Assembly: GCF_018326265.1 (NCBI RefSeq)
Contig: NZ_AP023360.1
Coordinates: 2,657,501 to 2,721,500, forward strand
DNA from: Catellatospora sp. IY07-71
GTDB lineage: Bacteria; Actinomycetota; Actinomycetes; Mycobacteriales; Micromonosporaceae
DNA length: 64,000 nt
Reading direction: 5' to 3'
Made by a program: the position numbers and the translations under genes. A model generated the notes under the pieces. That model was not told where the DNA came from. It worked only from the letters and a program-made list of their open reading frames with translations, and did no database searches. Below are positions 1 through 64,000 of this stretch, piece by piece (within the stretch, counting starts at the first letter, position 1; each line of letters opens with the position of its first letter).

Positions 1-1323
1 CGCACGCCGGCCGAGGCGGTCGCGCACACGCTGGCCACGGCCGGGCGCACCGTGCTCGTCTCCGGGCTGACCGTGGCGCTCGCGCTGGCCAGCCTGCTGA
101 TCTTCCCGATGGACTTCCTCAAGTCCATGGCCTGGGGCGGCATGGCCGCCGTGCTGGTCGCCATGCTCGCCGCGCTCACGGCGCTGCCCGCCCTGCTCGC
201 GGTGCTCGGGCCGAAGGTCAACGCGCTGCGCGTACCGCTGCCGAAGATCTTCTCGCCGAAGGCGGCGGGTGAGGGCGGCTGGGCCCGCATCGCCCGCAGC
301 GTCATGCGCCGCCCGGTGGTGTACGCGCTGGCCGTGGCCGCGTTCCTGGCGCTCATGGCGACGCCGTTCCTGGGCGCGAAGTTCGGCGGGTTCGACGAGC
401 GGGTGCTGCCCGCGGGCACCGAGTCGCGCACCGTCACCGAGCGCATCGCCGCCGAGTTCCCGGGTGGCAGCGCCGCGCCGATCAGCGTGCTGGTCGTCGG
501 GTCCGGCGCCGAGGACATGCTGGCCCGGGTCAAGGCCGTCGCGGGAGTCACGGACGCCGCGATCACCGCGCAGCGGGGGCAGGCGACGCTGATCTCGGCG
601 TCCTACCCCGGTGAGCCCGCCGACGAGAGCGCTCGCGACATCGTCGACCGGATCCGGGAGCTGCCCGCGCCCGCGGGGGCGGAGGTGCTGGTCGGTGGGC
701 GCACCGCGGCCGACCAGGACCAGCTGGAGTCGCTCGGCTCGCGGCTGCCGTGGATGCTCGGCATGGTCGCGGTCAGCACGTTCCTGCTGCTGTTCCTGGC
801 CTTCGGGTCGGTGGTGCTGCCGCTCAAGGCGATCGCGATGAACGTGATCTCGATCGGGGCGTCGTTCGGGGTGGTCGTCTGGATCTTCCAGGACGGGCAC
901 CTGTCGGAGTGGCTCGGCTTCACGGTCACCGGGTTCCTGGAGCCGGGGAACATGGTGCTGATGCTGGCCGTGCTGTTCGGGCTGGCCACCGACTACGAGG
1001 TGTTCCTGCTGTCCCGGGTGCGCGAGGAGTGGGACGCGACCGGGGACAACACCCAGGCCGTCGCGTCGGGCCTGCAGCGCACCGGCGGGATCATCACCGC
1101 GGCGGCGCTGCTGCTGATCGTGGTGCTGGGCGGGTTCGCCACCGGCGGCGCGACCACCATCAAGGTGCTCGGCATCGGCATGGTCGTCGCGGTCGCCATC
1201 GACGCCGCGCTGGTCCGGGCGGTGCTGGTGCCCGCCACGATGCGCCTGCTGGGCCGGTGGAACTGGTGGGCGCCCGGCCCGCTCCGCCTGGTCTACCGCC
1301 GCTACGGCCTCAAGGAGGCCTGA
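1..1323 (+). CDS. MMPL-family RND exporter, C-terminal part (5' truncated by window edge)
   Basis: The frame is open from base 1 and codes about 440 residues to a TGA stop, so the start lies outside the window. The first residues read as the end of an MMPL transmembrane helix, followed by a soluble loop (about residues 125-245) and a second bundle of five or six hydrophobic helices. The motif TDYEVFLLSRVREEW is the typical MMPL signature in that second bundle. MMPL proteins export lipids or other hydrophobic molecules across the actinobacterial membrane using proton motive force; the substrate cannot be read from this fragment. The C-terminus is short and basic. The next gene follows 234 bases later, beyond a hairpin repeat, so this is probably the last gene of its unit. 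Confidence 0.9.
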   Translation, partial: RTPAEAVAHTLATAGRTVLVSGLTVALALASLLIFPMDFLKSMAWGGMAAVLVAMLAALTALPALLAVLGPKVNALRVPLPKIFSPKAAGEGGWARIARSVMRRPVVYALAVAAFLALMATPFLGAKFGGFDERVLPAGTESRTVTERIAAEFPGGSAAPISVLVVGSGAEDMLARVKAVAGVTDAAITAQRGQATLISASYPGEPADESARDIVDRIRELPAPAGAEVLVGGRTAADQDQLESLGSRLPWMLGMVAVSTFLLLFLAFGSVVLPLKAIAMNVISIGASFGVVVWIFQDGHLSEWLGFTVTGFLEPGNMVLMLAVLFGLATDYEVFLLSRVREEWDATGDNTQAVASGLQRTGGIITAAALLLIVVLGGFATGGATTIKVLGIGMVVAVAIDAALVRAVLVPATMRLLGRWNWWAPGPLRLVYRRYGLKEA

Positions 1324-1363
1324 CCCTGACCACCGGCGCCTCGCGGGGGGCGGGGCGCCGGCC

Positions 1364-1428
1364 AAGATCGCGGTCTCGTGTCGAAAAGTGCGCTTGAAGC
1401 CCACCTTTGGACACGAGATCGCGATCTT
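1364..1428. repeat. Family A intergenic inverted repeat, copy 1
   Basis: Arms of 19 bases at 1364-1382 and 1410-1428 pair with one G-T mismatch. The distance from the first GATC (1366) to the last GATC (ending 1426) is 61 bases, the same as in every other family A copy. It lies between two genes on the plus strand and may also end MMPL transcription. Confidence 0.85.
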
Positions 1429-1557
1429 CGCGGTGAGCGGCTCCGGGGTGGAAACCGTTGGTACACAGAGCGTTCATGTGAGCGCGGGCCGGATGACGTC
1501 CACGACCCCTAGCGTGCTCGATGTCACTCAAGACATCGACATGTGTGGAGGTCTACC

Positions 1558-2712
1558 GTGGATCGTCGCAACCTGCTGCGGGCCGGAGTCGTGGGCGGGG
1601 CGGCCGCCGCCTTCTCGGGCGCGCTGTGGAAGGAGGCGTTCGCCGCACCGGCGCAGCCGGGTCCGGGGCCGTACGGCGCGCTGCAGGCCGCCGACGCGAA
1701 CGGGATCATGCTGCCGTCCGGCTTCACCAGCCGGGTGATCGCCCGTACCGGCCAGACCGTGCCCGGCACCTCCTACACCTGGCACAGCGCGCCCGACGGG
1801 GGCGCCTGCTTCGCCGACGGCTCGGGCTGGATCTACGTGTCGAACTCGGAGGTGTCCGCGGGTGGCGCGTCGGCGGTGCGGTTCAACTCCGGCGGGACGG
1901 TGACGGGGGCGTACCGCATCCTGTCCGGCACCTCGACGAACTGCGCCGGCGGGCACACCCCCTGGAACACGTGGCTGTCCTGCGAGGAGACGAGCACCGG
2001 GCGGGTCTGGGAGACCGACCCGTGGGGCGTGAACGCGGCGGTGGCCCGGCCCGCGATGGGCCGGTTCAAGCACGAGGCGGCCGCCTGCGACCCGGTCAAC
2101 CGGATCATCTACCTGACCGAGGACCAGTCCGACGGCTGCTTCTACCGGTTCATCCCGAACACCTGGGGCAACCTGGCCAGCGGCACGCTGCAGGTGGCCA
2201 AGGGCGGCTCGGGCACCGCGGTGACGCTCACCTGGGCGAACGTGCCGGACCCGGACGGCTCGCCGACCGCGACCCGCAACCAGGTCAGCGGCGTGAAGCG
2301 GTTCAACGGCGGTGAGGGCTGCTGGTTCGACAACGGCATCGTCTACTTCACCACCAAGGGCGACAATCGAGTCTGGGCCTACCACACGGCCACCGCGTTC
2401 ATCGAGCTGGCGTACGACGACTCGCTGGTGAGCGGCACGGCGCCGCTGACCGGGGTCGACAACATCACCGGCAGCGCCACCAGCGGCGACCTCTACGTCG
2501 CCGAGGACGGGGGCAACATGGAGATCTGCGTCATCACGCCGGACGACGTGATCGCGCCGTTCCTGCGCATCACGGGGCAGAGCTCCTCGGAGATCACCGG
2601 CCCGGCGTTCAACCCGGCCGGGAACCGCTTCTACTTCTCCTCGCAGCGGGGCACCTCCGGCTCGTCGTCCGGCGGCATCACGTACGAGGTGACCGGGCCG
2701 TTCCGGTCCTGA
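1558..2712 (+). CDS. PhoX-like (DUF839) Tat-exported protein, first tandem copy
   Basis: The protein has 384 residues. GTG 1558 is chosen because GGAGGT at 1547-1552 sits six bases before it; an in-frame GTG at 1543 lies upstream of this ribosome site. The N-terminus DRRNLLRAG followed by an Ala/Gly-rich hydrophobic run and AFAAPA is a Tat signal with a likely signal-peptidase site. The mature part carries DUF839/PhoX hallmarks: DGGACF, GWIYVSNSE, LSCEET, GRFKHEAAACDP, YLTED, GEGCWFDNG, VYFTTKGD and ITGPAFNP. PhoX enzymes are calcium/iron-dependent alkaline phosphatases, but this short form is well below classical PhoX length, so phosphatase activity is inferred only. It is followed after 16 bases by a close paralogue. 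Confidence 0.85.
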   Translation: MDRRNLLRAGVVGGAAAAFSGALWKEAFAAPAQPGPGPYGALQAADANGIMLPSGFTSRVIARTGQTVPGTSYTWHSAPDGGACFADGSGWIYVSNSEVSAGGASAVRFNSGGTVTGAYRILSGTSTNCAGGHTPWNTWLSCEETSTGRVWETDPWGVNAAVARPAMGRFKHEAAACDPVNRIIYLTEDQSDGCFYRFIPNTWGNLASGTLQVAKGGSGTAVTLTWANVPDPDGSPTATRNQVSGVKRFNGGEGCWFDNGIVYFTTKGDNRVWAYHTATAFIELAYDDSLVSGTAPLTGVDNITGSATSGDLYVAEDGGNMEICVITPDDVIAPFLRITGQSSSEITGPAFNPAGNRFYFSSQRGTSGSSSGGITYEVTGPFRS

Positions 2713-2728
2713 GCGCACGGGAGGCAGG

Positions 2729-3886
2729 ATGCGCCGTCGCGAGCTGCTGCGGGCCGGGCTGGCCGGCGCGGGCGCGGCGGCGCTGTCCGGCGTGCTGTGG
2801 CAGCGGGCGTTCGCGGTCACGGCGCTGCCGGTAGCCGCTCCCTATGGCGCGCTGCGCCCGGCCGACGCGAACGGCGTCGCGCTGCCGGACGGCTTCACCA
2901 GCCGGATCGTGGCCCGGTCCGGGCAGCCGGTCGCGGGCACCGGATACACCTGGCACCGGGCGCCCGACGGCGGCGCGTGCTTCGCCGACGGGGCGGGCTG
3001 GATCTACGTGTCGAACTCGGAGATCCCGCTGGGCGGCGGCGCGTCGGCGGTGCGGTTCGCGGCGGACGGGTCGGTCGTGTCGGCGTACCGCATCCTGGCT
3101 CGGACCCACGTGAACTGCGCGGGCGGGGCGACGCCCTGGCAGACCTGGCTGTCCTGCGAGGAGGTGACCCACGGCCGGGTCTTCGAGACCGACCCGCGGG
3201 GGCGGCGGCCGGCGGAGGTCCGCCTGGCGATGGGCCGGTTCAAGCACGAGGCCGCCGCGTGCGATCCGGAGCGGCGCGCCGTCTACCTGACCGAGGACGA
3301 GGAGGACGGCTGCCTCTACCGCTTCCTGCCGGAGACGTGGGGCGATCTGGAGCGCGGGCGGCTCCAGGTGCTGTGCGCCCCGCCGGGCACCACATCCGGG
3401 CCGGTGACCTGGCAGGACGTGCCGAGCCGGGACGGCGCCGGGGTGCCCACCCGGTGGCAGGTGCCCGCCGCGCTGCACTTCGACGGCGGCGAGGGCTGCT
3501 GGTACGAGAGCGGCGTCTGCTACTTCACCACCAAGGGCGACGACCGGGTGTGGGCGTACGACGCGGCCGCCTCGGCGCTCGGCCTGGCCTACGACGCGGC
3601 GTCCGGCGGCACGCTGAGCGGCGTCGACAACATCACCGGCGCGCCCCGCAACACCGACCTGTTCGTCGCGGAGGACGGCGGCAACATGGAGCTCAACGTG
3701 ATCACCGGCGACGGCGCGGTCGCCCCGTTCCTGCGGCTGCCCGGCCAGGACGCCTCCGAGATCACCGGACCGGCCTTCAACCCTGCGGGCGACCGCCTCT
3801 ACTTCTCCTCCCAGCGGGGCCACTCCGGCGCCCGCTCCGGCTCCGGCGGCATCACCTACGAGGTCAGCGGCCCGTTCCGCGGCTGA
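2729..3886 (+). CDS. PhoX-like (DUF839) Tat-exported protein, second tandem copy
   Basis: The protein has 385 residues and aligns along its whole length with the preceding gene, sharing GACFADG, GWIYVSNSE, LSCEE, GRFKHEAAACDP, VYLTED, GEGCW, TTKGDDRVWAY, VAEDGGNME and ITGPAFNPAG. The N-terminus MRRRELLRAGLAGAG is another Tat signal, with cleavage likely after FA near residue 30. GGGAGG sits just before the ATG and the gap to the upstream gene is 16 bases, so the two are probably one transcript. It arose by tandem duplication, with enough divergence to suggest an old event or different substrates. Extracellular phosphoester hydrolysis is inferred from the family. Confidence 0.85.
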   Translation: MRRRELLRAGLAGAGAAALSGVLWQRAFAVTALPVAAPYGALRPADANGVALPDGFTSRIVARSGQPVAGTGYTWHRAPDGGACFADGAGWIYVSNSEIPLGGGASAVRFAADGSVVSAYRILARTHVNCAGGATPWQTWLSCEEVTHGRVFETDPRGRRPAEVRLAMGRFKHEAAACDPERRAVYLTEDEEDGCLYRFLPETWGDLERGRLQVLCAPPGTTSGPVTWQDVPSRDGAGVPTRWQVPAALHFDGGEGCWYESGVCYFTTKGDDRVWAYDAAASALGLAYDAASGGTLSGVDNITGAPRNTDLFVAEDGGNMELNVITGDGAVAPFLRLPGQDASEITGPAFNPAGDRLYFSSQRGHSGARSGSGGITYEVSGPFRG

Positions 3887-3902
3887 GGCACGTTTTGTGC
3901 CG

Positions 3903-3931
3903 TTGACCGGCCGGTGGGCGGTCGGAATACT
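3903..3931 (+). promoter_or_regulatory. Promoter of the YcxB-like gene
   Basis: TTGACC at 3903-3908 and AATACT at 3926-3931 are separated by 17 bases, a good housekeeping -35/-10 pair. The ATG begins 6 bases after the -10, so the transcript is probably leaderless. Confidence 0.55.
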
Positions 3932-3937
3932 GCCCGG

Positions 3938-4480
3938 ATGCAGATCCACAGTGCGGACCTCGTCGAGGTGACCTGGATGTGGGACCGCGCCGCGTTCCGC
4001 CGGGTCGCCTGGCAGGAACGGGCGCTGTCCAACCTCTGCTACGGCGTCGCCGCGATCGTCAGCCTCGCCCTCGCGGCCTGGATGATCAACACGGCGTTGC
4101 GGCAGGGCGGCACGTTTCCCTACGGCGGGGTGTGGATCGCGCTCGTCGGCGCCGTGGCGGCCGTGCGCGTCGCGCTGACCGGATGGCTCTGGCTGCGGAA
4201 CACGCCCGACGTCTGGTACACCCCGCTCACCGTGCGCATCGACGCGCAGGGCGTGCGCCTGCTGTCGGCGAGTTCGGAGCATTTCTACCGGTGGTCCGGG
4301 CTGGCGCCGGTGCGGCGTACCCGCGATGACTGGATCTTCAGCGCGACCGGGGTCGGCCTGATCCGGGTGCCGCGGGCGCTGATCACCGACGTGGACGACG
4401 CGGCCATCGCGGTGGTGGTCGACCGGTACGCCGACCGTGTGGGCCGCCCCGCCGACCTGCCGCCACCGGCGGTGGTCTGA
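3938..4480 (+). CDS. YcxB-like membrane protein
   Basis: The protein has 180 residues. ATG 3938 is preferred over the in-frame GTG at 3914 because a -10-like AATACT ends 6 bases before it. Two hydrophobic helices (about residues 30-50 and 63-85) follow a short N-terminal strand region. The second half (WYTPLTVRIDAQGVRL, then HFYRWSGL) resembles the YcxB-like C-terminal domain, a small PH-like beta fold after two membrane helices. No enzymatic motif is visible and its role is unknown. It stands between the PhoX pair and an acetyltransferase on the same strand. Confidence 0.6.
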   Translation: MQIHSADLVEVTWMWDRAAFRRVAWQERALSNLCYGVAAIVSLALAAWMINTALRQGGTFPYGGVWIALVGAVAAVRVALTGWLWLRNTPDVWYTPLTVRIDAQGVRLLSASSEHFYRWSGLAPVRRTRDDWIFSATGVGLIRVPRALITDVDDAAIAVVVDRYADRVGRPADLPPPAVV

Positions 4481-4506
4481 TGCCACCACCCCTGGAGGTC
4501 TGAACG

Positions 4507-5040
4507 ATGCGCCTGGAGACGGCCCGCCTGCTGGTGCGGGAGTGGACGGACAGCCCCGCCGACCTGGACCGCAACTACGACACCTACCGGCGCGAGGAGG
4601 TGACGCGCTGGCTCGGCGCGGCCACCCCGCTGGTCAACCGGGAGCAGTCGCCACTGCTGATGGACCGGCGCCGCGAGTACTACGCGGCACACCCCGGCTA
4701 CGGCGTGTGGGCCGTGGAGGTGCGTGCCACCGGCGTGGTCGCCGGGTCGGTGCTGCTCAAGGAGATGCCGACGCCGTCCGCCGGGCCGGGCCGGGGCGAG
4801 ATCGAGATCGGCTGGCACCTCCATCCGGACTGCTGGGGCCACGGGTACGCCACCGAGGCGGCGCGCGCCGTGCTCGACCACGGCTGGGCGCTCGGGCTCA
4901 CCGAGATCCACGCCATCGCCCGCCCCGACAACGCCGCGTCGCTGGCGGTGATGCGCCGCCTCGGCATGACCCGGGTGGGCCGCACCACCCGCTGGTACGA
5001 CCTCGACGCCGAGCACTACGTGATCACCAAGCCCGGCTGA
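4507..5040 (+). CDS. GNAT-family N-acetyltransferase (RimJ/RimL type)
   Basis: The protein has 177 residues. It opens with LETARLLVREWT, the typical start of RimJ/RimL-like acetyltransferases. It contains EIGWHLHPDCWGHGYATEAARAV, where the GHGYATEA stretch is the acetyl-CoA pyrophosphate loop, and a late IARPDNAASLAVMRRLGM block. CTGGAGGT lies about 6-13 bases before the ATG. Members acetylate protein N-termini, ribosomal proteins or small amines; the acceptor here is unknown. It starts 26 bases after the YcxB-like gene, so the two may be cotranscribed. A perfect hairpin follows the stop. Confidence 0.85.
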   Translation: MRLETARLLVREWTDSPADLDRNYDTYRREEVTRWLGAATPLVNREQSPLLMDRRREYYAAHPGYGVWAVEVRATGVVAGSVLLKEMPTPSAGPGRGEIEIGWHLHPDCWGHGYATEAARAVLDHGWALGLTEIHAIARPDNAASLAVMRRLGMTRVGRTTRWYDLDAEHYVITKPG

Positions 5041-5048
5041 GGGTGCAC

Positions 5049-5100
5049 TTTCAGGGAAACTGCACGAACTACCGCCGCGATTCGTGCAGTTTCCCTGAAA
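5049..5100. repeat. Family E intergenic inverted repeat, copy 1
   Basis: A perfect 20-base inverted repeat (arms 5049-5068 and 5081-5100) has a 12-base loop, 52 bases in all. The arm begins TTTCAGGGAAACTGCA. A second copy of equal length is at 59985-60036. It begins 8 bases after the upstream stop and could serve as a terminator before dxr. Confidence 0.85.
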
Positions 5101-5173
5101 CTGCCTGCCGGCGGATCTGCTCGACGAGTAGCCCGCTCAGGGGGCGTTCAGGGGGGTCGGCGAGAATGAGGCG

Positions 5174-6373
5174 ATGATCCCCCGCGAGATAGTTCTGCTC
5201 GGCTCCACCGGATCGATCGGCACGCAGGCGATCGACATCGTGCGGCGCAACCCGGACCGGTTCCGGGTGGTCGCGCTGGGCGCGGGCGGCGGCAACGTGG
5301 CGCTGCTGGCGCAGCAGGCGCTGGAGCTGGGGGTCGAGGCGGTCGGGGTGGCCCGGGCCAGCACCGCGCAGGACCTGCAGCTGGCGTTCTACGCCGAGGC
5401 GCAGCGGCGCGGCTGGTCGGCGGGGCAGTTCAAGCTGCCGAAGATCCTCGCCGGGCCGCAGGCGATGACGGAGCTGGCGCAGTGGCCCGCGGACATCGTG
5501 CTCAACGGCGTGGTGGGCTCGCTGGGCCTGGCGCCGACGCTGGCCGCGCTCAAGGCGGGACGCATCCTGGCGCTGGCCAACAAGGAGTCGCTGGTCGCGG
5601 GCGGCCCGCTGGTGCGGGCGGTGGCCGCGCCGGGGCAGATCGTGCCGGTGGACAGCGAGCACTCGGCGCTGGCGCAGTGCCTGCGCGGCGGCTCGCCGGC
5701 CGAGGTGCGCCGGCTGATCCTGACCGCGAGCGGCGGCGCGTTCCGCGGCCGCCGCCGCGAGGAGCTGGGCGCCGTCACGGTCGAGGAGGCGCTCAAGCAC
5801 CCGACCTGGGACATGGGCCCGGTGGTCACGATCAACTCGGCGACGCTGGTGAACAAGGGTCTCGAGGTGATCGAGGCGCACGAGCTGTTCGGGGTGGCGT
5901 ACGACGACATCGAGGTGATGGTGCACCCGCAGTCGGTGCTGCACTCGCTGGTCGAGTTCACCGACGGCTCGACGCTGGCCCAGGCCAGCCCGCCGGACAT
6001 GCGGCTGCCCATCGCGCTGGCGCTGGGCTGGCCGGACCGGGTGCCGTACGCGGCCGAGCCGGTGGACTGGACGCAGGCGCACAACTGGGAGCTGCGCCCG
6101 CTGGACCGCGAGGCGTTCCCGGCGGTGGAGCTGGCCAAGGCCGCGGGGCGGGCGGGGCGCTGCCGGCCGGCGATCTACAACGCCGCGAACGAGGAGTGTG
6201 TGGCGGCTTTCACAGCGGGGCGGCTGCCCTTCCTGGCGATCGTGGACACCGTGGCGGAGATCCTCGACGGTGCGCCGGACTATGCCGAACCAGGTACCGT
6301 CGAGGACGTGCTCGCCGCGGAGCACTGGGCGCGCACGCGCGCCCACGAACTGATCAAGGAGAAGAGCGCCTGA
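5174..6373 (+). CDS. dxr: 1-deoxy-D-xylulose 5-phosphate reductoisomerase
   Basis: The protein has 399 residues, the usual DXR length. It converts DXP to 2-C-methyl-D-erythritol 4-phosphate with NADPH in the MEP isoprenoid pathway, in the cytoplasm. The NADPH loop GSTGSIG is at residues 10-16. Later come [12 protein letters not shown], the metal/substrate region [13 protein letters not shown], the SGGAFRG loop and [21 protein letters not shown]. ispG, a later enzyme of the same pathway, is two genes downstream, as in M. tuberculosis. No clear ribosome site precedes the ATG; a GAGAAT hexamer at 5162-5167 would allow a leaderless start. The stop overlaps the next start (TGATG). Confidence 0.97.
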
Positions 6374-7590
6374 TGAGTGTGCTGGGCATCGTCCTGTTCG
6401 CGCTCGTGATCCTGATCTCGGTCAGCCTGCACGAGGCCGGCCACATGGGCACGGCGAAGGCCTTCGGCATGCGGGTGACCCGCTACTTCGTGGGCTTCGG
6501 GCCGACCCTGTGGTCGTTCCGCCGCGGCGAGACCGAGTACGGCGTGAAGGGCATCCCGCTCGGCGGCTTCGTCAAGATCGTCGGCATGACGCCGCAGGAC
6601 GAGGACGCCGACGACCCGAAGGCGATGTGGCGCTTCCCGGTGTGGAAGCGCTCGGTCGTGATGTCCGCGGGCTCGGTCGTGCACTTCATCCTGGCCGGCG
6701 TGGCCATCTGGCTGCTGGCGATCTTCTCCGGGCTGCCCAACCCGGCGCTGCCGAAGGGCCCCGAGTCGCAGCCCGCGGTGCTCGCGGTGCAGCCGTGCGT
6801 GGTCACGACGCTGCCGCTGCGCGAGTGCGCCGCGAACGACCCGGCCAGCCCGGCCTCGCAGTCGGGTCTGCGCAACGGCGACAAGCTGGTGGCGGTCAAC
6901 GGCAAGCCGGTGGCGACCTGGGGCGAGGCGATCGAGCAGATCCGCCCGCTGGCCGTCGGGCAGACCGCCTCGATGACCGTGGAGCGCGACGGCGCCCAGC
7001 AGACGGTGCAGATCAGCCCGGCCGAGGTCGAGCGCAAGATGACCGACGGCAGCGTGCGCAAGGTCGCCGCGATCGGCGTCGGGCTCACCTCGACCGTCCC
7101 GTACACCGTGACCTACGGCCCGGTCGACGCGGTCGGCGCGAGCGCGAAGTACGCCGGCTCGATGGTGACCGCCACGTTCGAGGCGCTCAAGCAGTTCCCG
7201 CAGCGCATCCCGGCGCTCTTCTCGGCGATCGGCGGCGCGGAGCGCGACCCGAACACCCCGATCAGCGTGGTCGGCATCAGCATCCTGGGCGGCGAGGCGG
7301 TCGAGCGCGGCGCGTGGGACATGTTCACCGCGCTGTTCATCGGATTCAACCTTTTCGTGGGTATTTTCAACCTGCTCCCGCTGCTTCCCCTGGACGGGGG
7401 ACACCTGTTCATCGCGTGGTTCGAGAAGATCCGTTCATGGGTCTACGCTCGCCTGCGCAAGCCCGACCCGGGCCGGGTCGACTACTTCAAGCTGATGCCG
7501 CTGACCTACACGGTCATCCTGATCTTCGGTGCGTTCACCCTGCTGACCGTCACCGCGGACCTCGTCAACCCCATCTCGATCTACAAGTGA
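6373..7590 (+). CDS. rseP: Site-2 intramembrane metalloprotease RseP/Rip1 (M50)
   Basis: The protein has 405 residues, close to M. tuberculosis Rip1. The ATG overlaps the dxr stop by one base (TGATG), so translation is coupled. The first membrane helix carries the zinc motif HEAGH near residue 20. A PDZ domain spans roughly residues 115-225 ([17 protein letters not shown]). The last helices contain [13 protein letters not shown], the second catalytic motif of the M50 family. These enzymes cut transmembrane anti-sigma factors and other membrane proteins during stress and envelope regulation; the substrates here are inferred from family only. Confidence 0.95.
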
Positions 7591-7597
7591 GTGTGCT

Positions 7598-8764
<1,167 letters not shown>

Positions 8765-8777
8765 CCCGCTGACTCAA

Positions 8778-8816
8778 GCGAGCAGGCCCCGTTCCTCAGG
8801 AACGGGGCCTGCTCGC
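8778..8816 (+). terminator. Terminator of the dxr-rseP-ispG operon
   Basis: A perfect 19-base inverted repeat (8778-8796 and 8798-8816) with a one-base centre, rich in GC, begins 13 bases after the ispG stop. There is no long T run, as is usual for actinobacterial terminators. Confidence 0.8.
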
Positions 8817-8851
8817 GTCTGCGCCCTCGGCGCACGTTGCCAAGATCGCGT

Positions 8852-8920
8852 CGATCTTGCGCGAAGTGTTGCCCTTTTGGGCGGTAGGGGCGTGTCGTCC
8901 CCACCGTTCGCGCAAGATCG
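8852..8920. repeat. Family D intergenic inverted repeat, copy 1
   Basis: Arms of 14 bases (8852-8865 and 8907-8920) give a 69-base element, the length shared by all three family D copies. Its core is in the opposite orientation to the other two: the complement strand reads CGACACGCCC. It lies between the convergent ispG and padR genes, beyond the ispG terminator. Confidence 0.8.
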
Positions 8921-8939
8921 GCGGCGGGGTGGGTGGGGG

Positions 8940-9539
8940 TCACTCGGCGAGGATGGCGTAGAGCTTGCGCTTGGTGTCCTGGAGGGTTTCCAGGGCTTTC
9001 TGGCGCTGGGTGGGGGTGCCGGTCATGGCGACCTGACGCAGGGCGCTCATGACGGCGAAGCCCGCCTCGCGGAACTCCTGCGCCTGCGCGATGTGGTCGG
9101 CGTCGAACTCCTGCCAGGGGCGGCCGTGGCCGGCGTCGGTGGCGCGGTCGGCCTCGGCGCGGCCCGCCTCGGTGAGGGTGAACCGCTTGCGGCCGTCGGC
9201 CTCCTCGCTGACGATCAGGCCCTCGTCCTCCAGCAACTGGAGCGTGGGGTAGATCGAGCCGGGGCTCGGGCGCCAGACGCCGCCGGTCCTCGTCTCCAGC
9301 TCGGAGATCATCTCGTAGCCGTGCATCGGGCGCTCCAGGAGCAGGCCGAGCACCGCTGCGCGGGTGTTGCCGCGCCGCCCGCGACCGCGGCCGTGTCCGC
9401 GCCCGCCGGGGCCGAAGCCGCCGGGGCCGAACGGCGGCCGCATCGGCCCGAAGGCGAACAGCCGGGGGTCGTGGCCGTGGTGGTCGTGGGATCCGTGGGC
9501 GTGCTCACGCATGCCGTGTCCGTGGTGTCGTCGGAACAT
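8940..9539 (-). CDS. PadR-family transcriptional regulator with His/Gly-rich N-terminus
   Basis: The protein has 199 residues. Residues 1-57 are an unusual tail: eleven histidines in the first 30, then a PFGPGGFGPGGRGHGRGRGR segment. The PadR winged helix begins at TRAAVLGLLLERPMHGYEMI and includes SPGSIYPTLQLLEDEGLI, followed by a C-terminal dimerisation helix. The ATG at 9539 has a purine-rich AAGAGGA just upstream on its strand. PadR proteins repress their own and nearby promoters and release on ligand; the His-rich tail hints at metal sensing, which is inference. It is divergent from a GNAT gene, with several palindromes in the shared upstream region. Confidence 0.9.
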   Translation of the reverse strand: MFRRHHGHGMREHAHGSHDHHGHDPRLFAFGPMRPPFGPGGFGPGGRGHGRGRGRRGNTRAAVLGLLLERPMHGYEMISELETRTGGVWRPSPGSIYPTLQLLEDEGLIVSEEADGRKRFTLTEAGRAEADRATDAGHGRPWQEFDADHIAQAQEFREAGFAVMSALRQVAMTGTPTQRQKALETLQDTKRKLYAILAE

Positions 9540-9562
9540 CTTCGTCCTCTTTCGTGGGGAGT

Positions 9563-9627
9563 CTCGCGTGCTCGCGAGGCTCTCGTCGACTATCGCCGTG
9601 CTGTCGGCGATACGTTAACGATATATC
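9563..9627. promoter_or_regulatory. Palindromes in the padR/GNAT divergent region, candidate PadR operator
   Basis: Three symmetric sites lie within 65 bases just upstream of the padR start: CTCGCG...CGCGAG (9563-9578), a perfect TATCGCCG...CGGCGATA repeat (9591-9612) and a CGATA...TATCG pair (9608-9627) around CGTTAACG. TATCG-type ends and AT-rich centres suit PadR binding. Autoregulation is inferred from position. Confidence 0.5.
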
Positions 9628-9689
9628 GGCAACGTGTCGGCGGCAAGCCGCGTTTCCCGGGTAGCAGTGGCGGGCGGCGCGGATCTCAT

Positions 9690-9695
9690 TAGGCT
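9690..9695 (+). promoter_or_regulatory. -10 hexamer TAGGCT of the downstream GNAT gene
   Basis: TAGGCT ends 6 bases before ATG 9702, so transcription would start at or next to the start codon (leaderless). This also selects ATG 9702 over GTG 9696. Confidence 0.6.
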
Positions 9696-9701
9696 GTGGG
9701 C

Positions 9702-10538
9702 ATGCTCACCCTCCCGGTGCGGCAGCTGGCCGAAGCTGACCGCGCGGCAGTGGAACGCCTCCTGGCGGCGTACCCCATCGCGGCGGCGCAGGTGGCCGAG
9801 CGGGTGGCGTTGCGCGGACTGGGCTGGCGGGCCGACGGCCGGCTCTACGGCTACGGCAACCGCCGCCATCCCGAGGCCGTCCTGTGGTCCGGCGGGCAGG
9901 TGTCGCCGGTGGGGGCCGGGGCCGACGCCGTGGCCGCCTTCGCCGAGCTGGTGTCCGGGCAGCCGCGTGTGTGCGCCTCGCTGGTCGGCGAGGCCGACGC
10001 GGTGCTCGGCCTGTGGGAGCTGCTGCGGCCAGCCTGGGGTCCGGAACGGACGGTGCGCCGCGACCAGCCGCTCATGGTGGTGGACAACCCGCCCGCGGTG
10101 GCCGCCGACCCGCTCGTGCGGCAGGTCCGGCCGGACGAGGTGGACCTCGTCTTCCCCGCCTCGGTCGCGATGTACACCGAGGAGGTCGGGGTGTCGCCGT
10201 GCGGCGACGACGGCGGGCGCGGCTACCGGGGCCGGGTGGCGGAGTTGGTGAAGGCCGGGCGCTCGTACGCCCGCATCGTCGACGGCACCGTGGTGTTCAA
10301 AGCGGAGCTGGCCGTCGTCACCCGGCACACCGCGCAGGTCCAGGGGGTCTGGGTGGATCCGGCCTGGCGTGGCCGGGGTTACGCGACATCCGGCATGGCG
10401 GCGGTGGTGCGCGACGCGCTGCGCCGGGTCGCACCGACGGTGAGCCTGTACGTCAACGACTACAACACGCCGGCTCGGCGCGTGTACGAGCGGCTCGGGT
10501 TCCGCCAGGTCGGGACGTTCGCGACCGTCCTGTTCTGA
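9702..10538 (+). CDS. DUF4081/GNAT acetyltransferase (Rv2867c-like)
   Basis: The protein has 278 residues. The N-terminal half (to about residue 125) is a DUF4081-like region; the C-terminal half is a GNAT domain with VQGVWVDPAWRGRGYATSGM (acetyl-CoA loop) and SLYVNDYNTPARRVYERLGF, the family's last strand and helix. In M. tuberculosis the equivalent gene Rv2867c directly follows gcpE; here padR has come between. The acceptor is unknown. The start is set by the TAGGCT hexamer 6 bases upstream and by the lack of a ribosome site. A hairpin and palindrome follow the stop. Confidence 0.85.
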   Translation: MLTLPVRQLAEADRAAVERLLAAYPIAAAQVAERVALRGLGWRADGRLYGYGNRRHPEAVLWSGGQVSPVGAGADAVAAFAELVSGQPRVCASLVGEADAVLGLWELLRPAWGPERTVRRDQPLMVVDNPPAVAADPLVRQVRPDEVDLVFPASVAMYTEEVGVSPCGDDGGRGYRGRVAELVKAGRSYARIVDGTVVFKAELAVVTRHTAQVQGVWVDPAWRGRGYATSGMAAVVRDALRRVAPTVSLYVNDYNTPARRVYERLGFRQVGTFATVLF

Positions 10539-10560
10539 CACGCCACGCACGACGCGCCGT

Positions 10561-10613
10561 AGTCACGACCATTTTCGTGACTTTGAGCACCTAGCTAACT
10601 ACGTTACGTAACG
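10561..10613 (+). promoter_or_regulatory. Inverted repeat plus CGTTACGTAACG palindrome
   Basis: AGTCACGA (10561-10568) pairs perfectly with TCGTGACT (10575-10582), which could end the GNAT transcript. Twenty bases later is the perfect 12-base palindrome CGTTACGTAACG (10602-10613), placed 33 bases before the next gene like a repressor site. No regulator for it is evident. Confidence 0.4.
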
Positions 10614-10645
10614 ATTGGTGCTGACCAGATGTTGCGGCCGGCGAG

Positions 10646-11182
10646 GTGAACACCCCGATGGGGCGGATCGTTAAACAGCTCTCTGAAACCACCACGAAGT
10701 ACTACTGGTATCCCGGAGAGAAGCAGGAGTGGATCCGCGCCGTCGTCGCCGTCAGCAGTGGAGCGGGCACCGCCGCGCTGCTGATGATGCTGACCCGCAA
10801 CAGCCTCGCGGCCGTCGTGGTCGGATGCTCGGTCACCCTCGCGGTGTCCGGCTTCAACTTCGGGCGCCGGGATGCCAAGGCGCTGGCCGGCTGGCCCAAG
10901 CTCAGCGACAAGGCCGCCCGCCGGGCCGCCGTCGCCCACAGCGGACGCGCCGCCTGGCGGGCGAGCGCGCACGGCGTCGGCGGGGCGGTCGCGGCGATCG
11001 TCGTACTCAACCTCACGCACAGCGGCTGGGTCGCCGACTGGCTGCTGCCGGTCGTGCCCGCCGTGGTCGGGGCGCTCGCCCACCAGACCGGGATGGTCTG
11101 GGAGCAACTCGCCAGCACCGTGGCCACCACCGGCCCCGCGGCGGCCCCGGCCACCCCCGCCGCCAAACCCGCCGGCGACTGA
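10646..11182 (+). CDS. Conserved-looking small membrane protein of unknown function
   Basis: The protein has 178 residues and I do not recognise a named family. A polar start (GRIVKQLSETTTKYYWYPGEKQEW) is followed by two adjacent hydrophobic segments (about residues 29-65), a basic Ala/Arg-rich stretch, two more helices (about 108-145) and an Ala/Pro-rich tail. GTG 10646 is used; ATG 10658 is an alternative with GAGG 11 bases before it. It stands alone on the plus strand between two palindromes and a convergent repeat region. The codon third positions look normal for the window. Confidence 0.6.
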   Translation: MNTPMGRIVKQLSETTTKYYWYPGEKQEWIRAVVAVSSGAGTAALLMMLTRNSLAAVVVGCSVTLAVSGFNFGRRDAKALAGWPKLSDKAARRAAVAHSGRAAWRASAHGVGGAVAAIVVLNLTHSGWVADWLLPVVPAVVGALAHQTGMVWEQLASTVATTGPAAAPATPAAKPAGD

Positions 11183-11207
11183 CCCCGCCGGGTGCCGGGC
11201 GCCGTGC

Positions 11208-11262
11208 CGCCCCGCCCCGCTCTGCCCCGCCCCGCCGCACCCCGCCCCGCCCCGCCCCGCCG
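11208..11262. repeat. CCCCG tandem tract
   Basis: About 55 bases made mostly of CCCCG units with two interruptions. The complementary strand has repeated GGGG runs and could form G-quadruplexes. It directly abuts a family A hairpin; a similar tract at 59845-59879 abuts a family C hairpin. Confidence 0.7.
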
Positions 11263-11267
11263 AGGAT

Positions 11268-11328
11268 GATCGCGAGTTCGTGTCGGAAAGTGTGGTCTGG
11301 CCACAGGTTTCGACACGAAGTGGCGATC
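11268..11328. repeat. Family A intergenic inverted repeat, copy 2
   Basis: Arms 11268-11285 and 11311-11328 pair with two mismatches; GATC to GATC is 61 bases. The loop contains TGGTCTGGCCA. It lies between convergent genes. Confidence 0.85.
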
Positions 11329-11359
11329 TTCGGCGGGTGTCCGGTGTGGCTGGATGGTG

Positions 11360-11424
11360 AAGATCGCGGTTTCGTGTCCAAAGGTGCGGTCTGGCCTTAG
11401 GTTTGGACACGAAGTGCCGATCTT
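11360..11424. repeat. Family A intergenic inverted repeat, copy 3
   Basis: Arms 11360-11382 and 11402-11424, with GATC to GATC again 61 bases (11362-11422). It follows copy 2 after 31 bases in the same orientation, and its loop also has GGTCTGGCC, so the pair looks like a tandem duplication or double insertion. Confidence 0.85.
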
Positions 11425-11429
11425 GGACC

Positions 11430-11572
11430 GGGACGGGGCCGGGACGGGGCCGGGACGGGACTGGTCCAGGACTGGGACGGGGCCGGGACGGGACGGGACT
11501 GGTCCAGGACTGGACCGGGGCCGGGACGGGACGGGACTGGTTTAGGACTGGAAGGGGCCGGGACGGGGCCGG
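11430..11572. repeat. GGGACGGGGCC tandem array with about 40-base higher-order unit
   Basis: About 143 bases built from GGGACGGGGCC and GGGACGGGACT words. A longer unit ending in ACTGG followed by TCCAGGACT or TTTAGGACT occurs three times, at roughly 40-base spacing. The plus strand has many GGG/GGGG runs (quadruplex potential). It ends 6 bases before the stop of the convergent oxidoreductase gene. It has no conserved spacers, so it is not CRISPR. Confidence 0.75.
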
Positions 11573-11578
11573 CGGGGG

Positions 11579-12799
11579 TCAGCGGCGGAGGGTGTCGAGG
11601 GCGCGGGAGGTGGTCCAGTCGCGGTTGGCGGCGGGCGGGCCGAAGCGGTCGGGGAGGAGGGCGTCCAGCTCCCAGCTGGGGGTGCCGGACGTGATCCACT
11701 CGGCGAGGTGGCGGCCGATGCCGCCGGCCAGGGCCATGCCGTGCAGGCCGAACCCGGCCGCGATCCACAGGCCGGGCAGGGACGAGCGGCCCGCGAGGGG
11801 AGCGCCGTCGGGGGTGAACGCCTCGACGCCGTTCATGATCTTCAGGAGCTTGGCGCGGCGCAGCTCCGGCATGCGGTCCCCGGCCAGCTGCCACAGCGGG
11901 GCGAACGCCGCGTCGTCGGGCGCGGCGAGCTCCCGGGCTTTGGCGAGGGGCTCGGCGTCACCGGCGGGCCAGGCGGGCACGGGGTCCGGGCGGTTGCCCC
12001 CGACGATCGCGGCCCCGTTCGCGGCGCGCAGGTAGAGCGACTGTTCGGGGATGCGGCAGGTGGGGGTCGTGTCCGGGTCCAGCGCGGGGTGCAGGACCTC
12101 GCTGACGCCGTACTGGTGCAGGATCGGGACGACGGGGACGACGACACCGGCCAGTGCGCCCACCGCGCCCGCAGCGGCGCCGGCCGCGTTGACGACCAGC
12201 GGCGTCTCGATGACGCCGTCGCTGGTGTGCACGGCGCGCACCCGGCCGCCGGTGGTGTCGAGGGCGGTGACGCGTACCCCCGTGCGGATCTCGACGCCGT
12301 GCGAGACCGCACCGGCGACCAGGGCGTTGACGAAGTCCTTGGGGCGCACGAAGCCCTCGCCGGGCAGCCACGCGGCGGCCTGCACGTCGGTGAGGTCGAG
12401 CCGCGGGGCCAGGCCCATGGTGGCCGACGCCCCGCGTAGCTCCAGCGGGACGCCCAGCTCGTCGGCGCGGCGGGCGAGACGCCGCAGCTCGTCGACGTGG
12501 TGGTGGCTGAGCGCGAGCCGCAGCCCGCCGACGGCCCGCCAGCCGGGGTCGTGGCCGGTCTCGGCGCGCAGCATCGCGGCCAGCGCGGGCAGGTATCCGG
12601 TGAGCCGGGCGTGCCAGGCGGGGCCGTCCGGGCCGCGCATCGAGGTGACGAACCCGGCCGTGTGCCAGGTCGTGCCGTCCATGAGCTCGTGCTGCTCCAG
12701 CAGCACGGTGTCGCGCCACCCGGCCCGGCCGAGGTGGTACGCCAGGGAGCAGCCGACCACGCCGCCCCCGATGATCACCGCCCGCGCACTCGCTCCCAT
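11579..12799 (-). CDS. FAD-dependent oxidoreductase (DAO family)
   Basis: The protein has 406 residues from ATG 12799; an upstream in-frame start at 12847 would add a basic tail lacking family features. The N-terminus AVIIGGGVVGCSLAYHLG is the FAD-binding Rossmann motif, followed by LLEQHELMDGTTWHTAG as in sarcosine and dimethylglycine dehydrogenases. Other DAO landmarks are VVNAAGA and the C-terminal GLWIAAGFGLHGMALAGGIG. It is divergent from the glutamine-synthetase-like gene and probably oxidises an amine in that pathway, in the manner of PuuB; this is inferred from context. The GcvT-like C-terminal domain of longer relatives is absent. Confidence 0.85.
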   Translation of the reverse strand: MGASARAVIIGGGVVGCSLAYHLGRAGWRDTVLLEQHELMDGTTWHTAGFVTSMRGPDGPAWHARLTGYLPALAAMLRAETGHDPGWRAVGGLRLALSHHHVDELRRLARRADELGVPLELRGASATMGLAPRLDLTDVQAAAWLPGEGFVRPKDFVNALVAGAVSHGVEIRTGVRVTALDTTGGRVRAVHTSDGVIETPLVVNAAGAAAGAVGALAGVVVPVVPILHQYGVSEVLHPALDPDTTPTCRIPEQSLYLRAANGAAIVGGNRPDPVPAWPAGDAEPLAKARELAAPDDAAFAPLWQLAGDRMPELRRAKLLKIMNGVEAFTPDGAPLAGRSSLPGLWIAAGFGLHGMALAGGIGRHLAEWITSGTPSWELDALLPDRFGPPAANRDWTTSRALDTLRR

Positions 12800-12927
12800 T
12801 CGAACAGTCGTACTCGCTACCCGGCGGGAACGGAAGCCCTCCGGCACAACTTTGCCGCGGCGCGCCGGGAGCAGTGACCCATGCGAGTTTGTTGACGGCG
12901 GGGGTGGTGGGGGTAGGACTGGTGGGC

Positions 12928-14271
12928 ATGTGGTCGGTGGAGCGCCTGCGCGCGATGGTGGAGGCGGGCGACATCGACACGGTGTTGCTGGCCATGACGG
13001 ACATGCAGGGTCGGCTGCAGGGCAAGCGCCTGCATGCGACGTACTTCCTGGACGAGGTCGTGGCGCACGGCAGCGAGGCGTGCAACTACCTGCTCGCGGT
13101 GGACGTCGAGATGACCCCGGTGGACGGGTACGCCGTCTCCGGCTGGAACCAGGGCTACGGCGACTTCGTGCTGCGGCCGGACCTGGACACGCTGCGCCCG
13201 ATCCCGTGGCTGCCGGGCACCGTGCTGATCCTCGCCGACGTGCTGTGGCTGGACGGGAGCCCGGTGGTGCAGTCGCCGCGGCAGATCCTGCGCCGCCAGC
13301 TGGACCGCCTCGCCGAGCGCGGGCTGACCGCGTACGTCGGCACGGAGCTGGAGTTCGTGGTCTACCAGGACTCCTATGAGCAGGCCGCGGCCAAGCACTA
13401 CCAGGGGCTCACCCCGGCCAACGGGTACAACGTGGACTACTCGCTGCTGGGCACGACGCGGGTGGAGCCGCTGCTGCGGGCGATCCGGCTGGGCATGGCC
13501 GGGGCGGGACTCGCCCCGGAGAGCGCCAAGGGTGAGTGCAACCTCGGCCAGCACGAGATCGCGTTCCGCTACGCCGAGGCGCTGAAGACGGCCGACCAGC
13601 ACGCGCTCTACAAGCACGGGGCCAAGGAGATCGCCGCCCAGCAGGGCATGTCGCTGACCTTCATGGCCAAGCCGAACCAGCGCGAGGGCAACTCGTGCCA
13701 CATCCACTTCTCGCTGCGCGACGCCGACGGGCGGCCAGTGATGGCCGAGGGGGACCAGCTCAGCCCGCTGGGCGAGCACGTGCTCGCGGGGCTGCTGGCC
13801 AGCACCGTGGACCTGAGCGTGCTGTACGCGCCCAACATCAACTCGTACAAGCGTTACCAGGCGGGCTCGTTCGCGCCGACGGCGCTGCGCTGGGGGCGGG
13901 ACAATCGCACCTGCGCGCTGCGCCTGGTCGGGCACGACACCTCGCTGCGGGTGGAGCACCGGGCGCCCGGCGGCGACGTGAACCCGTACCTGGCCGTCGC
14001 GGCGATGGTGGCGGGCGCACTGCACGGCATCGAGAACGAGCTGCCGCTGGAGCCGCTGTTCAGCGGCAACGCGTACGCCGACCCGTCCGCGCCGCGCATG
14101 CCCGCCACGCTGCGGGACGCGCTGCTGCGCTGGGAGTCCTCAGCGGTGGCGCGGGACGCGTTCGGCGACGCGGTGGTCGAGCACTACGGGCACGCCGCGC
14201 AGGTGGAGCTGGCCGCGTACGACGCCGCGGTGACGGACTGGGAACTGGTGCGGGGGTTCGAGCGGCTGTGA
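12928..14271 (+). CDS. Glutamine synthetase-like gamma-glutamyl-amine ligase (GlnA4-type)
   Basis: The protein has 447 residues from ATG 12928; GTG 12874 is in frame but adds an odd hydrophobic leader. Active-site landmarks are GTELEF (residues 138-143), [22 protein letters not shown] and [15 protein letters not shown]. In true GlnA the histidine motif usually reads GSGMH. With an adjacent oxidase, aldehyde dehydrogenase and C26 hydrolase, the likely role is gamma-glutamylation of an amine such as putrescine or ethanolamine, the first step of the Puu-type route, rather than ammonia assimilation. M. tuberculosis glnA4 (Rv2860c) lies in the same neighbourhood beside mapB. The stop overlaps the next start (GTGA). 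Confidence 0.85.
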
Positions 14272-15617
14272 AGATCGTCAATCCGGTCACCGAAGAGGTC
14301 GTCGCCACGGTGGAGCCGGCCGACGCCGCGGCGGTCGACGCCGCCGTCGGGCGGGCCGCGAAGGCCTTCGAGAGCTGGCGCAACGTGTCGCCGGGGGACC
14401 GGGCGCGGCTGCTGCGCCGGTTCGCCGCGGTGGTCGACGCGCACGCCGAGGAGCTGGCGCTGCTGGAGGTGCGCAACGCCGGGCACACCATCGGCAACGC
14501 GCGCTGGGAGGCGGGCAACGTCCGCGACCTGCTCGATTACTACTCGGGCGCGCCGGAGCGGCTGTGCGGGCGGCAGATCCCGGTCGCGGGCGGGGTGGAC
14601 GTGACGTTCCACGAGCCGCTGGGCGTGGTCGGCGTGATCGTGCCGTGGAACTTCCCGATGCCGATCGCGGCCTGGGGCTTCGCCCCCGCGCTCGCGGCGG
14701 GCAACACGGTGCTCGTGAAACCGGCCGAGACCACGCCGCTGACCGCGCTGCGCCTGGCCGAGCTGGCCCTTGCGGCGGGCCTGCCGGAGGGCGTGCTGAC
14801 CGTCCTGCCCGGCCACGGCGAGGTCGCGGGCCACGCGCTGGTGACCCATCCGGGGGTACGCAAGATCTGCTTCACCGGGTCGGTGGAGGTGGGCCGCCAG
14901 ATCATGGCGGCGTGCGCGGCCGACCTGACCCGGGTGACGCTGGAGCTGGGCGGCAAGAGCTCCACCCTGCTGTTCGCCGACGCCGACCTGGAACGGGCCG
15001 CCGCCGCGCTGCCCGGGGCCGTGTTCGACAACGCCGGGCAGGACTGCTGCGCCCGCTCCCGCCTGCTGGTCCAGCGCGAGGTGTACGACGACTTCCTCGC
15101 CCTGCTGGAGCCGCACGTCAGCGCCTGGCGCTGCGGCGACCCGATGGACCCGGCCACCGGCATGGGCCCCCTCATCACCGCCGAGCAGCGCGAACGCGTC
15201 ACGGGCTACGTGGCCGGCGCGAACGTCCTGATGCGCGGCGGCGCGCCGGACGGCCCCGGCTACTGGCATCCGGCCACCGTGCTGGAGACCCGGGCGACCG
15301 ACGAGCGGCACTGGCGCGAGGAGGTGTTCGGGCCGGTGCTGTCGGTGCTGCCGTTCGACACCGAGGCCGACGCGTTGCGGCTGGCCAACGACACCGAGTA
15401 CGGCCTGTCCGGGTCGATCTGGACCCGCGACGTGGGCCGGGCGCTGCGGCTGGCCCGCGGCGTCGAGGCCGGGGTACTCAGCGTCAACTCGCACAGCTCG
15501 GTGCGCTATTGGACCCCGTTCGGCGGGGCCAAGCAGTCCGGTCTGGGCCGCGAGCTGGGCCCGGACGCCCCGCTCGCGTTCACCGAGACCAAGAACGTCT
15601 TCATCTCCACGGAGTGA
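14268..15617 (+). CDS. Aldehyde dehydrogenase (PuuC/AldC-like)
   Basis: The protein has 449 residues. The GTG at 14268 overlaps the ligase stop (GTGA). Family motifs are [43 protein letters not shown], the general base in LELGGKS, the catalytic cysteine in GQDCCARSR and [10 protein letters not shown]. Most family members are near 480 residues; this one starts at [11 protein letters not shown] and lacks a longer N-terminal tail. It oxidises an aldehyde to an acid with NAD(P); in this cluster the substrate is probably a gamma-glutamylamino aldehyde. It matches aldC (Rv2858c) by synteny. Confidence 0.9.
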
Positions 15618-15713
15618 TTCGGCAGCGCTGAGCCCGCCGCGTACCGCACGCTGTTATCACGGCCTCGCGGGCGCCACGGCCAGGAACCCACGAGAGGCAG
15701 GCAGAGGCAGGGC

Positions 15714-16478
15714 ATGGGGCGGTTGCAGGAACGGGTGGCGGTCATCAGCGGGGCGGCCAGCGGCATCGGCGCGGCCACGGCACGGCGGTTCGCCGCCGAG
15801 GGCGCGTACGTGGTGGCGGTGGACCTCGCCGAGGAGGCGGGCAAGAAGATCGCCGAGGAGGTCGGCGGAGAGTTCGTGCAGTGCGACGTCTCCGACGAGA
15901 CGCAGGTGCGCGAGCTGTTCGACGGCGTCGCGGCCCGGCGCGGGCGCGTGGACATCGCGTTCAACAACGCGGGCATCTCGCCGCCCGACGACGACTCGAT
16001 CCTGGACACCGGACTGGACGCCTGGGAGCGGGTGCTGCGGGTCAACACCACCAGCGTCTACCTGTGCTGCAAGTACGCGCTGCCGCACATGCTCGCGCAG
16101 GGCAAGGGCTCCATCATCAACACGGCCAGCTTCGTGGCGCTGATGGGCGCCGCGACGAGTCAGATCGCTTACACCGCCAGCAAGGGCGGGGTGCTGGCGA
16201 TGAGCCGTGAGCTGGGCGTGCAGTTCGCCCGGCAGGGGGTGCGCGTCAACGCGCTGTGCCCGGGGCCGGTGGCCACGCCGCTGCTGATGGAGCTGTTCGC
16301 GAAGGATCCGGAGCGGGCGGCTCGCCGACTCGTCCATGTGCCGATGGGCCGGTTCGCCGAGCCCGAAGAGATCGCCGCGGCGGTAGCGTTTCTCGCCAGC
16401 GACGACTCCTCATTCATCACCGCCTCGCAGTTCGTTGTGGACGGGGGCATTACCGGGGCATATGTGACGCCGTTGTGA
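15714..16478 (+). CDS. Short-chain dehydrogenase/reductase
   Basis: The protein has 254 residues. The cofactor motif is ISGAASGIGAATA (TGxxxGxG type, residues 10-22), followed by NNAGIS, the catalytic Ser in NTASFVAL, and YTASK with catalytic Tyr and Lys. PGPVATPL and the final VVDGGITGAY are typical of the classical SDR family. An aspartate after the second strand (VAVDLAEE) suggests NAD rather than NADP. It starts 96 bases after the aldehyde dehydrogenase, and its stop overlaps the amidotransferase start. The substrate is unknown; the M. tuberculosis counterpart is Rv2857c. Confidence 0.9.
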   Translation: MGRLQERVAVISGAASGIGAATARRFAAEGAYVVAVDLAEEAGKKIAEEVGGEFVQCDVSDETQVRELFDGVAARRGRVDIAFNNAGISPPDDDSILDTGLDAWERVLRVNTTSVYLCCKYALPHMLAQGKGSIINTASFVALMGAATSQIAYTASKGGVLAMSRELGVQFARQGVRVNALCPGPVATPLLMELFAKDPERAARRLVHVPMGRFAEPEEIAAAVAFLASDDSSFITASQFVVDGGITGAYVTPL

Positions 16479-17227
16479 GCGATGTGACCAGACCGTTGAT
16501 CGGTATCACCACCTACGTCGAATCCGCCCGCTACAGCGTCCACGACTGTGTCGCCGCGGTGCTGCCGTGGGCGTACGTGGACCAGGTCAGCCGGGCCGGG
16601 GGCCGCCCGGTGCTGATCCCCCCGATGCCCGACGGCGGCGTGGAGGTGCTCGACGGACTCGACGGGCTGATCGTGGCCGGGGGCGCCGACGTGGAGCCCG
16701 CCCGCTACGGCGAGACGCCCCACCCGACGGTCTACACCAGCCCGCAGCGCGACGCGGGCGAGCTGCCGCTGGTGCGCATCGCGCTGAAGACCGGCCTGCC
16801 GCTGCTCGGCGTGTGCCGGGGCATGCAGGTCATGGCCGTGGCCAGCGGCGGGCGGCTGCACCAGCACCTGCCCGAGGTGGTCGGCCACGGCGGCCACTCC
16901 ACCGTCGGCCCGGTGAAGGTGTACGCCGAGCACGACGTGCACTTCGCGACCGGGTCGCGCTGCCGCGAGATCTACGGCGCCGAGGCGCTGGTGAACTCGT
17001 ACCACCACCAGGGGGTCAAGGACCCGGGACGGATGCTGCCCACCGCGTGGTGCACCACCGACAACCTGATCGAGGCGATCGAGCACCCCGACCACCCGTT
17101 CGCGGTCGGCGTGCAGTGGCACCCGGAGGACATGGCCGCCAACGGCCTGTTCCAGGCCCTGGTCGGCGCGGCCGCCCAGCTGCGCGGCGCGCGCGGCAGC
17201 AAGACCGAGTTCTTCGCCACGGTCTGA
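16475..17227 (+). CDS. Class I glutamine amidotransferase-like hydrolase (peptidase C26, PuuD-like)
   Basis: The protein has 250 residues from GTG 16475, which overlaps the SDR stop (GTGA); a GTG three codons later is also possible. The nucleophile elbow is LLGVCRGMQVM and the catalytic His-Glu pair is in VQWHPEDM. HPTVY and NSYHHQGV are C26 landmarks. PuuD enzymes hydrolyse gamma-glutamyl-GABA and release glutamate, which closes the pathway begun by the ligase two genes upstream. Rv2859c is the syntenic M. tuberculosis protein. A perfect GC-rich hairpin 13 bases after the stop ends the cluster. Confidence 0.88.
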   Translation: MSDVTRPLIGITTYVESARYSVHDCVAAVLPWAYVDQVSRAGGRPVLIPPMPDGGVEVLDGLDGLIVAGGADVEPARYGETPHPTVYTSPQRDAGELPLVRIALKTGLPLLGVCRGMQVMAVASGGRLHQHLPEVVGHGGHSTVGPVKVYAEHDVHFATGSRCREIYGAEALVNSYHHQGVKDPGRMLPTAWCTTDNLIEAIEHPDHPFAVGVQWHPEDMAANGLFQALVGAAAQLRGARGSKTEFFATV

Positions 17228-17240
17228 TCTCCGGCCCGCA

Positions 17241-17270
17241 CCCGCCACGTGGCACGTCCCACGTGGCGGG
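17241..17270 (+). terminator. Terminator of the amine-catabolism cluster
   Basis: A perfect 12-base inverted repeat (17241-17252 and 17259-17270, CCCGCCACGTGG) with a 6-base loop begins 13 bases after the C26 gene. Confidence 0.7.
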
Positions 17271-17301
17271 TCACGGGGCTGCCGGCGGCCGGGTGCCGGG
17301 G

Positions 17302-17307
17302 TAGCGT
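17302..17307 (+). promoter_or_regulatory. -10 hexamer TAGCGT of the FMN-type oxidase gene
   Basis: TAGCGT ends 7 bases before ATG 17315; probable leaderless start. Confidence 0.6.
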
Positions 17308-17314
17308 CGCGGGC

Positions 17315-17872
17315 ATGGGCCAGGTGTACGAGCAGATCGACGACAAGATCCGTGACTTCCTCATGGCGCAGCGGGTGTTCTTCGTGGCCACCGCGCCGTC
17401 CGGGGCGGACGGGCACGTCAACGTGTCGCCCAAGGGGCTGACCGACTCGTTCGCGGTGCTCGGCCCGCATCAGGTGGCGTACTACGAGTACGGCGGCTCC
17501 GGCATCGAGACCATGGCGCACCTGCGTGAGAACGGGCGCATCGTGGTCATGGTGTGCGCGTTCGACGGCCCGCCCAAGATCTACCGGCTGCACGGCCGGG
17601 GCGAGGCGGTGCTCGCCGAGGACCCGCGCGCCGCCGAGCTGATCGCGCGCTTCCCGGCCCCGCCGCACGTCGGCCTGCGCAGCATCGTCGTGATCGACGT
17701 CACGCGCGTGTCGGACTCGTGCGGCTACGGCGTGCCGCTGATGTCGTACGAGGGCGACCGTGACCTGCTCGTCCGGTTCTGGGAGCACAAGACCCCGGAG
17801 CAGCGCGAGCACTACCGGGCCACGCGCAACGCGGCGAGCATCGACGGCGCCCCGATGTTCGCCGAGCGCTAG
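17315..17872 (+). CDS. Pyridoxamine 5'-phosphate oxidase-like FMN-binding protein
   Basis: The protein has 185 residues. The split-barrel flavin fold is seen in [57 protein letters not shown] and [28 protein letters not shown]-like proteins bind FMN, F420 or haem and reduce varied substrates; none can be assigned here. ATG 17315 is chosen because a TAGCGT hexamer ends 7 bases upstream and no ribosome site is present. Its TAG stop forms part of the presumed -10 of map. Confidence 0.82.
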
Positions 17873-17875
17873 AGT
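17870..17875 (+). promoter_or_regulatory. -10 hexamer TAGAGT of map, overlapping a stop codon
   Basis: The TAG stop of the preceding gene (17870-17872) is the first half of TAGAGT, which ends 7 bases before ATG 17883. The same overlap occurs at 40333 and 62079. Confidence 0.6.
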
Positions 17876-17882
17876 TCAGGTC

Positions 17883-18740
17883 ATGAACGGCCGTGCCACG
17901 CTGACCCCAGGCAAGCTCTCCCCGTGGCGGGAGGTGCCCGCGCACATCCCGCGCCCCGAGTACGTCGGCCGCAAGCAGCCCAAGCGCTGGGACGGCCCGC
18001 TCACCCAGGACGCGGAGTCGATCGAGAAGATGCGCGTCGCCGGGCGGATCGCGGCCCAGGCCGTGCAGCTCGCCGGCGAGCACTGCAAGCCGGGGGTGAC
18101 CACCGACGAGATCGACCGGCTGGTGCACGAGTTTCTGCTCGACCACGACGCGTACCCGTCGACCCTGGGCTACAAGGGCTTCCCGAAGTCCTGCTGCACC
18201 AGCCTCAACGAGGTCATCTGCCACGGCATCCCGGACACCACGGTGATCCAGGACGGCGACATCATCAACGTGGACGTGACGGCGTTCAAGGACGGCGTGC
18301 ACGGCGACACCGACGCCACGTTCTGCGTCGGCAACGTCGACGAGGAGGCCCGGCTGCTGGTCGAGCGCACCCACGAGGCGCTCATGCGGGGCATCAAGGC
18401 GGTCGCGCCGGGCCGCCCGATCAACGTGATCGGCCGGGTCATCGAGTCGTACGCGAAGCGTTTCGGCTACGGCGTGGTGCGCGACTTCGGCGGGCACGGC
18501 ATCGGGCAGTCGTTCCACAGCGGACTGTTCATCCCGCACTACGACAACCCGAACGCGGACACGATCATGGAGGTCGGCATGACCTTCACCATCGAGCCGA
18601 TGATCACGCTCGGCACGATCGCGTACGAGACCTGGAAGGACACCTGGACGGTGGTCACCAAGGACCGCCGCTGGACCGCCCAGTTCGAGCACACGCTGGT
18701 CGTCACCGAGTCGGGCGCGGACATCCTCACCCTGCCGTGA
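17883..18740 (+). CDS. map: Type I methionine aminopeptidase
   Basis: The protein has 285 residues, the length of M. tuberculosis MapB (Rv2861c). It removes the initiator methionine from new proteins. An N-terminal extension of about 40 residues ([20 protein letters not shown]) carries the SH3-binding-like segment known in this subclass. Metal ligands are visible in [19 protein letters not shown] (two Asp), GGHGIG (His), FTIEPM (Glu) and QFEHTLVV (Glu). The start follows a TAGAGT hexamer by 7 bases. The stop overlaps the transporter start (GTGA), so the two are coupled. Confidence 0.95.
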
Positions 18741-19525
18741 ACCCGGACAAGCCCGACCCCGCCCTCGGCACCGAGCCCACGCCCGGCGCCGGACTGCCGG
18801 GCGCCGGGCTGCCGGGCGCCGAGGCGACGCTGCCGCCCATCGACCACGAGCACGCCGACGTCTCCGGCGGCTGGCTGCGCGCGGCGGTGTTCGGCGCGAT
18901 GGACGGGCTGGTCACCAACATCGGCCTGATCGCCGGTGTGGGCGGCGCCGGGGTGGACCCGCACACGATCGTGCTCACCGGTGTGGCCGGCCTGGTCGCC
19001 GGCGCCATCTCGATGGGCCTCGGCGAGTACGCCAGCGTGCGCACCGCGAACGAGCAGATCGAGGCCGAGGTGGCCAAGGAGCGCCGGGAGCTGCGGCACA
19101 ACCCGGCCGCCGAGGCCGCCGAGCTGGCCCAGCGCTGGATCGAGCGCGGCATCGCGCCGGATCTGGCCCGGCAGATGGCCGAGGAGCTGCGCGCCCAGCC
19201 CGATGAGGCGCTGCGCATGCACGTCCGCGAGGAGCTGGGCGTCGACCCGGACAGCAAGCCGAGCCCGTGGACGGCGGCGATCTCGTCGTTCGTCTGCTTC
19301 TCGATCGGCGCGATCATCCCGCTGCTGAGCTACCTGTTCGGCAGCGACTCGCTGTGGCTCGCGCTCGCCGTCGGCGGCCTCGGCCTGTTCGTGGTCGGCG
19401 CGCTGACCGCCCGCTTCACCCGCCGCCGCTGGTGGGCCACCGGCCTGCGCCAGCTCCTGCTCGGCGCGGCCGCCGCCGGCGCCACCTACCTCATCGGCGC
19501 CGCCATCGGCGTCACCACCTCCTGA
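18737..19525 (+). CDS. VIT1/CCC1-family iron/manganese transporter
   Basis: The protein has 262 residues and starts at a GTG overlapping the map stop. After a Pro/Gly-rich tail with repeated GAGLPG, the first helix reads [20 protein letters not shown] and the second [19 protein letters not shown], which are VIT1 signatures. A cytosolic helical metal-binding segment with many Glu follows (about residues 108-165: [22 protein letters not shown]), then three more helices. VIT proteins move Fe(II) or Mn(II) out of the cytoplasm. Metal supply to the aminopeptidase next door is a possible but unproven link. Confidence 0.88.
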
Positions 19526-19528
19526 AAG

Positions 19529-19572
19529 GAAGGGCACCTTCTTAACGCATTGCGTAGAGGAAGGTGCCCTTC
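19529..19572. repeat. Family B intergenic inverted repeat, copy 1
   Basis: GAAGGGCACCTTC (19529-19541) pairs with GAAGGTGCCCTTC (19560-19572). From AAGGGCACCTT to AAGGTGCCCTT is 42 bases, as in all family B copies. It starts 3 bases after the transporter stop and lies between convergent genes, so it may end both transcripts. Confidence 0.85.
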
Positions 19573-19592
19573 TTAACGCGGCGGGGCGGCCG

Positions 19593-20051
19593 TCAGCGGG
19601 GGATCAGGCTGAAGACGCGGATCACGCGGTTAGAGGCGCGCTGCTGGTACGTCGTGTACGCCGGCCAGACCTCCAGCAGCAGCTTCAGCAGCCGCTCCCG
19701 CTGCTCGCCGGTGGCCAGCTCGCCGCGCACCGGGATCTCCCGTCCGCCGAGCGTGACGACGGCGTCGGGGTTGGCGAGCAGGTTCGCCGACCAGGCCGGG
19801 TGGCTCTGCTGGCCCCAGTTGGAGCCGATCACCACGAAGTGGTCGCCGTCGCGGGCGTAGGCCAGCGGCTGGGTACGCGGCAGGCCGGACTTCTTGCCGG
19901 TGGTGGTGATGATCAGCGTGGGGATCAGGCCCAGCGCGACGACGCGGCCCTTGGTGAGCTTCGCGACGGTGCGGTCGAGCGGCACGAGGACCCGGCCCGC
20001 TCGGGCGAACCAGCTGCGGTGGCCCAGGTAGCGGGCGAGGCGTCTCAGCAT
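19593..20051 (-). CDS. Deazaflavin (F420)-dependent nitroreductase-family protein
   Basis: The protein has 152 residues from ATG 20051; a longer in-frame start adds an Arg-rich tail with no family resemblance. LIITTTGKKSGLPRTQPLAY and FVVIGSNWGQQSHPAWSANLLANPDA match the DDN family (split beta-barrel F420H2-dependent reductases of actinobacteria), as does the late WPAYTTYQQRASNRVIRVFSL. Members reduce quinones or nitro compounds with F420H2. It is convergent with the VIT transporter and stands alone. The cofactor is inferred from the family. Confidence 0.85.
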   Translation of the reverse strand: MLRRLARYLGHRSWFARAGRVLVPLDRTVAKLTKGRVVALGLIPTLIITTTGKKSGLPRTQPLAYARDGDHFVVIGSNWGQQSHPAWSANLLANPDAVVTLGGREIPVRGELATGEQRERLLKLLLEVWPAYTTYQQRASNRVIRVFSLIPR

Positions 20052-20119
20052 CGGCACAGTGTGCCGCAGCCCGCGACGGCACGGAAGGCCACCCGGACGG
20101 GTGCGACCAGCCCGCACCG

Positions 20120-20189
20120 CCCGTGAGGGTGCCGCGTCCCGTGGGGGTGCCGCCTCCCGTGGTGGTGACGGTCCCGTGGTGGTGACGCC
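20120..20189. repeat. Four 17-18 base tandem repeats (CCCGTGGNGGTGNCG)
   Basis: Units at 20120-20137, 20138-20155, 20156-20172 and 20173-20189 share CCCGTG followed by GGTG and CCG or CGG. They stop one base before the family A hairpin. No coding or promoter role is evident. Confidence 0.65.
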
Positions 20190-20190
20190 G

Positions 20191-20261
20191 GGGTTGATCG
20201 CGATCTCGTGTCAAGATCTGCGGTCCAGCCAAGCATTTCGACACGAGATCGCGATCAACCC
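20191..20261. repeat. Family A intergenic inverted repeat, copy 4 (perfect arms)
   Basis: A perfect 22-base inverted repeat (20191-20212 and 20240-20261). GATC to GATC (20196-20256) is 61 bases. The loop keeps the GCGGTCCAGCC word, similar to GTGGTCTGGCC of other copies. Confidence 0.9.
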
Positions 20262-20293
20262 ACCGCGACCGCGAGCCGCCGCCCCGACGAGGG

Positions 20294-20328
20294 TTAAGAA
20301 GGGCACCTTCCTCTACGCAAAGCGATAA
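20294..20328. repeat. Family B copy 2, left part (split by the IS)
   Basis: TTAAGAAGGGCACCTTC and the following loop run up to the insertion sequence. With the right part at 21309-21328 and one TAA removed, the element is exactly 42 bases from arm end to arm end, like the other B copies. Confidence 0.9.
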
Positions 20329-20346
20329 GAGCGACCGGCAATAGGT

Positions 20347-21198
20347 TCATTTGAGGCGTCGGGTGGTGGGACGGCCGTCCCAGCGGTAGCGGGGGCGGGC
20401 TTGTCGGATGAGTTGGCGTGTGGTGATCAGGGCTGCTGCCAGGTAGAGGTAGAAGTCCACGACCTGCGCGTTGCGTTCGGTGCAGCGGCGGATCTTGCCG
20501 TAGCCGTTCATCCATGAGTGGGTGCGTTCCACCACCCAGCGTTTGCCGACCTGGATGGGGGCGGGGAGGCCTTTGCGGGCGATCTGGCCGTGCAGGCCGC
20601 GGTCGTGCAGGCGCTGGCGGGTGGGGGTGTTGTCGTAGGCGCGGTCCAGGTGCACGGTGACGTCGTCGGGCAGGGGGCCTGTCTGTTGGGTGGCGGTGTC
20701 GAGGGTGGCTTCCAGCAGGGCGTTGTCGTTGCGGTTGGCGGGGGCGGAGATCACGGCCAGGGGTATGCCGGCGGCTTCGGTGCCGGTGGAGCGTTTGAGG
20801 CCGCCTTTGCCGCGGTCGACCGGGGAGCGTCCGGCGCGGTCTCCGCCGCAGGGTGCTTTGGTGAGCGCGCCGTCGACGGCGATGTCGTGCAGCTGTAGGC
20901 CGATCATGTTGTCGTAGGCGGCCAGGGTCAGGGCGTGCAGTTGCTGGGCGAGGCCTGCGCTGGCCCAGTCGGCCAGGCGGCGGCGGATGGTGCGGTCGGA
21001 GCATCCTGGGCCGGCGATGCGTTCGTAGCCCGAGCCGTGGACCAGGGCGTGGATGACGTGTTCGAAGACGACCTGGTCGGGGATGCGGCGGCGGTGGCAG
21101 CCCAGCGGGTGTGCGGGGTCGTATTCGGGCCGGTCGGGCAGCAGTGCGGCGAACTGGACCCAGATCGGGGTCAGCAGCGATGATGGCAGCGCAGGCAC
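20347..21198 (-). CDS. IS5-family DDE transposase
   Basis: The protein has 283 residues and starts at GTG 21198 with AGGAG just upstream. An N-terminal DUF4096-like region (PIWVQFAALLPDRP, GCHRRRIPDQVVFEHVIHAL) precedes the catalytic DDE_Tnp_1 domain. The three acidic residues are seen in DIAVDGALTKAP, VHLDRAYDN and VVERTHSWMNGYGKIRRCTE. The frame is uninterrupted. The start codon lies inside a 13-base inverted repeat (21192-21254), which would hide it in transcripts entering from outside. Confidence 0.95.
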   Translation of the reverse strand: MPALPSSLLTPIWVQFAALLPDRPEYDPAHPLGCHRRRIPDQVVFEHVIHALVHGSGYERIAGPGCSDRTIRRRLADWASAGLAQQLHALTLAAYDNMIGLQLHDIAVDGALTKAPCGGDRAGRSPVDRGKGGLKRSTGTEAAGIPLAVISAPANRNDNALLEATLDTATQQTGPLPDDVTVHLDRAYDNTPTRQRLHDRGLHGQIARKGLPAPIQVGKRWVVERTHSWMNGYGKIRRCTERNAQVVDFYLYLAAALITTRQLIRQARPRYRWDGRPTTRRLK

Positions 21199-21254
21199 GG
21201 GACTCCTGTCATTGAAGCGTAGAGAACTCCAATGATCGATAAGTCCCGTGCCTG
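21192..21254 (-). promoter_or_regulatory. Inverted repeat covering the transposase start
   Basis: CAGGCACGGGACT (21192-21204) and AGTCCCGTGCCTG (21242-21254) pair perfectly. On the transposase strand one arm contains the GTG start and touches the AGGAG ribosome site. A transcript starting outside the IS would fold and mask the start; one starting between the arms would not. This protection is known for other IS elements; here it is inferred. Confidence 0.6.
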
Positions 21255-21308
21255 TTTGCTACCCGCGACCGGCTACCTGTCCAGGTCCGCACCTAATGCC
21301 GGTCGCTC

Positions 21309-21328
21309 TAAGAAGGTGCCCTTCCTTT
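21309..21328. repeat. Family B copy 2, right part (split by the IS)
   Basis: TAAGAAGGTGCCCTTCCTTT completes the interrupted element. It ends 2 bases before the stop codon of the ABC permease, so the original hairpin sat directly at the 3' end of that gene. Confidence 0.9.
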
Positions 21329-21329
21329 C

Positions 21330-23993
21330 CTAGAGGCGGCGTTCGATGGGGAGGCGGGAGCGGGTCAGGAGGCCCGCGCCGAGCATGGCGACCAGGGGGA
21401 CCGACAGGACGATGGCCAGGGTGTCCCAGGGGAGGGTCAGGGTCATCGGGACCTGGTCCTGGTGGGCCATGCCGCGGCTGGAGTTGACCGCGGCGACCAG
21501 GGCCGCGGCGGTGCCGAGGCCGGCCAGGACGCCGAGCAGCGCGCCCAGGCCGGAGATGACGCCGGACTGGCTCAGCGAGAGCAGGCGGCGCACCCGGGGG
21601 CTCGCGCCGACCGCGCCGAGGGTGGCGAGGTCCGGTCGGCTGTCCGCGGCGGTGAGGCCGGTGGCGACCCCGGCCGCGCCCAGCGCGACGAGCGCCGAGA
21701 TCACGCCGAGGATCCAGATGATCGGTTCCTCGCGGAACTGCGCGCCCCGTTCGACGGTCAGCGACAGGTTCCCGCTGATCTCCCGGAGCCGACCGGTCAG
21801 CTGCTCGGCCTCCGAGCCGGTCAGCACGTGGTCGAGCGATGCCGCCACGTCGCCGGGGCGGACCGCGAGACCGTGCGCGCGCACCAGGTCGGGGGAGACG
21901 ACGAAGGAGGCGGCCATGTCGTCGCCGGCCAGCACGGCGGCGGGCACGGGCACGGTGGGCAGGTCGTACGGATCGTCCACGGGCGGCCCGTCGACCAGCG
22001 CGACGGCGACCTTGCCGTCCACGACGTAGCGCGGATCGTCGACGACGATGCCACCGGCTTCCAGCACGGCCCGCGCTTTCGCCAGCTCGGCGGGCGGGGC
22101 GCTGCTGAGGGCGCTCAGGCCGCTGCCGTCGTCGACCGCGACGTAGAACGCCCAGCTGCCGCTGAAGCCGCGGCAGCGCGGGTCGTCCTCGTCGGGCTCC
22201 GGGGGGACGCCGGGCTGCGGGTCCACCCAGGCGGGGCAGCGCTCCGCCGGGGGCAGGACCGGGTACGCGCCGCAGTCGCGCTCGCCCGGTTCGGCGGGCC
22301 CGGCGCAGGCGACGTGGGAGAACACGTGCGGATCGGCAGCGGGCACGGTCTCCCGGATCGCCGCCAGGACCTTGGCGGTGTCGGGCCGCTGGTCTTCCTC
22401 ACCCGGGAAGCCGACCACGAAGTGGCCGAGCGGCAGCTGGGGGTCGTAGTTGTCGTACGCGTTCTGCGCCTCGCTGCCGATGAAGGCGCCGATGGCGACG
22501 GCTCCGGCGACGGCGGCCATCACCGCGGAGATCGCCGGGGCGGCCGCTCCGCGGTTGCGGGCGGTGTCGCGCAGCGCGATCCGCGGCGCCAGCGGCAGCC
22601 ACCGGCCCGTCCGGGAGATCAGGCCGACCAGCGACGGGGTGAGCAGCACCAGGCCCAGCTCGCCGAGGACGAGGCCGCCGAGGATCACGTTCACCTGCGA
22701 GCCGACCGCGCCCACGATCGCGATCACCGCACCGGCGGCGGCCATGACCAGGCCCAGGGTGATCCAGCGCTTGCGGGAGCGGACCACGCCCCGGCGGCCG
22801 GCCAGCACGGTGACGACCTGCTGCCGGGCCGCGGTGTACGCGGGCACCATCGCGGCGAGCAGGCCGGTGCCGACCGCGAGCACGACGATGCCGAGCTGGG
22901 CGAGCGGCAGGAAGCGCCAGCCGCCGGACCGGGCGTCGATCAGGTACTCCTCGATCAGCGGGCGCAGCACGGTGGCGGCCGCCACGCCGAGCACGATGCC
23001 GCCGAGCGCGGCGGCCAGGCCGAGCACGATGCCGTCGGCGAGCACGATGCGCCGCAGGTGGGAGGGGGTGCCGCCGGTCGCGGCGACCAGCGCCAGGTCG
23101 CGGCTGCGCCGCCGGGCGCCGACCGCGAAGGCCGGGCCGGCCAGCAGCACGATCTCCAGGATGATCAGGCCGATCAGCACCACGCCGAGGCTGAGTTCCT
23201 CGACCTGCGGGCCGTTGCCGTACACGAAGCGCGGGTCGGCCGGGGGCGGGTCGAGCACGACCGCGCGGCTGCGTACCACCACGCCGTGGGTGTTGAGCTG
23301 CTGGACGTCGGTCCACAGCAGCGGCGCCGGGGTGTCCACCAGGAAGACCGGATAGCCTTCGGCGCTCTCGTCGGACGGCAGGACCACGGTGTCGTTCAGG
23401 CCGTTCGGGAACTCGACCAGCGCGGTGACCTGGTACGTCCGGTCGGGCTGCACCAGGCGCAGCGTGCTGCCGAGGCCGAGGTCCATGCGCCGGGCGAGAC
23501 GGGCGTTGACGGCGATCTCGCCGTCCCCGCGCGGGGCGGTGCCTTCCAGCACGGTCACCATGCCCGCGAGCTGCGGGTCGGCGACGTCGAGGATGCGGCT
23601 GGTGACACCGATGACCCCGGCGGCGGTGTAGACCTCGACGAAGTCCTCCGTCACCTGGGTGACGCGCGAGCCCGCGGGCAGTACCCGGAGCAGCTCGTCG
23701 GCGGTGCCGGCGCCCTTGCGGGGCTCCCCGTCGAAGCTGTAGCCGTTGCCGTCGGGCGCCTGGGTCAGCGGCCCGTCGGCGACCCACTGGACGCGGGCGT
23801 CGTAGCGGCCGAGTTCGCGGTCGAGCTGCTCGGCCGGGGTCAGCTCGTTCATGTCGTACACGGTCGCGGCGAACGACAGCCCCAGCGCGGGCAGCCCGAG
23901 CATGGCGATGACCAGCAGCGAGCGGCCCCGGTTGCGGCGTGCGTCGCGCCGGGCGACGCGCAGCGCGGGCAGCCAGCCGCGCAGCCACCTCAT
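21330..23993 (-). CDS. ABC transporter permease, FtsX-like, two-repeat type
   Basis: The protein has 887 residues. An N-terminal helix (RGRSLLVIAMLGLPALGLSF) precedes an extracytoplasmic MacB-like domain (about residues 50-260). A block of helices with the FtsX signature (ARRRSRDLALVAATGGTPSHLRRI) follows. A second helix, a second external domain (about 500-750, with CAGPAEPGERDC) and a final helix block (DLATLGAVGASPRVRRLLSL) complete the duplicated layout. Such permeases pair with LolD/MacB-type ATPases to export peptides, lipoproteins or drugs; the substrate is unknown. The ATG overlaps the ATPase stop (ATGA). Its TAG stop abuts the family B repeat. Confidence 0.9.
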   Translation of the reverse strand: MRWLRGWLPALRVARRDARRNRGRSLLVIAMLGLPALGLSFAATVYDMNELTPAEQLDRELGRYDARVQWVADGPLTQAPDGNGYSFDGEPRKGAGTADELLRVLPAGSRVTQVTEDFVEVYTAAGVIGVTSRILDVADPQLAGMVTVLEGTAPRGDGEIAVNARLARRMDLGLGSTLRLVQPDRTYQVTALVEFPNGLNDTVVLPSDESAEGYPVFLVDTPAPLLWTDVQQLNTHGVVVRSRAVVLDPPPADPRFVYGNGPQVEELSLGVVLIGLIILEIVLLAGPAFAVGARRRSRDLALVAATGGTPSHLRRIVLADGIVLGLAAALGGIVLGVAAATVLRPLIEEYLIDARSGGWRFLPLAQLGIVVLAVGTGLLAAMVPAYTAARQQVVTVLAGRRGVVRSRKRWITLGLVMAAAGAVIAIVGAVGSQVNVILGGLVLGELGLVLLTPSLVGLISRTGRWLPLAPRIALRDTARNRGAAAPAISAVMAAVAGAVAIGAFIGSEAQNAYDNYDPQLPLGHFVVGFPGEEDQRPDTAKVLAAIRETVPAADPHVFSHVACAGPAEPGERDCGAYPVLPPAERCPAWVDPQPGVPPEPDEDDPRCRGFSGSWAFYVAVDDGSGLSALSSAPPAELAKARAVLEAGGIVVDDPRYVVDGKVAVALVDGPPVDDPYDLPTVPVPAAVLAGDDMAASFVVSPDLVRAHGLAVRPGDVAASLDHVLTGSEAEQLTGRLREISGNLSLTVERGAQFREEPIIWILGVISALVALGAAGVATGLTAADSRPDLATLGAVGASPRVRRLLSLSQSGVISGLGALLGVLAGLGTAAALVAAVNSSRGMAHQDQVPMTLTLPWDTLAIVLSVPLVAMLGAGLLTRSRLPIERRL

Positions 23994-24712
23994 GACGCGG
24001 CCTCCAGCAGCTGCTCGGGCTGGGTCAGCGGGCCGGAGGCGTCGACCACCCGGCCGTCCCGCAGGAAGATCACCCGGTCGGCCCAGGCGGCGTGCCGGGC
24101 CTCGTGGGTGACCAGCACCGCGGCGGCCCCGGCGTCGACGCGGGCGCGCAGCAGGCGCAGCACCGCCTCGCCGGTGACCGAGTCGAGCGCGCCGGTGGGT
24201 TCGTCGGCCAGCACCAGGCGGCGCCGGCCGACCAGGGCGCGGGCGATGGCGACGCGCTGCTGCTGGCCGCCGGACATCTCGTCGGGGAAGCGGTCGGCGT
24301 ATCCGGTCAGCTCGACCTCGGCCAGCGCCGCCTCGGCCAGCGGGCGGGCCTTGCGCCCCGAGACGCCCTCCAGCTCCAGCGGCAGCGCCACGTTCTCGGC
24401 GGCGGTGAGGCTGGGCAGCAGGTTGAGCGCCTGGAACACGTAGCCGACGCTGCGGCGGCGCAGCGCGGCCAGCTGGGGACGGCGCAGCGTGGACAGGGCG
24501 GTGTCCTCGACCAGCACCTCGCCGGAGTCGGGCCGGTCGAGCCCGCCCGCCAGGTTGAGCAGGGTGGACTTGCCGGAGCCGGACGGGCCCATGACGGCGA
24601 CCAGCTCACCGGCGTGCACGCTGATGGTGACCCCGGCCAGGGCGTGCACCGCGGCCTCGCCGGTGCCGTGGGTGCGGTGCACGTCTCGCAGCTGCAGGAC
24701 GGCGGTGCTCAT
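23990..24712 (-). CDS. ABC transporter ATPase, MacB/LolD type
   Basis: The protein has 240 residues. Walker A is MGPSGSGKSTLLNLAGGL, the signature is EMSGGQQQRVAIARAL and Walker B is LVLADEPTGALDS. The H-loop histidine lies in VLVTHEARHAAWADR. FQALNLLPSLTAAENVALPL is typical of the lipoprotein/macrolide export subfamily. ATG 24712 overlaps the padR stop (ATGA) and its own stop overlaps the permease start, so the three genes form one translationally coupled operon. Confidence 0.95.
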   Translation of the reverse strand: MSTAVLQLRDVHRTHGTGEAAVHALAGVTISVHAGELVAVMGPSGSGKSTLLNLAGGLDRPDSGEVLVEDTALSTLRRPQLAALRRRSVGYVFQALNLLPSLTAAENVALPLELEGVSGRKARPLAEAALAEVELTGYADRFPDEMSGGQQQRVAIARALVGRRRLVLADEPTGALDSVTGEAVLRLLRARVDAGAAAVLVTHEARHAAWADRVIFLRDGRVVDASGPLTQPEQLLEAAS

Positions 24713-25272
24713 ACCTCGGCCTCCCGGGTGGCGTCGTCGTGCTGGGGGAGCGGCGCGGGGGTGGGCTTGTCGTAGCGCACCAGCGCGGTCTCGCAGTGGT
24801 CGAGCCAGCGCAGCTCGGCCTCGGACTGGAAGATCATGGCCTCCAGCACCAGCCGCCAGGGCAGCTCCGCGTCGCTGCGCTTGAGGCGGGTGTACTCCTG
24901 CAGCGCGCGCATGGTGGCGGTGCGCTGGGTCTGCACCACCGCCTGCACGTCGATGCCGGGGGTGGTCAGCGCGAGTGCCAGCTTGATGGCCAGCTCGTCG
25001 CGGGGCCGGTCGGCGCGGGCGATCGGGGTGGCGAACCAGAGGGTGAGCTCCGCGCGCCCGTCGGGCGTGATCTCGTACGGGCGCTGCCCCCCGTCGTTCT
25101 CCGGCAGCGCGCGTACCAGACCGTCGCGTTCGAGGCGGTTGAGGGTGGTGTAGACCTGGCCGATGTTGAGCGGCCAGGTGGAGCCGGTGGAGTCTTCGAA
25201 CTCGGCCCGCAACTGGTAGCCGTAGCGGGGCCCGCGTTCGAGCAGGGCGAGCAAACCATGCCGGATGGACAT
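24709..25272 (-). CDS. PadR-family regulator of the ABC operon
   Basis: The protein has 187 residues. The winged helix is clear: SIRHGLLALLERGPRYGYQL, then NIGQVYTTLNRLERDGLVRA and RPYEITPDGRAEL, followed by the PadR C-terminal helical domain (about residues 90-175). It is the first gene of a padR-ATPase-permease operon. The family usually represses such exporters until a ligand arrives. A perfect palindrome GAGTATGCATACTC lies 8 bases upstream of the ATG, overlapping the likely -10, which suggests autorepression. Confidence 0.92.
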   Translation of the reverse strand: MSIRHGLLALLERGPRYGYQLRAEFEDSTGSTWPLNIGQVYTTLNRLERDGLVRALPENDGGQRPYEITPDGRAELTLWFATPIARADRPRDELAIKLALALTTPGIDVQAVVQTQRTATMRALQEYTRLKRSDAELPWRLVLEAMIFQSEAELRWLDHCETALVRYDKPTPAPLPQHDDATREAEV

Positions 25273-25279
25273 GGCTACT

Positions 25280-25300
25280 GAGTATGCATACTCGGTATGC
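25280..25300 (-). promoter_or_regulatory. Palindromic operator/-10 region of the padR-ABC operon
   Basis: GAGTATGCATACTC (25280-25293) is a perfect 14-base palindrome, followed by another GTATGC. On the minus strand CATACT ends 8 bases before the padR ATG and may be the -10. PadR binding here would block transcription; inferred. Confidence 0.6.
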
Positions 25301-25319
25301 GGGTTTCAACCCGCCCTGG

Positions 25320-25754
25320 TCACTGCGCCTTTCGTCCCGGATACGGCACCGTGGCCGGGGCGACCCCGGCGCGCCGCCGCCAGCGGGTGGCCCGCACCGC
25401 CGCGTCGGTGTACGCGGTCAGCACCTGGCGGCGCAGCTCACCCTCGGCGTCGGCCAGCGCCGCCCGCCAGCTGGCCGCCACCCCGTCCTCCACGTAGGCG
25501 GCGAGCTTCAGCGCCGCGGCCCGGTCGGCCAGCGGGAACGGCAGCGCGTAGCCCGGCTCGGCGACCGGCGCCGCGGCCTTCAGCTCGGCCAGGCGCAGCA
25601 GCAGCGCGTCCCGGCGGGCGCGGTGCGCCTCCTCGCCCGTGCGCGCCTCCTTCTGCCCGGCCTTGTCCAGCAGCACGCCGAAGCGCCCGTACGCGTAGAT
25701 CGCGCTGTGCTCGGCGGCCAGCGCCGTCTGCAACCGCTCGGCCAGGGTCGTCAT
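25320..25754 (-). CDS. DUF4439 ferritin-like protein
   Basis: The protein has 144 residues from ATG 25754, which overlaps the stop of the gene upstream (ATGA). The sequence is almost all helix: TLAERLQTALAAEHSAIYAYGRFG, then EEAHRARRDALLLRLAELKA and AALKLAAYVEDGVAASWRAAL. The AEHSAIYAYG stretch is the DUF4439 hallmark, with Glu and His as in ferritin-like bundles, though the full di-iron set is not evident. It pairs with a related lipoprotein gene just upstream of rimP, as Rv2843/Rv2844 do in mycobacteria. Function is unknown. Confidence 0.8.
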   Translation of the reverse strand: MTTLAERLQTALAAEHSAIYAYGRFGVLLDKAGQKEARTGEEAHRARRDALLLRLAELKAAAPVAEPGYALPFPLADRAAALKLAAYVEDGVAASWRAALADAEGELRRQVLTAYTDAAVRATRWRRRAGVAPATVPYPGRKAQ

Positions 25755-26284
25755 GCGAGCACCTCCACGTGCGTGGCGCGGGCGGCGGCGATCTCGCCGA
25801 CCAGGACGGCCCGCGCGGTGGTGGTGCTCACACACGCCTCGGCGGCCTGCTTGGCGGCCGAGGCCTCGCCGGTGCGCAGCGCGGCCAGGATCGCCTTGCG
25901 GTCGCCGTCGACCGGGGCGGCGCTCGGCAGGCTGAACGCGCTCGGCGAGGGCTTGGGGCTCATGATCGCCTCCAGCGCGGCCGCGTGCGCCTTGTGCGTG
26001 TCGCGCAGCGGGGTGAGCAGGGCGGTCAGCGTGGTGTCGGCGGCCAGCGCGGCGTCGTACGACGCGACCAGCGCGTGGGTGCCGGCGAGCAGGCCGGTCA
26101 GCGCGTCCGGCGGGGGCGGCTCGTCCGGCCCGCCGAACAGGTCGCAGCCCGCCAGCGCCGGTGCGGCCACGCCCGCGACCGCGGCCGCCGTCCCGGCTCG
26201 CAGCAGCCCACGTCGATTCGGCCGGAAGCCGCCCGGCCCGCTATGATCATCTGCCCGCGTACGCACCGCGCCAGTCTTCCTCAT
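25751..26284 (-). CDS. Tat-exported lipoprotein with ferritin-like (DUF4439-type) domain
   Basis: The protein has 177 residues. NRRGLLRAGTAAAVAGVAAPALAGC combines a twin-arginine motif with a lipobox (LAGC, cysteine near residue 47). The mature part is Ala-rich helix (GLLAGTHALVASYDAAL, LRDTHKAHAAALEAI, AACV-rich end) resembling the DUF4439 bundle of the next gene, to which it is coupled by an ATGA overlap. It is divergent from rimP. A periplasmic-face helper of unknown role is likely. Confidence 0.75.
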   Translation of the reverse strand: MRKTGAVRTRADDHSGPGGFRPNRRGLLRAGTAAAVAGVAAPALAGCDLFGGPDEPPPPDALTGLLAGTHALVASYDAALAADTTLTALLTPLRDTHKAHAAALEAIMSPKPSPSAFSLPSAAPVDGDRKAILAALRTGEASAAKQAAEACVSTTTARAVLVGEIAAARATHVEVLA

Positions 26285-26476
26285 CCGGCCGGGCTCCGCT
26301 AACCGCCGTTCACGTGTCGGGCCGCTGGTGGGGACTCCTCGGGGTCCGCCGTCCGGGCGGGCCGCCGGGACGGGTCACCCGTGCCGCGCGTGCCCGCAGC
26401 GCGCCGCTGGTAGTTGCCGCGTGCTCGCGGGTTACGCTCTGCGCAGTCGATGTATCACCGAGAGGGGTGCCCTCAG

Positions 26477-27133
26477 ATGGCTCAGCGTGGCCGCGCCTCA
26501 GGCAGGCAGACCGGCCGCCCGGCCGCCCGCCCGGCCGCACCGGCCCCAGCCCGGACCGCTCCGGCGGAACTGGCCGCCCGGCGTGCCCGGTTACAGGCCG
26601 TGATCGAGCCGGTGGTCACGGAGACCGGCTACGACCTGGAGGAGCTCTCCGTCAAGCAGGTCGGCCGGCGGCACCTGGTCCGCGTGATCATCGACGGCGA
26701 CGGCGGCGTCGGCCTGGACGCGATCGCCGACGTCTCCCGCGCGGTGTCGCGGGCGCTGGACGACGCGGAGGCGTCCGGCCGTGAGCTGATCATGGGCGAG
26801 TACCAGCTGGAGGTCTCCTCGCCCGGGGTGGACCGGCCGCTCACGCTGCCGCGGCACTGGACGCGCAACGTCGGCCGCCTGGTCAAGGTGAAGGCGGGCG
26901 AGAAGACGCTGACCGGCCGCGTGGTGGACGCCGACGACACGGGCATCACGCTCGACGTGGACGGCAGGGAGCACGCGTTCGAGTACGGCGCGCTGGGCCC
27001 CGGCCGGGTGCAGGTCGAGTTCAAGCGGATGAATGAGATCTCCGATGAGGAGCTCGCCGAGTTCCACGACGACTCGTCCGACGACGAGGGGCCGGACGAC
27101 GGCGAGCCGGACGACGAAGGGGAAGAGCGGTGA
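26477..27133 (+). CDS. rimP: Ribosome maturation factor RimP
   Basis: The protein has 218 residues. RimP binds the 30S precursor and helps its final assembly. The core begins at [55 protein letters not shown] is the most conserved family segment. A basic, Ala/Pro-rich N-terminal tail of about 35 residues and an acidic tail ([20 protein letters not shown]) frame the core and lengthen it beyond the usual 150-170 residues. ATG 26477 is chosen with GAGAGGGG 9-16 bases upstream. The stop overlaps the nusA start (GTGA). Confidence 0.95.
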
Positions 27134-28185
27134 ACATCGATCTGGCGGCGCTGCGCGCGCTGGCACGCGACAAGGAGATCTCCGAGGAGACCATCCTGCA
27201 GGCAATCGAGTCTGCGCTGCTCACCGCGTATCGGCACACGGAGGGCGCGCAGTCGCACGCCCGCGTGGAGATCAACCGGCAGTCCGGCGCGGCCGTGGTG
27301 TACGCGCAGGAGTACGGCCCCGAGGGCGAGCTGCTGCGGGAGTGGGACGACACCCCGCACGACTTCGGCCGGATCGCGGCGATGACCGCCAAGCAGGTCA
27401 TCCTGCAGCGGCTGCGCGAGGCGACCGACGAGGTGCACTTCGGCGAGTACGTCAACCGCGACGGCGACCTGGTCACCGGCGTGATCCAGGCGCACGAGAC
27501 GCGCTCGGAGAAGGGCATCGTCTCGGTCGACCTGGGCAAGGTCGAGGCCGTGCTGCCGCAGTCGGAGCAGGTGCCGGGGGAGACCTACCCGCACGGCCAG
27601 CGCATCCGCTGCGTGGTGGTGCACGTCGCCAAGAGCTTCCGCGGCCCGCAGGTCACCCTGTCCCGCTCCCACCCGGCGCTGGTGAAGAAGCTGTTCGCGC
27701 TGGAGGTGCCCGAGATCGCCGACGGCACCGTGGAGATCGCCGCGATCGCCCGTGAGGCGGGTCACCGCACCAAGATCGCCGTACGCTCGACGGTCTCCGG
27801 GGTCAACCCGAAGGGCGCCTGCATCGGCCCGATGGGCCAGCGGGTGCGCGCGGTCATGAGTGAACTGCACGGCGAGAAGATCGACATCATCGACTGGTCG
27901 GAGGACCCGGCCGAGTTCGTGGGCAACGCGCTGTCGCCCGCGAAGGCGCTGAAGGTCGAAGTGGTGGATCTCGCAGCGCGTGCGGCGCGCGTCACGGTGC
28001 CCGACTACCAGCTGTCGCTGGCGATCGGCCGGGAAGGGCAGAATGCCAGGCTGGCTGCCCGTCTGACCGGTTGGCGCATCGACATCCGCTCCGATGCGGC
28101 CGACTCCGGGGCGGCCCCGCCGCGCGGTCCGCGGGCCGCGGCTGATCACGAGACGGAGCCAGGCGGCACCCCGGTCTCCGCTTAG
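27130..28185 (+). CDS. nusA: Transcription termination/antitermination factor NusA
   Basis: The protein has 351 residues, the short actinobacterial form lacking the C-terminal acidic repeats of E. coli NusA. The N-terminal RNA-polymerase-binding domain (to about residue 105) is followed by an S1 domain ([30 protein letters not shown]) and two KH domains ([14 protein letters not shown] and [19 protein letters not shown]). It modulates pausing, termination and rRNA antitermination. It starts within the rimP stop (GTG overlapping TGA), so the two are cotranslated. Confidence 0.97.
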
Positions 28186-28188
28186 GGG

Positions 28189-28194
28189 TAGACT
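28189..28194 (+). promoter_or_regulatory. -10 hexamer TAGACT of ylxR
   Basis: TAGACT ends 6 bases before GTG 28201, a few bases after the nusA stop. It would give ylxR its own leaderless transcript in addition to readthrough from nusA. Confidence 0.6.
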
Positions 28195-28200
28195 TTCCCG

Positions 28201-28521
28201 GTGGTACGACGCACGCGGCCGGGATCGCATGTGGCGGCCTCTTCCAACACACCGCTGGCACCTCCGGTGCGCACGTGTGTGGGATGCAGGCAGCGCGCGT
28301 CCGCTACCGAACTGCTCCGCGTCGTAGCGGTGGCGTCGGGCGCTGACCAGTTCAGCCTCCGGCCCGACCCGCGACGCAGATCGACCGGCCGGGGTGCCCA
28401 CGTGCACCCGACACCGGCCTGTCTCGAGTCGGCGCTGCGGCGCCGCGCCTTCGGGCGCGCGCTGCGGATCACCGGGGTCATCGACACCGGCGAGCTGACC
28501 GGGGCGATCCACGGATCGTGA
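28201..28521 (+). CDS. ylxR: YlxR (DUF448) RNA-binding protein
   Basis: The protein has 106 residues. PVRTCVGCRQRASATELLRVV is the YlxR motif with its paired cysteines, and GRGAHVHPTPACLESALRRRAF is the second conserved block. YlxR proteins are small nucleic-acid-binding proteins always encoded between nusA and infB, with reported roles in gene regulation and RNase P binding in some bacteria. The N-terminal 20 residues are a basic extension. The start follows a TAGACT hexamer and no ribosome site is seen. Confidence 0.93.
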   Translation: MVRRTRPGSHVAASSNTPLAPPVRTCVGCRQRASATELLRVVAVASGADQFSLRPDPRRRSTGRGAHVHPTPACLESALRRRAFGRALRITGVIDTGELTGAIHGS

Positions 28522-28696
28522 CACGGTCCGAGGGATCACGACATCGATCCGAAGGATCACCGCCAGACCGTCACGGGGTGGCGGACCACCGTAGACGGGC
28601 GCCTCATCAGCCCCGTCTGAGGATCAAGCAAGGTAGGACGACCGGCATGGGCACACGATGAAGTCGCAAAAATGATCAGGCTTCAAGTGCACAAGT

Positions 28697-28729
28697 GAGG
28701 TCGCAGCGGGTCACTGCCCGTGCGACCTC
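28697..28729 (+). promoter_or_regulatory. Hairpin directly before the infB ribosome site
   Basis: GAGGTCGCAGCGGG (28697-28710) pairs with CCCGTGCGACCTC (28717-28729) apart from one bulged G, with loop TCACTG. The purine-rich ribosome site GGAGTGAGGAG follows at once and infB starts at 28745. The 223-base gap upstream otherwise shows only loose repeats of GGATCACGACATCGATCC type. Translational control of infB is possible. Confidence 0.45.
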
Positions 28730-28744
28730 GGAGTGAGGAGTGCA

Positions 28745-31825
<3,081 letters not shown>

Positions 31826-31835
31826 TCTAGAGGAC

Positions 31836-31873
31836 GGGGCGGGGCCCGGCGCTGACGCGCCGAACCCCGCCCC
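31836..31873 (+). terminator. Terminator after infB
   Basis: GGGGCGGGGCCCGGCGC (31836-31852) pairs with GCGCCGAACCCCGCCCC (31857-31873) with two mismatches and is followed by TTCTGCT. It begins 10 bases after the infB stop. Confidence 0.75.
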
Positions 31874-31884
31874 TTCTGCTGTGT

Positions 31885-31953
31885 CGATCTTGCGTGGGTT
31901 GTGGGTGCGACACGCCCGTTCCGGGCAAAAGGGCAACAGTTCGTGCAAGATCG
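31885..31953. repeat. Family D intergenic inverted repeat, copy 2
   Basis: CGATCTTGCG-type arms at 31885-31896 and 31942-31953 give the fixed 69-base length. The core GTTGTGGGTGCGACACGCC (31898-31916) is identical to that of copy 3 at 47322-47340. It lies between infB and a methyltransferase gene on the same strand. Confidence 0.8.
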
Positions 31954-31976
31954 TCGTGGTAGTCGGAGGGGGAGCA

Positions 31977-32993
31977 GTGGCTAGGTATGCGGTGCTGGTG
32001 GCGCCGTCGGCTAACCGGGTTTACACGCAGTCGGCGCCGGAGTTGACGGCGGCGGAGCTGGCGGTGTTCTCCGAGCGGGCGCTGGGTGGGCGGCTGGAGC
32101 CGGCCGAGGTCGTGGAGCTGGGCGGGCGGCCGTACCTGTCGTTCGAGGTCGAGGACGGCCGGCTGGCGGCTGAGGAGCTGCGGGTGCTGGCGAACCTGTC
32201 GTCGGCGTACGCCATCTTCGAGATCGTCGAGGGCGGGCTGCTGCGGCCGCTCGGCGAGCCCCCGCTGGACCGGTTCGACGACGATCTGATCACCATCCAG
32301 AAGTACGCCGGCAAGACCAACGAGAACTTCACCCAGCTGCTGCTCAACGTGACCGCACTGGCCACCTCGTGGGCCGACCAGCTGCTCACCCGGCGCTTCG
32401 TGGTGCTCGACCCGGTCGCCGGGCGGGGCACCACGCTCAACCAGGCGCTGATGTACGGCTGGGACGCGATCGGCATCGAACTGGACGGCAAGGACGTCGA
32501 GGCGTACAGCGCCTTCCTGAAGACGTGGCTCAAGAACAAGCGGATCAAGCACACCACCGAGATGGCGCCGCTGCGGCGGGAGGGCAAGCGGATCGGCCGC
32601 CGCTTCGACGCCCGCATCGGCGACGTGCGCGACCAGCCCCAGCACCTGAGCCTGTTCGAGGCCGACACCACGCAGACGCGCGGCCTGCTCAAGGGCAACT
32701 CCGTGGACCTCGTGGTGGCCGACCTGCCCTACGGCGTGGTGCACGGCAGCCGCAGCGCCAAGGGGCTGGCCCGGGGGCCGCTGGAGCTGCTGGAGGAGGC
32801 GCTGCCGGGCTGGCTGTCCCTGCTGCGCCCCGGCGGCGCGCTGGGCGTGTCCTGGAACACCCACGTGGCCCCGCGCGAGGACGCCCTGGACCTGCTCGAG
32901 GAGCACGGCCTGGAGGCGGTCGACTACGAGGGCTTCGAGCACCGCGTCGACCAGGCCATCAACCGCGACATTCTGGTGGCCCGCAAGGTGTGA
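31977..32993 (+). CDS. TRM11-family SAM-dependent RNA methyltransferase (predicted)
   Basis: The protein has 338 residues from GTG 31977, with GGAGGGGGAG just before it. The N-terminal 110 residues are a substrate-binding region of the THUMP-like kind. The catalytic domain has the SAM loop VLDPVAGRGTTLNQALMYG, an acidic end of the next strand in IGIELDGKD, and DLPYG, the D/N-P-P-Y-type motif of N2-guanine or adenine RNA methyltransferases. A guanine in tRNA is the most likely target by analogy to Trm11; the exact site is unknown. It has an unusual position between infB and DUF503. Confidence 0.72.
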   Translation: MARYAVLVAPSANRVYTQSAPELTAAELAVFSERALGGRLEPAEVVELGGRPYLSFEVEDGRLAAEELRVLANLSSAYAIFEIVEGGLLRPLGEPPLDRFDDDLITIQKYAGKTNENFTQLLLNVTALATSWADQLLTRRFVVLDPVAGRGTTLNQALMYGWDAIGIELDGKDVEAYSAFLKTWLKNKRIKHTTEMAPLRREGKRIGRRFDARIGDVRDQPQHLSLFEADTTQTRGLLKGNSVDLVVADLPYGVVHGSRSAKGLARGPLELLEEALPGWLSLLRPGGALGVSWNTHVAPREDALDLLEEHGLEAVDYEGFEHRVDQAINRDILVARKV

Positions 32994-33000
32994 TCTCGCG

Positions 33001-33006
33001 TACGCT
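33001..33006 (+). promoter_or_regulatory. -10 hexamer TACGCT of the DUF503 gene
   Basis: TACGCT ends 8 bases before GTG 33015; probable leaderless start. Confidence 0.5.
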
Positions 33007-33014
33007 TCTGGCTC

Positions 33015-33308
33015 GTGCATACCGGAACTACCGTTTTCGACCTGTTGCTGCCGGGTGACTCCCGGTCGCTGAAGGAGAAGCGCTCGTACGTGCGCCCGAT
33101 CATCGCGGCGCTGAAGAAGTACGAGGTCGCCGTGGCCGAGGTGGGGGCGCTCGAGCTGCACGGGCGCACCGAGATCGGGGTGGCCGTGGTCGCCGCCGAC
33201 CCGGCGCACGTGAACGAGGTCCTCGACCAGTGCGAGCGCCTCGTGGTCGGCCGCCCCGAGGTCGAGGTGCTGTCCGTGCGGCGCCGCTGGTACGGCGACG
33301 ACGATTAG
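33015..33308 (+). CDS. DUF503 (YlxP-like) protein
   Basis: The protein has 97 residues. FDLLLPGDSRSLKEKRSYVRPIIAALK and the end VEVLSVRRRWYG are typical of DUF503, a small alpha/beta protein usually found between infB and rbfA. The family is thought to act with translation or ribosome maturation because of this constant position; biochemical function is not established. There is no clear ribosome site; a TACGCT hexamer lies 8 bases upstream. Confidence 0.9.
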   Translation: MHTGTTVFDLLLPGDSRSLKEKRSYVRPIIAALKKYEVAVAEVGALELHGRTEIGVAVVAADPAHVNEVLDQCERLVVGRPEVEVLSVRRRWYGDDD

Positions 33309-33499
33309 GCGGTGAGCTGCGCAGTCCAGCGCTGTGAGCTGCGGCTCCATCCGCGCTCAGCGCGCTCGCGTGAGGGTCGGACCCGGCGGGTAGTGTCATG
33401 GTGTTGGTTTCGACCCTGGCTCGTCACAGTGGCGACCTCGCCTGACCGGCGTGAGCCGCAGCGTGGCGCGCCGAGGTCGTCGGTCGCGGAGGTGACGTG

Positions 33500-33982
33500 A
33501 TGGCTGATCCGGCCAAGGTACGCAAGCATGCCGAGCGGGTGCGTGAGCTCGTGGCATCGGCGGTACGTTCCCAGATCAAGGACCCCCGGCTCGGGATGAT
33601 CACCATCACCGACGCCCGGATCACCGCCGACCTGCGCGAGGCCACGGTCTTCTACACGGTGCTCGGCGACGCGGAGGCCCAGGCGGGCACCGCCGCCGCG
33701 CTGGAGAGCGCCAAGGGCATGCTGCGCGGCGTGGTCGGCCGGGCGCTCGGCCTGCGCCACTCGCCCTCGCTGGCGTTCGTCTCCGACGACGTCCAGGAGC
33801 ACGTCAAGCACATCGACGACCTGCTGGCCGAGGCGAAGCAGCGCGACGCCCAGGTGCAGGAGCTGGCCGCCGGCGCGGAGTACGCCGGCGACGCGCAGCC
33901 CTACAAGGTCGAGGACGACGAGGACGCGCAGGACGAGGACGACGAGGAGGAGCCTGCGCTGCGCGCGGCAGCCCAGCGGTGA
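33500..33982 (+). CDS. rbfA: Ribosome-binding factor A
   Basis: The protein has 160 residues. ATG 33500 is used because GGAGG at 33488-33492 is 7 bases upstream; GTG 33497 is also in frame. RbfA binds the 30S precursor near helix 1 of 16S rRNA. Landmarks are KVRKHAERVRELVASAV, KDPRLGMITITDARITADLREATVFYTVLG and LRHSPSLAFVSDD. A family-atypical acidic tail (VEDDEDAQDEDDEEE) follows the KH-like core. A TAGTGT hexamer at 33391-33396 in the 191-base upstream gap could be its promoter. The stop overlaps the next start (GTGA). Confidence 0.95.
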   Translation: MADPAKVRKHAERVRELVASAVRSQIKDPRLGMITITDARITADLREATVFYTVLGDAEAQAGTAAALESAKGMLRGVVGRALGLRHSPSLAFVSDDVQEHVKHIDDLLAEAKQRDAQVQELAAGAEYAGDAQPYKVEDDEDAQDEDDEEEPALRAAAQR

Positions 33983-35013
33983 ACGCGGCGACGCTGGCGG
34001 CCGGGACCACCGGCCGCCCCACCGAGCAGGACTGGGCCGCGGCCGTCGCGGCCGTGCGCACGGGGCTGCGGCCGGGTGCGCGGGTGCTGCTGGTGTGCCA
34101 CGTCAACCCCGACGGCGACGCGCTGGGCAGCATGCTCGGCTTCGCGCAGGGCCTGCTCCGGCTCGGCGTCACCTCGCTGCAGTGCACCTTCCCCGGCCCG
34201 CTGAGCGTGCCCGCGCCGCTGCACATGCCCGCGATGGACCTGCTCATCCCGGAGGCCGACGCCGACCCCGCGCCGGACCTGCTGGTGACCTTCGACGCGG
34301 CCAGCGAGTCGCGGCTCGGGTCGCTGGTGGACCGGCTGGAGACGGCCGCGGTCAGCCTGGTGCTCGACCACCACGCGTCGAACACCGGCTTCGGCAAGGT
34401 GTCGCTGGTCGACCCGTACGCCGCGGCCACCTCGGTGGTCGCCGCCGAGCTGCTGCGGCGGCTGGACGTGCCGCTGGACCGGCCCATGGCCGAGTGCCTC
34501 TACATCGCGCTGGTCACCGACACCGGCTCGTTCAAGTTCGACCTGACCACGCCCGAGGTGCACGAGCTGGCCGCGCGCCTGGTCGCCACCGGCATCGACG
34601 TCGGCGGCATCTCCCGGCGCATCTTCGACAGCCGCCCGTTCGGCGCGGTGCGCCTGTTCGGCGAGGTGATGGGCCGGGCCCAGCTGGAGCCCGAGGGGGC
34701 CGGCGGGCGCGGCCTGGTGTACGCCGTGGCCACACTCGACGACCTGGCCAAGCACGAGCAGCCGCCGTACGTGCTGGAGGCGCTGATCGACTCGGTGCGC
34801 TGCGTCTCCGAGGCCGACGTGGCGCTGCTGCTCAAGCAGGTCGCCCCGCAGGAGTGGGCGGTGTCCATGCGCAGCAAGGGCGGTGCGGACGTCAGCCGGG
34901 TCGCGGTCGCGCTCGGCGGCGGCGGGCACCGGCTGGCCGCCGGGTTCACCGGCCGCGGCGGCGCTGAGGAGATCATCGCCGCGGTGCGCGCGGAGCTGGC
35001 GGCGCAGGCCTGA
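33979..35013 (+). CDS. nrnA: DHH/DHHA1 phosphoesterase (NrnA-like; oligoribonuclease, pAp or c-di-AMP phosphatase)
   Basis: The protein has 344 residues. Metal ligands appear in CHVNPDGDALGSMLG, TFDAAS, and VLDHHASNTGFG (the DHH motif), and VTDTGSFKF. The DHHA1 substrate domain ends with GGGGHRLAAGFTGRG. Homologues degrade nano-RNA and 3'-phosphoadenosine 5'-phosphate; the mycobacterial one (Rv2837c) also cleaves c-di-AMP. GTG 33979 overlaps the rbfA stop, so the two are coupled. Confidence 0.93.
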   Translation: MNAATLAAGTTGRPTEQDWAAAVAAVRTGLRPGARVLLVCHVNPDGDALGSMLGFAQGLLRLGVTSLQCTFPGPLSVPAPLHMPAMDLLIPEADADPAPDLLVTFDAASESRLGSLVDRLETAAVSLVLDHHASNTGFGKVSLVDPYAAATSVVAAELLRRLDVPLDRPMAECLYIALVTDTGSFKFDLTTPEVHELAARLVATGIDVGGISRRIFDSRPFGAVRLFGEVMGRAQLEPEGAGGRGLVYAVATLDDLAKHEQPPYVLEALIDSVRCVSEADVALLLKQVAPQEWAVSMRSKGGADVSRVAVALGGGGHRLAAGFTGRGGAEEIIAAVRAELAAQA

Positions 35014-35104
35014 CGGGCGGCCGTTCCGCCCCATCGGCGGCGCGGTGCGGAGCAGGGTGGCGAAGGTCTCCCCCGCAGACCGGTCAACGGAGCACAATCG
35101 GGTC

Positions 35105-35512
35105 ATGGAACAGCGTCCCGAGCTCACCGTCGAGCCGGTGCGACCGTGGGCGCGCGCGCAGGTCATGCTGCCGGTGTTCGTGCCGTTCTCGCTGATCGGC
35201 GGGTTGCTGCCGTCGTTCTCGCTGGCGGCGAATCTTTACGTGCTCGCGCTCGGGGGCGGGATGATGCTGGCGGGTATGTCGTCGCGGCTGCCCCGCCGGG
35301 CCGCTCCGGCCGGTCTGCTGCCGGGGGTCGCGTGGTGGCTGGTGCCGGTGGCGGTGTTCGTGGTGGTCGAGGTGATCACGTTCGCGATGGGGTCTACGCA
35401 CGATTACCCGACGCTGTCTTTGCTGGCCGATCCGCTGCTTGACGGGTATCTGGTGCGGAGCCTGGCGTATTTCGGGTGGCTGGCCGGGTTCTGGGGACTG
35501 GTGCGGCGATGA
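35105..35512 (+). CDS. Small four-helix membrane protein, unknown function
   Basis: The protein has 135 residues with four hydrophobic stretches (about 20-38, 42-58, 73-92 and 112-130). The charged N-terminus (EQRPELTVEPVRPWARA) would be cytoplasmic. No family is recognised. A CACAAT hexamer ends 6 bases before ATG 35105, so it may be leaderless. Its stop overlaps the start of the next small gene (ATGA), and the pair probably acts together in the membrane. Confidence 0.65.
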   Translation: MEQRPELTVEPVRPWARAQVMLPVFVPFSLIGGLLPSFSLAANLYVLALGGGMMLAGMSSRLPRRAAPAGLLPGVAWWLVPVAVFVVVEVITFAMGSTHDYPTLSLLADPLLDGYLVRSLAYFGWLAGFWGLVRR

Positions 35513-35727
35513 GCCTGACGCGGTTTCTTGCCATCGCCGGGTTCGTGCTGGCGGGGGTGGCGGTGCTGGCGGTGGAGTGGGCGGCGCGGCGGCCGGGTTC
35601 CCGGGTGCCCAGCATCGGGGACGTGGCGGCGCTGGTCATGCGGTATGACGTGGGTGGGCTGCCGGTGGGGCGGCTGGCGATCCTGGGGTTCTGGTTCTGG
35701 CTGGGGTGGCACTTTCTGGCTCGGTGA
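35509..35727 (+). CDS. Small two-helix membrane protein (possibly DUF6186)
   Basis: The protein has 72 residues from ATG 35509, overlapping the upstream stop. Helix one is RFLAIAGFVLAGVAVLAVEW, helix two LAILGFWFWLGWHFLAR, with a conserved-looking RVPSIGDVAALVMRYDVGGL linker. I recall similar actinobacterial proteins filed as DUF6186, but this is from memory. The upstream partner is also a small membrane protein; the pair is of unknown function. Confidence 0.65.
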   Translation: MSLTRFLAIAGFVLAGVAVLAVEWAARRPGSRVPSIGDVAALVMRYDVGGLPVGRLAILGFWFWLGWHFLAR

Positions 35728-35776
35728 GCCTTTCGGCGTGGTGCCTGTCATTCGGCTGGCGAGAGGGGGTGGGCAT

Positions 35777-35837
35777 GATCGCGGGTTCGTGTCCAAAGGT
35801 GGGGCTGGGGCGCAGGTTTCGACACGAGACGGCGATC
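35777..35837. repeat. Family A intergenic inverted repeat, copy 5
   Basis: Arms 35777-35793 and 35821-35837; 61 bases from GATC to GATC. It follows the two small membrane protein genes by 49 bases and may end their transcript. Confidence 0.85.
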
Positions 35838-36151
35838 TTGCTCGGCGACCCCTGGAGCTGAGCGGAGATTCAGGGGGAGATTTCCGACTTGTTGCGCGTT
35901 AAGGAGCGGTTTAGCTGGTCAGTCGGCATGCCGACGTTCCAGGGTGTGGGAACGGCTGTGCAGGATGTGGAACTGAACGATAGTTTTGCCTGCAGCGGCG
36001 CGCTTCGCGGTCCCACCCGGACGGCGGCGCCGCGGTAGGTCACACCGGCGAGGATGCTCGGCGATCCCGAGAACGGCGGCGGACAGAGAAAACGCGGCAC
36101 GTGTTTCGCGTGCGTGCGTCATCGACCCGTTGTTGTGGAAGGACCGTTCCC
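35838..36151. other. Gene-free stretch with a GTCGGCATGCCGAC palindrome
   Basis: This stretch is less GC-rich than its surroundings. It contains the perfect 14-base palindrome GTCGGCATGCCGAC (35922-35935) and the AT-rich words TTAAGGAGCGGTTTAG and CGATAGTTTTGCC, which could be promoter elements for the small gene at 36152. No convincing -35/-10 pair can be named. Confidence 0.4.
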
Positions 36152-36253
36152 ATGCCTACGTCCAAGAAGCCCCAGCCGCAGACCACCGAGGAAGACCGCG
36201 AGCGCGAGCAGGCCCGCCGCGCCCTGCAGACCTCCATGGACACCCGGCAGTAG
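36152..36253 (+). CDS. Small hydrophilic protein, 33 residues (candidate)
   Basis: The frame codes MPTSKKPQPQTTEEDREREQ and 13 further residues, a highly charged helix-prone peptide, ending in TAG at 36251. A good ribosome site GGAAGGA (36137-36143) lies 8 bases before the ATG. The codons use G or C at most third positions, as real genes here do. It is too short for routine gene finders. No family is recognised, and it is supported only by these features. Confidence 0.5.
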   Translation: MPTSKKPQPQTTEEDREREQARRALQTSMDTRQ

Positions 36254-36306
36254 TCCGTTCGGCCGCCCCGCGCGAGCGGGGCACCCGGCGGGATGATCGC
36301 TGCGTC

Positions 36307-36312
36307 TACGCT
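36307..36312 (+). promoter_or_regulatory. -10 hexamer TACGCT of the PH-like membrane protein gene
   Basis: TACGCT ends 6 bases before ATG 36319; probable leaderless start. Confidence 0.6.
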
Positions 36313-36318
36313 GTCGGA

Positions 36319-37086
36319 ATGTCCTCGACAGCCGCGCCCGCGGCACCCGCCGACGGCGATCTGCTGCACCACCTGGCGTCGCAGAACCGCAGGCTGCTCG
36401 TCGCGGCCTGGGCCGTGGGCGGCGCCGGGCTGATCATCACGGCCGCGGTCGCGGGCGTCCCGGGTCCGGGGTGGGTCTGGCGGACGGTGTCCGGCCTGGC
36501 TGCCCTGGCGACGCTGGTCGTCTACTTCGGGGCGGTCCATCTGCTGTGGCGGGTGCGCCGCCCGGCGGCGCTGGCGCCGGTGACCCTGCCGCAGGGCTTC
36601 GCCGCGTTCACCTCGCCCGTCGTGTACGCGCGCGGCACCCTGGCGCTGGCCGGGGCCGGGTTCGCGCTCGGCGGCGGCCAGCCGCTCACCGCGAGCGCGC
36701 TGGTGGTGCTGGCGGCACTGCTCATCCATCACCCGCCCCGCCTGCTGGTGACGCCCGGCGGGGTGTCGGTGCGCGGGCTGCGCACCCGTACGGTGCCCTG
36801 GGCCCGGCTCACCGGGGTGCAGGTCCGCCCGCGCGGCGGCGTCGCCGAGCTGTCGCTGTGGACCGAGCCGGCGACCGGGCCGAGCGGCGTGCTCCGGGTG
36901 ACGCTGGCCAAGTTCGACGTCGACCGGGAGTTCCTGGTCCGACTGCTCCAGCACTACCGGGCCGTGCCCGAGGACCGTACGGCGATCGGAGCGCCCGCGG
37001 AGCTGGCCCGCCGCCGTGCCGCCGTGCCGCCGCCGTCCGATGAGCTGGACGAGGACCTGGACGACCTCCTGGACGGGCAGCCGTGA
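36319..37086 (+). CDS. Membrane protein with PH-like domain
   Basis: The protein has 255 residues. Two long hydrophobic helices (about residues 27-45 and 55-75) are followed by two shorter ones (about 103-140) and a cytosolic beta-rich segment (RLLVTPGGVSVRGLRTRTVPWARLTGVQVRP) that resembles bacterial PH domains. The acidic end DELDEDLDDLLDG is unusual. It starts leaderless after TACGCT and is followed 13 bases later by the MATE gene, with which it may be cotranscribed. Function is unknown. Confidence 0.65.
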   Translation: MSSTAAPAAPADGDLLHHLASQNRRLLVAAWAVGGAGLIITAAVAGVPGPGWVWRTVSGLAALATLVVYFGAVHLLWRVRRPAALAPVTLPQGFAAFTSPVVYARGTLALAGAGFALGGGQPLTASALVVLAALLIHHPPRLLVTPGGVSVRGLRTRTVPWARLTGVQVRPRGGVAELSLWTEPATGPSGVLRVTLAKFDVDREFLVRLLQHYRAVPEDRTAIGAPAELARRRAAVPPPSDELDEDLDDLLDGQP

Positions 37087-37099
37087 CGGGGGAGCGGCC

Positions 37100-38440
37100 G
37101 TGACGGCGGTGCGGGAACGCGCCGCCGCCAGTGGATACCGCAGGATCGCGGCGCTGGCGCTGCCCGCGCTGGTCGTGCTGGCCGCCGAGCCGCTGTACGT
37201 CCTGGTCGACACCGCCGTGGTGGGACACCTGGGCCGGGTGCCGCTGGCCGCGCTGGGCCTGGCCGGGACGGTGCTGGGGCTGGCGGTGTGGCTCGGCAAC
37301 GTGCTCGCGTACGGCACCACGGGCCGCGCGGCGCGGCGCTTCGGGGCGGGTGACCGGGCGGGGGCGGTCGGCGAGGGCGTGCAGGCGTCCTGGCTGGCGG
37401 TGCTGGCCGGGCTGGCGCTGGTGCTCGCGGCACAGCTGTGCGCGGGGCCGCTGACCCGGGCGCTGTCCGGCAACGGGCCGGAGTCCGCGGCGGTCGCCGC
37501 GCAGGCCGAGCTGTGGCTGCGAGTGGCCTGCCTCGGCGCGCCGTTCATCCTGCTCGCGATGGCGGGCAACGGATGGATGCGGGGCGTGCAGGACACCCGC
37601 CGCCCGCTGTACTACGTGCTCGGGGCCAACCTCGCCTCGGCCGTGCTGTGCCCGCTGCTGGTGTACGGCCTCGGCTGGGGCATGGTCGGCTCCGCCTGGG
37701 CGAACGTGGCCGCGCAGGCTGCGTCCGGCGGCCTGTTCCTGCGCGCGCTGCGGCGCGAGCGGGTGCCGCTGGCCCCGGACTGGGCGGTGCTGCGCCGCCA
37801 GCTGTCCGTCAACGGTGCGCTGCTGGTGCGCGGCGCGGCGTTCCAGGCGTGCTTCCTGTCCGCGGCGGCGGTGGCGGCCCGGTTCGGCGCGGCGGCGCTG
37901 GCCGCGCACCAGATCGCGCTGCAGCTGTGGTTCTTCAGCGCGCTGGTGCTCGACTCGGTGGCGATCGCGGCGCAGTCGCTGGTCGGCGCGGAGCTGGGGG
38001 CGGGCGACACGGCCGCGGCGAAGGCGACCGCGCGGCGGATCACCTGGCTCGGCGGCTGGTGCGGGGTGGCGTTCGCGGTGGTGCTCGGCGCGAGCGTCAC
38101 GGTGCTGCCCGCGCTGTTCGTCGACGATCCCGCGGTATGGGAGCAGGCGGCGCTGATCTGGCCGTGGTTCGCCGTGCTGCTGCCGATGGGCGGGATCGTG
38201 TTCGCGCTCGACGGGGTGCTCATCGGCGCGGGCGACGTGGCGTACCTGCGCAACCTGACCGTCGTCGCGGCCGTGGTGGGCTTCCTGCCGGCGACCTGGC
38301 TCGCGTACGCCCTCGACCTGGGCCTGACCGGGGTGTGGGCAGGGCTCACCCTGTTCATCGTGGTCCGGCTGGTGGCGCTGCTGCTGCGGATGCGCACCGG
38401 CGGCTGGGCCGTGCCGAGTGCGGAGCCGCGGCCCGCCTAG
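37100..38440 (+). CDS. MATE-family efflux transporter (DinF-like)
   Basis: The protein has 446 residues with twelve hydrophobic segments. EPLYVLVDTAVVGHLGRVPLAALGLA is the MATE/DinF signature in the first helices; ARRFGAGDRAGAV and the repeated half (IALQLWFFSALVLDSVAIAAQ, VGAELGAGDTAAA) show the two-lobe design. MATE proteins export cationic compounds using sodium or proton gradients. GTG 37100 has GGGGGAG 5 bases upstream. In M. tuberculosis dinF (Rv2836c) likewise follows the DHH gene. Its TAG stop forms part of a TAGGCT hexamer before truB. Confidence 0.9.
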   Translation: MTAVRERAAASGYRRIAALALPALVVLAAEPLYVLVDTAVVGHLGRVPLAALGLAGTVLGLAVWLGNVLAYGTTGRAARRFGAGDRAGAVGEGVQASWLAVLAGLALVLAAQLCAGPLTRALSGNGPESAAVAAQAELWLRVACLGAPFILLAMAGNGWMRGVQDTRRPLYYVLGANLASAVLCPLLVYGLGWGMVGSAWANVAAQAASGGLFLRALRRERVPLAPDWAVLRRQLSVNGALLVRGAAFQACFLSAAAVAARFGAAALAAHQIALQLWFFSALVLDSVAIAAQSLVGAELGAGDTAAAKATARRITWLGGWCGVAFAVVLGASVTVLPALFVDDPAVWEQAALIWPWFAVLLPMGGIVFALDGVLIGAGDVAYLRNLTVVAAVVGFLPATWLAYALDLGLTGVWAGLTLFIVVRLVALLLRMRTGGWAVPSAEPRPA

Positions 38441-38443
38441 GCT
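38438..38443 (+). promoter_or_regulatory. Possible -10 TAGGCT of truB, overlapping the MATE stop codon
   Basis: TAGGCT starts with the TAG stop of the MATE gene. The truB GTG lies 48 bases further on with its own ribosome site (GAGGAG), so this would give a short-leader transcript. Confidence 0.35.
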
Positions 38444-38491
38444 GGACGTCGGCGCGCGCCCGACCCACGGCGCAGCGGGGCGAGGAGAAGC

Positions 38492-39400
38492 GTGAGCAGC
38501 AGGAAGAACGACCGCCCGGTGACCGACGGGCTGATCGTGGTGGACAAGGCCGGGGGCATGACCTCGCACGACGTGGTCGCCCGGGTGCGCCGCATCGCCG
38601 GCACCCGCAAGGTCGGCCACGGCGGCACGCTGGACCCGATGGCGACGGGCGTGCTGGTGCTCGGCGTGGGCCGGGCCACCCGCCTGCTCACCTACGTCGT
38701 GGGCACGGACAAGGTCTACCGGGGCACCATCCGGCTGGGCCAGGCCACGGTCACCGACGACGCCGAGGGCGACGTCACCGCGAGCACGCCCGCGGGCCAC
38801 GTCACCGACGAGCAGATCCGGGCCGGGCTGGCCGTGCTGATCGGCGAGGTCGACCAGGTGCCGTCCGCGGTCAGCGCCATCAAGATCAACGGGGTGCGCT
38901 CCTACCACCGGGTCCGGCAGGGCGAGCAGGTCGAGCTGCCCGCGCGGCGGGTGACCATCTCCCGGATCGACGTGTCCAGGATCACCCGGCGCGACGACGT
39001 GGTCGACGTCGAGGTGGAGGTGGCCTGCTCGTCGGGCACCTACATCCGCGCGATCGCCCGCGACCTGGGCGCCGCGCTGGGTGTCGGCGGTCACCTCACC
39101 GCGCTCCGGCGCACCGCCGTGGGCGGGTTCACCCTCGCCGAGGCGTACCCCCTCGAAAAGCTCGCGGAGCTCGCCGACCCGGTGGCGCTGCCGCTCGCGC
39201 AGGCCCTGGGCCGCGCCATGCCGGTGCGCACCGTCGACGCGGAGGCGGCGAAGATCGTGTCCCACGGCGGGCCGCTGCCCGCCGTCGGCCAGGCCGGGCC
39301 GTACGGTGTGGTGGGCCCGGACGGGGCCGCGCTCGCCGTCATGTCCGAGCGCGGCGGCCGGGCCAAGGCGGAGATCGTCCTGGTGGGAGGCGAGCAGTGA
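38492..39400 (+). CDS. truB: tRNA pseudouridine(55) synthase
   Basis: The protein has 302 residues. TruB makes pseudouridine 55 in the T-loop of tRNAs. The catalytic aspartate is in GHGGTLDPMATGVLVLGVGRATRL. Other landmarks are GLIVVDKAGGMTSHDVV at the start, KVYRGTIRLGQATVTDDAEG, VPSAVSAIKINGVRSY and CSSGTYIRAIARDLG. A C-terminal PUA-like segment follows (about residues 240-302). GTG 38492 has GAGGAG upstream. The stop overlaps the ribF start (TGATG). Confidence 0.96.
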   Translation: MSSRKNDRPVTDGLIVVDKAGGMTSHDVVARVRRIAGTRKVGHGGTLDPMATGVLVLGVGRATRLLTYVVGTDKVYRGTIRLGQATVTDDAEGDVTASTPAGHVTDEQIRAGLAVLIGEVDQVPSAVSAIKINGVRSYHRVRQGEQVELPARRVTISRIDVSRITRRDDVVDVEVEVACSSGTYIRAIARDLGAALGVGGHLTALRRTAVGGFTLAEAYPLEKLAELADPVALPLAQALGRAMPVRTVDAEAAKIVSHGGPLPAVGQAGPYGVVGPDGAALAVMSERGGRAKAEIVLVGGEQ

Positions 39401-40335
39401 TGCAGCGCTGGCGGGGGTACGACGCGGCGCCCGGCGGGTGGGGCCGGTCGGTGGTGACCATCGGCGTCTTCGACGGCGTGCACACCGGGCACCAGCAGAC
39501 CATCGGCCACACCGTGAAGCGGGCCCGGGAGCTGGGCCTGCCCGCCGTCGTGCTCACCTTCGACCCGCACCCGTCCGAGGTGGTGCGGCCCGGCTCGCAC
39601 CCCGCCGTGCTCACCTCGCCGCTGCGCAAGGCCGAGCTGATCGAGGGCCTGGGCGTGGACGTGCTGTGCGTGCAGCCGTTCACGCTGGAGTTCTCGAAGC
39701 TCGACGCCGACCGGTTCGTGCACGACGTGCTCGTCGAGCACCTGCACGCGGCGCTGGTCGTGGTGGGGGAGAACTTCCGCTTCGGCCACAAGGCCGCCGG
39801 TGACGTGGAGCTGCTCGCGAAGCTGGGCCGCACGTTCGGCTTCGCCGTGGAGTCGGCGCCGCTGGTCACCGGTGACGGGACGATCTTCTCGTCGACGTAC
39901 GTGCGGGCGTGCGTGGACGCCGGTGACATCGAGACGGCGGCGGCGGTGCTCGGCCGGCCGCACCGGCTGGAGGGCGTCGTGGTCCGCGGCGACCAGCGCG
40001 GGCGCGAGATCGGCTTCCCGACGGCGAACCTGATGGTGGCGAAGTACGCCGCCGTGCCCGCGGACGGGGTGTACGCGGCCTGGCTGGTGCGCGGCAACGA
40101 CCGGCTGCCCGCCGCGGTGTCGATCGGCACCAACCCGACGTTCTCCGGGCAGGACCGCCGGGTCGAGGCCTATGTGCTCGACTTCACCGGCGACCTGTAC
40201 GGCGAGCGCCTGGCCCTGGACTTCGTCAGCCACCTCCGCCCGACACTGAAGTTCGACGGCATCCCCGCCCTGGTCGAGGCGATCGAGGACGACGTCGCCC
40301 GCACGCGCGCGGTCCTGGGCGTGCCGAAGCCGTAG
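39400..40335 (+). CDS. ribF: Bifunctional riboflavin kinase/FAD synthetase
   Basis: The protein has 311 residues. The FAD-synthetase half has VVTIGVFDGVHTGHQQTI, LTFDPHPSEV, FRFGHKAAGDV and SSTYVRACV. The kinase half has GREIGFPTANL and DGVYAAWLV, with VEAYVLDFTGDLYGERL and LRPTLKFDGIPALVEAIEDD near the end. It makes FMN and FAD from riboflavin. ATG 39400 overlaps the truB stop. The TAG stop is part of the presumed -10 (TAGGAT) of the next gene, where an accessory fic gene separates ribF from rpsO. Confidence 0.96.
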   Translation: MQRWRGYDAAPGGWGRSVVTIGVFDGVHTGHQQTIGHTVKRARELGLPAVVLTFDPHPSEVVRPGSHPAVLTSPLRKAELIEGLGVDVLCVQPFTLEFSKLDADRFVHDVLVEHLHAALVVVGENFRFGHKAAGDVELLAKLGRTFGFAVESAPLVTGDGTIFSSTYVRACVDAGDIETAAAVLGRPHRLEGVVVRGDQRGREIGFPTANLMVAKYAAVPADGVYAAWLVRGNDRLPAAVSIGTNPTFSGQDRRVEAYVLDFTGDLYGERLALDFVSHLRPTLKFDGIPALVEAIEDDVARTRAVLGVPKP

Positions 40336-40338
40336 GAT
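40333..40338 (+). promoter_or_regulatory. -10 hexamer TAGGAT of fic, overlapping the ribF stop
   Basis: The TAG stop of ribF (40333-40335) begins TAGGAT, which ends 8 bases before GTG 40347. This suggests fic has its own leaderless transcript. Confidence 0.55.
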
Positions 40339-40346
40339 CGGCGGCT

Positions 40347-41738
40347 GTGAACACCCCGTGGCGTGAGGTCGAGCCGCTGCCGATGCTGAACGGCGCGGTG
40401 TCACCGGTGCTGCTCACGGTCGACTCGCTGCGCACGGCGTGGGAGCGGTCGATCGCGCAGGCGCCGCCGGCGGAGTTCGCCGAGGCCCGGCAGCGCAGCC
40501 TGCGCCGGCACGCTATCGAGACCGGCATCATCGAGCGGTTGTACGACCTCGACTGGGGAGTGACCGAGGCACTGGTCGCCGAGGGCATCACCGCTGAGGT
40601 CGCGGCCCGCGAGGGCGGGGTGAGCGACGAGGCGTTCGACCTCATGCGTGATCAGCTCGGGGCGTTGGAGTATCTGGTCGAGGCCGTCCGGGACGGGCGG
40701 GACCTGTCGGTGTTCTTCGTGCGCGAGCTGCACCAGCTCATCACGCGCCACCAGCCGACGTACGAGGCGCGCGACGCGCTCGGCCGGGTGGTCCAGGTTC
40801 CGCTGCCGCAGGGGGAGTGGAAGGCCCAGGCCAACCACGTCCGGCGGCCCGACGGCACCATGCTGGAGTACACGCCGCCGGAGCACGTGCCGGGACAGAT
40901 GGACCGGCTGGTCGAGCTGTACAAAGCGACCGAGGGCGCGCACCCGGTGGTACGCGCGGCGTGGCTGCACCACCGGTTCATCTGCATCCACCCGTTCGCC
41001 GACGGCAACGGGCGGGTAGCTCGCGCCCTGACCCTCCTCGTGCTGCTGCGCGAACGCTACGCACCGCTGGTGGTGGACCGCCGCAACCGCCCCGACTACA
41101 TCGCTGCCCTGGATGCCGCGAACGACGGCGACCTGCGCCCACTCGTCCATCTGTTCGCCCAGCTGGAGATCTACTCCCTGCGCGCCGAACTGGAACGGCC
41201 TGCGCTGACGATCGCGGCCACCAGCAGCGCGGCCACGATCGCCCGCGCCCACGTGGAACGGCTGGTAGATCTCGGGCGGATCGCCGGCGAGGGTGCCGCT
41301 GCCGGTGCGGCGACCATCGCGGACATGCTTTCCCGTCGCATCACCGGGCAGCTTGACGGCATCGCCGGTCAGGTGAGGACCGCCTTCTTGGCATTGGATC
41401 CGGAAGCCGGCGCGCGGGTCGACTCGGAGACGAAGCCGAACTGGGTGAACGTCTATGTGAAGCTGGTGGTGCTGGACAAGGAGCTGTACTACTACGTCAC
41501 GCTGCGGCCCGTCGGCTCGGTCGGAGCCGTCGCGGTGGATGTCTTGGCCATGTACCAGTACCTGGACGACGGGGATGTGATGGTGGGGACGTCGCTCCTG
41601 GGTGATCTGGCTCCCACCGACGCTGCGATGGTCGTCGCTCCGGGCCCGGCGCAGGAGGGTGGCTTCGCCGCGGTCGAGGAGCTGATCGAGCGCACCTTCG
41701 CGCTCGCGGTCGACCGGTTCTCCCGGCGTCTCTACTAG
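40347..41738 (+). CDS. Fic-domain protein (AMPylator-type)
   Basis: The protein has 463 residues. The Fic core motif HPFADGNGRVAR matches HxFxDGNGRxxR fully, so it is likely catalytic, transferring AMP or another nucleotide to a target hydroxyl. Upstream, RRHAIETGIIERLYDLD resembles the N-terminal inhibitory helix ([S/T]xxxE) of self-inhibited Fic proteins. The flap region lies around VPLPQGEWKAQANHVRRPDG. The last 150 residues are a separate domain without a recognised family (LYYYVTLRPVGSVGAVAVDVL). It interrupts ribF-rpsO and looks like an accessory insertion. The target is unknown. Confidence 0.9.
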   Translation: MNTPWREVEPLPMLNGAVSPVLLTVDSLRTAWERSIAQAPPAEFAEARQRSLRRHAIETGIIERLYDLDWGVTEALVAEGITAEVAAREGGVSDEAFDLMRDQLGALEYLVEAVRDGRDLSVFFVRELHQLITRHQPTYEARDALGRVVQVPLPQGEWKAQANHVRRPDGTMLEYTPPEHVPGQMDRLVELYKATEGAHPVVRAAWLHHRFICIHPFADGNGRVARALTLLVLLRERYAPLVVDRRNRPDYIAALDAANDGDLRPLVHLFAQLEIYSLRAELERPALTIAATSSAATIARAHVERLVDLGRIAGEGAAAGAATIADMLSRRITGQLDGIAGQVRTAFLALDPEAGARVDSETKPNWVNVYVKLVVLDKELYYYVTLRPVGSVGAVAVDVLAMYQYLDDGDVMVGTSLLGDLAPTDAAMVVAPGPAQEGGFAAVEELIERTFALAVDRFSRRLY

Positions 41739-41774
41739 CGGCGATGATCGCTGTCTGCTAGCGGCGATGATCGC
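41735..41774. repeat. Direct repeat CTAGCGGCGATGATCGC at the fic 3' end
   Basis: The 17-base word occurs at 41735-41751, overlapping the fic stop, and at 41758-41774, running into the family A element. It could mark the insertion of the element or a slippage duplication. Confidence 0.7.
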
Positions 41775-41829
41775 GGCTTCGTGTCAAGATCTGTGGTCTG
41801 GCCGCACTTTCTGACACGAACCGGCGATC
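41769..41829. repeat. Family A intergenic inverted repeat, copy 6
   Basis: Arms 41769-41786 and 41812-41829; 61 bases from GATC to GATC; loop with TGTGGTCTGGCC as in copies 2 and 3. It lies between fic and rpsO. Confidence 0.85.
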
Positions 41830-41923
41830 TTGGCCGCGGCGCGCGCGGGCACGTCGGGTGGGGTACACGCCGTCGGGAACGCGTGGTTTGCGTATCCCGT
41901 GGGGGTCGTGTCCCACGTCCTGG

Positions 41924-41929
41924 TAGCCT
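41924..41929 (+). promoter_or_regulatory. Possible -10 TAGCCT of rpsO
   Basis: TAGCCT lies 94 bases before rpsO in the gap after the family A repeat. No good -35 is visible. rpsO itself has a proper ribosome site (TTAGGGAGAAC), so a leader of about 85 bases would fit. Confidence 0.35.
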
Positions 41930-42023
41930 TGAGGGGACGCCGGGTCACCGGTGTCGGCCTCGTATGCCCTGCCCGACGCCGTGGGGATATTGAGGTGGCA
42001 AAGAACCCACAGTTAGGGAGAAC

Positions 42024-42293
42024 ATGGCGCTCGACGCTGCAGTCAAGACCCAGATCATGGCGGACTACGCCACCGTCGAAGGGGACACCGGTTCGCCGGA
42101 GGTCCAGGTGGCCGTCCTCACCAAGCGGATCCAGGATCTGACCGAGCACCTCAAGCTGCACAAGCACGACCACCACAGCCGTCGTGGTCTGCTGCTGCTG
42201 GTGGGCCGCCGCAAGCGGCTCCTGGCGTACCTGCAGAAGTCGGACATCGCCCGCTACCGTGCGCTCATCGAGCGCCTCGGCCTGCGCCGATGA
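42024..42293 (+). CDS. rpsO: 30S ribosomal protein S15
   Basis: The protein has 89 residues, standard for S15. [51 protein letters not shown] is the whole conserved body of this four-helix 16S rRNA binder (central domain). GGGAGAAC precedes the ATG. As in most bacteria it is followed by pnp. In E. coli S15 represses its own translation; whether that holds here cannot be read from the sequence. Confidence 0.98.
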
Positions 42294-42298
42294 TCTGA

Positions 42299-42326
42299 CG
42301 GGGGAGCGGCATCTGTCGCTCCCCCG
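42299..42326 (+). terminator. Hairpin after rpsO (terminator or processing site)
   Basis: CGGGGGAGCG (42299-42308) and CGCTCCCCCG (42317-42326) pair perfectly with an 8-base loop, starting 5 bases after the rpsO stop. In the rpsO-pnp arrangement such a hairpin may terminate partly and protect the rpsO 3' end. Confidence 0.7.
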
Positions 42327-42410
42327 ACGTTTGACAAGACGAAAAGGCACGCACCCGCCGTCGGGGGACATCCGGCGCCGGCGCAGGCAACACACCCAGA
42401 GCCGGTATGG

Positions 42411-42468
42411 GTCGGTCCTCGGTAGTGGTGTCCGGAGCAAGCTCCGGGCGCTTCGATCGAAGACCGAC
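42411..42468 (+). promoter_or_regulatory. Structured pnp leader
   Basis: GTCGGTC (42411-42417) can pair with GACCGAC (42462-42468), enclosing a perfect CCGGAGC...GCTCCGG hairpin (42432-42447) and the TTCGATCGAA palindrome. It lies 57 bases upstream of pnp. In E. coli a leader stem cut by RNase III underlies PNPase autoregulation; a parallel here is inferred only. Confidence 0.45.
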
Positions 42469-42524
42469 TGTCCCACCCGAGTAGGGGTCGCTCGCGTGCC
42501 GCGACAGAAGGAGCACACAGCTTC

Positions 42525-44864
42525 ATGACCGAGCACAACCTCGGCGAACAGACCAGCAAGGCCGTGATCGACAACGGGTCGTTCGGCACCCGTGAGATCA
42601 TCTTCTCCACCGGACGCCTGGCCCGCCAGGCCGCCGGCTCCGTCATCGCCCAGCTGGGCGACACCGTGGTCCTCTCCGCGACCACCGCCAGCAAGCAGCC
42701 CAAGGACCAGTTCGACTTCTTCCCGCTGACGGTGGACGTCGAGGAGCGGATGTACGCCGCCGGCCGGATCCCGGGCTCGTTCTTCCGCCGGGAGGGCCGT
42801 CCGTCCGAGGACGCGATCCTCACCTGCCGCCTGATCGACCGGCCGCTGCGCCCGTCGTTCGTCAAGGGCCTGCGCAACGAGGTCCAGGTCGTCGAGACGA
42901 TCCTGTCGCTCGACCCGGCCCACCCGTACGACGTGGTCGCGATCAACGCGGCGAGCATGTCGACCAAGCTGTCCGGCCTGCCGTTCAGCGGCCCGATCGG
43001 CGCGACCCGCGTCGCGCACATCGACGGCCAGTGGGTGGCCTTCCCGACCCACGCCGAGCTGGAGCGCGCCACCTTCGACATGGTCGTGGCCGGCCGCACC
43101 CTCGAGGACGGCGACGTCGCCGTCATGATGGTCGAGGCCGAGGCCACCGAGCACACCCACAAGCTCGTCGCGGACGGCGCCGTCGCGCCGACCGAGGAGA
43201 TCGTGGCCGGCGGCCTGGAGGCGGCCAAGGTCGCCATCCGTGAGCTGTGCCGGGCGCAGAGCGAGCTGGCCGCGGTCGCCGCGAAGCCGGTCACCGAGTT
43301 CCCGGTCTTCCTGGACTACCAGGACGACGTGTACGCGGCCGTGAAGGCGGCGGCGGGCACCGAGGTCGCCGAGGCGCTGAAGATCGTCGGCAAGGCCGAC
43401 CGCGAAGAGGCGCTCGACCTGGTCAAGGAGAAGGTCGTCGGCGCGGTGACCCCGCAGTTCGAGGGCCGCGAGAAGGAGGTCCCGGCCGCCTTCCGCTCGC
43501 TGACCAAGCACGAGGTGCGTCACCGCGTGCTGCGCGACGGCGTCCGCATCGACGGCCGCGGCACCCGCGACATCCGCGACCTGACCGCCGAGGTGCAGGT
43601 GCTCCCGCGCGTGCACGGCTCGGCGCTGTTCGAGCGCGGCGAGACCCAGATCCTGGGCGTCACCACGCTGAACATGCTGCGCATGGAGCAGGCGCTGGAC
43701 ACCCTGTCGCCGGCGAAGACCAAGCGCTACATGCACAACTACAACTTCCCGCCGTACTCGACCGGTGAGACCGGCCGGGTGGGCTCGCCGAAGCGCCGCG
43801 AGATCGGCCACGGCGCGCTGGCGGAGCGGGCGCTGATCCCGGTGCTGCCCTCGCGCGAGGAGTTCCCGTACGCGATCCGGCAGGTGTCGGAGGCGCTGGG
43901 CTCCAACGGCTCGACCTCGATGGGCTCGGTCTGCGCGTCCACGATGTCGCTGCTGAGCGCCGGTGTGCCGCTGAAGGCGCCGGTCGCCGGCATCGCCATG
44001 GGCCTCATCTCCGACGAGGTCGACGGCAAGACCCAGTACGTGACGCTGACCGACATCCTCGGTGCCGAGGACGCGTTCGGCGACATGGACTTCAAGGTCG
44101 CCGGCACCGCGGAGTACGTCACCGCCCTGCAGCTGGACACCAAGCTCGACGGCATCCCGTCGGACGTGCTGGCCGCCGCGCTGCAGCAGGCCAACGAGGC
44201 GCGCGCGACGATCCTCGGCGTGATGGCCGCGGCCATCGCCGCGCCGGGCGAGATGAGCGACTACGCGCCGCGGGTCACCACGGTGAAGATCCCGGTCGAC
44301 AAGATCGGTATGGTCATCGGCCCGAAGGGCCAGACCATCAACGCGATCCAGGACGAGACCGGCGCCGAGATCTCCATCGAGGACGACGGCACGATCTACG
44401 TCGGCGCGACCGACGGCCCGTCGGCGCAGGCCGCCGTCGAGCGGATCAACGCCATCGCGAACCCGACCCTGCCGAAGGTGGGCGACCGTTTCCTGGGCAC
44501 CGTGGTGAAGACGGCGGCGTTCGGCGCCTTCGTCTCGCTGCTGCCCGGCCGTGACGGCCTGCTGCACATCTCCAAGGTGGGCGACGGCAAGCGGGTCGAG
44601 CGGGTCGAGGACTTCCTCAACGTCGGCGACAAGGTCGAGGTCGTCATCGCCGACATCGACGCGCGCGGCAAGGTGTACCTTGACAAGATCGGCCCCGACG
44701 GCAACCCGATCGTCTCCGACAAGGCGCCCCGCGAGGGCGGCGAGCGCGGCGGCGACCGGGGCGGCGACCGTGCACCGCGCGGTGACCGTGGCGGCGACCG
44801 GGGTGGCGACCGTGCCCCGCGCAGCGACGACGGCGAGCGCCGTCGGCGCACCCGCCGCGACTGA
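42525..44864 (+). CDS. pnp: Polyribonucleotide nucleotidyltransferase (PNPase)
   Basis: The protein has 779 residues. Two RNase PH domains (about 20-240 and 330-560) flank a helical linker. The second contains [10 protein letters not shown], with catalytic-site aspartates. The KH domain has [20 protein letters not shown] and the S1 domain [20 protein letters not shown]. The tail carries repeated [11 protein letters not shown], an Arg/Gly-rich RNA-binding-like end of the mycobacterial GpsI type. It degrades RNA 3' to 5' with phosphate and can also add nucleotides. GAAGGAG lies about 11 bases before the ATG. Confidence 0.98.
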
Positions 44865-44897
44865 CGCTCGTCGGTGAACAGCAAGAACAGCTAGCCA

Positions 44898-44935
44898 CAC
44901 AGCCCGCGGGGAAGATCTCTTCCCCGCGGGCTGTG
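44898..44935 (+). terminator. Terminator after pnp
   Basis: A perfect 18-base inverted repeat (44898-44915 and 44918-44935, CACAGCCCGCGGGGAAGA) with a two-base centre lies 33 bases after the pnp stop and 24 bases before the M16 gene. Confidence 0.8.
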
Positions 44936-44959
44936 CCCGTTACCCGCACTTGAGGAACC

Positions 44960-46339
44960 GTGCCGCCCATGTCTTCTGCACCCGCCACCTCCGGCGAGCC
45001 CGTGCCGCAGCCCCGTGCCGAGAAGCGGCCGCGGCCGGTCACCCGTACGGTCGACACCGACCCGCTGGGCGGGACGGTACGGCGTACCGTGCTGCCCAAC
45101 GGGATGCGGATCCTGACCGAGGCCGTGCCCGCGATGCGCAGCGTCACCTTCGGCATCTGGGTCGGCGTCGGCTCCCGCGACGAGGCACCGCAGCTGGGCG
45201 GGGCCTCGCACTTCCTGGAGCACCTGCTGTTCAAGGGCACCCGCAAGCGCTCCGCGCTGGACATCTCGGCGCAGATCGAGGCGGTCGGCGGCGAGACCAA
45301 CGCGTACACCGCCAAGGAGTACACCTGCTACTACGCGCGGGTGCTCGACGAGGACCTGCCGCTGGCCATCGACGTCATGTGCGACGCGGTCGCCGACTCG
45401 GTGCTGGCCGAGGCCGACGTGGAGACCGAGCGCGGGGTGATCCTCGAAGAGATCGCCATGCACGCCGACGAGCCCGGCGACGAGGTGCACGACCTGCACG
45501 CCGAGGTCCTCTACGGCGACCACCCGCTGGGCCGGCTCATCTCCGGCACGGTCGAGACCATCACGCCGATGACCCGCAAGCAGATCAACAGCTTCTACCG
45601 CCGCCGGTACGCCCCGCCGGTGATCGTGGTGGCGGCCGCCGGCAACCTCGACCACAACACCGTGGTCAAGCTGGTCCAGCAGAGCTTCGCCGGTACGCCG
45701 CTGGGCGACGCGCCCGCCGCCGAGCCCGAGCCGACCCGCTCGCCGCACACGCGGGTCAAGCACCGGCCCGCCGGGGTCCTGGTCCGCGAGGACGACACCG
45801 AGCAGGCCCACCTGGTGCTCGGCGGACCCGCCCTGCACCGGCACGACGAGCGCCGTTTCGCCCTCGGCGTGCTGAACAACGTGCTCGGCGGCGGCATGTC
45901 CAGCCGCCTGTTCCAGCAGATCCGGGAGAAGCGCGGCCTGGCGTACTCGGTGTACTCCTACACCTCGCAGTACGCCGAGACGGGCAGCTTCGCGGTGTAC
46001 GCCGGCTGCGCCCCCGCCAAGACCGACGAGGTGCTCGCCCTCATCCGCCAGGAACTCGCCGACACCGCCGCCCACGGCATCACCGCCGAGGAACTGCGCC
46101 GCGGCAAGGGCATGCTCAAGGGCTCCCTGGTCCTCGGCCTAGAAGACACCGGCTCCCGCATGAGCCGCCTCGGCAAGGGCGAACTCCTCCACGGCGACCT
46201 CATGTCCGTCGACGAGATCCTCCGCCGCATCGACGCCGTCACCCTCGACGACGTCAACCACATCGCCGCCAAAATCCTCACCACCCCCATGTCCCTGGCC
46301 GTGGTAGGCCCCTTCGACGCCTCCACCTTCACCCTCTGA
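44960..46339 (+). CDS. M16-family zinc peptidase (PepR-like processing protease)
   Basis: The protein has 459 residues from GTG 44960; ATG 44969 is the alternative. A GAGGA ribosome site 3 or 12 bases away does not settle the choice. The inverted zinc motif is SHFLEHLLFKGT (HxxEH), with the third ligand in ERGVILEEIAM. A second M16 domain follows, with LGGGMSSRLFQQIREKRGLAYSV. Homologues (Rv2782c) lie directly after gpsI/pnp. It probably degrades short peptides in the cytoplasm; the substrate is unknown. Confidence 0.92.
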   Translation: MPPMSSAPATSGEPVPQPRAEKRPRPVTRTVDTDPLGGTVRRTVLPNGMRILTEAVPAMRSVTFGIWVGVGSRDEAPQLGGASHFLEHLLFKGTRKRSALDISAQIEAVGGETNAYTAKEYTCYYARVLDEDLPLAIDVMCDAVADSVLAEADVETERGVILEEIAMHADEPGDEVHDLHAEVLYGDHPLGRLISGTVETITPMTRKQINSFYRRRYAPPVIVVAAAGNLDHNTVVKLVQQSFAGTPLGDAPAAEPEPTRSPHTRVKHRPAGVLVREDDTEQAHLVLGGPALHRHDERRFALGVLNNVLGGGMSSRLFQQIREKRGLAYSVYSYTSQYAETGSFAVYAGCAPAKTDEVLALIRQELADTAAHGITAEELRRGKGMLKGSLVLGLEDTGSRMSRLGKGELLHGDLMSVDEILRRIDAVTLDDVNHIAAKILTTPMSLAVVGPFDASTFTL

Positions 46340-47245
<906 letters not shown>

Positions 47246-47298
47246 CCCGCCTCGCCTCGCCGGGAATGCGCGGGGCTGGGCTCAGGACCGCTGTGCTC

Positions 47299-47387
47299 AA
47301 GATCGCGTTGATCTTGCGCGTGTTGTGGGTGCGACACGCCCTATCCGGGCATATCCCCAACACTTCGCGCAAGATCAACGCGATCTT
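47299..47387. repeat. Family D intergenic inverted repeat, copy 3 (perfect arms)
   Basis: A perfect 22-base inverted repeat (47299-47320 and 47366-47387). The core from TGATCTTGCG (47309) to CGCAAGATCA (47377) is 69 bases. It contains GTTGTGGGTGCGACACGCC (47322-47340). It lies between convergent dapB and a GNAT gene. Confidence 0.9.
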
Positions 47388-47412
47388 CGCCTGTGCGCGC
47401 TCGGGGCGGTGA

Positions 47413-47475
47413 GTCGATCACGGCCGCGGGGTAGGGACACGCCGTCGAACACGTCCATAAGTTCATGATCAACGC
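47413..47475. repeat. Family C intergenic inverted repeat, copy 2 (reverse orientation)
   Basis: Its complement reads GCGTTGATCATGAACTTATG and continues like copy 1 at 46362, including the imperfect far arm. End-to-end length is 59 bases (47414-47472). Confidence 0.8.
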
Positions 47476-47506
47476 GGCGGGGCCGCCGACGCGGGGGCGG
47501 GACCCG

Positions 47507-48079
47507 TCAGAGGGTGGTGTGGAGGCGGAGCTGGGGGACGAGGAGGTCGTCTACGTCGAGGGCGCGGGTGGTGCCGTCGGGGGCCCAGCCGGTGGAGGTG
47601 AGGAACTTGCGGGTGGCGGCGTCGGCGTCGAAGGCCCAGCAGACGGCGCTGGTGAAGGCGTCCTCACGCCACAGGTCGACGGTGGCGGCGAGCAGCCGGC
47701 TGCCGTGGCCGCGGCGCCCCCAGCGGGGCTCGACCAGCAGGTCCGTGATGGCTGCCACATCGGCGCGGTCGGCGGTGTGATCCTCGTCCGCGGCCAGTGC
47801 ACCCTCGTCGAAGGGGCCGGAGGCGGCGAAACCCACCACGTATTCTTGTACGGCCTGCTCGGCCGCCGTCTGCTCGACGGCGACGAGCACCCGGTGCCGG
47901 GGCGTGGGGGGTGCGACGACGGCCTCCCGCCAGCGCTCGGCCAGGAACGCCTCGTCGATCTCGTCGAGGATGTGCCTGGGCAGCAAGCGCCGGTAGGCGA
48001 CCCGCCAGGTCGTCAACTGGATACGCGCTATCTCGCCGGCGTCGTCGGGACGCGCCGGCCGGACGAACCCGACTGCCAC
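47507..48079 (-). CDS. GNAT-family N-acetyltransferase
   Basis: The protein has 190 residues from GTG 48079; the in-frame GTG at 48109 is less likely because TACGCT on the minus strand (48091-48086) ends 6 bases before 48079. VGFVRPARPDDAGEIARIQLTTW starts the GNAT fold; ITDLLVEPRWGRRGHGSRLL is the acetyl-CoA loop and FLTSTGWAPDGTTRAL the last part. The acceptor is unknown. A similar layout (ARPDDAGEIA, WQVAY-like WRVAYR) is seen in the GNAT gene at 49279, so the two may be paralogues flanking the GT87 gene. Confidence 0.82.
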   Translation of the reverse strand: MAVGFVRPARPDDAGEIARIQLTTWRVAYRRLLPRHILDEIDEAFLAERWREAVVAPPTPRHRVLVAVEQTAAEQAVQEYVVGFAASGPFDEGALAADEDHTADRADVAAITDLLVEPRWGRRGHGSRLLAATVDLWREDAFTSAVCWAFDADAATRKFLTSTGWAPDGTTRALDVDDLLVPQLRLHTTL

Positions 48080-48085
48080 GCCCGA

Positions 48086-48091
48086 AGCGTA
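48086..48091 (-). promoter_or_regulatory. -10 hexamer TACGCT of the minus-strand GNAT gene
   Basis: On the minus strand TACGCT ends 6 bases before GTG 48079; probable leaderless start. Confidence 0.55.
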
Positions 48092-48126
48092 CCGAGCCCT
48101 GCCGGGCACTGATCAGGAGGTAGACG

Positions 48127-49368
48127 TTGAGCCGCGGACGGCAGATCGCGATCACGGCCGCGCTGGCGGTCGGGTCGCTGGTGTTCGTGGCGCTCTTCGC
48201 GCAGCGGCACGGCTTCTTCGACCTCAACGTGTACTACGGCGCGGTCCACTACTGGACCTCCGGCGGCGAGATCTACGACTTCGTACGCCCGAACAGCACC
48301 TACGGCTTCACCTACCCGCCGTTCGCGGCGCTCGCGATGCTGCCCATGGCGATCATGTCGTGGCCCGTCGCGATCGTGGTGAGCGCCACCGCGACGGTGC
48401 TGGTGACCTGGTGGCTGCTGCGGCTGCTGCTCGGCCCGGTGATCGCGCAGCAGCGCTGGACGCCCTGGTTCGCGCTCGCGGTCGCACTGTGCCTGGTCGC
48501 CGTGTACGAGCCGATGCGTGAGACGTTCCTGTTCGGCCAGGTCAACATGCTGCTGCTGGGCCTCGTCGCGGCGGACCTGCTGCTGTTCACCCGGCCGGGC
48601 AGCCGCTGGGCCGGGGTCGGCATCGGCCTGGCCACCGCGGTCAAGCTGACCCCCGGCATCTTCATCGTGTACCTGCTGATCACCAAGCGGTGGCGGGCGG
48701 CGATCACGGCCTCCGGCACGGCCGCGGCGGCGACGCTGGTCGCGGCGGCGATCGCCCCGGACGCCTCACGCGAGTTCTGGACCAGCGCACTGTGGGACAC
48801 CGACCGGGTCGGCGTGCTGTCGTTCATCTCGAACCAGTCGCTGCAGGGCGTGGTCGCCCGGCTGACCACCGGCCACCCGAGCAAGGCGCTGTGGGCGGTG
48901 CTGGTGCTGGCCGTGCTGGCGGTGTGGTTCGTGCGCTCGCGCGCGGCGGTGGCCCGGGGCGACGAGGTCGCCGGGCTCGCCTTCACCGGCATCGTGGGCG
49001 TGCTGGTCAGCCCGGTCACCTGGGTGCACCACCTGGTGTGGCTGATCCCGGCGCTGGTGCTGGTCGTCGAGCGCGGGCTGGCCGCCCCGGCGGGCAGCGG
49101 GCGGCGGCGCTGGCTGCCGGCACTGGCCGTGGTGTCGTACGCCGTGCTGTCCAGCCGCCTGGTCTGGCTGTGGGAGGGCGACGTCGGCGGCTGGGACGTG
49201 TTCCTGGGCGCGAACGCGTACGTCTGGATCAGTCTGGCGCTGCTGTGCGTGACGCCGCTGGCGGGCGCCGGGCCCGCCTCAGCCCCGGCGGAGGGTGAGC
49301 CGAAGCTCGGGGATGTCGACGTCGCTGCCGGTGGGGCGGTAGGTCGCCCGCGCGCCGTCCGGGTGTAG
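48127..49368 (+). CDS. GT87-family membrane mannosyltransferase (PimE-like)
   Basis: The protein has 413 residues from TTG 48127, with a strong AGGAGG ribosome site 6 bases upstream. About ten hydrophobic helices are present. FFDLNVYYGAVHYWTSGGEIYDF carries the early aspartate used by GT-C enzymes, and YGFTYPPFAALAMLP is the DUF2029/GT87 signature; LFGQVNMLLLGL and SFISNQSLQGV follow. Such enzymes add mannose or arabinose from polyprenyl phosphates to lipoglycans at the outer membrane face. The last 30 codons overlap the 3' end of the convergent GNAT gene, and the tail after about residue 380 has no family features. Confidence 0.85.
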   Translation: MSRGRQIAITAALAVGSLVFVALFAQRHGFFDLNVYYGAVHYWTSGGEIYDFVRPNSTYGFTYPPFAALAMLPMAIMSWPVAIVVSATATVLVTWWLLRLLLGPVIAQQRWTPWFALAVALCLVAVYEPMRETFLFGQVNMLLLGLVAADLLLFTRPGSRWAGVGIGLATAVKLTPGIFIVYLLITKRWRAAITASGTAAAATLVAAAIAPDASREFWTSALWDTDRVGVLSFISNQSLQGVVARLTTGHPSKALWAVLVLAVLAVWFVRSRAAVARGDEVAGLAFTGIVGVLVSPVTWVHHLVWLIPALVLVVERGLAAPAGSGRRRWLPALAVVSYAVLSSRLVWLWEGDVGGWDVFLGANAYVWISLALLCVTPLAGAGPASAPAEGEPKLGDVDVAAGGAVGRPRAVRV

Positions 49369-49809
49369 CCCGTTCCGGGCGTAGAAGCGCAGCGCCCGGT
49401 GGTTCTCCGCGAGCGCCCACAGCCGCACCTCCGGCTGTGGCAGCTCGGCCAGCGCCGCGTGTAGCAGGGCGTCTCCGACGCCCGTGCCCCAGCGGTCCGG
49501 ATGCACGTAGATGGCGAGGATCTCGCCGTGCTGCGGCTGCAGCGGGGCGCCGTCGAGTTCCTGGGCGCGGTACGGCCCGAGGCAGACGAACCCGGTCACC
49601 GTGTCCCCGTCGAGCGCGACCAGGTTGCGGAAGGGGTTCTCCGGGTCGGCCAGGCGGTCCAGGCGCCACCGCGTGCGGGCGTCGGCGTCCAGCGCGGCGA
49701 GGACCTCGGCGGGCACGATGCCGGCGTACGCCACCTGCCAGGCGCGGATGTGCAGCTCGGCCACGGCGCGGCAGTCCCCGGGCGTCTCGGCCCGCACGAC
49801 GATCCCCAT
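49279..49809 (-). CDS. GNAT-family N-acetyltransferase
   Basis: The protein has 176 residues from ATG 49809. IVVRAETPGDCRAVAELHIRAWQVAYAGIVP and LAIYVHPDRWGTGVGDALL (acetyl-CoA loop) define the family; WALAENHRALRFYARNGLHPDG is the terminal block. A TAAGCT hexamer ends 8 bases before the start. The gene converges on GT87 and overlaps its 3' end by 90 bases. It is divergent from the YcaQ-like gene, with a family B repeat in between. The acceptor is unknown. Confidence 0.85.
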   Translation of the reverse strand: MGIVVRAETPGDCRAVAELHIRAWQVAYAGIVPAEVLAALDADARTRWRLDRLADPENPFRNLVALDGDTVTGFVCLGPYRAQELDGAPLQPQHGEILAIYVHPDRWGTGVGDALLHAALAELPQPEVRLWALAENHRALRFYARNGLHPDGARATYRPTGSDVDIPELRLTLRRG

Positions 49810-49817
49810 GACGGGAG

Positions 49818-49823
49818 AGCTTA
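49818..49823 (-). promoter_or_regulatory. -10 hexamer TAAGCT of the minus-strand GNAT gene
   Basis: On the minus strand TAAGCT ends 8 bases before ATG 49809. Confidence 0.5.
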
Positions 49824-49852
49824 GGAACGGCGCGCGCGGGCAGCAAAGCGTT

Positions 49853-49901
49853 AAGAAGGGCACCTTCTACTACGAATAGCGATAAGAAGGTGCCCTTCCT
49901 T
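49853..49901. repeat. Family B intergenic inverted repeat, copy 3
   Basis: AAGAAGGGCACCTTC (49853-49867) pairs with GAAGGTGCCCTTCCTT (49886-49901); arm end to arm end is 42 bases. It lies between two divergent genes, so it cannot be a plain terminator of either. Confidence 0.9.
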
Positions 49902-49920
49902 TTCTGTCGGGGGTGCGGGG

Positions 49921-49926
49921 TAGCGT
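49921..49926 (+). promoter_or_regulatory. -10 hexamer TAGCGT of the YcaQ-like gene
   Basis: TAGCGT ends 8 bases before GTG 49935. The -35 region would fall at the edge of the family B repeat. Confidence 0.55.
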
Positions 49927-49934
49927 CGGGCGGC

Positions 49935-51158
49935 GTGGAGACGTTGTCGATCGCGCAGGCCCGGCGGATGGCGCTCGCGGCGCAGGGGTTCGCCGATCGG
50001 GCGCCGAAGGGTGCGGTGGGGGCGCGGCAGCTGCGCAAGGTCGTGGGGCGCACGGGGCTGCTGCAGATCGACTCGGTGAACGTGCTGCAGCGGGCGCACT
50101 ACCTGCCCGCGTACAGCAGGATCGGGGCGTACGACCCGGCGGTGCTGGACTCGGCGAGCGCGCGCAGGCCGCGGTGGCTGTTCGAGTACTGGGGGCACGA
50201 GGCGTCGCTGCTGCCGGTCGAGCTGCAGCCGCTGCTGCGGTGGCGCATGGCGCGCGCCGAGGGCGCCTGGGGCGGCCCGCGCAGCATCGCCGCGCAGCGA
50301 CCCGACTTCGTGGCCTGGGTGCTCCAGGAGGTGCGGGAGAAGGGGCCGGTCACCGCCGCCGAGATCGAGCAGGACGTGCCCAAGCCCAAGGACAACTGGG
50401 GCTGGAACTGGTCGGACGTGAAGAAGGCGCTGGAGTGGCTGTTCTACTCCGGCGAGATCACCTCGGCGGGCCGGACCACCCAGTTCGCCCGGCGCTACGA
50501 CCTCACGGAGCGGGTGCTGCCCGCCGCGGTGATGAGCGTGCCCACCCCCGAGCCCGCCGAGGCGTACCGGCGGCTCGTCGAGATGTCGGCGCGCGCGCTC
50601 GGCGTGGCCGCCGAACCGGAGCTGCGCGACTACTACCGGCTGCCCCTCGACGGGGCTCGCGCCGCGATCGCCGACCTGGCCGAGGCGGGCGTGCTGATCC
50701 CCACGCAGGTCGAGGGCTGGGGGCGGCCGGCCTGGCGGCACCGCGACGCCGCCCTGCCGCGCCGGGTGGCGGTGTCCACGCTGGTCAGCCCGTTCGACCC
50801 GCTGATCTGGGAGCGCGGGCGCACCGAGCGGCTGTTCGACCTGCGCTACCGCATCGAGATCTACGTGCCTCAGGCGCAGCGCGTCCACGGGTACTACGTG
50901 CTGCCGTTCCTGCACGGGGGCCGGTTCGCGGCCCGGGTCGATCTGAAGGCCGACCGCAAGGCGGGCGTGCTGCGGGTGCCCGCCGCGTGGGCGGAGCCCG
51001 GCGTCGACGAACGGGCCACCGCCGAGGCGCTCGCGGCCGAGCTGCGGCGGCTGTCGGCCTGGCTGGGGCTGGGCGAGGTGGCCGCGCCGGAGCGAGGGGA
51101 TCTCGCATCCGCGCTCGCCGCTGCGGGTGTGCGGGGCAGTGTAAGTTCAGTGTTGTGA
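49935..51158 (+). CDS. Winged-helix DNA glycosylase, YcaQ/AlkX type (HTH_42)
   Basis: The protein has 407 residues. LSIAQARRMALAAQGF begins the HTH_42 fold. GLLQIDSVNVLQRAHYLPAYSRIG contains the QxD dyad (QID) that marks the YcaQ/AlkX branch, in contrast to QxQ in AlkZ. RWLFEYWGHEASLLP and SPFDPLIWERGRTERLFDLRY are further family blocks. These enzymes unhook interstrand crosslinks and remove bulky alkylated bases. The start follows TAGCGT by 8 bases. The stop overlaps the DUF2752 start. Confidence 0.85.
   Translation: METLSIAQARRMALAAQGFADRAPKGAVGARQLRKVVGRTGLLQIDSVNVLQRAHYLPAYSRIGAYDPAVLDSASARRPRWLFEYWGHEASLLPVELQPLLRWRMARAEGAWGGPRSIAAQRPDFVAWVLQEVREKGPVTAAEIEQDVPKPKDNWGWNWSDVKKALEWLFYSGEITSAGRTTQFARRYDLTERVLPAAVMSVPTPEPAEAYRRLVEMSARALGVAAEPELRDYYRLPLDGARAAIADLAEAGVLIPTQVEGWGRPAWRHRDAALPRRVAVSTLVSPFDPLIWERGRTERLFDLRYRIEIYVPQAQRVHGYYVLPFLHGGRFAARVDLKADRKAGVLRVPAAWAEPGVDERATAEALAAELRRLSAWLGLGEVAAPERGDLASALAAAGVRGSVSSVL
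51142..51147 (+). promoter_or_regulatory. -10 hexamer TAAGTT of the DUF2752 gene
   Basis: TAAGTT, inside the end of the glycosylase gene, ends 7 bases before GTG 51155. Confidence 0.5.
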
Positions 51159-51673
51159 CCGAGGCCTCCGCCGCCATGCCCCCGCAGAGCCAGTTCGCGG
51201 AGGGCAGCCCTTTCACGCCCCCGCCCGTCGACCGGATCACCCGCTTCACCGACTGGCTGCGCGCGCACACCCCGGTGTGGCTGGCCCCGCTGGCGGCCCT
51301 GGGCTGCATCGGCGCCGCGCTCGGCTACACCGTGTGGGCCGACCCGGCCAACGTCGGCGCGGACGCGACGCCCGGCTGCCTGGTGAAGCTGCTGACCGGC
51401 TTCGACTGCCCGGGTTGCGGCGGCACCCGCGCCGCGTGGTATCTGCTGCAGGGCGACCTGCCCGCGGCCGCGCGGCACCACCTGGTCTTCGTCTTCCTGG
51501 TGCCGTTCCTGATCTACATGTACGTCGCCTGGGCCGGCAACCTGACCTTCAAGTGGAAGCTGCCGCAGCTGAAGGTGACCCCGCACACCATCGCGTGGGT
51601 GCTCGCCGCCTGGGGCGTCTTCATGGTCCTGCGCAACCTGCCCTGGGCCCCGTTCACCTACTTCTTCGTGTGA
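51155..51673 (+). CDS. DUF2752 membrane protein
   Basis: The protein has 172 residues from GTG 51155, overlapping the upstream stop (GTGA). After a Pro-rich tail, a helix (LAPLAALGCIGAALGYTVW) leads to FDCPGCGGTRAAWYLLQGDL, the DUF2752 cysteine signature, followed by two more helices (about 110-130 and 147-163). Function is unknown; the paired cysteines could bind a metal or form a disulfide. It has both coupling to the glycosylase gene and its own possible -10. Confidence 0.85.
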   Translation: MTEASAAMPPQSQFAEGSPFTPPPVDRITRFTDWLRAHTPVWLAPLAALGCIGAALGYTVWADPANVGADATPGCLVKLLTGFDCPGCGGTRAAWYLLQGDLPAAARHHLVFVFLVPFLIYMYVAWAGNLTFKWKLPQLKVTPHTIAWVLAAWGVFMVLRNLPWAPFTYFFV

Positions 51674-51677
51674 CGGC

Positions 51678-51744
51678 GCTGATCACCGGTTCGTGTCAGG
51701 ACCGGCGGTCGGCCCGCGCTCTCTGACACGCACCGGCGATCAGC
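51678..51744. repeat. Family A intergenic inverted repeat, copy 7
   Basis: Arms 51678-51699 and 51723-51744, with two mismatches; GATC to GATC (51681-51741) is 61 bases. It lies between convergent genes and starts 4 bases after a stop codon. Confidence 0.85.
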
Positions 51745-51760
51745 TCCCGGCCCCCTGAGG

Positions 51761-52576
51761 TCAGGCCGGGATCGGGACGACGCGCCGCAGCGCGATGTCG
51801 CCCGAGGCGGTGCGGGCCTTGAGCGTCAGCGTCGTGGGGTTGGCCGTGGGCGGCGGCACGGGGCCGGCCATGTGCAGGTCGCTGCTGGTGCGGCCGGACG
51901 CGGTGGTCAGGTCGAGCCAGACGCCGGTGCCGGCGGCGACGCCGACGGAGATGTCGCCGCTGGCCGAGTTGAGCTTCACCTCGCCGCCGCGGGCCACCCC
52001 GATCGAGATGTCGCCCGAGGCGCTGGTGATCCGGGCGTCGTGGTCCACGCCGCCGATCTCCACGTCGCCGCTGGCGGTGTGCACGGTGACGGTGCGGCTG
52101 ACGTGCCCGGTCCGCAGGTCGCCGGAGGCGCTGTTGGCACGCAGGTGGCCGCCGACCGCGCCGAGCCGTACGTTGCCGCTGGCGGTGTTGACGCTGGTGT
52201 CCCCGGCGACCTGGCCGAGCACCACGTCGCCGCTGGCCGTGTGCACCACGGCGTCGTGGAAGAGGCCCTCGCAGACGGCGTCGGCCGAGGCCAGCTTCAC
52301 CGACAGCGCGCTGCCGGTGGGCAGCTCCACACGGACGAGCAGCCGGGCCCGGCGGAACAGCCGCCAGCCGCCGTGCTCGGGGGCGGCCACCAGCAGCCGG
52401 CCGTCCGTGAAGTCGATCTTCGTTTCGCGCATCGCCTCGGCGCTGCCCTCGCTGGCGTCCATCGGGGTGACGCTGACGTGAGCGGTGTCGCGGTCGGAGG
52501 CGACCACCTCCAGCCGCCCGGCGGCCAGGCGCAGGTCGGCGCGGACGGTGCCGCTGCAGGCGAAGGTCTGGTCCAT
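51761..52576 (-). CDS. DUF4097-family beta-strand repeat protein
   Basis: The protein has 271 residues. After an N-terminal domain the sequence holds eight regularly spaced ASGD-type turns (HTASGDVVL, NTASGNVRL, NSASGDLRT, HTASGDVEI, TSASGDISI, NSASGDISV, TTASGRTSS, RTASGDIAL), mostly 16-19 residues apart, which should form a beta-helix. There is no signal peptide, so it is cytosolic or a partner of a membrane protein. GAAGGAG precedes the ATG. It is the second gene of a pair with a ribbon-helix-helix protein 16 bases upstream. Function is unknown. Confidence 0.85.
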   Translation of the reverse strand: MDQTFACSGTVRADLRLAAGRLEVVASDRDTAHVSVTPMDASEGSAEAMRETKIDFTDGRLLVAAPEHGGWRLFRRARLLVRVELPTGSALSVKLASADAVCEGLFHDAVVHTASGDVVLGQVAGDTSVNTASGNVRLGAVGGHLRANSASGDLRTGHVSRTVTVHTASGDVEIGGVDHDARITSASGDISIGVARGGEVKLNSASGDISVGVAAGTGVWLDLTTASGRTSSDLHMAGPVPPPTANPTTLTLKARTASGDIALRRVVPIPA

Positions 52577-52592
52577 GTCGGTCTCCTTCGGG

Positions 52593-53078
52593 TCAGGCCT
52601 GGGCGTAGCCGGTGACCCGGCGGCCGAGGTGGTGGGTGGGCGGGGTGGCCGGGCGCAGCGCGTTCGCGGTGGCGCGCACCAGCCAGGAGTTGACGGAGAC
52701 GCCCTCGGCCGTGGCGGCCTTCTCGACGGCCTCCTTGAGCTGCTCGGGCAGGCGCAGGGTGAGGCGCGCCTGGTCGCCGCCCTCGGTCAGAGCCGGGTTG
52801 GGCGCCGGTGGCGGCGCGGTCTCGTACGCGGGCGGGGCGAGGTGGCTGACCACGAGGTCTGCCTCGCGGCCGCGGATGCGCACCTCGACGGTCGGGCCGT
52901 CGAGCTTGGTGGTGATCTCGGCGGTGGCGTCGGCCAGCACCTCGATCAAGCAGAGCCGGGCGGACGCGTCGAGCGCGAGCGTCAGCAGCTCGGCGGTGCG
53001 GGCGATGTCGTCGCCGGCGGGCGCCGCCGCGGCGGCGAGATCCCGCCGCAGCGATTCGAGGTACGGGGACAGGTCCAT
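52593..53078 (-). CDS. Ribbon-helix-helix (HicB/Arc-like) regulator
   Basis: The protein has 161 residues. The C-terminal part QARLTLRLPEQLKEAVEKAATAEGVSVNSWLVRATANAL is a ribbon-helix-helix DNA-binding domain, as in HicB antitoxins and Arc. The first 100 residues are helical with no toxin-like features. It is followed by the DUF4097 gene; in actinobacteria such pairs are common and no toxin is evident, so it is more likely a regulator than an antitoxin. Just upstream is a phased array of TGACGTCA-like boxes containing the likely -10 (CATAGT), so autoregulation is expected. Confidence 0.85.
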   Translation of the reverse strand: MDLSPYLESLRRDLAAAAAPAGDDIARTAELLTLALDASARLCLIEVLADATAEITTKLDGPTVEVRIRGREADLVVSHLAPPAYETAPPPAPNPALTEGGDQARLTLRLPEQLKEAVEKAATAEGVSVNSWLVRATANALRPATPPTHHLGRRVTGYAQA

Positions 53079-53151
53079 GACATCACTATGACGTCATGAA
53101 TGACGTCGCGCAAGTGTCATCGTGATGTCAGGCGGCGAATCGATGACGTCA
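53078..53151. promoter_or_regulatory. Phased TGACGTCA-like operator array
   Basis: Boxes are at 53078 (TGACATCA), 53089 (TGACGTCA), 53101 (TGACGTCG), 53123 (TGATGTCA) and 53144 (TGACGTCA), with spacings of 11, 12, 22 and 21 bases, close to whole helical turns. A weaker half-site TGTCA lies at 53115. The minus-strand CATAGT (-10 of the ribbon-helix-helix gene) is inside the array. Binding by that regulator on one face of the helix is inferred. Confidence 0.7.
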
Positions 53152-53223
53152 TCGCGCCGATCGCTATCGCTTTCCGGACAGTGGCGGCCATATCCCACCA
53201 GCGGATCATCGCCGGCCGACGGC

Positions 53224-53229
53224 TAAGCT
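53224..53229 (+). promoter_or_regulatory. -10 hexamer TAAGCT of thyX
   Basis: TAAGCT ends 6 bases before GTG 53236; probable leaderless start. The operator array ends 72 bases upstream. Confidence 0.6.
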
Positions 53230-53235
53230 GGCCCC

Positions 53236-53988
53236 GTGACTGAGATGGTGAAGCCCCACGTGCAGTTGATCGCCTGGACCAACTTCCAGGCCCCGGCCGA
53301 CGTGCCGTGGGAGACCGACGCCGAGGGCGGCCAGGCGCTGGCGGAGTTCGCCGGCCGGGCCTGCTACCAGTCCTGGACCAAGCCGAACCCGGCCACCGCC
53401 ACCAACGAGGGCTACCTGCGCCACATCCTGGAGGTGGGTCACCTGTCCGTGCTGGAGCACGGCACCGCGACCTTCTACTTCACGGGCGTCTCACGTTCCT
53501 TCACGCACGAACTGATCCGGCACCGGCACTTCTCGTACTCGCAGCTCTCGCAGCGTTACGTGCCCGAGCGCGACGCGGCGATGGTGGAGCCGGCGGTGAT
53601 CGCCGCCAACCCCGAGCTGCACAAGAAGTTCGTCGAGGCCAGCGAGGCCGCGGTGCGGGCGTACAACGAGCTGCTGGAGGGGCTGGAGGCGACCTTCGCC
53701 GACGTCCCGAACGCCACGCTGCGCCGCAAGCAGGCCCGCCAGGCCGCCCGCTCGGTGCTGCCGAACGCCACCGAGACCCGCATCGTGGTCACCGGCAACT
53801 ACCGCGCCTGGCGTCACTTCATCGCGATGCGGGCGACCGAGCACGCGGACGTCGAGATCCGTGAGCTCGCCATCGCCACCCTGCGCCAGCTGCAGGAACT
53901 TGCCCCGAACGTGTTCGGCGACTTCTCCGTCAGCGCCCTGCCGGACGGCACGGAGATCGCCTCCAGCGTGTACACCTGGGAGTCGTGA
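53236..53988 (+). CDS. thyX: Flavin-dependent thymidylate synthase
   Basis: The protein has 250 residues, the normal size. ThyX makes dTMP from dUMP with methylene-tetrahydrofolate, FAD and NADPH. The ThyX motif [14 protein letters not shown] is complete (RHRxxSxxxxSxR). [12 protein letters not shown] and the late [25 protein letters not shown] provide FAD and dUMP contacts. GTG 53236 follows the TAAGCT hexamer by 6 bases. It is followed by dapA after 41 bases, the same order as Rv2754c-Rv2753c. Confidence 0.97.
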
Positions 53989-54017
53989 GGCCAGCTCTCG
54001 ACCCTGCTCCGGTCCGC

Positions 54018-54023
54018 TAGGTT
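54018..54023 (+). promoter_or_regulatory. -10 hexamer TAGGTT of dapA
   Basis: TAGGTT ends 6 bases before ATG 54030; probable leaderless start, identical to the hexamer of dapB. Confidence 0.65.
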
Positions 54024-54029
54024 GTGTGC

Positions 54030-54926
54030 ATGACGAACGACGCTCAACGGCCATTCGGCCGCCTGCTCACCGCGATGGTCACGCCGTTCGCCGCCGACGG
54101 GTCGCTCGACCCCGACGGCGCGGCCGCCCTCGCGGTACATCTCGTCGACGAGCAGCGCAACGACGCGTTGGTCATCAACGGCACCACGGGTGAGTCGCCG
54201 ACGACCACCGACGCCGAGAAGGAGGCGGTGCTGCGCGCCGTCGTCGCGGCGGTGGGTGACCGGGCGCAGGTGGTGGCCGGGGTGGGCACGTTCAGCACGC
54301 ACCACACCGTCGAGCTGGCCCGGTCGGCCGAGAAGGCGGGCGCGCACGGCCTGCTGGTCGTCTCGCCGTACTACAACAAGCCGCCGCAGGCGGGCCTGAT
54401 CCAGCACTTCACCACGGTCGCGGACGCGGTGGACCTGCCCGTGCTGCTGTACGACATCCCGCACCGCACGGGCGTCGCGATCAGCACCGAGACCATGGTC
54501 ACCCTGGCCGGGCACCCGCGCATCGTGGGCGTCAAGGACGCCAAGGTCGACCTGGCCGCGGCGAGCTGGGTCATGCGCCGCGCCGAGTTCGCGTACTACA
54601 GCGGCGACGACGCGGCCACCCTGCCGCTGCTGTCGGTGGGCGGCGTCGGCGTGGTCGGCACCTCCACCCACCTCACCGGCCGCGGCACCAAGGACATGAT
54701 CGAGGCGTACGAGCGCGGCGACGTCGCCACGGCCCGGCGCCTGCACCTCGAGCTGCTTCCCCTGTACACCGGCATCTTCCGCACCCAGGGCGTGATCCTG
54801 GTGAAGGCGGCGATGAACGCCCTGGGCCTGCCCGCCGGCCCGGTCCGGCCCCCACTGGTCGACGCGACCGAGGCGGAGCTGGCGCAACTGCGCATCGACT
54901 GCGCGGACGCCGGCCTGCCGATCTAG
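54030..54926 (+). CDS. dapA: 4-hydroxy-tetrahydrodipicolinate synthase
   Basis: The protein has 298 residues. DapA condenses pyruvate with aspartate semialdehyde, the first committed lysine/DAP step. LVINGTTGESPTTTDAEK holds the pyruvate-binding threonines, SPYYNKPPQAGL the first catalytic tyrosine, LLYDIPHRTG the second tyrosine block and IVGVKDAKVD the Schiff-base lysine. ATG 54030 follows TAGGTT by 6 bases. The order dapA-rnj-ftsK is conserved in actinobacteria. Confidence 0.97.
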   Translation: MTNDAQRPFGRLLTAMVTPFAADGSLDPDGAAALAVHLVDEQRNDALVINGTTGESPTTTDAEKEAVLRAVVAAVGDRAQVVAGVGTFSTHHTVELARSAEKAGAHGLLVVSPYYNKPPQAGLIQHFTTVADAVDLPVLLYDIPHRTGVAISTETMVTLAGHPRIVGVKDAKVDLAAASWVMRRAEFAYYSGDDAATLPLLSVGGVGVVGTSTHLTGRGTKDMIEAYERGDVATARRLHLELLPLYTGIFRTQGVILVKAAMNALGLPAGPVRPPLVDATEAELAQLRIDCADAGLPI

Positions 54927-54934
54927 ACGCCACC

Positions 54935-54952
54935 GGGCGGCCCGCGCCGCCC
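54935..54952 (+). terminator. Weak hairpin after dapA
   Basis: GGGCGGC (54935-54941) pairs with GCCGCCC (54946-54952) around CCGC, 9 bases after the dapA stop. It may attenuate transcription into rnj. Confidence 0.4.
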
Positions 54953-55025
54953 CAGCACGACGGTGCGTGCGCCGCGGCCCTGAACGGCAGCGCCCGCGCC
55001 GGTACACCTGAGGGAGTGATACATA

Positions 55026-56750
55026 TTGACCGCGCCGCAAATGCCTGTACTGAATATGGACAGCGGGCGTAACGCGAATCTCGGCGCACCGCCGCCGCTG
55101 CCCGAAGGGGGCCTGCGGGTCATCCCGCTGGGCGGCCTGGGCGCGATCGGCCGGAACATGACCGTCTTCGAGTTCGGCGGCAAGCTGCTGATCGTCGACT
55201 GCGGGGTGCTGTTCCCGGACACCGCCGACCAGCCGGGTGTGGACCTGATCCTGCCCGACTTCGCGCCGATCCTGGACCGCCTGGCCGACGTCCAGGCCAT
55301 CGTGCTGACGCACGGCCACGAGGACCACATCGGCGCCGTGCCGTACCTGCTCGCCCACAAGAGCGACATCCCGCTGGTCGGCTCCCAGTTCACCCTCGCC
55401 CTGATCGAGGCGAAGCTGGCCGAGCGGCGCATCACGCCGTACACGCTGACCGTCGCCGAGGGGCAGCGGGAGCGGCTCGGGCCGTTCGAGCTGGAGTTCT
55501 TCGCCGTCAACCACTCGATCCCGGACGCGCTGGCGGTCGCCATCCGCACCGAGGCGGGCCTGGTGCTGCACACCGGCGACTTCAAGATGGACCAGCTGCC
55601 GCTGGACGGGCGCATCACCGACCTGGCCGGCTTCGCCCGGCTCGGCGCGGAGGGCGTGGACCTGCTGCTGTCGGACTCGACGAACGCCGAGATCCCCGGC
55701 TTCGTGACGCCCGAGAAGCAGATCGGCCCGGTGCTGGCGTCGATCTTCGGCAAGGCGACCGGCCGCATCATCGTGGCCTCGTTCGCCTCGCACGTGCACC
55801 GGGTGCAGCAGGTCTTCGACGCGGCCGAGGAGCACGGCCGCAAGGTCGCCCTGATCGGCCGCTCGATGGTCCGCAACATGGGCATCGCCCGCGACCTCGG
55901 CCTGCTCAAGGTCAAGGCCGGCCTGGTGGTCAACATGGAGGAGGCGGCCAACCTGCCGCCCGACCAGATCGTGCTGATGTCCACCGGCTCGCAGGGTGAG
56001 CCGATGAGCGCCCTGGGCCGGATGGCGACCGGCGACCACCGGCACATCACCATCGCCCCCGGCGACACCGTGGTGCTGGCCAGCTCGCTGGTGCCCGGCA
56101 ACGAGACGAGCGTGTACCGGGTGATCAACCAGCTCGCCCGCGCCGGCGCCAACGTCATCCACAAGGACGTGGCCAAGGTGCACGTGAGCGGCCACGCCCC
56201 GGCGGGCGAGCTGCTCTACCTGCTGAACGTGGTCAAGCCCAGCAACCTGATGCCGGTGCACGGCGAGTGGCGGCACCTGCGCGCGCACGCCCAGCTCGGC
56301 ATCGACTCCGGGGTGGACCCGCAGCGCGTGGTGCTCTGCGAGGACGGCGACGTGGTCGACCTCGTGGACGGCCAGGCGAAGCTCGTCGGCCACGTGAAGA
56401 GCCGCTACGTCTATGTGGACGGCCTGGCGATCGGCGACGTGGGCGAGAGCCTGCTCACCGAGCGCCGGGTGCTCGGCGACGGCGGCTTCATCGCGGTCAC
56501 CGTGGTGGTGGACTCGGTCACCGGCAAGGTGGTGGGCGGCCCGCTGCTGTCGGCGAAGGGCTTCAGCGAGGACCCGACGGCGTTCGATCCCGCCCTGCCG
56601 CTGGTCACCGAGGCGCTGGACCGCGCCGCGCTGGACGGGGTGACCGACGCGCACCAGCTCCAGCAGATCGTGCGCCGGGTCGTGGGCCGGTGGGTCAACG
56701 AGGCCTACCGCCGCCGCCCCATGATCGTCCCCTCCGTGCTGGAGGTCTGA
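55026..56750 (+). CDS. rnj: Ribonuclease J
   Basis: The protein has 574 residues from TTG 55026; GGGAG at 55011-55015 is 10 bases before it, while ATG 55041 would be too far from that site. RNase J is an endo- and 5'-to-3' exonuclease for mRNA and rRNA. Landmarks are PLGGLGAIGRNMTVFEF, the zinc motif LTHGHEDHIGAVPYLL (HxHxDH), HTGDFKMD, SDSTNAE, ASFASHVHRVQQ and VHVSGHAPAGELLYLLNVVKP, then a C-terminal oligomerisation domain. A family C repeat follows the stop. Confidence 0.96.
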   Translation: MTAPQMPVLNMDSGRNANLGAPPPLPEGGLRVIPLGGLGAIGRNMTVFEFGGKLLIVDCGVLFPDTADQPGVDLILPDFAPILDRLADVQAIVLTHGHEDHIGAVPYLLAHKSDIPLVGSQFTLALIEAKLAERRITPYTLTVAEGQRERLGPFELEFFAVNHSIPDALAVAIRTEAGLVLHTGDFKMDQLPLDGRITDLAGFARLGAEGVDLLLSDSTNAEIPGFVTPEKQIGPVLASIFGKATGRIIVASFASHVHRVQQVFDAAEEHGRKVALIGRSMVRNMGIARDLGLLKVKAGLVVNMEEAANLPPDQIVLMSTGSQGEPMSALGRMATGDHRHITIAPGDTVVLASSLVPGNETSVYRVINQLARAGANVIHKDVAKVHVSGHAPAGELLYLLNVVKPSNLMPVHGEWRHLRAHAQLGIDSGVDPQRVVLCEDGDVVDLVDGQAKLVGHVKSRYVYVDGLAIGDVGESLLTERRVLGDGGFIAVTVVVDSVTGKVVGGPLLSAKGFSEDPTAFDPALPLVTEALDRAALDGVTDAHQLQQIVRRVVGRWVNEAYRRRPMIVPSVLEV

Positions 56751-56771
56751 TCCCGACCGTCCGCTGTGGCT

Positions 56772-56846
56772 CCTCCACGTTGATCATGAAGTTGTGGATC
56801 CGACACGCCGCTTAGGCGTTTCGTGGATTCATGATCAACGTGGAGG
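56772..56846. repeat. Family C intergenic inverted repeat, copy 3 (perfect arms, D-like core)
   Basis: A perfect 19-base inverted repeat (56772-56790 and 56828-56846). TTGATCA (56780) to TGATCAA (56838) is 59 bases. Its core GTTGTGGATCCGACACGCC (56791-56809) matches the family D core at 17 of 19 positions, unlike other C copies. The right arm ends in GGAGG, the possible ribosome site of ftsK. Confidence 0.9.
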
Positions 56847-56862
56847 GGTTACCGTGTTCGGC

Positions 56863-59355
56863 ATGGCGGGCCGTACCTCCCAACCGAGCCGTCGTCGAGC
56901 AGCCACGCCGACGAAGGCCACGGCCGCGCGTACCCGACAGACAGCCCGCCAGCCCGCGCGGCGCACGCCCGCCCGCCGGCCGCGCGCCCGGGTGCGGCGG
57001 CCGCGTTTCACCACCAACCCCGCCGCGCTGCTCGGACGGCTGCTCGGCGCGATCTGGATGGCCGTCGCGCACGGTCTCGGCTGGCTCGTCCGCGCCGCCG
57101 GCAGCCAGGCCGCCAAGGCTCGCGACCTCGACCCCGAACACCGCCGGGACGGCCTGGGGCTGCTCCTGATCGGCCTGTCCGTGCTGTTCGGCGTGGCCAT
57201 CTGGGGGCAGGGCGCGGGGCGGTTCGGCAGCTGGCTGGGCGACACCACCCGGTTCTTCATCGGCGCCACCGCCGCCGCGCTGCCGCTGCTGCTGTGCGTA
57301 TGCGGGGTGCGGGTCATGCGCTCCGACGCCGACCCGGCGCAGCGGGGGCGCGGCATCGTCGGCTGGACCGCGCTCACCCTGGCCTCGACGGCGCTGCTGC
57401 ACATCAGCATGGACCCGGTCGACGTGATCCAGATGGAGCAGGCGGGCGGCCTGCTCGGCAAACTCGTCGGCGGCGGCCTGGCGGGCTGGATCACCGGCTT
57501 CGTGGCCGGGGCGCTCTTCCTCATCCTGCTTACCTTCGGCGTGCTGGTGATCACCGCGACGCCGGTCAACAAGATCCCGGAGCGGCTGGCCGGGCTGCGT
57601 GACACCATCATGGGCGTGGCCACCCCGGCGCGCTCGGCCGAGGACGTGGACGAGGAGCAGGAGGTCCCGGCGCCGCGCCGGCGCAAGCGGCTCACCCCGC
57701 CCGCCGCGTTCACCGACCCGGACCCCGACGACGACTTCGCCGACGCGGAGATCGAGCGGCAGCTCGCCGAGCAGGAGACGGTCGCCATCGAGCGGGCGCC
57801 CCGGCCGCCGCGCCGCAAGGAGGCCCCGGCGCACACCCCGCCGCCCACCAAGACCGAGCAGCTGCTGCTGCCCAGCCTCGGCGGCGACTACACCCTGCCC
57901 CCGGCGAACCTGCTCAAGCAGGGCGAGGCGGCCAAGGCCCGGTCCAAGGCCAACGACGAGGTCATCGCCGCGCTCGCGCACGTGTTCGACCAGTTCGACG
58001 TGGACGCGGCGGTCACCGGGTTCACCCGCGGCCCGACGGTCACCCGTTACGAGGTCGAGCTGGGGCTCGGCGTGAAGGTCGAGCGCATCACCGCGCTGTC
58101 GCGCAACATCGCGTACGCGGTGAAGAGCCCCGACGTGCGCATCCTCAGCCCGATCCCGGGCAAGAGCGCGGTCGGCGTGGAGATCCCCAACACCGACCGG
58201 GAGGACGTGGCGCTCGGCGACGTGCTGCGCTCGCGTACCGCGTCCAGCGACCAGCACCCGATGGTGGTGGCGCTGGGCAAGGACATCGAGGGCGGCTACG
58301 TGGTGGCCAACCTCGCCAAGATGCCGCACATCCTGATCGCCGGCGCGACCGGCGCGGGCAAGTCCTCGTGCCTGAACTCGCTGCTGGTGTCGATCCTGGC
58401 GCGGGCCACGCCGGACCAGGTCCGGCTGCTGCTGATCGACCCCAAGCGCGTCGAGCTGACCGGCTACGAGGGCATCCCGCACCTGGTCACCCCGATCGTG
58501 ACGAACCCGAAGAAGGCCGCCGACGCGCTGGAGTGGGTCGTCCGCGAGATGGACATGCGCTACGACGATCTGGCCGCGGCCGGCGTGCGCCACATCGACG
58601 ACTACAACCGCAAGCTGCGGGCGGGGCAGATCAAACCGCCGCCGGGCAGCGAGCGGGTGCTCACGCCGTACCCGTACCTGCTGGTGGTGGTCGACGAGCT
58701 GGCCGACCTGATGATGGTCGCCCCGCGCGACGTCGAGGACTCGATCGTGCGCATCACCCAGCTGGCCCGCGCGGCCGGCATCCACCTGGTGCTGGCCACC
58801 CAGCGCCCGTCGGTGGACGTGGTGACCGGCCTGATCAAGGCGAACGTGCCGTCCCGGCTCGCGTTCGCGACCAGCTCGCTGGCCGACTCCCGGGTCATCC
58901 TGGACCAGCCCGGCGCGGAGAAGCTGATCGGCCGCGGCGACGGCCTGTTCCTGCCCATGGGCGCCAGCAAGCCGCAGCGCATCCAGGGCGCCTGGGTCAG
59001 CGAGAACGAGATCAACGACATCGTCGGGTTCTGCAAGCGCCAGCGCGAGCCGGAGTTCCGGCCCGAGGTGCTCGCCCCCGTTCAGGACAACAAGAAGAAG
59101 ATCGACGAGGAGATCGGCGACGACCTGCAGCTGCTCGTGCAGGCGATCGAGCTGGTGGTGGTGTCGCAGCTCGGCTCGACCAGCATGCTGCAGCGCAAGC
59201 TGCGGGTCGGCTTCGCCAAGGCGGGCCGGCTGATGGACCTGATGGAGACCCGCGGCATCGTCGGCCCCTCCGAGGGCTCCAAGGCCCGCGAGGTCCTGAT
59301 CAAACCCGACGAACTGGCCGAGGTCCTCGCCGGTCTCGGTGTCGACGACGACTGA
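56863..59355 (+). CDS. ftsK: DNA translocase FtsK/SpoIIIE
   Basis: The protein has 830 residues from ATG 56863; GTG 56854 is the alternative, with GGAGGGG 5 bases upstream, while TACCGT ends 7 bases before the ATG. A basic N-terminus precedes four membrane helices (about residues 45-225) and an acidic linker. The motor has Walker A GATGAGKSSCLNSLL and Walker B YLLVVVDELADLMM, with ATQRPSVDVVTGLIKAN. The gamma domain (GSTSMLQRKLRVGFAKAGRLMDLME) reads KOPS-type sites. FtsK pumps chromosome DNA at the septum. Confidence 0.96.
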   Translation: MAGRTSQPSRRRAATPTKATAARTRQTARQPARRTPARRPRARVRRPRFTTNPAALLGRLLGAIWMAVAHGLGWLVRAAGSQAAKARDLDPEHRRDGLGLLLIGLSVLFGVAIWGQGAGRFGSWLGDTTRFFIGATAAALPLLLCVCGVRVMRSDADPAQRGRGIVGWTALTLASTALLHISMDPVDVIQMEQAGGLLGKLVGGGLAGWITGFVAGALFLILLTFGVLVITATPVNKIPERLAGLRDTIMGVATPARSAEDVDEEQEVPAPRRRKRLTPPAAFTDPDPDDDFADAEIERQLAEQETVAIERAPRPPRRKEAPAHTPPPTKTEQLLLPSLGGDYTLPPANLLKQGEAAKARSKANDEVIAALAHVFDQFDVDAAVTGFTRGPTVTRYEVELGLGVKVERITALSRNIAYAVKSPDVRILSPIPGKSAVGVEIPNTDREDVALGDVLRSRTASSDQHPMVVALGKDIEGGYVVANLAKMPHILIAGATGAGKSSCLNSLLVSILARATPDQVRLLLIDPKRVELTGYEGIPHLVTPIVTNPKKAADALEWVVREMDMRYDDLAAAGVRHIDDYNRKLRAGQIKPPPGSERVLTPYPYLLVVVDELADLMMVAPRDVEDSIVRITQLARAAGIHLVLATQRPSVDVVTGLIKANVPSRLAFATSSLADSRVILDQPGAEKLIGRGDGLFLPMGASKPQRIQGAWVSENEINDIVGFCKRQREPEFRPEVLAPVQDNKKKIDEEIGDDLQLLVQAIELVVVSQLGSTSMLQRKLRVGFAKAGRLMDLMETRGIVGPSEGSKAREVLIKPDELAEVLAGLGVDDD

Positions 59356-59381
59356 GGATCATGGGGTACGCGGGCGCGGGC

Positions 59382-59387
59382 TAGGGT
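59382..59387 (+). promoter_or_regulatory. -10 hexamer TAGGGT of the DUF3291 gene
   Basis: TAGGGT ends 7 bases before ATG 59395, which favours this start over GTG 59386. Confidence 0.55.
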
Positions 59388-59394
59388 GTCCACC

Positions 59395-59844
59395 ATGGAC
59401 TTCCAGCTCGCGCAGGTGAACATCACCCGAATGCGGGCGCCGCTGAGCGACCCCGTGATGTGGGGCTTCGTGCGGCGGGCGGCGGCGGTCAACGTGCAGG
59501 CCGAAGCGGCTCCCGGGTTCGTGTGGCGGATACCCGACGATTCCGGCACCGAGGCCGTGTTCGGCCCGCTCGTCATGGCGAACCTGTCGGTGTGGGAGTC
59601 GGTCGAGGCGCTGCGCGCGTACCTCTACGGCGGGCTGCACCTGGACGCGATGAGGCTGCGTAAGAACTGGTTCGACAGCAGCGGCCTCGCGGCGCACGTC
59701 GCGCTGTGGTGGGTGCCCCGCGGCCACCTGCCCACCCTGGACGAGGGCCGAGCCCGCCTGGACCTGCTCGCCACGGAGGGCCCCGGCCCGCGCGCCTTCA
59801 CCCTGGACCGACCCCACCCGCCGGACCGCACCCCCACCCCCTGA
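59395..59844 (+). CDS. DUF3291 protein
   Basis: The protein has 149 residues. FQLAQVNITRMRAPLSDPVM, APGFVWRI, LSVWESVEALRAYLY and WWVPRGHLPTLDEGRARLDLL are the family blocks; the fold is a dimeric alpha/beta barrel related to monooxygenase-like proteins. Substrate and role are unknown. The end is a Pro-rich stretch (DRPHPPDRTPTP). It starts leaderless after TAGGGT and is followed by a CCCCG tract and two repeats. Confidence 0.82.
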   Translation: MDFQLAQVNITRMRAPLSDPVMWGFVRRAAAVNVQAEAAPGFVWRIPDDSGTEAVFGPLVMANLSVWESVEALRAYLYGGLHLDAMRLRKNWFDSSGLAAHVALWWVPRGHLPTLDEGRARLDLLATEGPGPRAFTLDRPHPPDRTPTP

Positions 59845-59879
59845 CCCGCCCGCCCCCGCCGCCCCGCCCCGCCCCGCCT
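59845..59879. repeat. CCCCG tandem tract
   Basis: About 35 bases of CCCGCC and CCCCG units directly before a family C hairpin, resembling the tract at 11208-11262 before a family A hairpin. Confidence 0.65.
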
Positions 59880-59883
59880 CGTG

Positions 59884-59946
59884 CGTTGATCATGAACTTA
59901 AGGACGTGTTCGACGGCGTGTCGCTGCCCTAACTTCATGATCAACG
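59884..59946. repeat. Family C intergenic inverted repeat, copy 4
   Basis: CGTTGATCATGAA (59884-59896) pairs with TTCATGATCAACG (59934-59946); TTGATCA to TGATCAA is 59 bases. The core has ACGTGTTCGACGGCGTGTC, as in copies 1 and 2. Confidence 0.9.
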
Positions 59947-59984
59947 AGAGCGGGGTGCGGGGGGAGCGCGCCGGAGTGGTGCTG

Positions 59985-60036
59985 TTTCGGGGAAACTGCA
60001 GGCTGGTCGGGCTGGAGGGGTGCAGTTTCCCCGAAA
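59985..60036. repeat. Family E intergenic inverted repeat, copy 2
   Basis: A perfect 16-base inverted repeat (59985-60000 and 60021-60036, TTTCGGGGAAACTGCA), 52 bases in all, the same length as copy 1 at 5049. It lies between convergent genes. Confidence 0.9.
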
Positions 60037-60079
60037 GTGCAGCTCGGCGCACCTCGCGGGTGGCGGGTGCCGGGGTGGG

Positions 60080-60343
60080 TCAGGAGGCCGGGGTGGGGTC
60101 TGCGGGGCGGCGGGAGCGGAGGACGGAGAGCAGGCCGGCGGCGCTGACGGCGGACCATACGCCTTCGAGGAGCAGGAAACCCCAGTCCCGGCTGGTCCAG
60201 GCGAGCCAGGCGAGCACGCCGGCGCCGAGGGTGTTGGCGATCAGGTAGCCGAGCGAGCGGGGGCCGGTCCAGCCGAGCTGCGTGGCGACGTACCCGCCCA
60301 GCACGGTCAGGGCGCCCAGGATCTGCAGGACGTCATGATTCAT
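60080..60343 (-). CDS. Small integral membrane protein (CBU_0592-like)
   Basis: The protein has 87 residues from ATG 60343; longer in-frame starts add an unrelated Pro/Arg-rich stretch. Three hydrophobic helices (VLQILGALTVLGGYVATQ, LGYLIANTLGAGVLAWLAW, WGFLLLEGVWSAVSAAGLL) resemble the CBU_0592-like family of small membrane proteins of unknown function. It is divergent from rimO, with a family B repeat between, and convergent with DUF3291. Confidence 0.72.
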   Translation of the reverse strand: MNHDVLQILGALTVLGGYVATQLGWTGPRSLGYLIANTLGAGVLAWLAWTSRDWGFLLLEGVWSAVSAAGLLSVLRSRRPADPTPAS

Positions 60344-60468
60344 GATCGTGTGTTCTGCGCGCCGTCTTGTCGGTCCGGGTACGGCGGGCACTCGTCCGGG
60401 GCGGGCGCCGTGGGGCGCGGCCGCCGGCCAGGGTAGCTCGGCACTCCGCCCAGGTGGGACGGGGAGGG

Positions 60469-60520
60469 TTAAGAAGGGCACCTTCTACTACGAAAACCGA
60501 TAACAAGGTGCCCTTCCTTA
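60469..60520. repeat. Family B intergenic inverted repeat, copy 4
   Basis: TTAAGAAGGGCACCTTC (60469-60485) pairs with AAGGTGCCCTTCCTTA (60505-60520); arm end to arm end (60474-60515) is 42 bases. It lies between divergent genes, 38 bases before the rimO -10. Confidence 0.9.
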
Positions 60521-60557
60521 CAGGGAAGGCACTACCCGGTATGTCGTGCGCGCCCGG

Positions 60558-60563
60558 TAGCCT
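60558..60563 (+). promoter_or_regulatory. -10 hexamer TAGCCT of rimO
   Basis: TAGCCT ends 6 bases before GTG 60570; probable leaderless start. Confidence 0.6.
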
Positions 60564-60569
60564 GGTCGG

Positions 60570-62081
60570 GTGCCAGTAACCTCCCCGTCACCCCACGAAT
60601 CGTCCGGGTCGCCGCGCCGGGTCGCGCTGCTGACGCTGGGCTGTGCCCGCAACGAGGTCGACTCGGAGGAGCTGGCCGCGCGCCTGGCGGCCGACGGCTG
60701 GCAGGTCAGCACCGACGGCGAGGGCGCCGACGTGGTCCTCGTGAACACCTGCGGCTTCGTCGAGAAGGCCAAGCAGGACTCGATCGAGACGCTGCTGGCC
60801 GCCGCCGACACCGGCGCGAAGGTGGTCGCGGCGGGCTGCATGGCCGAGCGGTACGGCAAGGAGCTGGCCGAGAGCCTGCCCGAGGCCGCGGCCGTGCTCG
60901 GCTTCGACGACTACCCGTCGATCTCCGCCGCGCTCAACGGCGTGATGCGGGGCGACAAGCACGCCGCGCACACCCCGCGCGACCGCCGTGAGCTGCTGCC
61001 GATGGCTCCGGCCAAGCGGCGCGACACGGGCGTGATCGTGCCGGGGCACGCGGCGTTCACCAACGACGAGCACACCCCGGCCCACCTGCGGCCCGTGCTG
61101 CGGCACCGGCTCGACAGCAGCCCGGTGGCCTCGCTCAAGCTGGCCAGCGGCTGCGACCGGCGCTGCTCGTTCTGCGCGATCCCGGCGTTCCGCGGCTCGT
61201 TCGTCAGCCGTACGCCGGACGAGCTGCTCGCCGAGGCCGAGTGGCTGGCCGGCACGGGCGTGCGCGAGCTGGTCCTGGTCAGCGAGAACTCGACGTCGTA
61301 CGGCAAGGACCTGGGCGACCCGCGGGCGCTGGAGAAGCTGCTGCCGCAGCTGGCCGCGATCCGGGGCCTGGTCCGGGTCCGGGTGAGCTACCTGCAGCCC
61401 GCCGAGACCCGGCCCGGCCTGGTCGAGGCGATCGCCACCACGCCGGGCGTCGCGCCGTACTTCGACCTGTCGTTCCAGCACTCGGCCGAGCCGGTGCTGC
61501 GCCGGATGCGCCGTTTCGGCTCCACCGAGCGGTTCCTGGAGCTGCTGGACAGTGCCCGGAAGCTGGCCCCGGAGGCGGGCGCGCGCAGCAACTTCATCGT
61601 CGGCTTCCCGGGCGAGACCCGCGCCGACTACGACGAGCTGGTGCGCTTCGTCAGCGAGGCGCGGCTGGACGCGATCGGCGTGTTCGACTACTCCGACGAG
61701 GACGGCACCGAGGCCGCGACCATGGACGGCAAGATCGGCGCGGCGACGATCCGCCGCCGCTACGACCGGATGCTGTCGCTGGTCGAGGAGCTGTGCGCGC
61801 AGCGCGCCGAGGAGCGCCTGGGCAGCCTGGTGGACGTGCTGGTCGACACGGTGGACGAGAACGGCGTGGAGGGGCGCGCGGCGCACCAGGCGCCGGAGGT
61901 GGACGGCTCGACGACGCTGGTGAGCGGGGACGGCGGGGTGGATCTGACCGCGCTGCACCCGGGTGACCTGGTCCGGGCGAGGGTGACCGGCACGGAAGGG
62001 GTCGATCTCGTCGCGGTGCCGGTGGAAATGATCGACGCGGCTCCGGCCGGTCGGCCCGCTTTGGCCGTGGTGGCTGGTTAG
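60570..62081 (+). CDS. rimO: Ribosomal protein S12 methylthiotransferase RimO
   Basis: The protein has 503 residues, longer than the usual 440 or so because of inserts around residues 120-170 and the tail. The N-terminal MTTase domain has [32 protein letters not shown] and [10 protein letters not shown], whose cysteines bind the auxiliary cluster. The radical-SAM motif is [20 protein letters not shown] (CxxxCxxC). A C-terminal TRAM-like domain follows. It adds a methylthio group to an aspartate of S12. The start follows TAGCCT; its TAG stop is part of the pgsA -10. Confidence 0.95.
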
Positions 62082-62084
62082 CGT
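62079..62084 (+). promoter_or_regulatory. -10 hexamer TAGCGT of pgsA, overlapping the rimO stop
   Basis: The TAG stop of rimO (62079-62081) begins TAGCGT, which ends 7 bases before GTG 62092. Confidence 0.55.
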
Positions 62085-62091
62085 GTCCGCC

Positions 62092-62673
62092 GTGCAGGAA
62101 CGTTCACGCCGAGTGCCGCTGCTCAACGCCGCCAACGTTCTCACGGTGGTGCGTATCGTGCTGGTGCCCGTCTTCGTGGCACTGGTGATCGTTTCTGGGA
62201 TGACCGACGAGCGCTGGCGGATCGCGGCCGCGATCACGTTCGGCGTGGCGTCGTTCACCGACTACGTCGACGGCTGGATCGCCCGCCGCTTCGAGCTGGT
62301 GACCTCGTTCGGCAAGGTGGCCGACCCGATCGCGGACAAGGCCCTGACCGGTTCCGCGCTGGTGCTGCTGAGCTGGTACGACGCGCTCCCGTGGTGGGTC
62401 ACCGTGGTGATCCTGGTGCGCGAGTGGGGCATCACGCTGCTGCGCTTCTGGGTCATCCGGTACGGGGTCATCGCGGCGAGCCGCGGCGGCAAGCTGAAGA
62501 CCGTGCTCCAGATCGCCGCGATCGCGTGGTACCTGTGGCCGTTCGAGCAGCCGTGGGCCGCCGTCGGCCCCTGGCTGATGGGCGCGGCGCTGCTGGTCAC
62601 CGTGGTCACCGGGATCGACTACGTGATCGCCGCGATCCGGCTGCGCCGCGGCGCGACCGAGCCCGCCCCGTGA
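62092..62673 (+). CDS. pgsA: CDP-alcohol phosphatidyltransferase, phosphatidylglycerophosphate synthase type
   Basis: The protein has 193 residues from GTG 62092. About five or six membrane helices are seen, and FTDYVDGWIARRFELVTSFGKVADPIADKAL fits the CDP-OH-P motif DGxxAR...G...D...D exactly. PNANVLTVVRI-like NAANVLTVVRIVLVPVFV opens the protein, as in PgsA. It joins CDP-diacylglycerol with glycerol 3-phosphate for phosphatidylglycerol synthesis; M. tuberculosis pgsA3 (Rv2746c) has the same place after ftsK. The stop overlaps the next start (GTGA). Confidence 0.92.
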   Translation: MQERSRRVPLLNAANVLTVVRIVLVPVFVALVIVSGMTDERWRIAAAITFGVASFTDYVDGWIARRFELVTSFGKVADPIADKALTGSALVLLSWYDALPWWVTVVILVREWGITLLRFWVIRYGVIAASRGGKLKTVLQIAAIAWYLWPFEQPWAAVGPWLMGAALLVTVVTGIDYVIAAIRLRRGATEPAP

Positions 62674-63545
62674 TCGAGGAGTACCTGCGCCGCCTCGGCG
62701 TGCCCCGCCGTGCCCCCTCGGCGGCGTACCTGCGCGAGCTGCACCGGGCGCACGTGGCCCGCATTCCGTACACCAACATGGAGATCCTGCTGGGCCGGCC
62801 GGGCACGGTCGCGCCGGAGCACGCGCTGCGCCAGATCACGACCGGCCGGGGCGGCTACTGCTTCCAGCTCAACGGCGCGTTCAGCGAGCTGCTGCGGGAG
62901 CTGGGCTTCACGGTCACCCTGCATCGCGGGTACGTGGTGAGCGACCCGGCGGTCGCCGAGACCGACCTGAACCACCTGGCGTTGCTGGTGCACGGCCTGC
63001 CCGACCCGGCCCACCCGGACGGCGTGTGGCTGGCCGACACCGGCCTCGGCGACGCCCTGCACGACCCGCTGCCGCTGCGCGCCGGGGAGCATCCGCAGGG
63101 CCCGTTCTCGTACGCCCTGGGGGACACGCTGCGGGCGGAGCCCGGCTGGCGGCTGCGGCACGACCCGGCCGGCTCCTTCGCGGCCTGCGACATCGCCGCC
63201 GCGCCGGCCGCGCTGGGCGACTTCGCGGGCGCGCACGAGCACCTGTCCACCTCGCCGCGCTCGCCGTTCACCGGGCTGTTCTCGGCCCAGCGGCGCACCG
63301 CCGACGGGGTGCAGATCCTGCGCAGCTGCGTGCTGACCACGCACGACGCGGACGGCCGCCGCGAGGAGCACCTTCCGACGCGTACCGCCTGGCGGGAAGC
63401 GCTGGCCGACGTGTTCGGCCTGGCCGACGACGAGCTGGACCGGCTCTGGCCCGACGTCGCGGCCGCCTATGAGAGGTGGGCCGCCGAGCGGGCCGCCGTG
63501 CCCGCGCCGCGTGCCGGGGGCGCACCGGTGGGGGAGCCCGCGTGA
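62670..63545 (+). CDS. nat: Arylamine N-acetyltransferase
   Basis: The protein has 291 residues from GTG 62670, overlapping the pgsA stop. The catalytic triad is visible: Cys in RGGYCFQLNGAF, His in LNHLALLVH and Asp in WLADTGLGD. IPYTNMEILLGRPG near the start is also typical. NAT enzymes move acetyl groups from acetyl-CoA to arylamines or hydrazines; in mycobacteria one is linked to cholesterol breakdown and acetylates isoniazid. Its place between pgsA and cinA is unusual. The stop overlaps the cinA start. Confidence 0.92.
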   Translation: MIEEYLRRLGVPRRAPSAAYLRELHRAHVARIPYTNMEILLGRPGTVAPEHALRQITTGRGGYCFQLNGAFSELLRELGFTVTLHRGYVVSDPAVAETDLNHLALLVHGLPDPAHPDGVWLADTGLGDALHDPLPLRAGEHPQGPFSYALGDTLRAEPGWRLRHDPAGSFAACDIAAAPAALGDFAGAHEHLSTSPRSPFTGLFSAQRRTADGVQILRSCVLTTHDADGRREEHLPTRTAWREALADVFGLADDELDRLWPDVAAAYERWAAERAAVPAPRAGGAPVGEPA

Positions 63546-64000
63546 CCGAGCTCGCGGCGCTGGTGGAACAGCTGGTCGCGCGCGGGGAGACGGTCGCCGC
63601 CGCCGAGTCGCTGACCGGGGGCCTGCTCACCGCGACCCTGGTGACCGTGCCGGGGGTGAGCCGGGTGCTGCGCGGCGGGCTGGTGGTGTACGCCACAGAC
63701 CTCAAGCACAGCCTCGCCGGGGTGGACGCGGACCTGCTCGCCGAGCGCGGGCCGGTCGACCCGGATGTGGCACTGGCCCTGGCCAGGGGCGCCCGTGAGC
63801 GCTGCGGCGCCGACTGGGGCCTGGCCACGACCGGGGTGGCCGGTCCCGGCCCGCAGGACGGCGTGCCCGCCGGGAGGGTGTACGTGGCGCTCGCCGGTCC
63901 GGGCGGGCTCGGCCGGGTACGCGCCCTCGACATCGATGGTGACCGTTCTCACGTACGGCAGGCGGCGGTGGAAAGTGCCCTTGACCTGCTGCGTGATGCT
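63542..64000 (+). CDS. cinA: CinA C-terminal domain, nicotinamide-nucleotide amidase (3' cut by window edge)
   Basis: The first 153 codons are present from GTG 63542, which overlaps the upstream stop (GTGA). ETVAAAESLTGGLLTATLVTVPG is the family's opening motif, with the catalytic serine region, followed by VVYATDLKHSLAGVD and ATTGVAGPGPQDGVPAGRVYVAL. It is the stand-alone PncC type of about 160 residues, deamidating NMN to nicotinate mononucleotide. Only the last few residues should be missing. In actinobacteria cinA follows pgsA and precedes clgR and recA-region genes. Confidence 0.93.
   Translation, partial: MTELAALVEQLVARGETVAAAESLTGGLLTATLVTVPGVSRVLRGGLVVYATDLKHSLAGVDADLLAERGPVDPDVALALARGARERCGADWGLATTGVAGPGPQDGVPAGRVYVALAGPGGLGRVRALDIDGDRSHVRQAAVESALDLLRDA

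Follow-up and report, generated by a model that had tools for sequence, protein, structure and literature searches.

Within a 64,000-nucleotide stretch of the Catellatospora sp. IY07-71 genome (contig NZ_AP023360.1, positions 2,657,501 to 2,721,500; hereafter the window), five families of inverted repeats, A to E, recur at fixed length. The initial annotation had counted 20 copies, and all are present where it placed them. Family A measures 61 bp from GATC to GATC, as it had claimed, in seven copies: 1366..1426, 42 bp past a called stop codon; 11268..11328, at a convergent gene pair; 11362..11422, 94 bp from the preceding copy; 20196..20256, for which the sister-species copy carries coordinated changes in both arms; 35777..35837, where the sister holds two copies; 41769..41829; and 51681..51741, between convergent genes. 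Family C lies at 46364..46424 (about 2 bp shorter in the sister), 47413..47473, 56779..56839 (found at the same place in the relatives G051, G087, G129 and G109) and 59885..59945, and family E at 5049..5100, with half-sites flanking a 20-bp spacer, and at 59985..60036; no strand is assigned to copies of A, C and E. Family D is found on the plus strand at 8853..8919, behind a separate GC-rich hairpin (8778-8816), and on the minus strand at 31886..31952 and at 47310..47376, the latter adjoining a C element. The copy at 31886 was not seen in G087, G129, G109 or G016, and G109 holds a half-D-like remnant.

Complete copies of family B occupy 19529..19572 (minus strand, at a convergent pair, 3 bp after a called stop), 49855..49898 (plus, identical in the sister species) and 60473..60516 (plus, between divergent genes; also in G087, G129 and G109, and in G016 with altered arms). 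The initial annotation had further listed B at 20294/21309. A B element is indeed there, as a single plus-strand copy split by a 980-bp insertion sequence: its left part, comprising one arm and the 18-bp spacer, is at 20298..20328 and its right arm at 21312..21324. The intervening IS4/IS5-type element (20329..21308, minus strand, transposase at 20347-21198) has terminal repeats of about 17 bp and a 3-bp TAA duplication, and it is an insertion, no part of the B element. At the Rfam gathering score the window yields only Actino-pnp (42411) and Guanidine-III (60356), neither of them on an element.

Genome-wide, strict patterns with the spacer left free recover 219 A, 195 B, 115 D and 27 E copies. 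A single length accounts for 98 of the 100 A matches listed under these conditions. Family B was correctly described as fixed in length, with a true arm-to-arm measure of 44 bp (the 42 bp first given came from shorter arms); all matches listed except one have this length, and the centre may be split 6+5+7 or 6+6+6 while the total stays at 44 bp. For family E, written as GGGAAACTGCA-N20-TGCAGTTTCCC, all 75 matches listed, from eight species, have the 20-bp spacer when 5-35 is permitted (92 matches overall, 17 unlisted), and the sequence of that spacer is nearly random. In a relaxed census the dominant spacing is shared by 58/58 B, 30/30 D, 8/9 E and 5/7 C, and 63 A copies have a spacer of 27, with 1-7 matches at each of 22 other spacings, a scatter that is expected from 7-mers with one mismatch permitted. 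Most half-sites of A (60/63), B (66/84) and E (11/12) belong to a correctly spaced pair, with half-site centres 31 bp apart in B and 41 bp apart in E; by strict count, 40 of 78 D half-sites, whose arm has just 8 bases, and 4 of 8 C half-sites are unpaired. The families show the fixed spacing, conserved half-sites and freer spacer of a bipartite site. Taken together, one length dominates genome-wide where widely varying spacing would have counted against the initial annotation, and the observation of fixed-length families is confirmed and larger than first stated.

The families also exceed chance expectation. The pattern CGTGTC-N{5,35}-GACACG has 7 matches in the window, where shuffles average 0.86, and all 7 share one spacing; 13 pairs of 7-mer and spacer occur at least 3 times, against 0-2 in 20 shuffles. 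A family-blind search of 704 kb of this genome returned 10 groups, including B, A, D and E with the same spacings; in three pooled relatives C was among 16 groups, about ten of which look like chance or coding sequence. Reversed sequence gave no A, B or C match, and reversed strict patterns gave none in the family scans. The exception is D at 3 mismatches, where reversed sequence gave 6 matches and 12 of 34 matches fell in genes; these being false positives, tighter limits were used afterwards.

Genes were called by a home-made codon model, and by this crude measure few copies lie inside them (A 1/73, B 3/51, D 0/20, E 0/8, and C 3/11 at a loose threshold), in keeping with the intergenic character first noted. 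Copies prefer the 3' ends of genes, most of all between convergent genes. More specifically, of 73 A copies, 38 lie in convergent gaps, 28 in tandem and 4 in divergent ones, against 22/38/41% under random placement, in a sample that leans on stretches (L001-L030) chosen for holding A; an element of any of the five families occupies 37 of 85 convergent gaps versus 6 of 106 divergent gaps. Of the 43 B copies adjoining a 3' end, 31 have their core 0-16 bp beyond a called stop, and B is biased in orientation in minus-minus (7/7) and convergent (9/12) gaps and unbiased in plus-plus gaps (6 vs 6). Along the chromosome, the density per 100 kb in sampled stretches, partly dictated by the choice of sister contigs, is 25.0 at 1.5-3 Mb, 23.6 at 7.5-8.6 Mb, 2.1 at 4.5-7.5 Mb and 6.2 at 0-1.5 Mb. 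Neighbours less than 260 bp apart are separated by 78-116 bp from centre to centre, save one B-B pair at 169.

Comparison with a sister species bears on whether length and sequence are maintained. All 61 matched copies keep their length where the flanks predict about 107 indels, with the proviso that matching demanded equal length. Slots of unequal length stand in the unmatched list, where two have changed, a B with a 33-bp insertion and a shorter C in G051; the same list also includes edge cases, the IS-split B, a doubtful B and two coding-like matches (D and C). Changes in A affect 17/552 box positions (3.1%) and 146/851 positions in other columns (17.2%), the box columns having been picked after seeing the consensus of this genome. 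For the A pair at 35777 the partner used was the less similar sister copy of two, and omitting this doubtful pair hardly alters the counts (17/528 and 138/814). In B, 6/624 arm positions (1.0%) and 70/432 spacer positions (16.2%) have changed, compared to 590/4397 (13.4%) in the flanks. So little change in the boxes, together with unchanged length, against such flanks shows that boxes and length are under selection, and the length constraint proposed in the initial annotation is well supported.

Beyond the sister species, families and dialects vary. Two genomes hold 223 and 233 copies of A and nine others 0-39, degenerate A-like 61-mers are found in G129, G109 and G016, and the same gap holds different families in different species. 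The B arm, GGGCACC here, reads GGGGCCC and GGGTCCC in G016 and in a second genus (g18), and the B matches listed from that genus retain this family's geometry around different central triplets, one being longer by a base. One B in Catellatospora methionotrophica has a 20-base spacer and lies 18 bp past a TAG triplet; it is the sole match of a contig scan set to a 20-base rather than an 18-base spacer, and is an exception to the 18-base rule.

That length is kept almost to the base while much of the sequence drifts suggests working sites for putative DNA-binding proteins, not junk repeats or ordinary terminators. We hypothesize that each family would consist of two inverted half-sites at a fixed distance, two-fold symmetric, in duplex DNA. 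A sequence-specific protein would read the half-sites, and the bound geometry would set the length of the spacer and little of its sequence. Once bound, a site would most likely form a barrier in both directions, stopping transcription or insulating against it, chiefly where two genes converge. As a whole, this reading of the elements as bipartite dyad sites, probably with a barrier function, comes in our estimate close to an even chance without reaching it. On its separate parts, it appears reasonably probable from the sequence patterns that a protein binds the elements, and equally so that it would bind duplex rather than folded DNA or RNA; that the effect would be a transcription barrier rather than chromosome organisation is a more tentative proposal, somewhat on the doubtful side. 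The constancy of the E spacer and of the 44-bp B, extending to the second genus, the selection seen in orthologues, the correctly spaced pairs in A, B and E and the placement at 3' ends and between convergent genes all favour duplex sites. Against them stand the 20-base spacer of the C. methionotrophica B, the frequently unpaired half-sites of D and C, and copies in divergent gaps such as that at 60473, which misfit a role at 3' ends. Several families would furthermore need several such hypothetical proteins.

U-tract terminators are scarce in high-GC actinobacteria. Here a U-tract, scored as five or more T among the 8 bases just past the core, follows 1 of 68 A and none of 48 B, 19 D or 9 E copies. 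Because it is lacking, canonical intrinsic terminators were set aside for these four families even though a hairpin can form at the 3' end, and the earlier remark that ordinary terminators differ was right for A, B, D and E. A fold-back element might nevertheless act as an RNA (or single-stranded DNA) hairpin, either as an unusual terminator or as an mRNA 3' end measured by a protein or by RNA polymerase. The placement at 3' ends, the B cores close behind stop codons and the B orientation bias agree with such a hairpin, but the plus-plus gaps are unbiased, two B orthologues are flipped, and two D copies in the window sit behind a separate hairpin. Shuffled sequence folds far less well than A, B, D and E do, a difference that also speaks against duplex sites and is expected of any palindrome. 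The A stem covaries weakly (triplets 18-20 match in 23/98 copies vs 12.2 expected; in orthologues, columns 1-20 have 7 double changes against 3.3 expected, with pairing kept in 6), and this partly favours the hairpin. Flank position 2 of A pairs above expectation (z 4.3), as do E pairs 2, 3 and 7 (z 2.0, 3.3 and 2.0), and C at 56779 has coordinated changes in its outer stem, all of which weigh against duplex sites. However, covariation is missing in inner A (column 29 z -3.6) and across most of E, and the nearly random loop gives no evident reason for exactly 20 nt. Degenerate classes of A that entail little pairing (A/T at -1/-2, C/G at column 23, C/T at 10, 29 and 30) fit duplex readout. On the sense strand there is no excess of G-U over A-C in A (29 vs 35) or D (33 vs 34), again in line with duplex sites, while small wobble counts lean to RNA in B (7 vs 3), C (13 vs 4) and E (8 vs 5). 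On this evidence we regard a functional hairpin as unlikely, though to be taken seriously.

The initial annotation had offered, as one of two readings, dispersed non-autonomous elements of REP or MITE type. Such repeats would be mobilised by a RAYT or a DDE transposase, or else spread and be rewritten through recombination, and would accumulate behind genes, where an insertion does no harm. The widely varying copy numbers of A, the different families found in one gap and the close likeness of B copies (best neighbour 39-44 of 44), which drift together and are flipped in 2 of 24 orthologues, are what such repeats would produce, and one pair of A cores, 1.2 kb apart, is identical. Yet none of the 98 A spacers compared has a neighbour closer than 25/27, and the selected boxes and length of orthologues do not suit mobile debris. 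The elements are palindromic, intergenic and numerous, as RAYT-driven REPs are, but a Y1 transposase was found once in G000 (an IS200-like gene, 150-aa open frame, Pfam Y1_Tnp) and no Y1/RAYT gene was found in G051, G087 or G016, all of which carry the families; this origin is not supported. Nor is MITE insertion: 12 cases of gain or loss, read by eye with net size differences of 33-283 bp, showed no target duplication, including one of 61 bp, the size of A, with flanks that align uncleanly. Among the empty sites that had been proposed as a check, one does have clean edges and speaks for mobility, a B present here and missing in the sister with a 79-bp difference. Viral contigs contain no exact A or B match, so phage origin was set aside. 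Mobility thus appears improbable to us. That the elements organise the chromosome, much as nucleoid-protein or gyrase sites do, and lie at 3' ends because supercoils gather there, we consider quite improbable. Their enrichment between convergent genes, their close neighbours at 78-116 bp (one B-B pair apart) and the contrast between the dense segments and 4.5-7.5 Mb would suit that role, but the density at 0-1.5 Mb leaves no simple gradient, and we know of no nucleoid-protein or gyrase-type site of 44-67 bp.

Intergenic palindromes of bacteria tend to be classed either as terminators or as REP-like remnants of mobile DNA, and neither label predicts near-exact length with a freer spacer across several unrelated families that together number hundreds of copies. 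REP and BIME elements of enterobacteria and pseudomonads are dispersed palindromic repeats behind genes, in hundreds of copies and sometimes closely paired, as here; the present families differ in the missing Y1/RAYT gene in three relatives, in their nearly exact length of 44-67 bp and in the presence of several unrelated families per genome. In some operators a dimer of dimers occupies a pair of palindromic half-sites. Such operators share with our elements two inverted palindromic half-sites at fixed spacing, whereas the latter, whose protein partner is putative, number in the hundreds and lie mostly at 3' ends, not promoters.

We recognised no description of families A-E in the open-access literature searched. 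In Neisseria and other bacteria, paired DNA uptake sequences form terminators (PMC2267715), and resemble the present elements as sequence-conserved inverted pairs behind genes with species dialects. The uptake-sequence model was set aside, since the half-sites of A, B and E come mostly in pairs and are not abundant as singles (unpaired A 3/63, E 1/12, B 18/84). Cozzuto et al., 2008 obtained comparable intergenic stem-loop families by clustering in 40 genomes; the accessible part of that paper covers Corynebacterium and Mycobacterium among actinobacteria and states no length lock (PMC2267715). The related actinomycete Actinoplanes sp. SE50/110 likewise has many stable GC-rich secondary structures, encountered as sequencing obstacles, with no fixed-length repeat families described in the available portion of the report (PMC3364876).

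If a protein does bind the elements, high-GC actinobacteria would have a second, protein-based means of terminating or insulating transcription. Each family might even have a dedicated DNA-binding protein of its own, the set of them marking hundreds of gene 3' ends as protein-bound barriers, a bolder version that we think rather unlikely. Site and protein would then co-vary from one species to the next, and this would account for the B arm dialects and the coordinated drift of B centres, on a geometry that stays unchanged, as well as for the replacement of one family by another in a given gap. A static site, in contrast, leaves the joint drift and flips of B unexplained. The central sequence is GAAA in 14 and CATA in 1 of 27 B copies here, and in 5 and 11 of 27 in the sister; this species-wide drift and the in-place flips indicate that copies are being rewritten. 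With its species-wide drift at orthologous places, B also provides a natural example of very short elements evolving in concert.

The initial annotation had described 20 copies from five families of fixed-length inverted repeats (A to E) in 64 kb, and all of these copies were located. The window lies at 2,657,501-2,721,500 of an 8,595,826-bp single-contig genome (G000), and a census of the whole genome with strict sequence patterns, the spacer being left free, returned 219 matches for A (61 bp), 195 for B (44 bp), 115 for D (67 bp), 27 for E (52 bp), and 18 forward and 14 reverse matches for C (about 59 bp). Reversed-pattern controls gave 0 matches. Among the matches listed, the A spacer measures 27 bases in 98 of 100 and 26 bases in the other 2, B is 44 bp throughout with one exception of 38 bp, and C is mostly 59 bp (60 bp four times, 57 bp once and 40 bp once). 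The E spacer, permitted to range from 5 to 35 bases, is 20 bases in all 75 matches listed (of 92) from eight species. D is 67 bp throughout among the matches listed in the sister species G051; two matches to the D pattern listed off-length in another species of the genus, G129 (54 and 66 bp), look like chance. A prior-free search of G000 recovered B, A, D and E with the same spacings, and C was retrieved from three pooled relatives. The same search yielded an extra family in G000, CGACTTGCC...GGCAAGTCG (about 61 bp), and another, TGGCCT-N37-AGGCCA (49 bp), in the congeneric G016 and the pooled relatives. Adjacent A copies in G000 repeatedly show a separation of 105 bp, close to ten helical turns (for example 803995/804100, 921018/921123 and 2760805/2760910).

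Taken together, the elements are selected, length-locked dyads located mostly at gene 3' ends. Using genes called with a home-made codon-model caller, the 73 A copies placed in G000 fall in convergent (38), tandem (28) and divergent (4) gaps, in a called gene (1) or at an edge (2), compared with 22%, 38% and 41% expected in convergent, tandem and divergent gaps under random placement. An A-E element occupies 37 of the 85 convergent gaps, 49 of the 232 tandem gaps and 6 of the 106 divergent gaps. For B, the core lies 0-16 bp beyond a stop codon in 31 of the 43 copies adjoining a 3' end (random placement, 11% within 15 bp). Across six genomes B points in one direction in 7/7 minus-minus gaps and in the opposite direction in 9/12 convergent gaps, with 6 v 6 in plus-plus gaps.

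Selection was assessed by aligning five blocks of G000 (about 270 kb) to the sister G051 (96-97% identical). Orthologues of equal family and length number 61 (A 23, B 24, D 10, C 4). Flanks within 40 columns carry 590 substitutions and 139 gap openings in 4397 aligned bases, a gap rate that predicts about 107 indels in the 3373 element bases; because orthologue matching demanded equal length, the fair comparison for this prediction is with slots holding elements of unequal length in both genomes, of which two were seen, one a B carrying an insertion of 33 bp and the other a C that had become shorter. Substitutions are concentrated outside the boxes: 17/552 positions changed in A columns 1-5 and 11-17 vs 146/851 in the other A columns, and 6/624 in the B arms vs 70/432 in the B spacer. 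The freer columns thus evolve at about the flank rate, and the boxes and the length do not.

Our best, though tentative, reading is that the elements would serve as binding sites for putative duplex-binding proteins and that, once bound, they may act as two-way transcription barriers. The main rival, which we rate as less likely, is a hairpin-based terminator lacking a U-tract. No U-tract was found at the element ends of A, B, D or E, and in the window a separate hairpin precedes each of two D copies. A working hairpin should show co-variation between its arms, and the A stem does so weakly: z is 1.3-1.9 at columns 7-10 and 3.5 for triplets 18-20, and among orthologues columns 1-20 hold 7 double changes vs 3.3 expected, 6 of which preserve pairing. 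This signal could reflect hairpin selection or template switching, a process that repairs quasi-palindromes. Further inward in A, covariation is absent or negative (z -3.6 at column 29), and in its flanks pairing is in excess at position 2 only (z 4.3). The E stem shows no overall extension into the spacer (mean 1.34 vs 1.19 shuffled), with individual z values of 2.0, 3.3 and 2.0 at pairs 2, 3 and 7. On the sense strand, neither A (29 v 35) nor D (33 v 34) shows a preference for G-U; the count is 7 v 3 for B, 13 v 4 for C and 8 v 5 for E, a lean towards G-U on few cases. We take the exact length of a near-random spacer, together with the A/T and C/G classes that do not pair, to favour a duplex site. 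The centres of the half-sites are separated by 31 bp in B and by 41 bp in E; at about 10.3 bp per turn this makes three and four turns of the helix, a spacing that for these two families fits a protein lying on one face of the duplex.

Copies also undergo rewriting. The B centre reads GAAA in 14/27 copies of G000 and 5/27 of G051, and CATA in 1/27 vs 11/27 (Fisher p 6e-4), and at the base following the second CG of B, 19 copies of G000 carry A and 8 carry T, vs 5 with A and 22 with T in G051 (p 3e-4); both p-values are only rough since the copies are related to each other. Five orthologous B pairs have GAAA in G000 and CATA in G051, and 2 of 24 B orthologues are flipped between arms (for example block T1 10611 and block T3 62755). 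One pair of identical A cores lies 1.2 kb apart (G000:C1:3332775-3332815 and 3334019-3334059), perhaps a local duplication. The B centres shifting in step, the flips and the identical A pair indicate that copies are overwritten within a genome, whether through gene conversion, through template switching or by being copied afresh.

Turnover between species is visible at single gaps. In the gap at 11183-11578, G000 and G051 have A+A, G087 has A+B, G129 has a variant E and G016 has C. Between the two sisters, seven A elements occur in one genome only (2 in G000, 5 in G051). The gain/loss cases read between these two genomes have net size differences of 58, 61, 79, 96, 105, 115, 116, 144 and 283 bp, plus the 33-bp insertion; only the 61-bp difference matches an element length, and its flanks align poorly. 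None of these cases has a target duplication, and two are probably recombination between adjacent copies. One IS200-type transposase was found in G000 and none in three relatives. At the gap orthologous to 51674-51760, A is replaced by a D-like element with GTGACCCC in G087 and G129 and by a TGGCCTAT family in G109 and G016.

Within the genus, the exact A core is abundant in two of 11 genomes (223 and 233 copies), with 39, 17, 15, 13, 11, 1, 0, 0 and 0 in the remaining nine and 0-3 in each of 139 genomes from other genera. Degenerate A-like 61-mers occur in G129, G109 and G016, so the gap in copy number is partly consensus drift. B was found in 11/11 genomes of the genus with one pattern and in 10/11 with another; this second pattern also matches members of four other genera (g4, g11, g18 and g32), for a total of 25/150 genomes, with matches listed for the window's genus and g18. 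Every g18 match listed, with one exception, keeps a match length of 40 bases, and the central triplets differ. A contig scan of named genomes for B arms with a 20-base spacer had a sole match, in C. methionotrophica. In G016, the gaps orthologous to 60473 and 49855 carry B arms like GAAGGGGCCCTT and GAAGGGTCCCTT on the 44-bp geometry; arms of this type are a species dialect. Inverted B pairs about 60 bp apart occur in G052, from another genus (C2:227325-227424, 2414626-2414725 and 2603117-2603217).

In the window, one B element is split by an IS4/IS5-type insertion sequence at 20329-21308 (PF01609 match; PF13340 scores below its cut-off), whose terminal repeats are about 17 bp long and which is accompanied by a duplication of TAA; the B element is intact in G051. 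Rfam matches place an Actino-pnp RNA at 42411-42468, near a pnp-like gene, and a Guanidine-III riboswitch at 60356-60411 on the minus strand, adjoining the B element at 60473.
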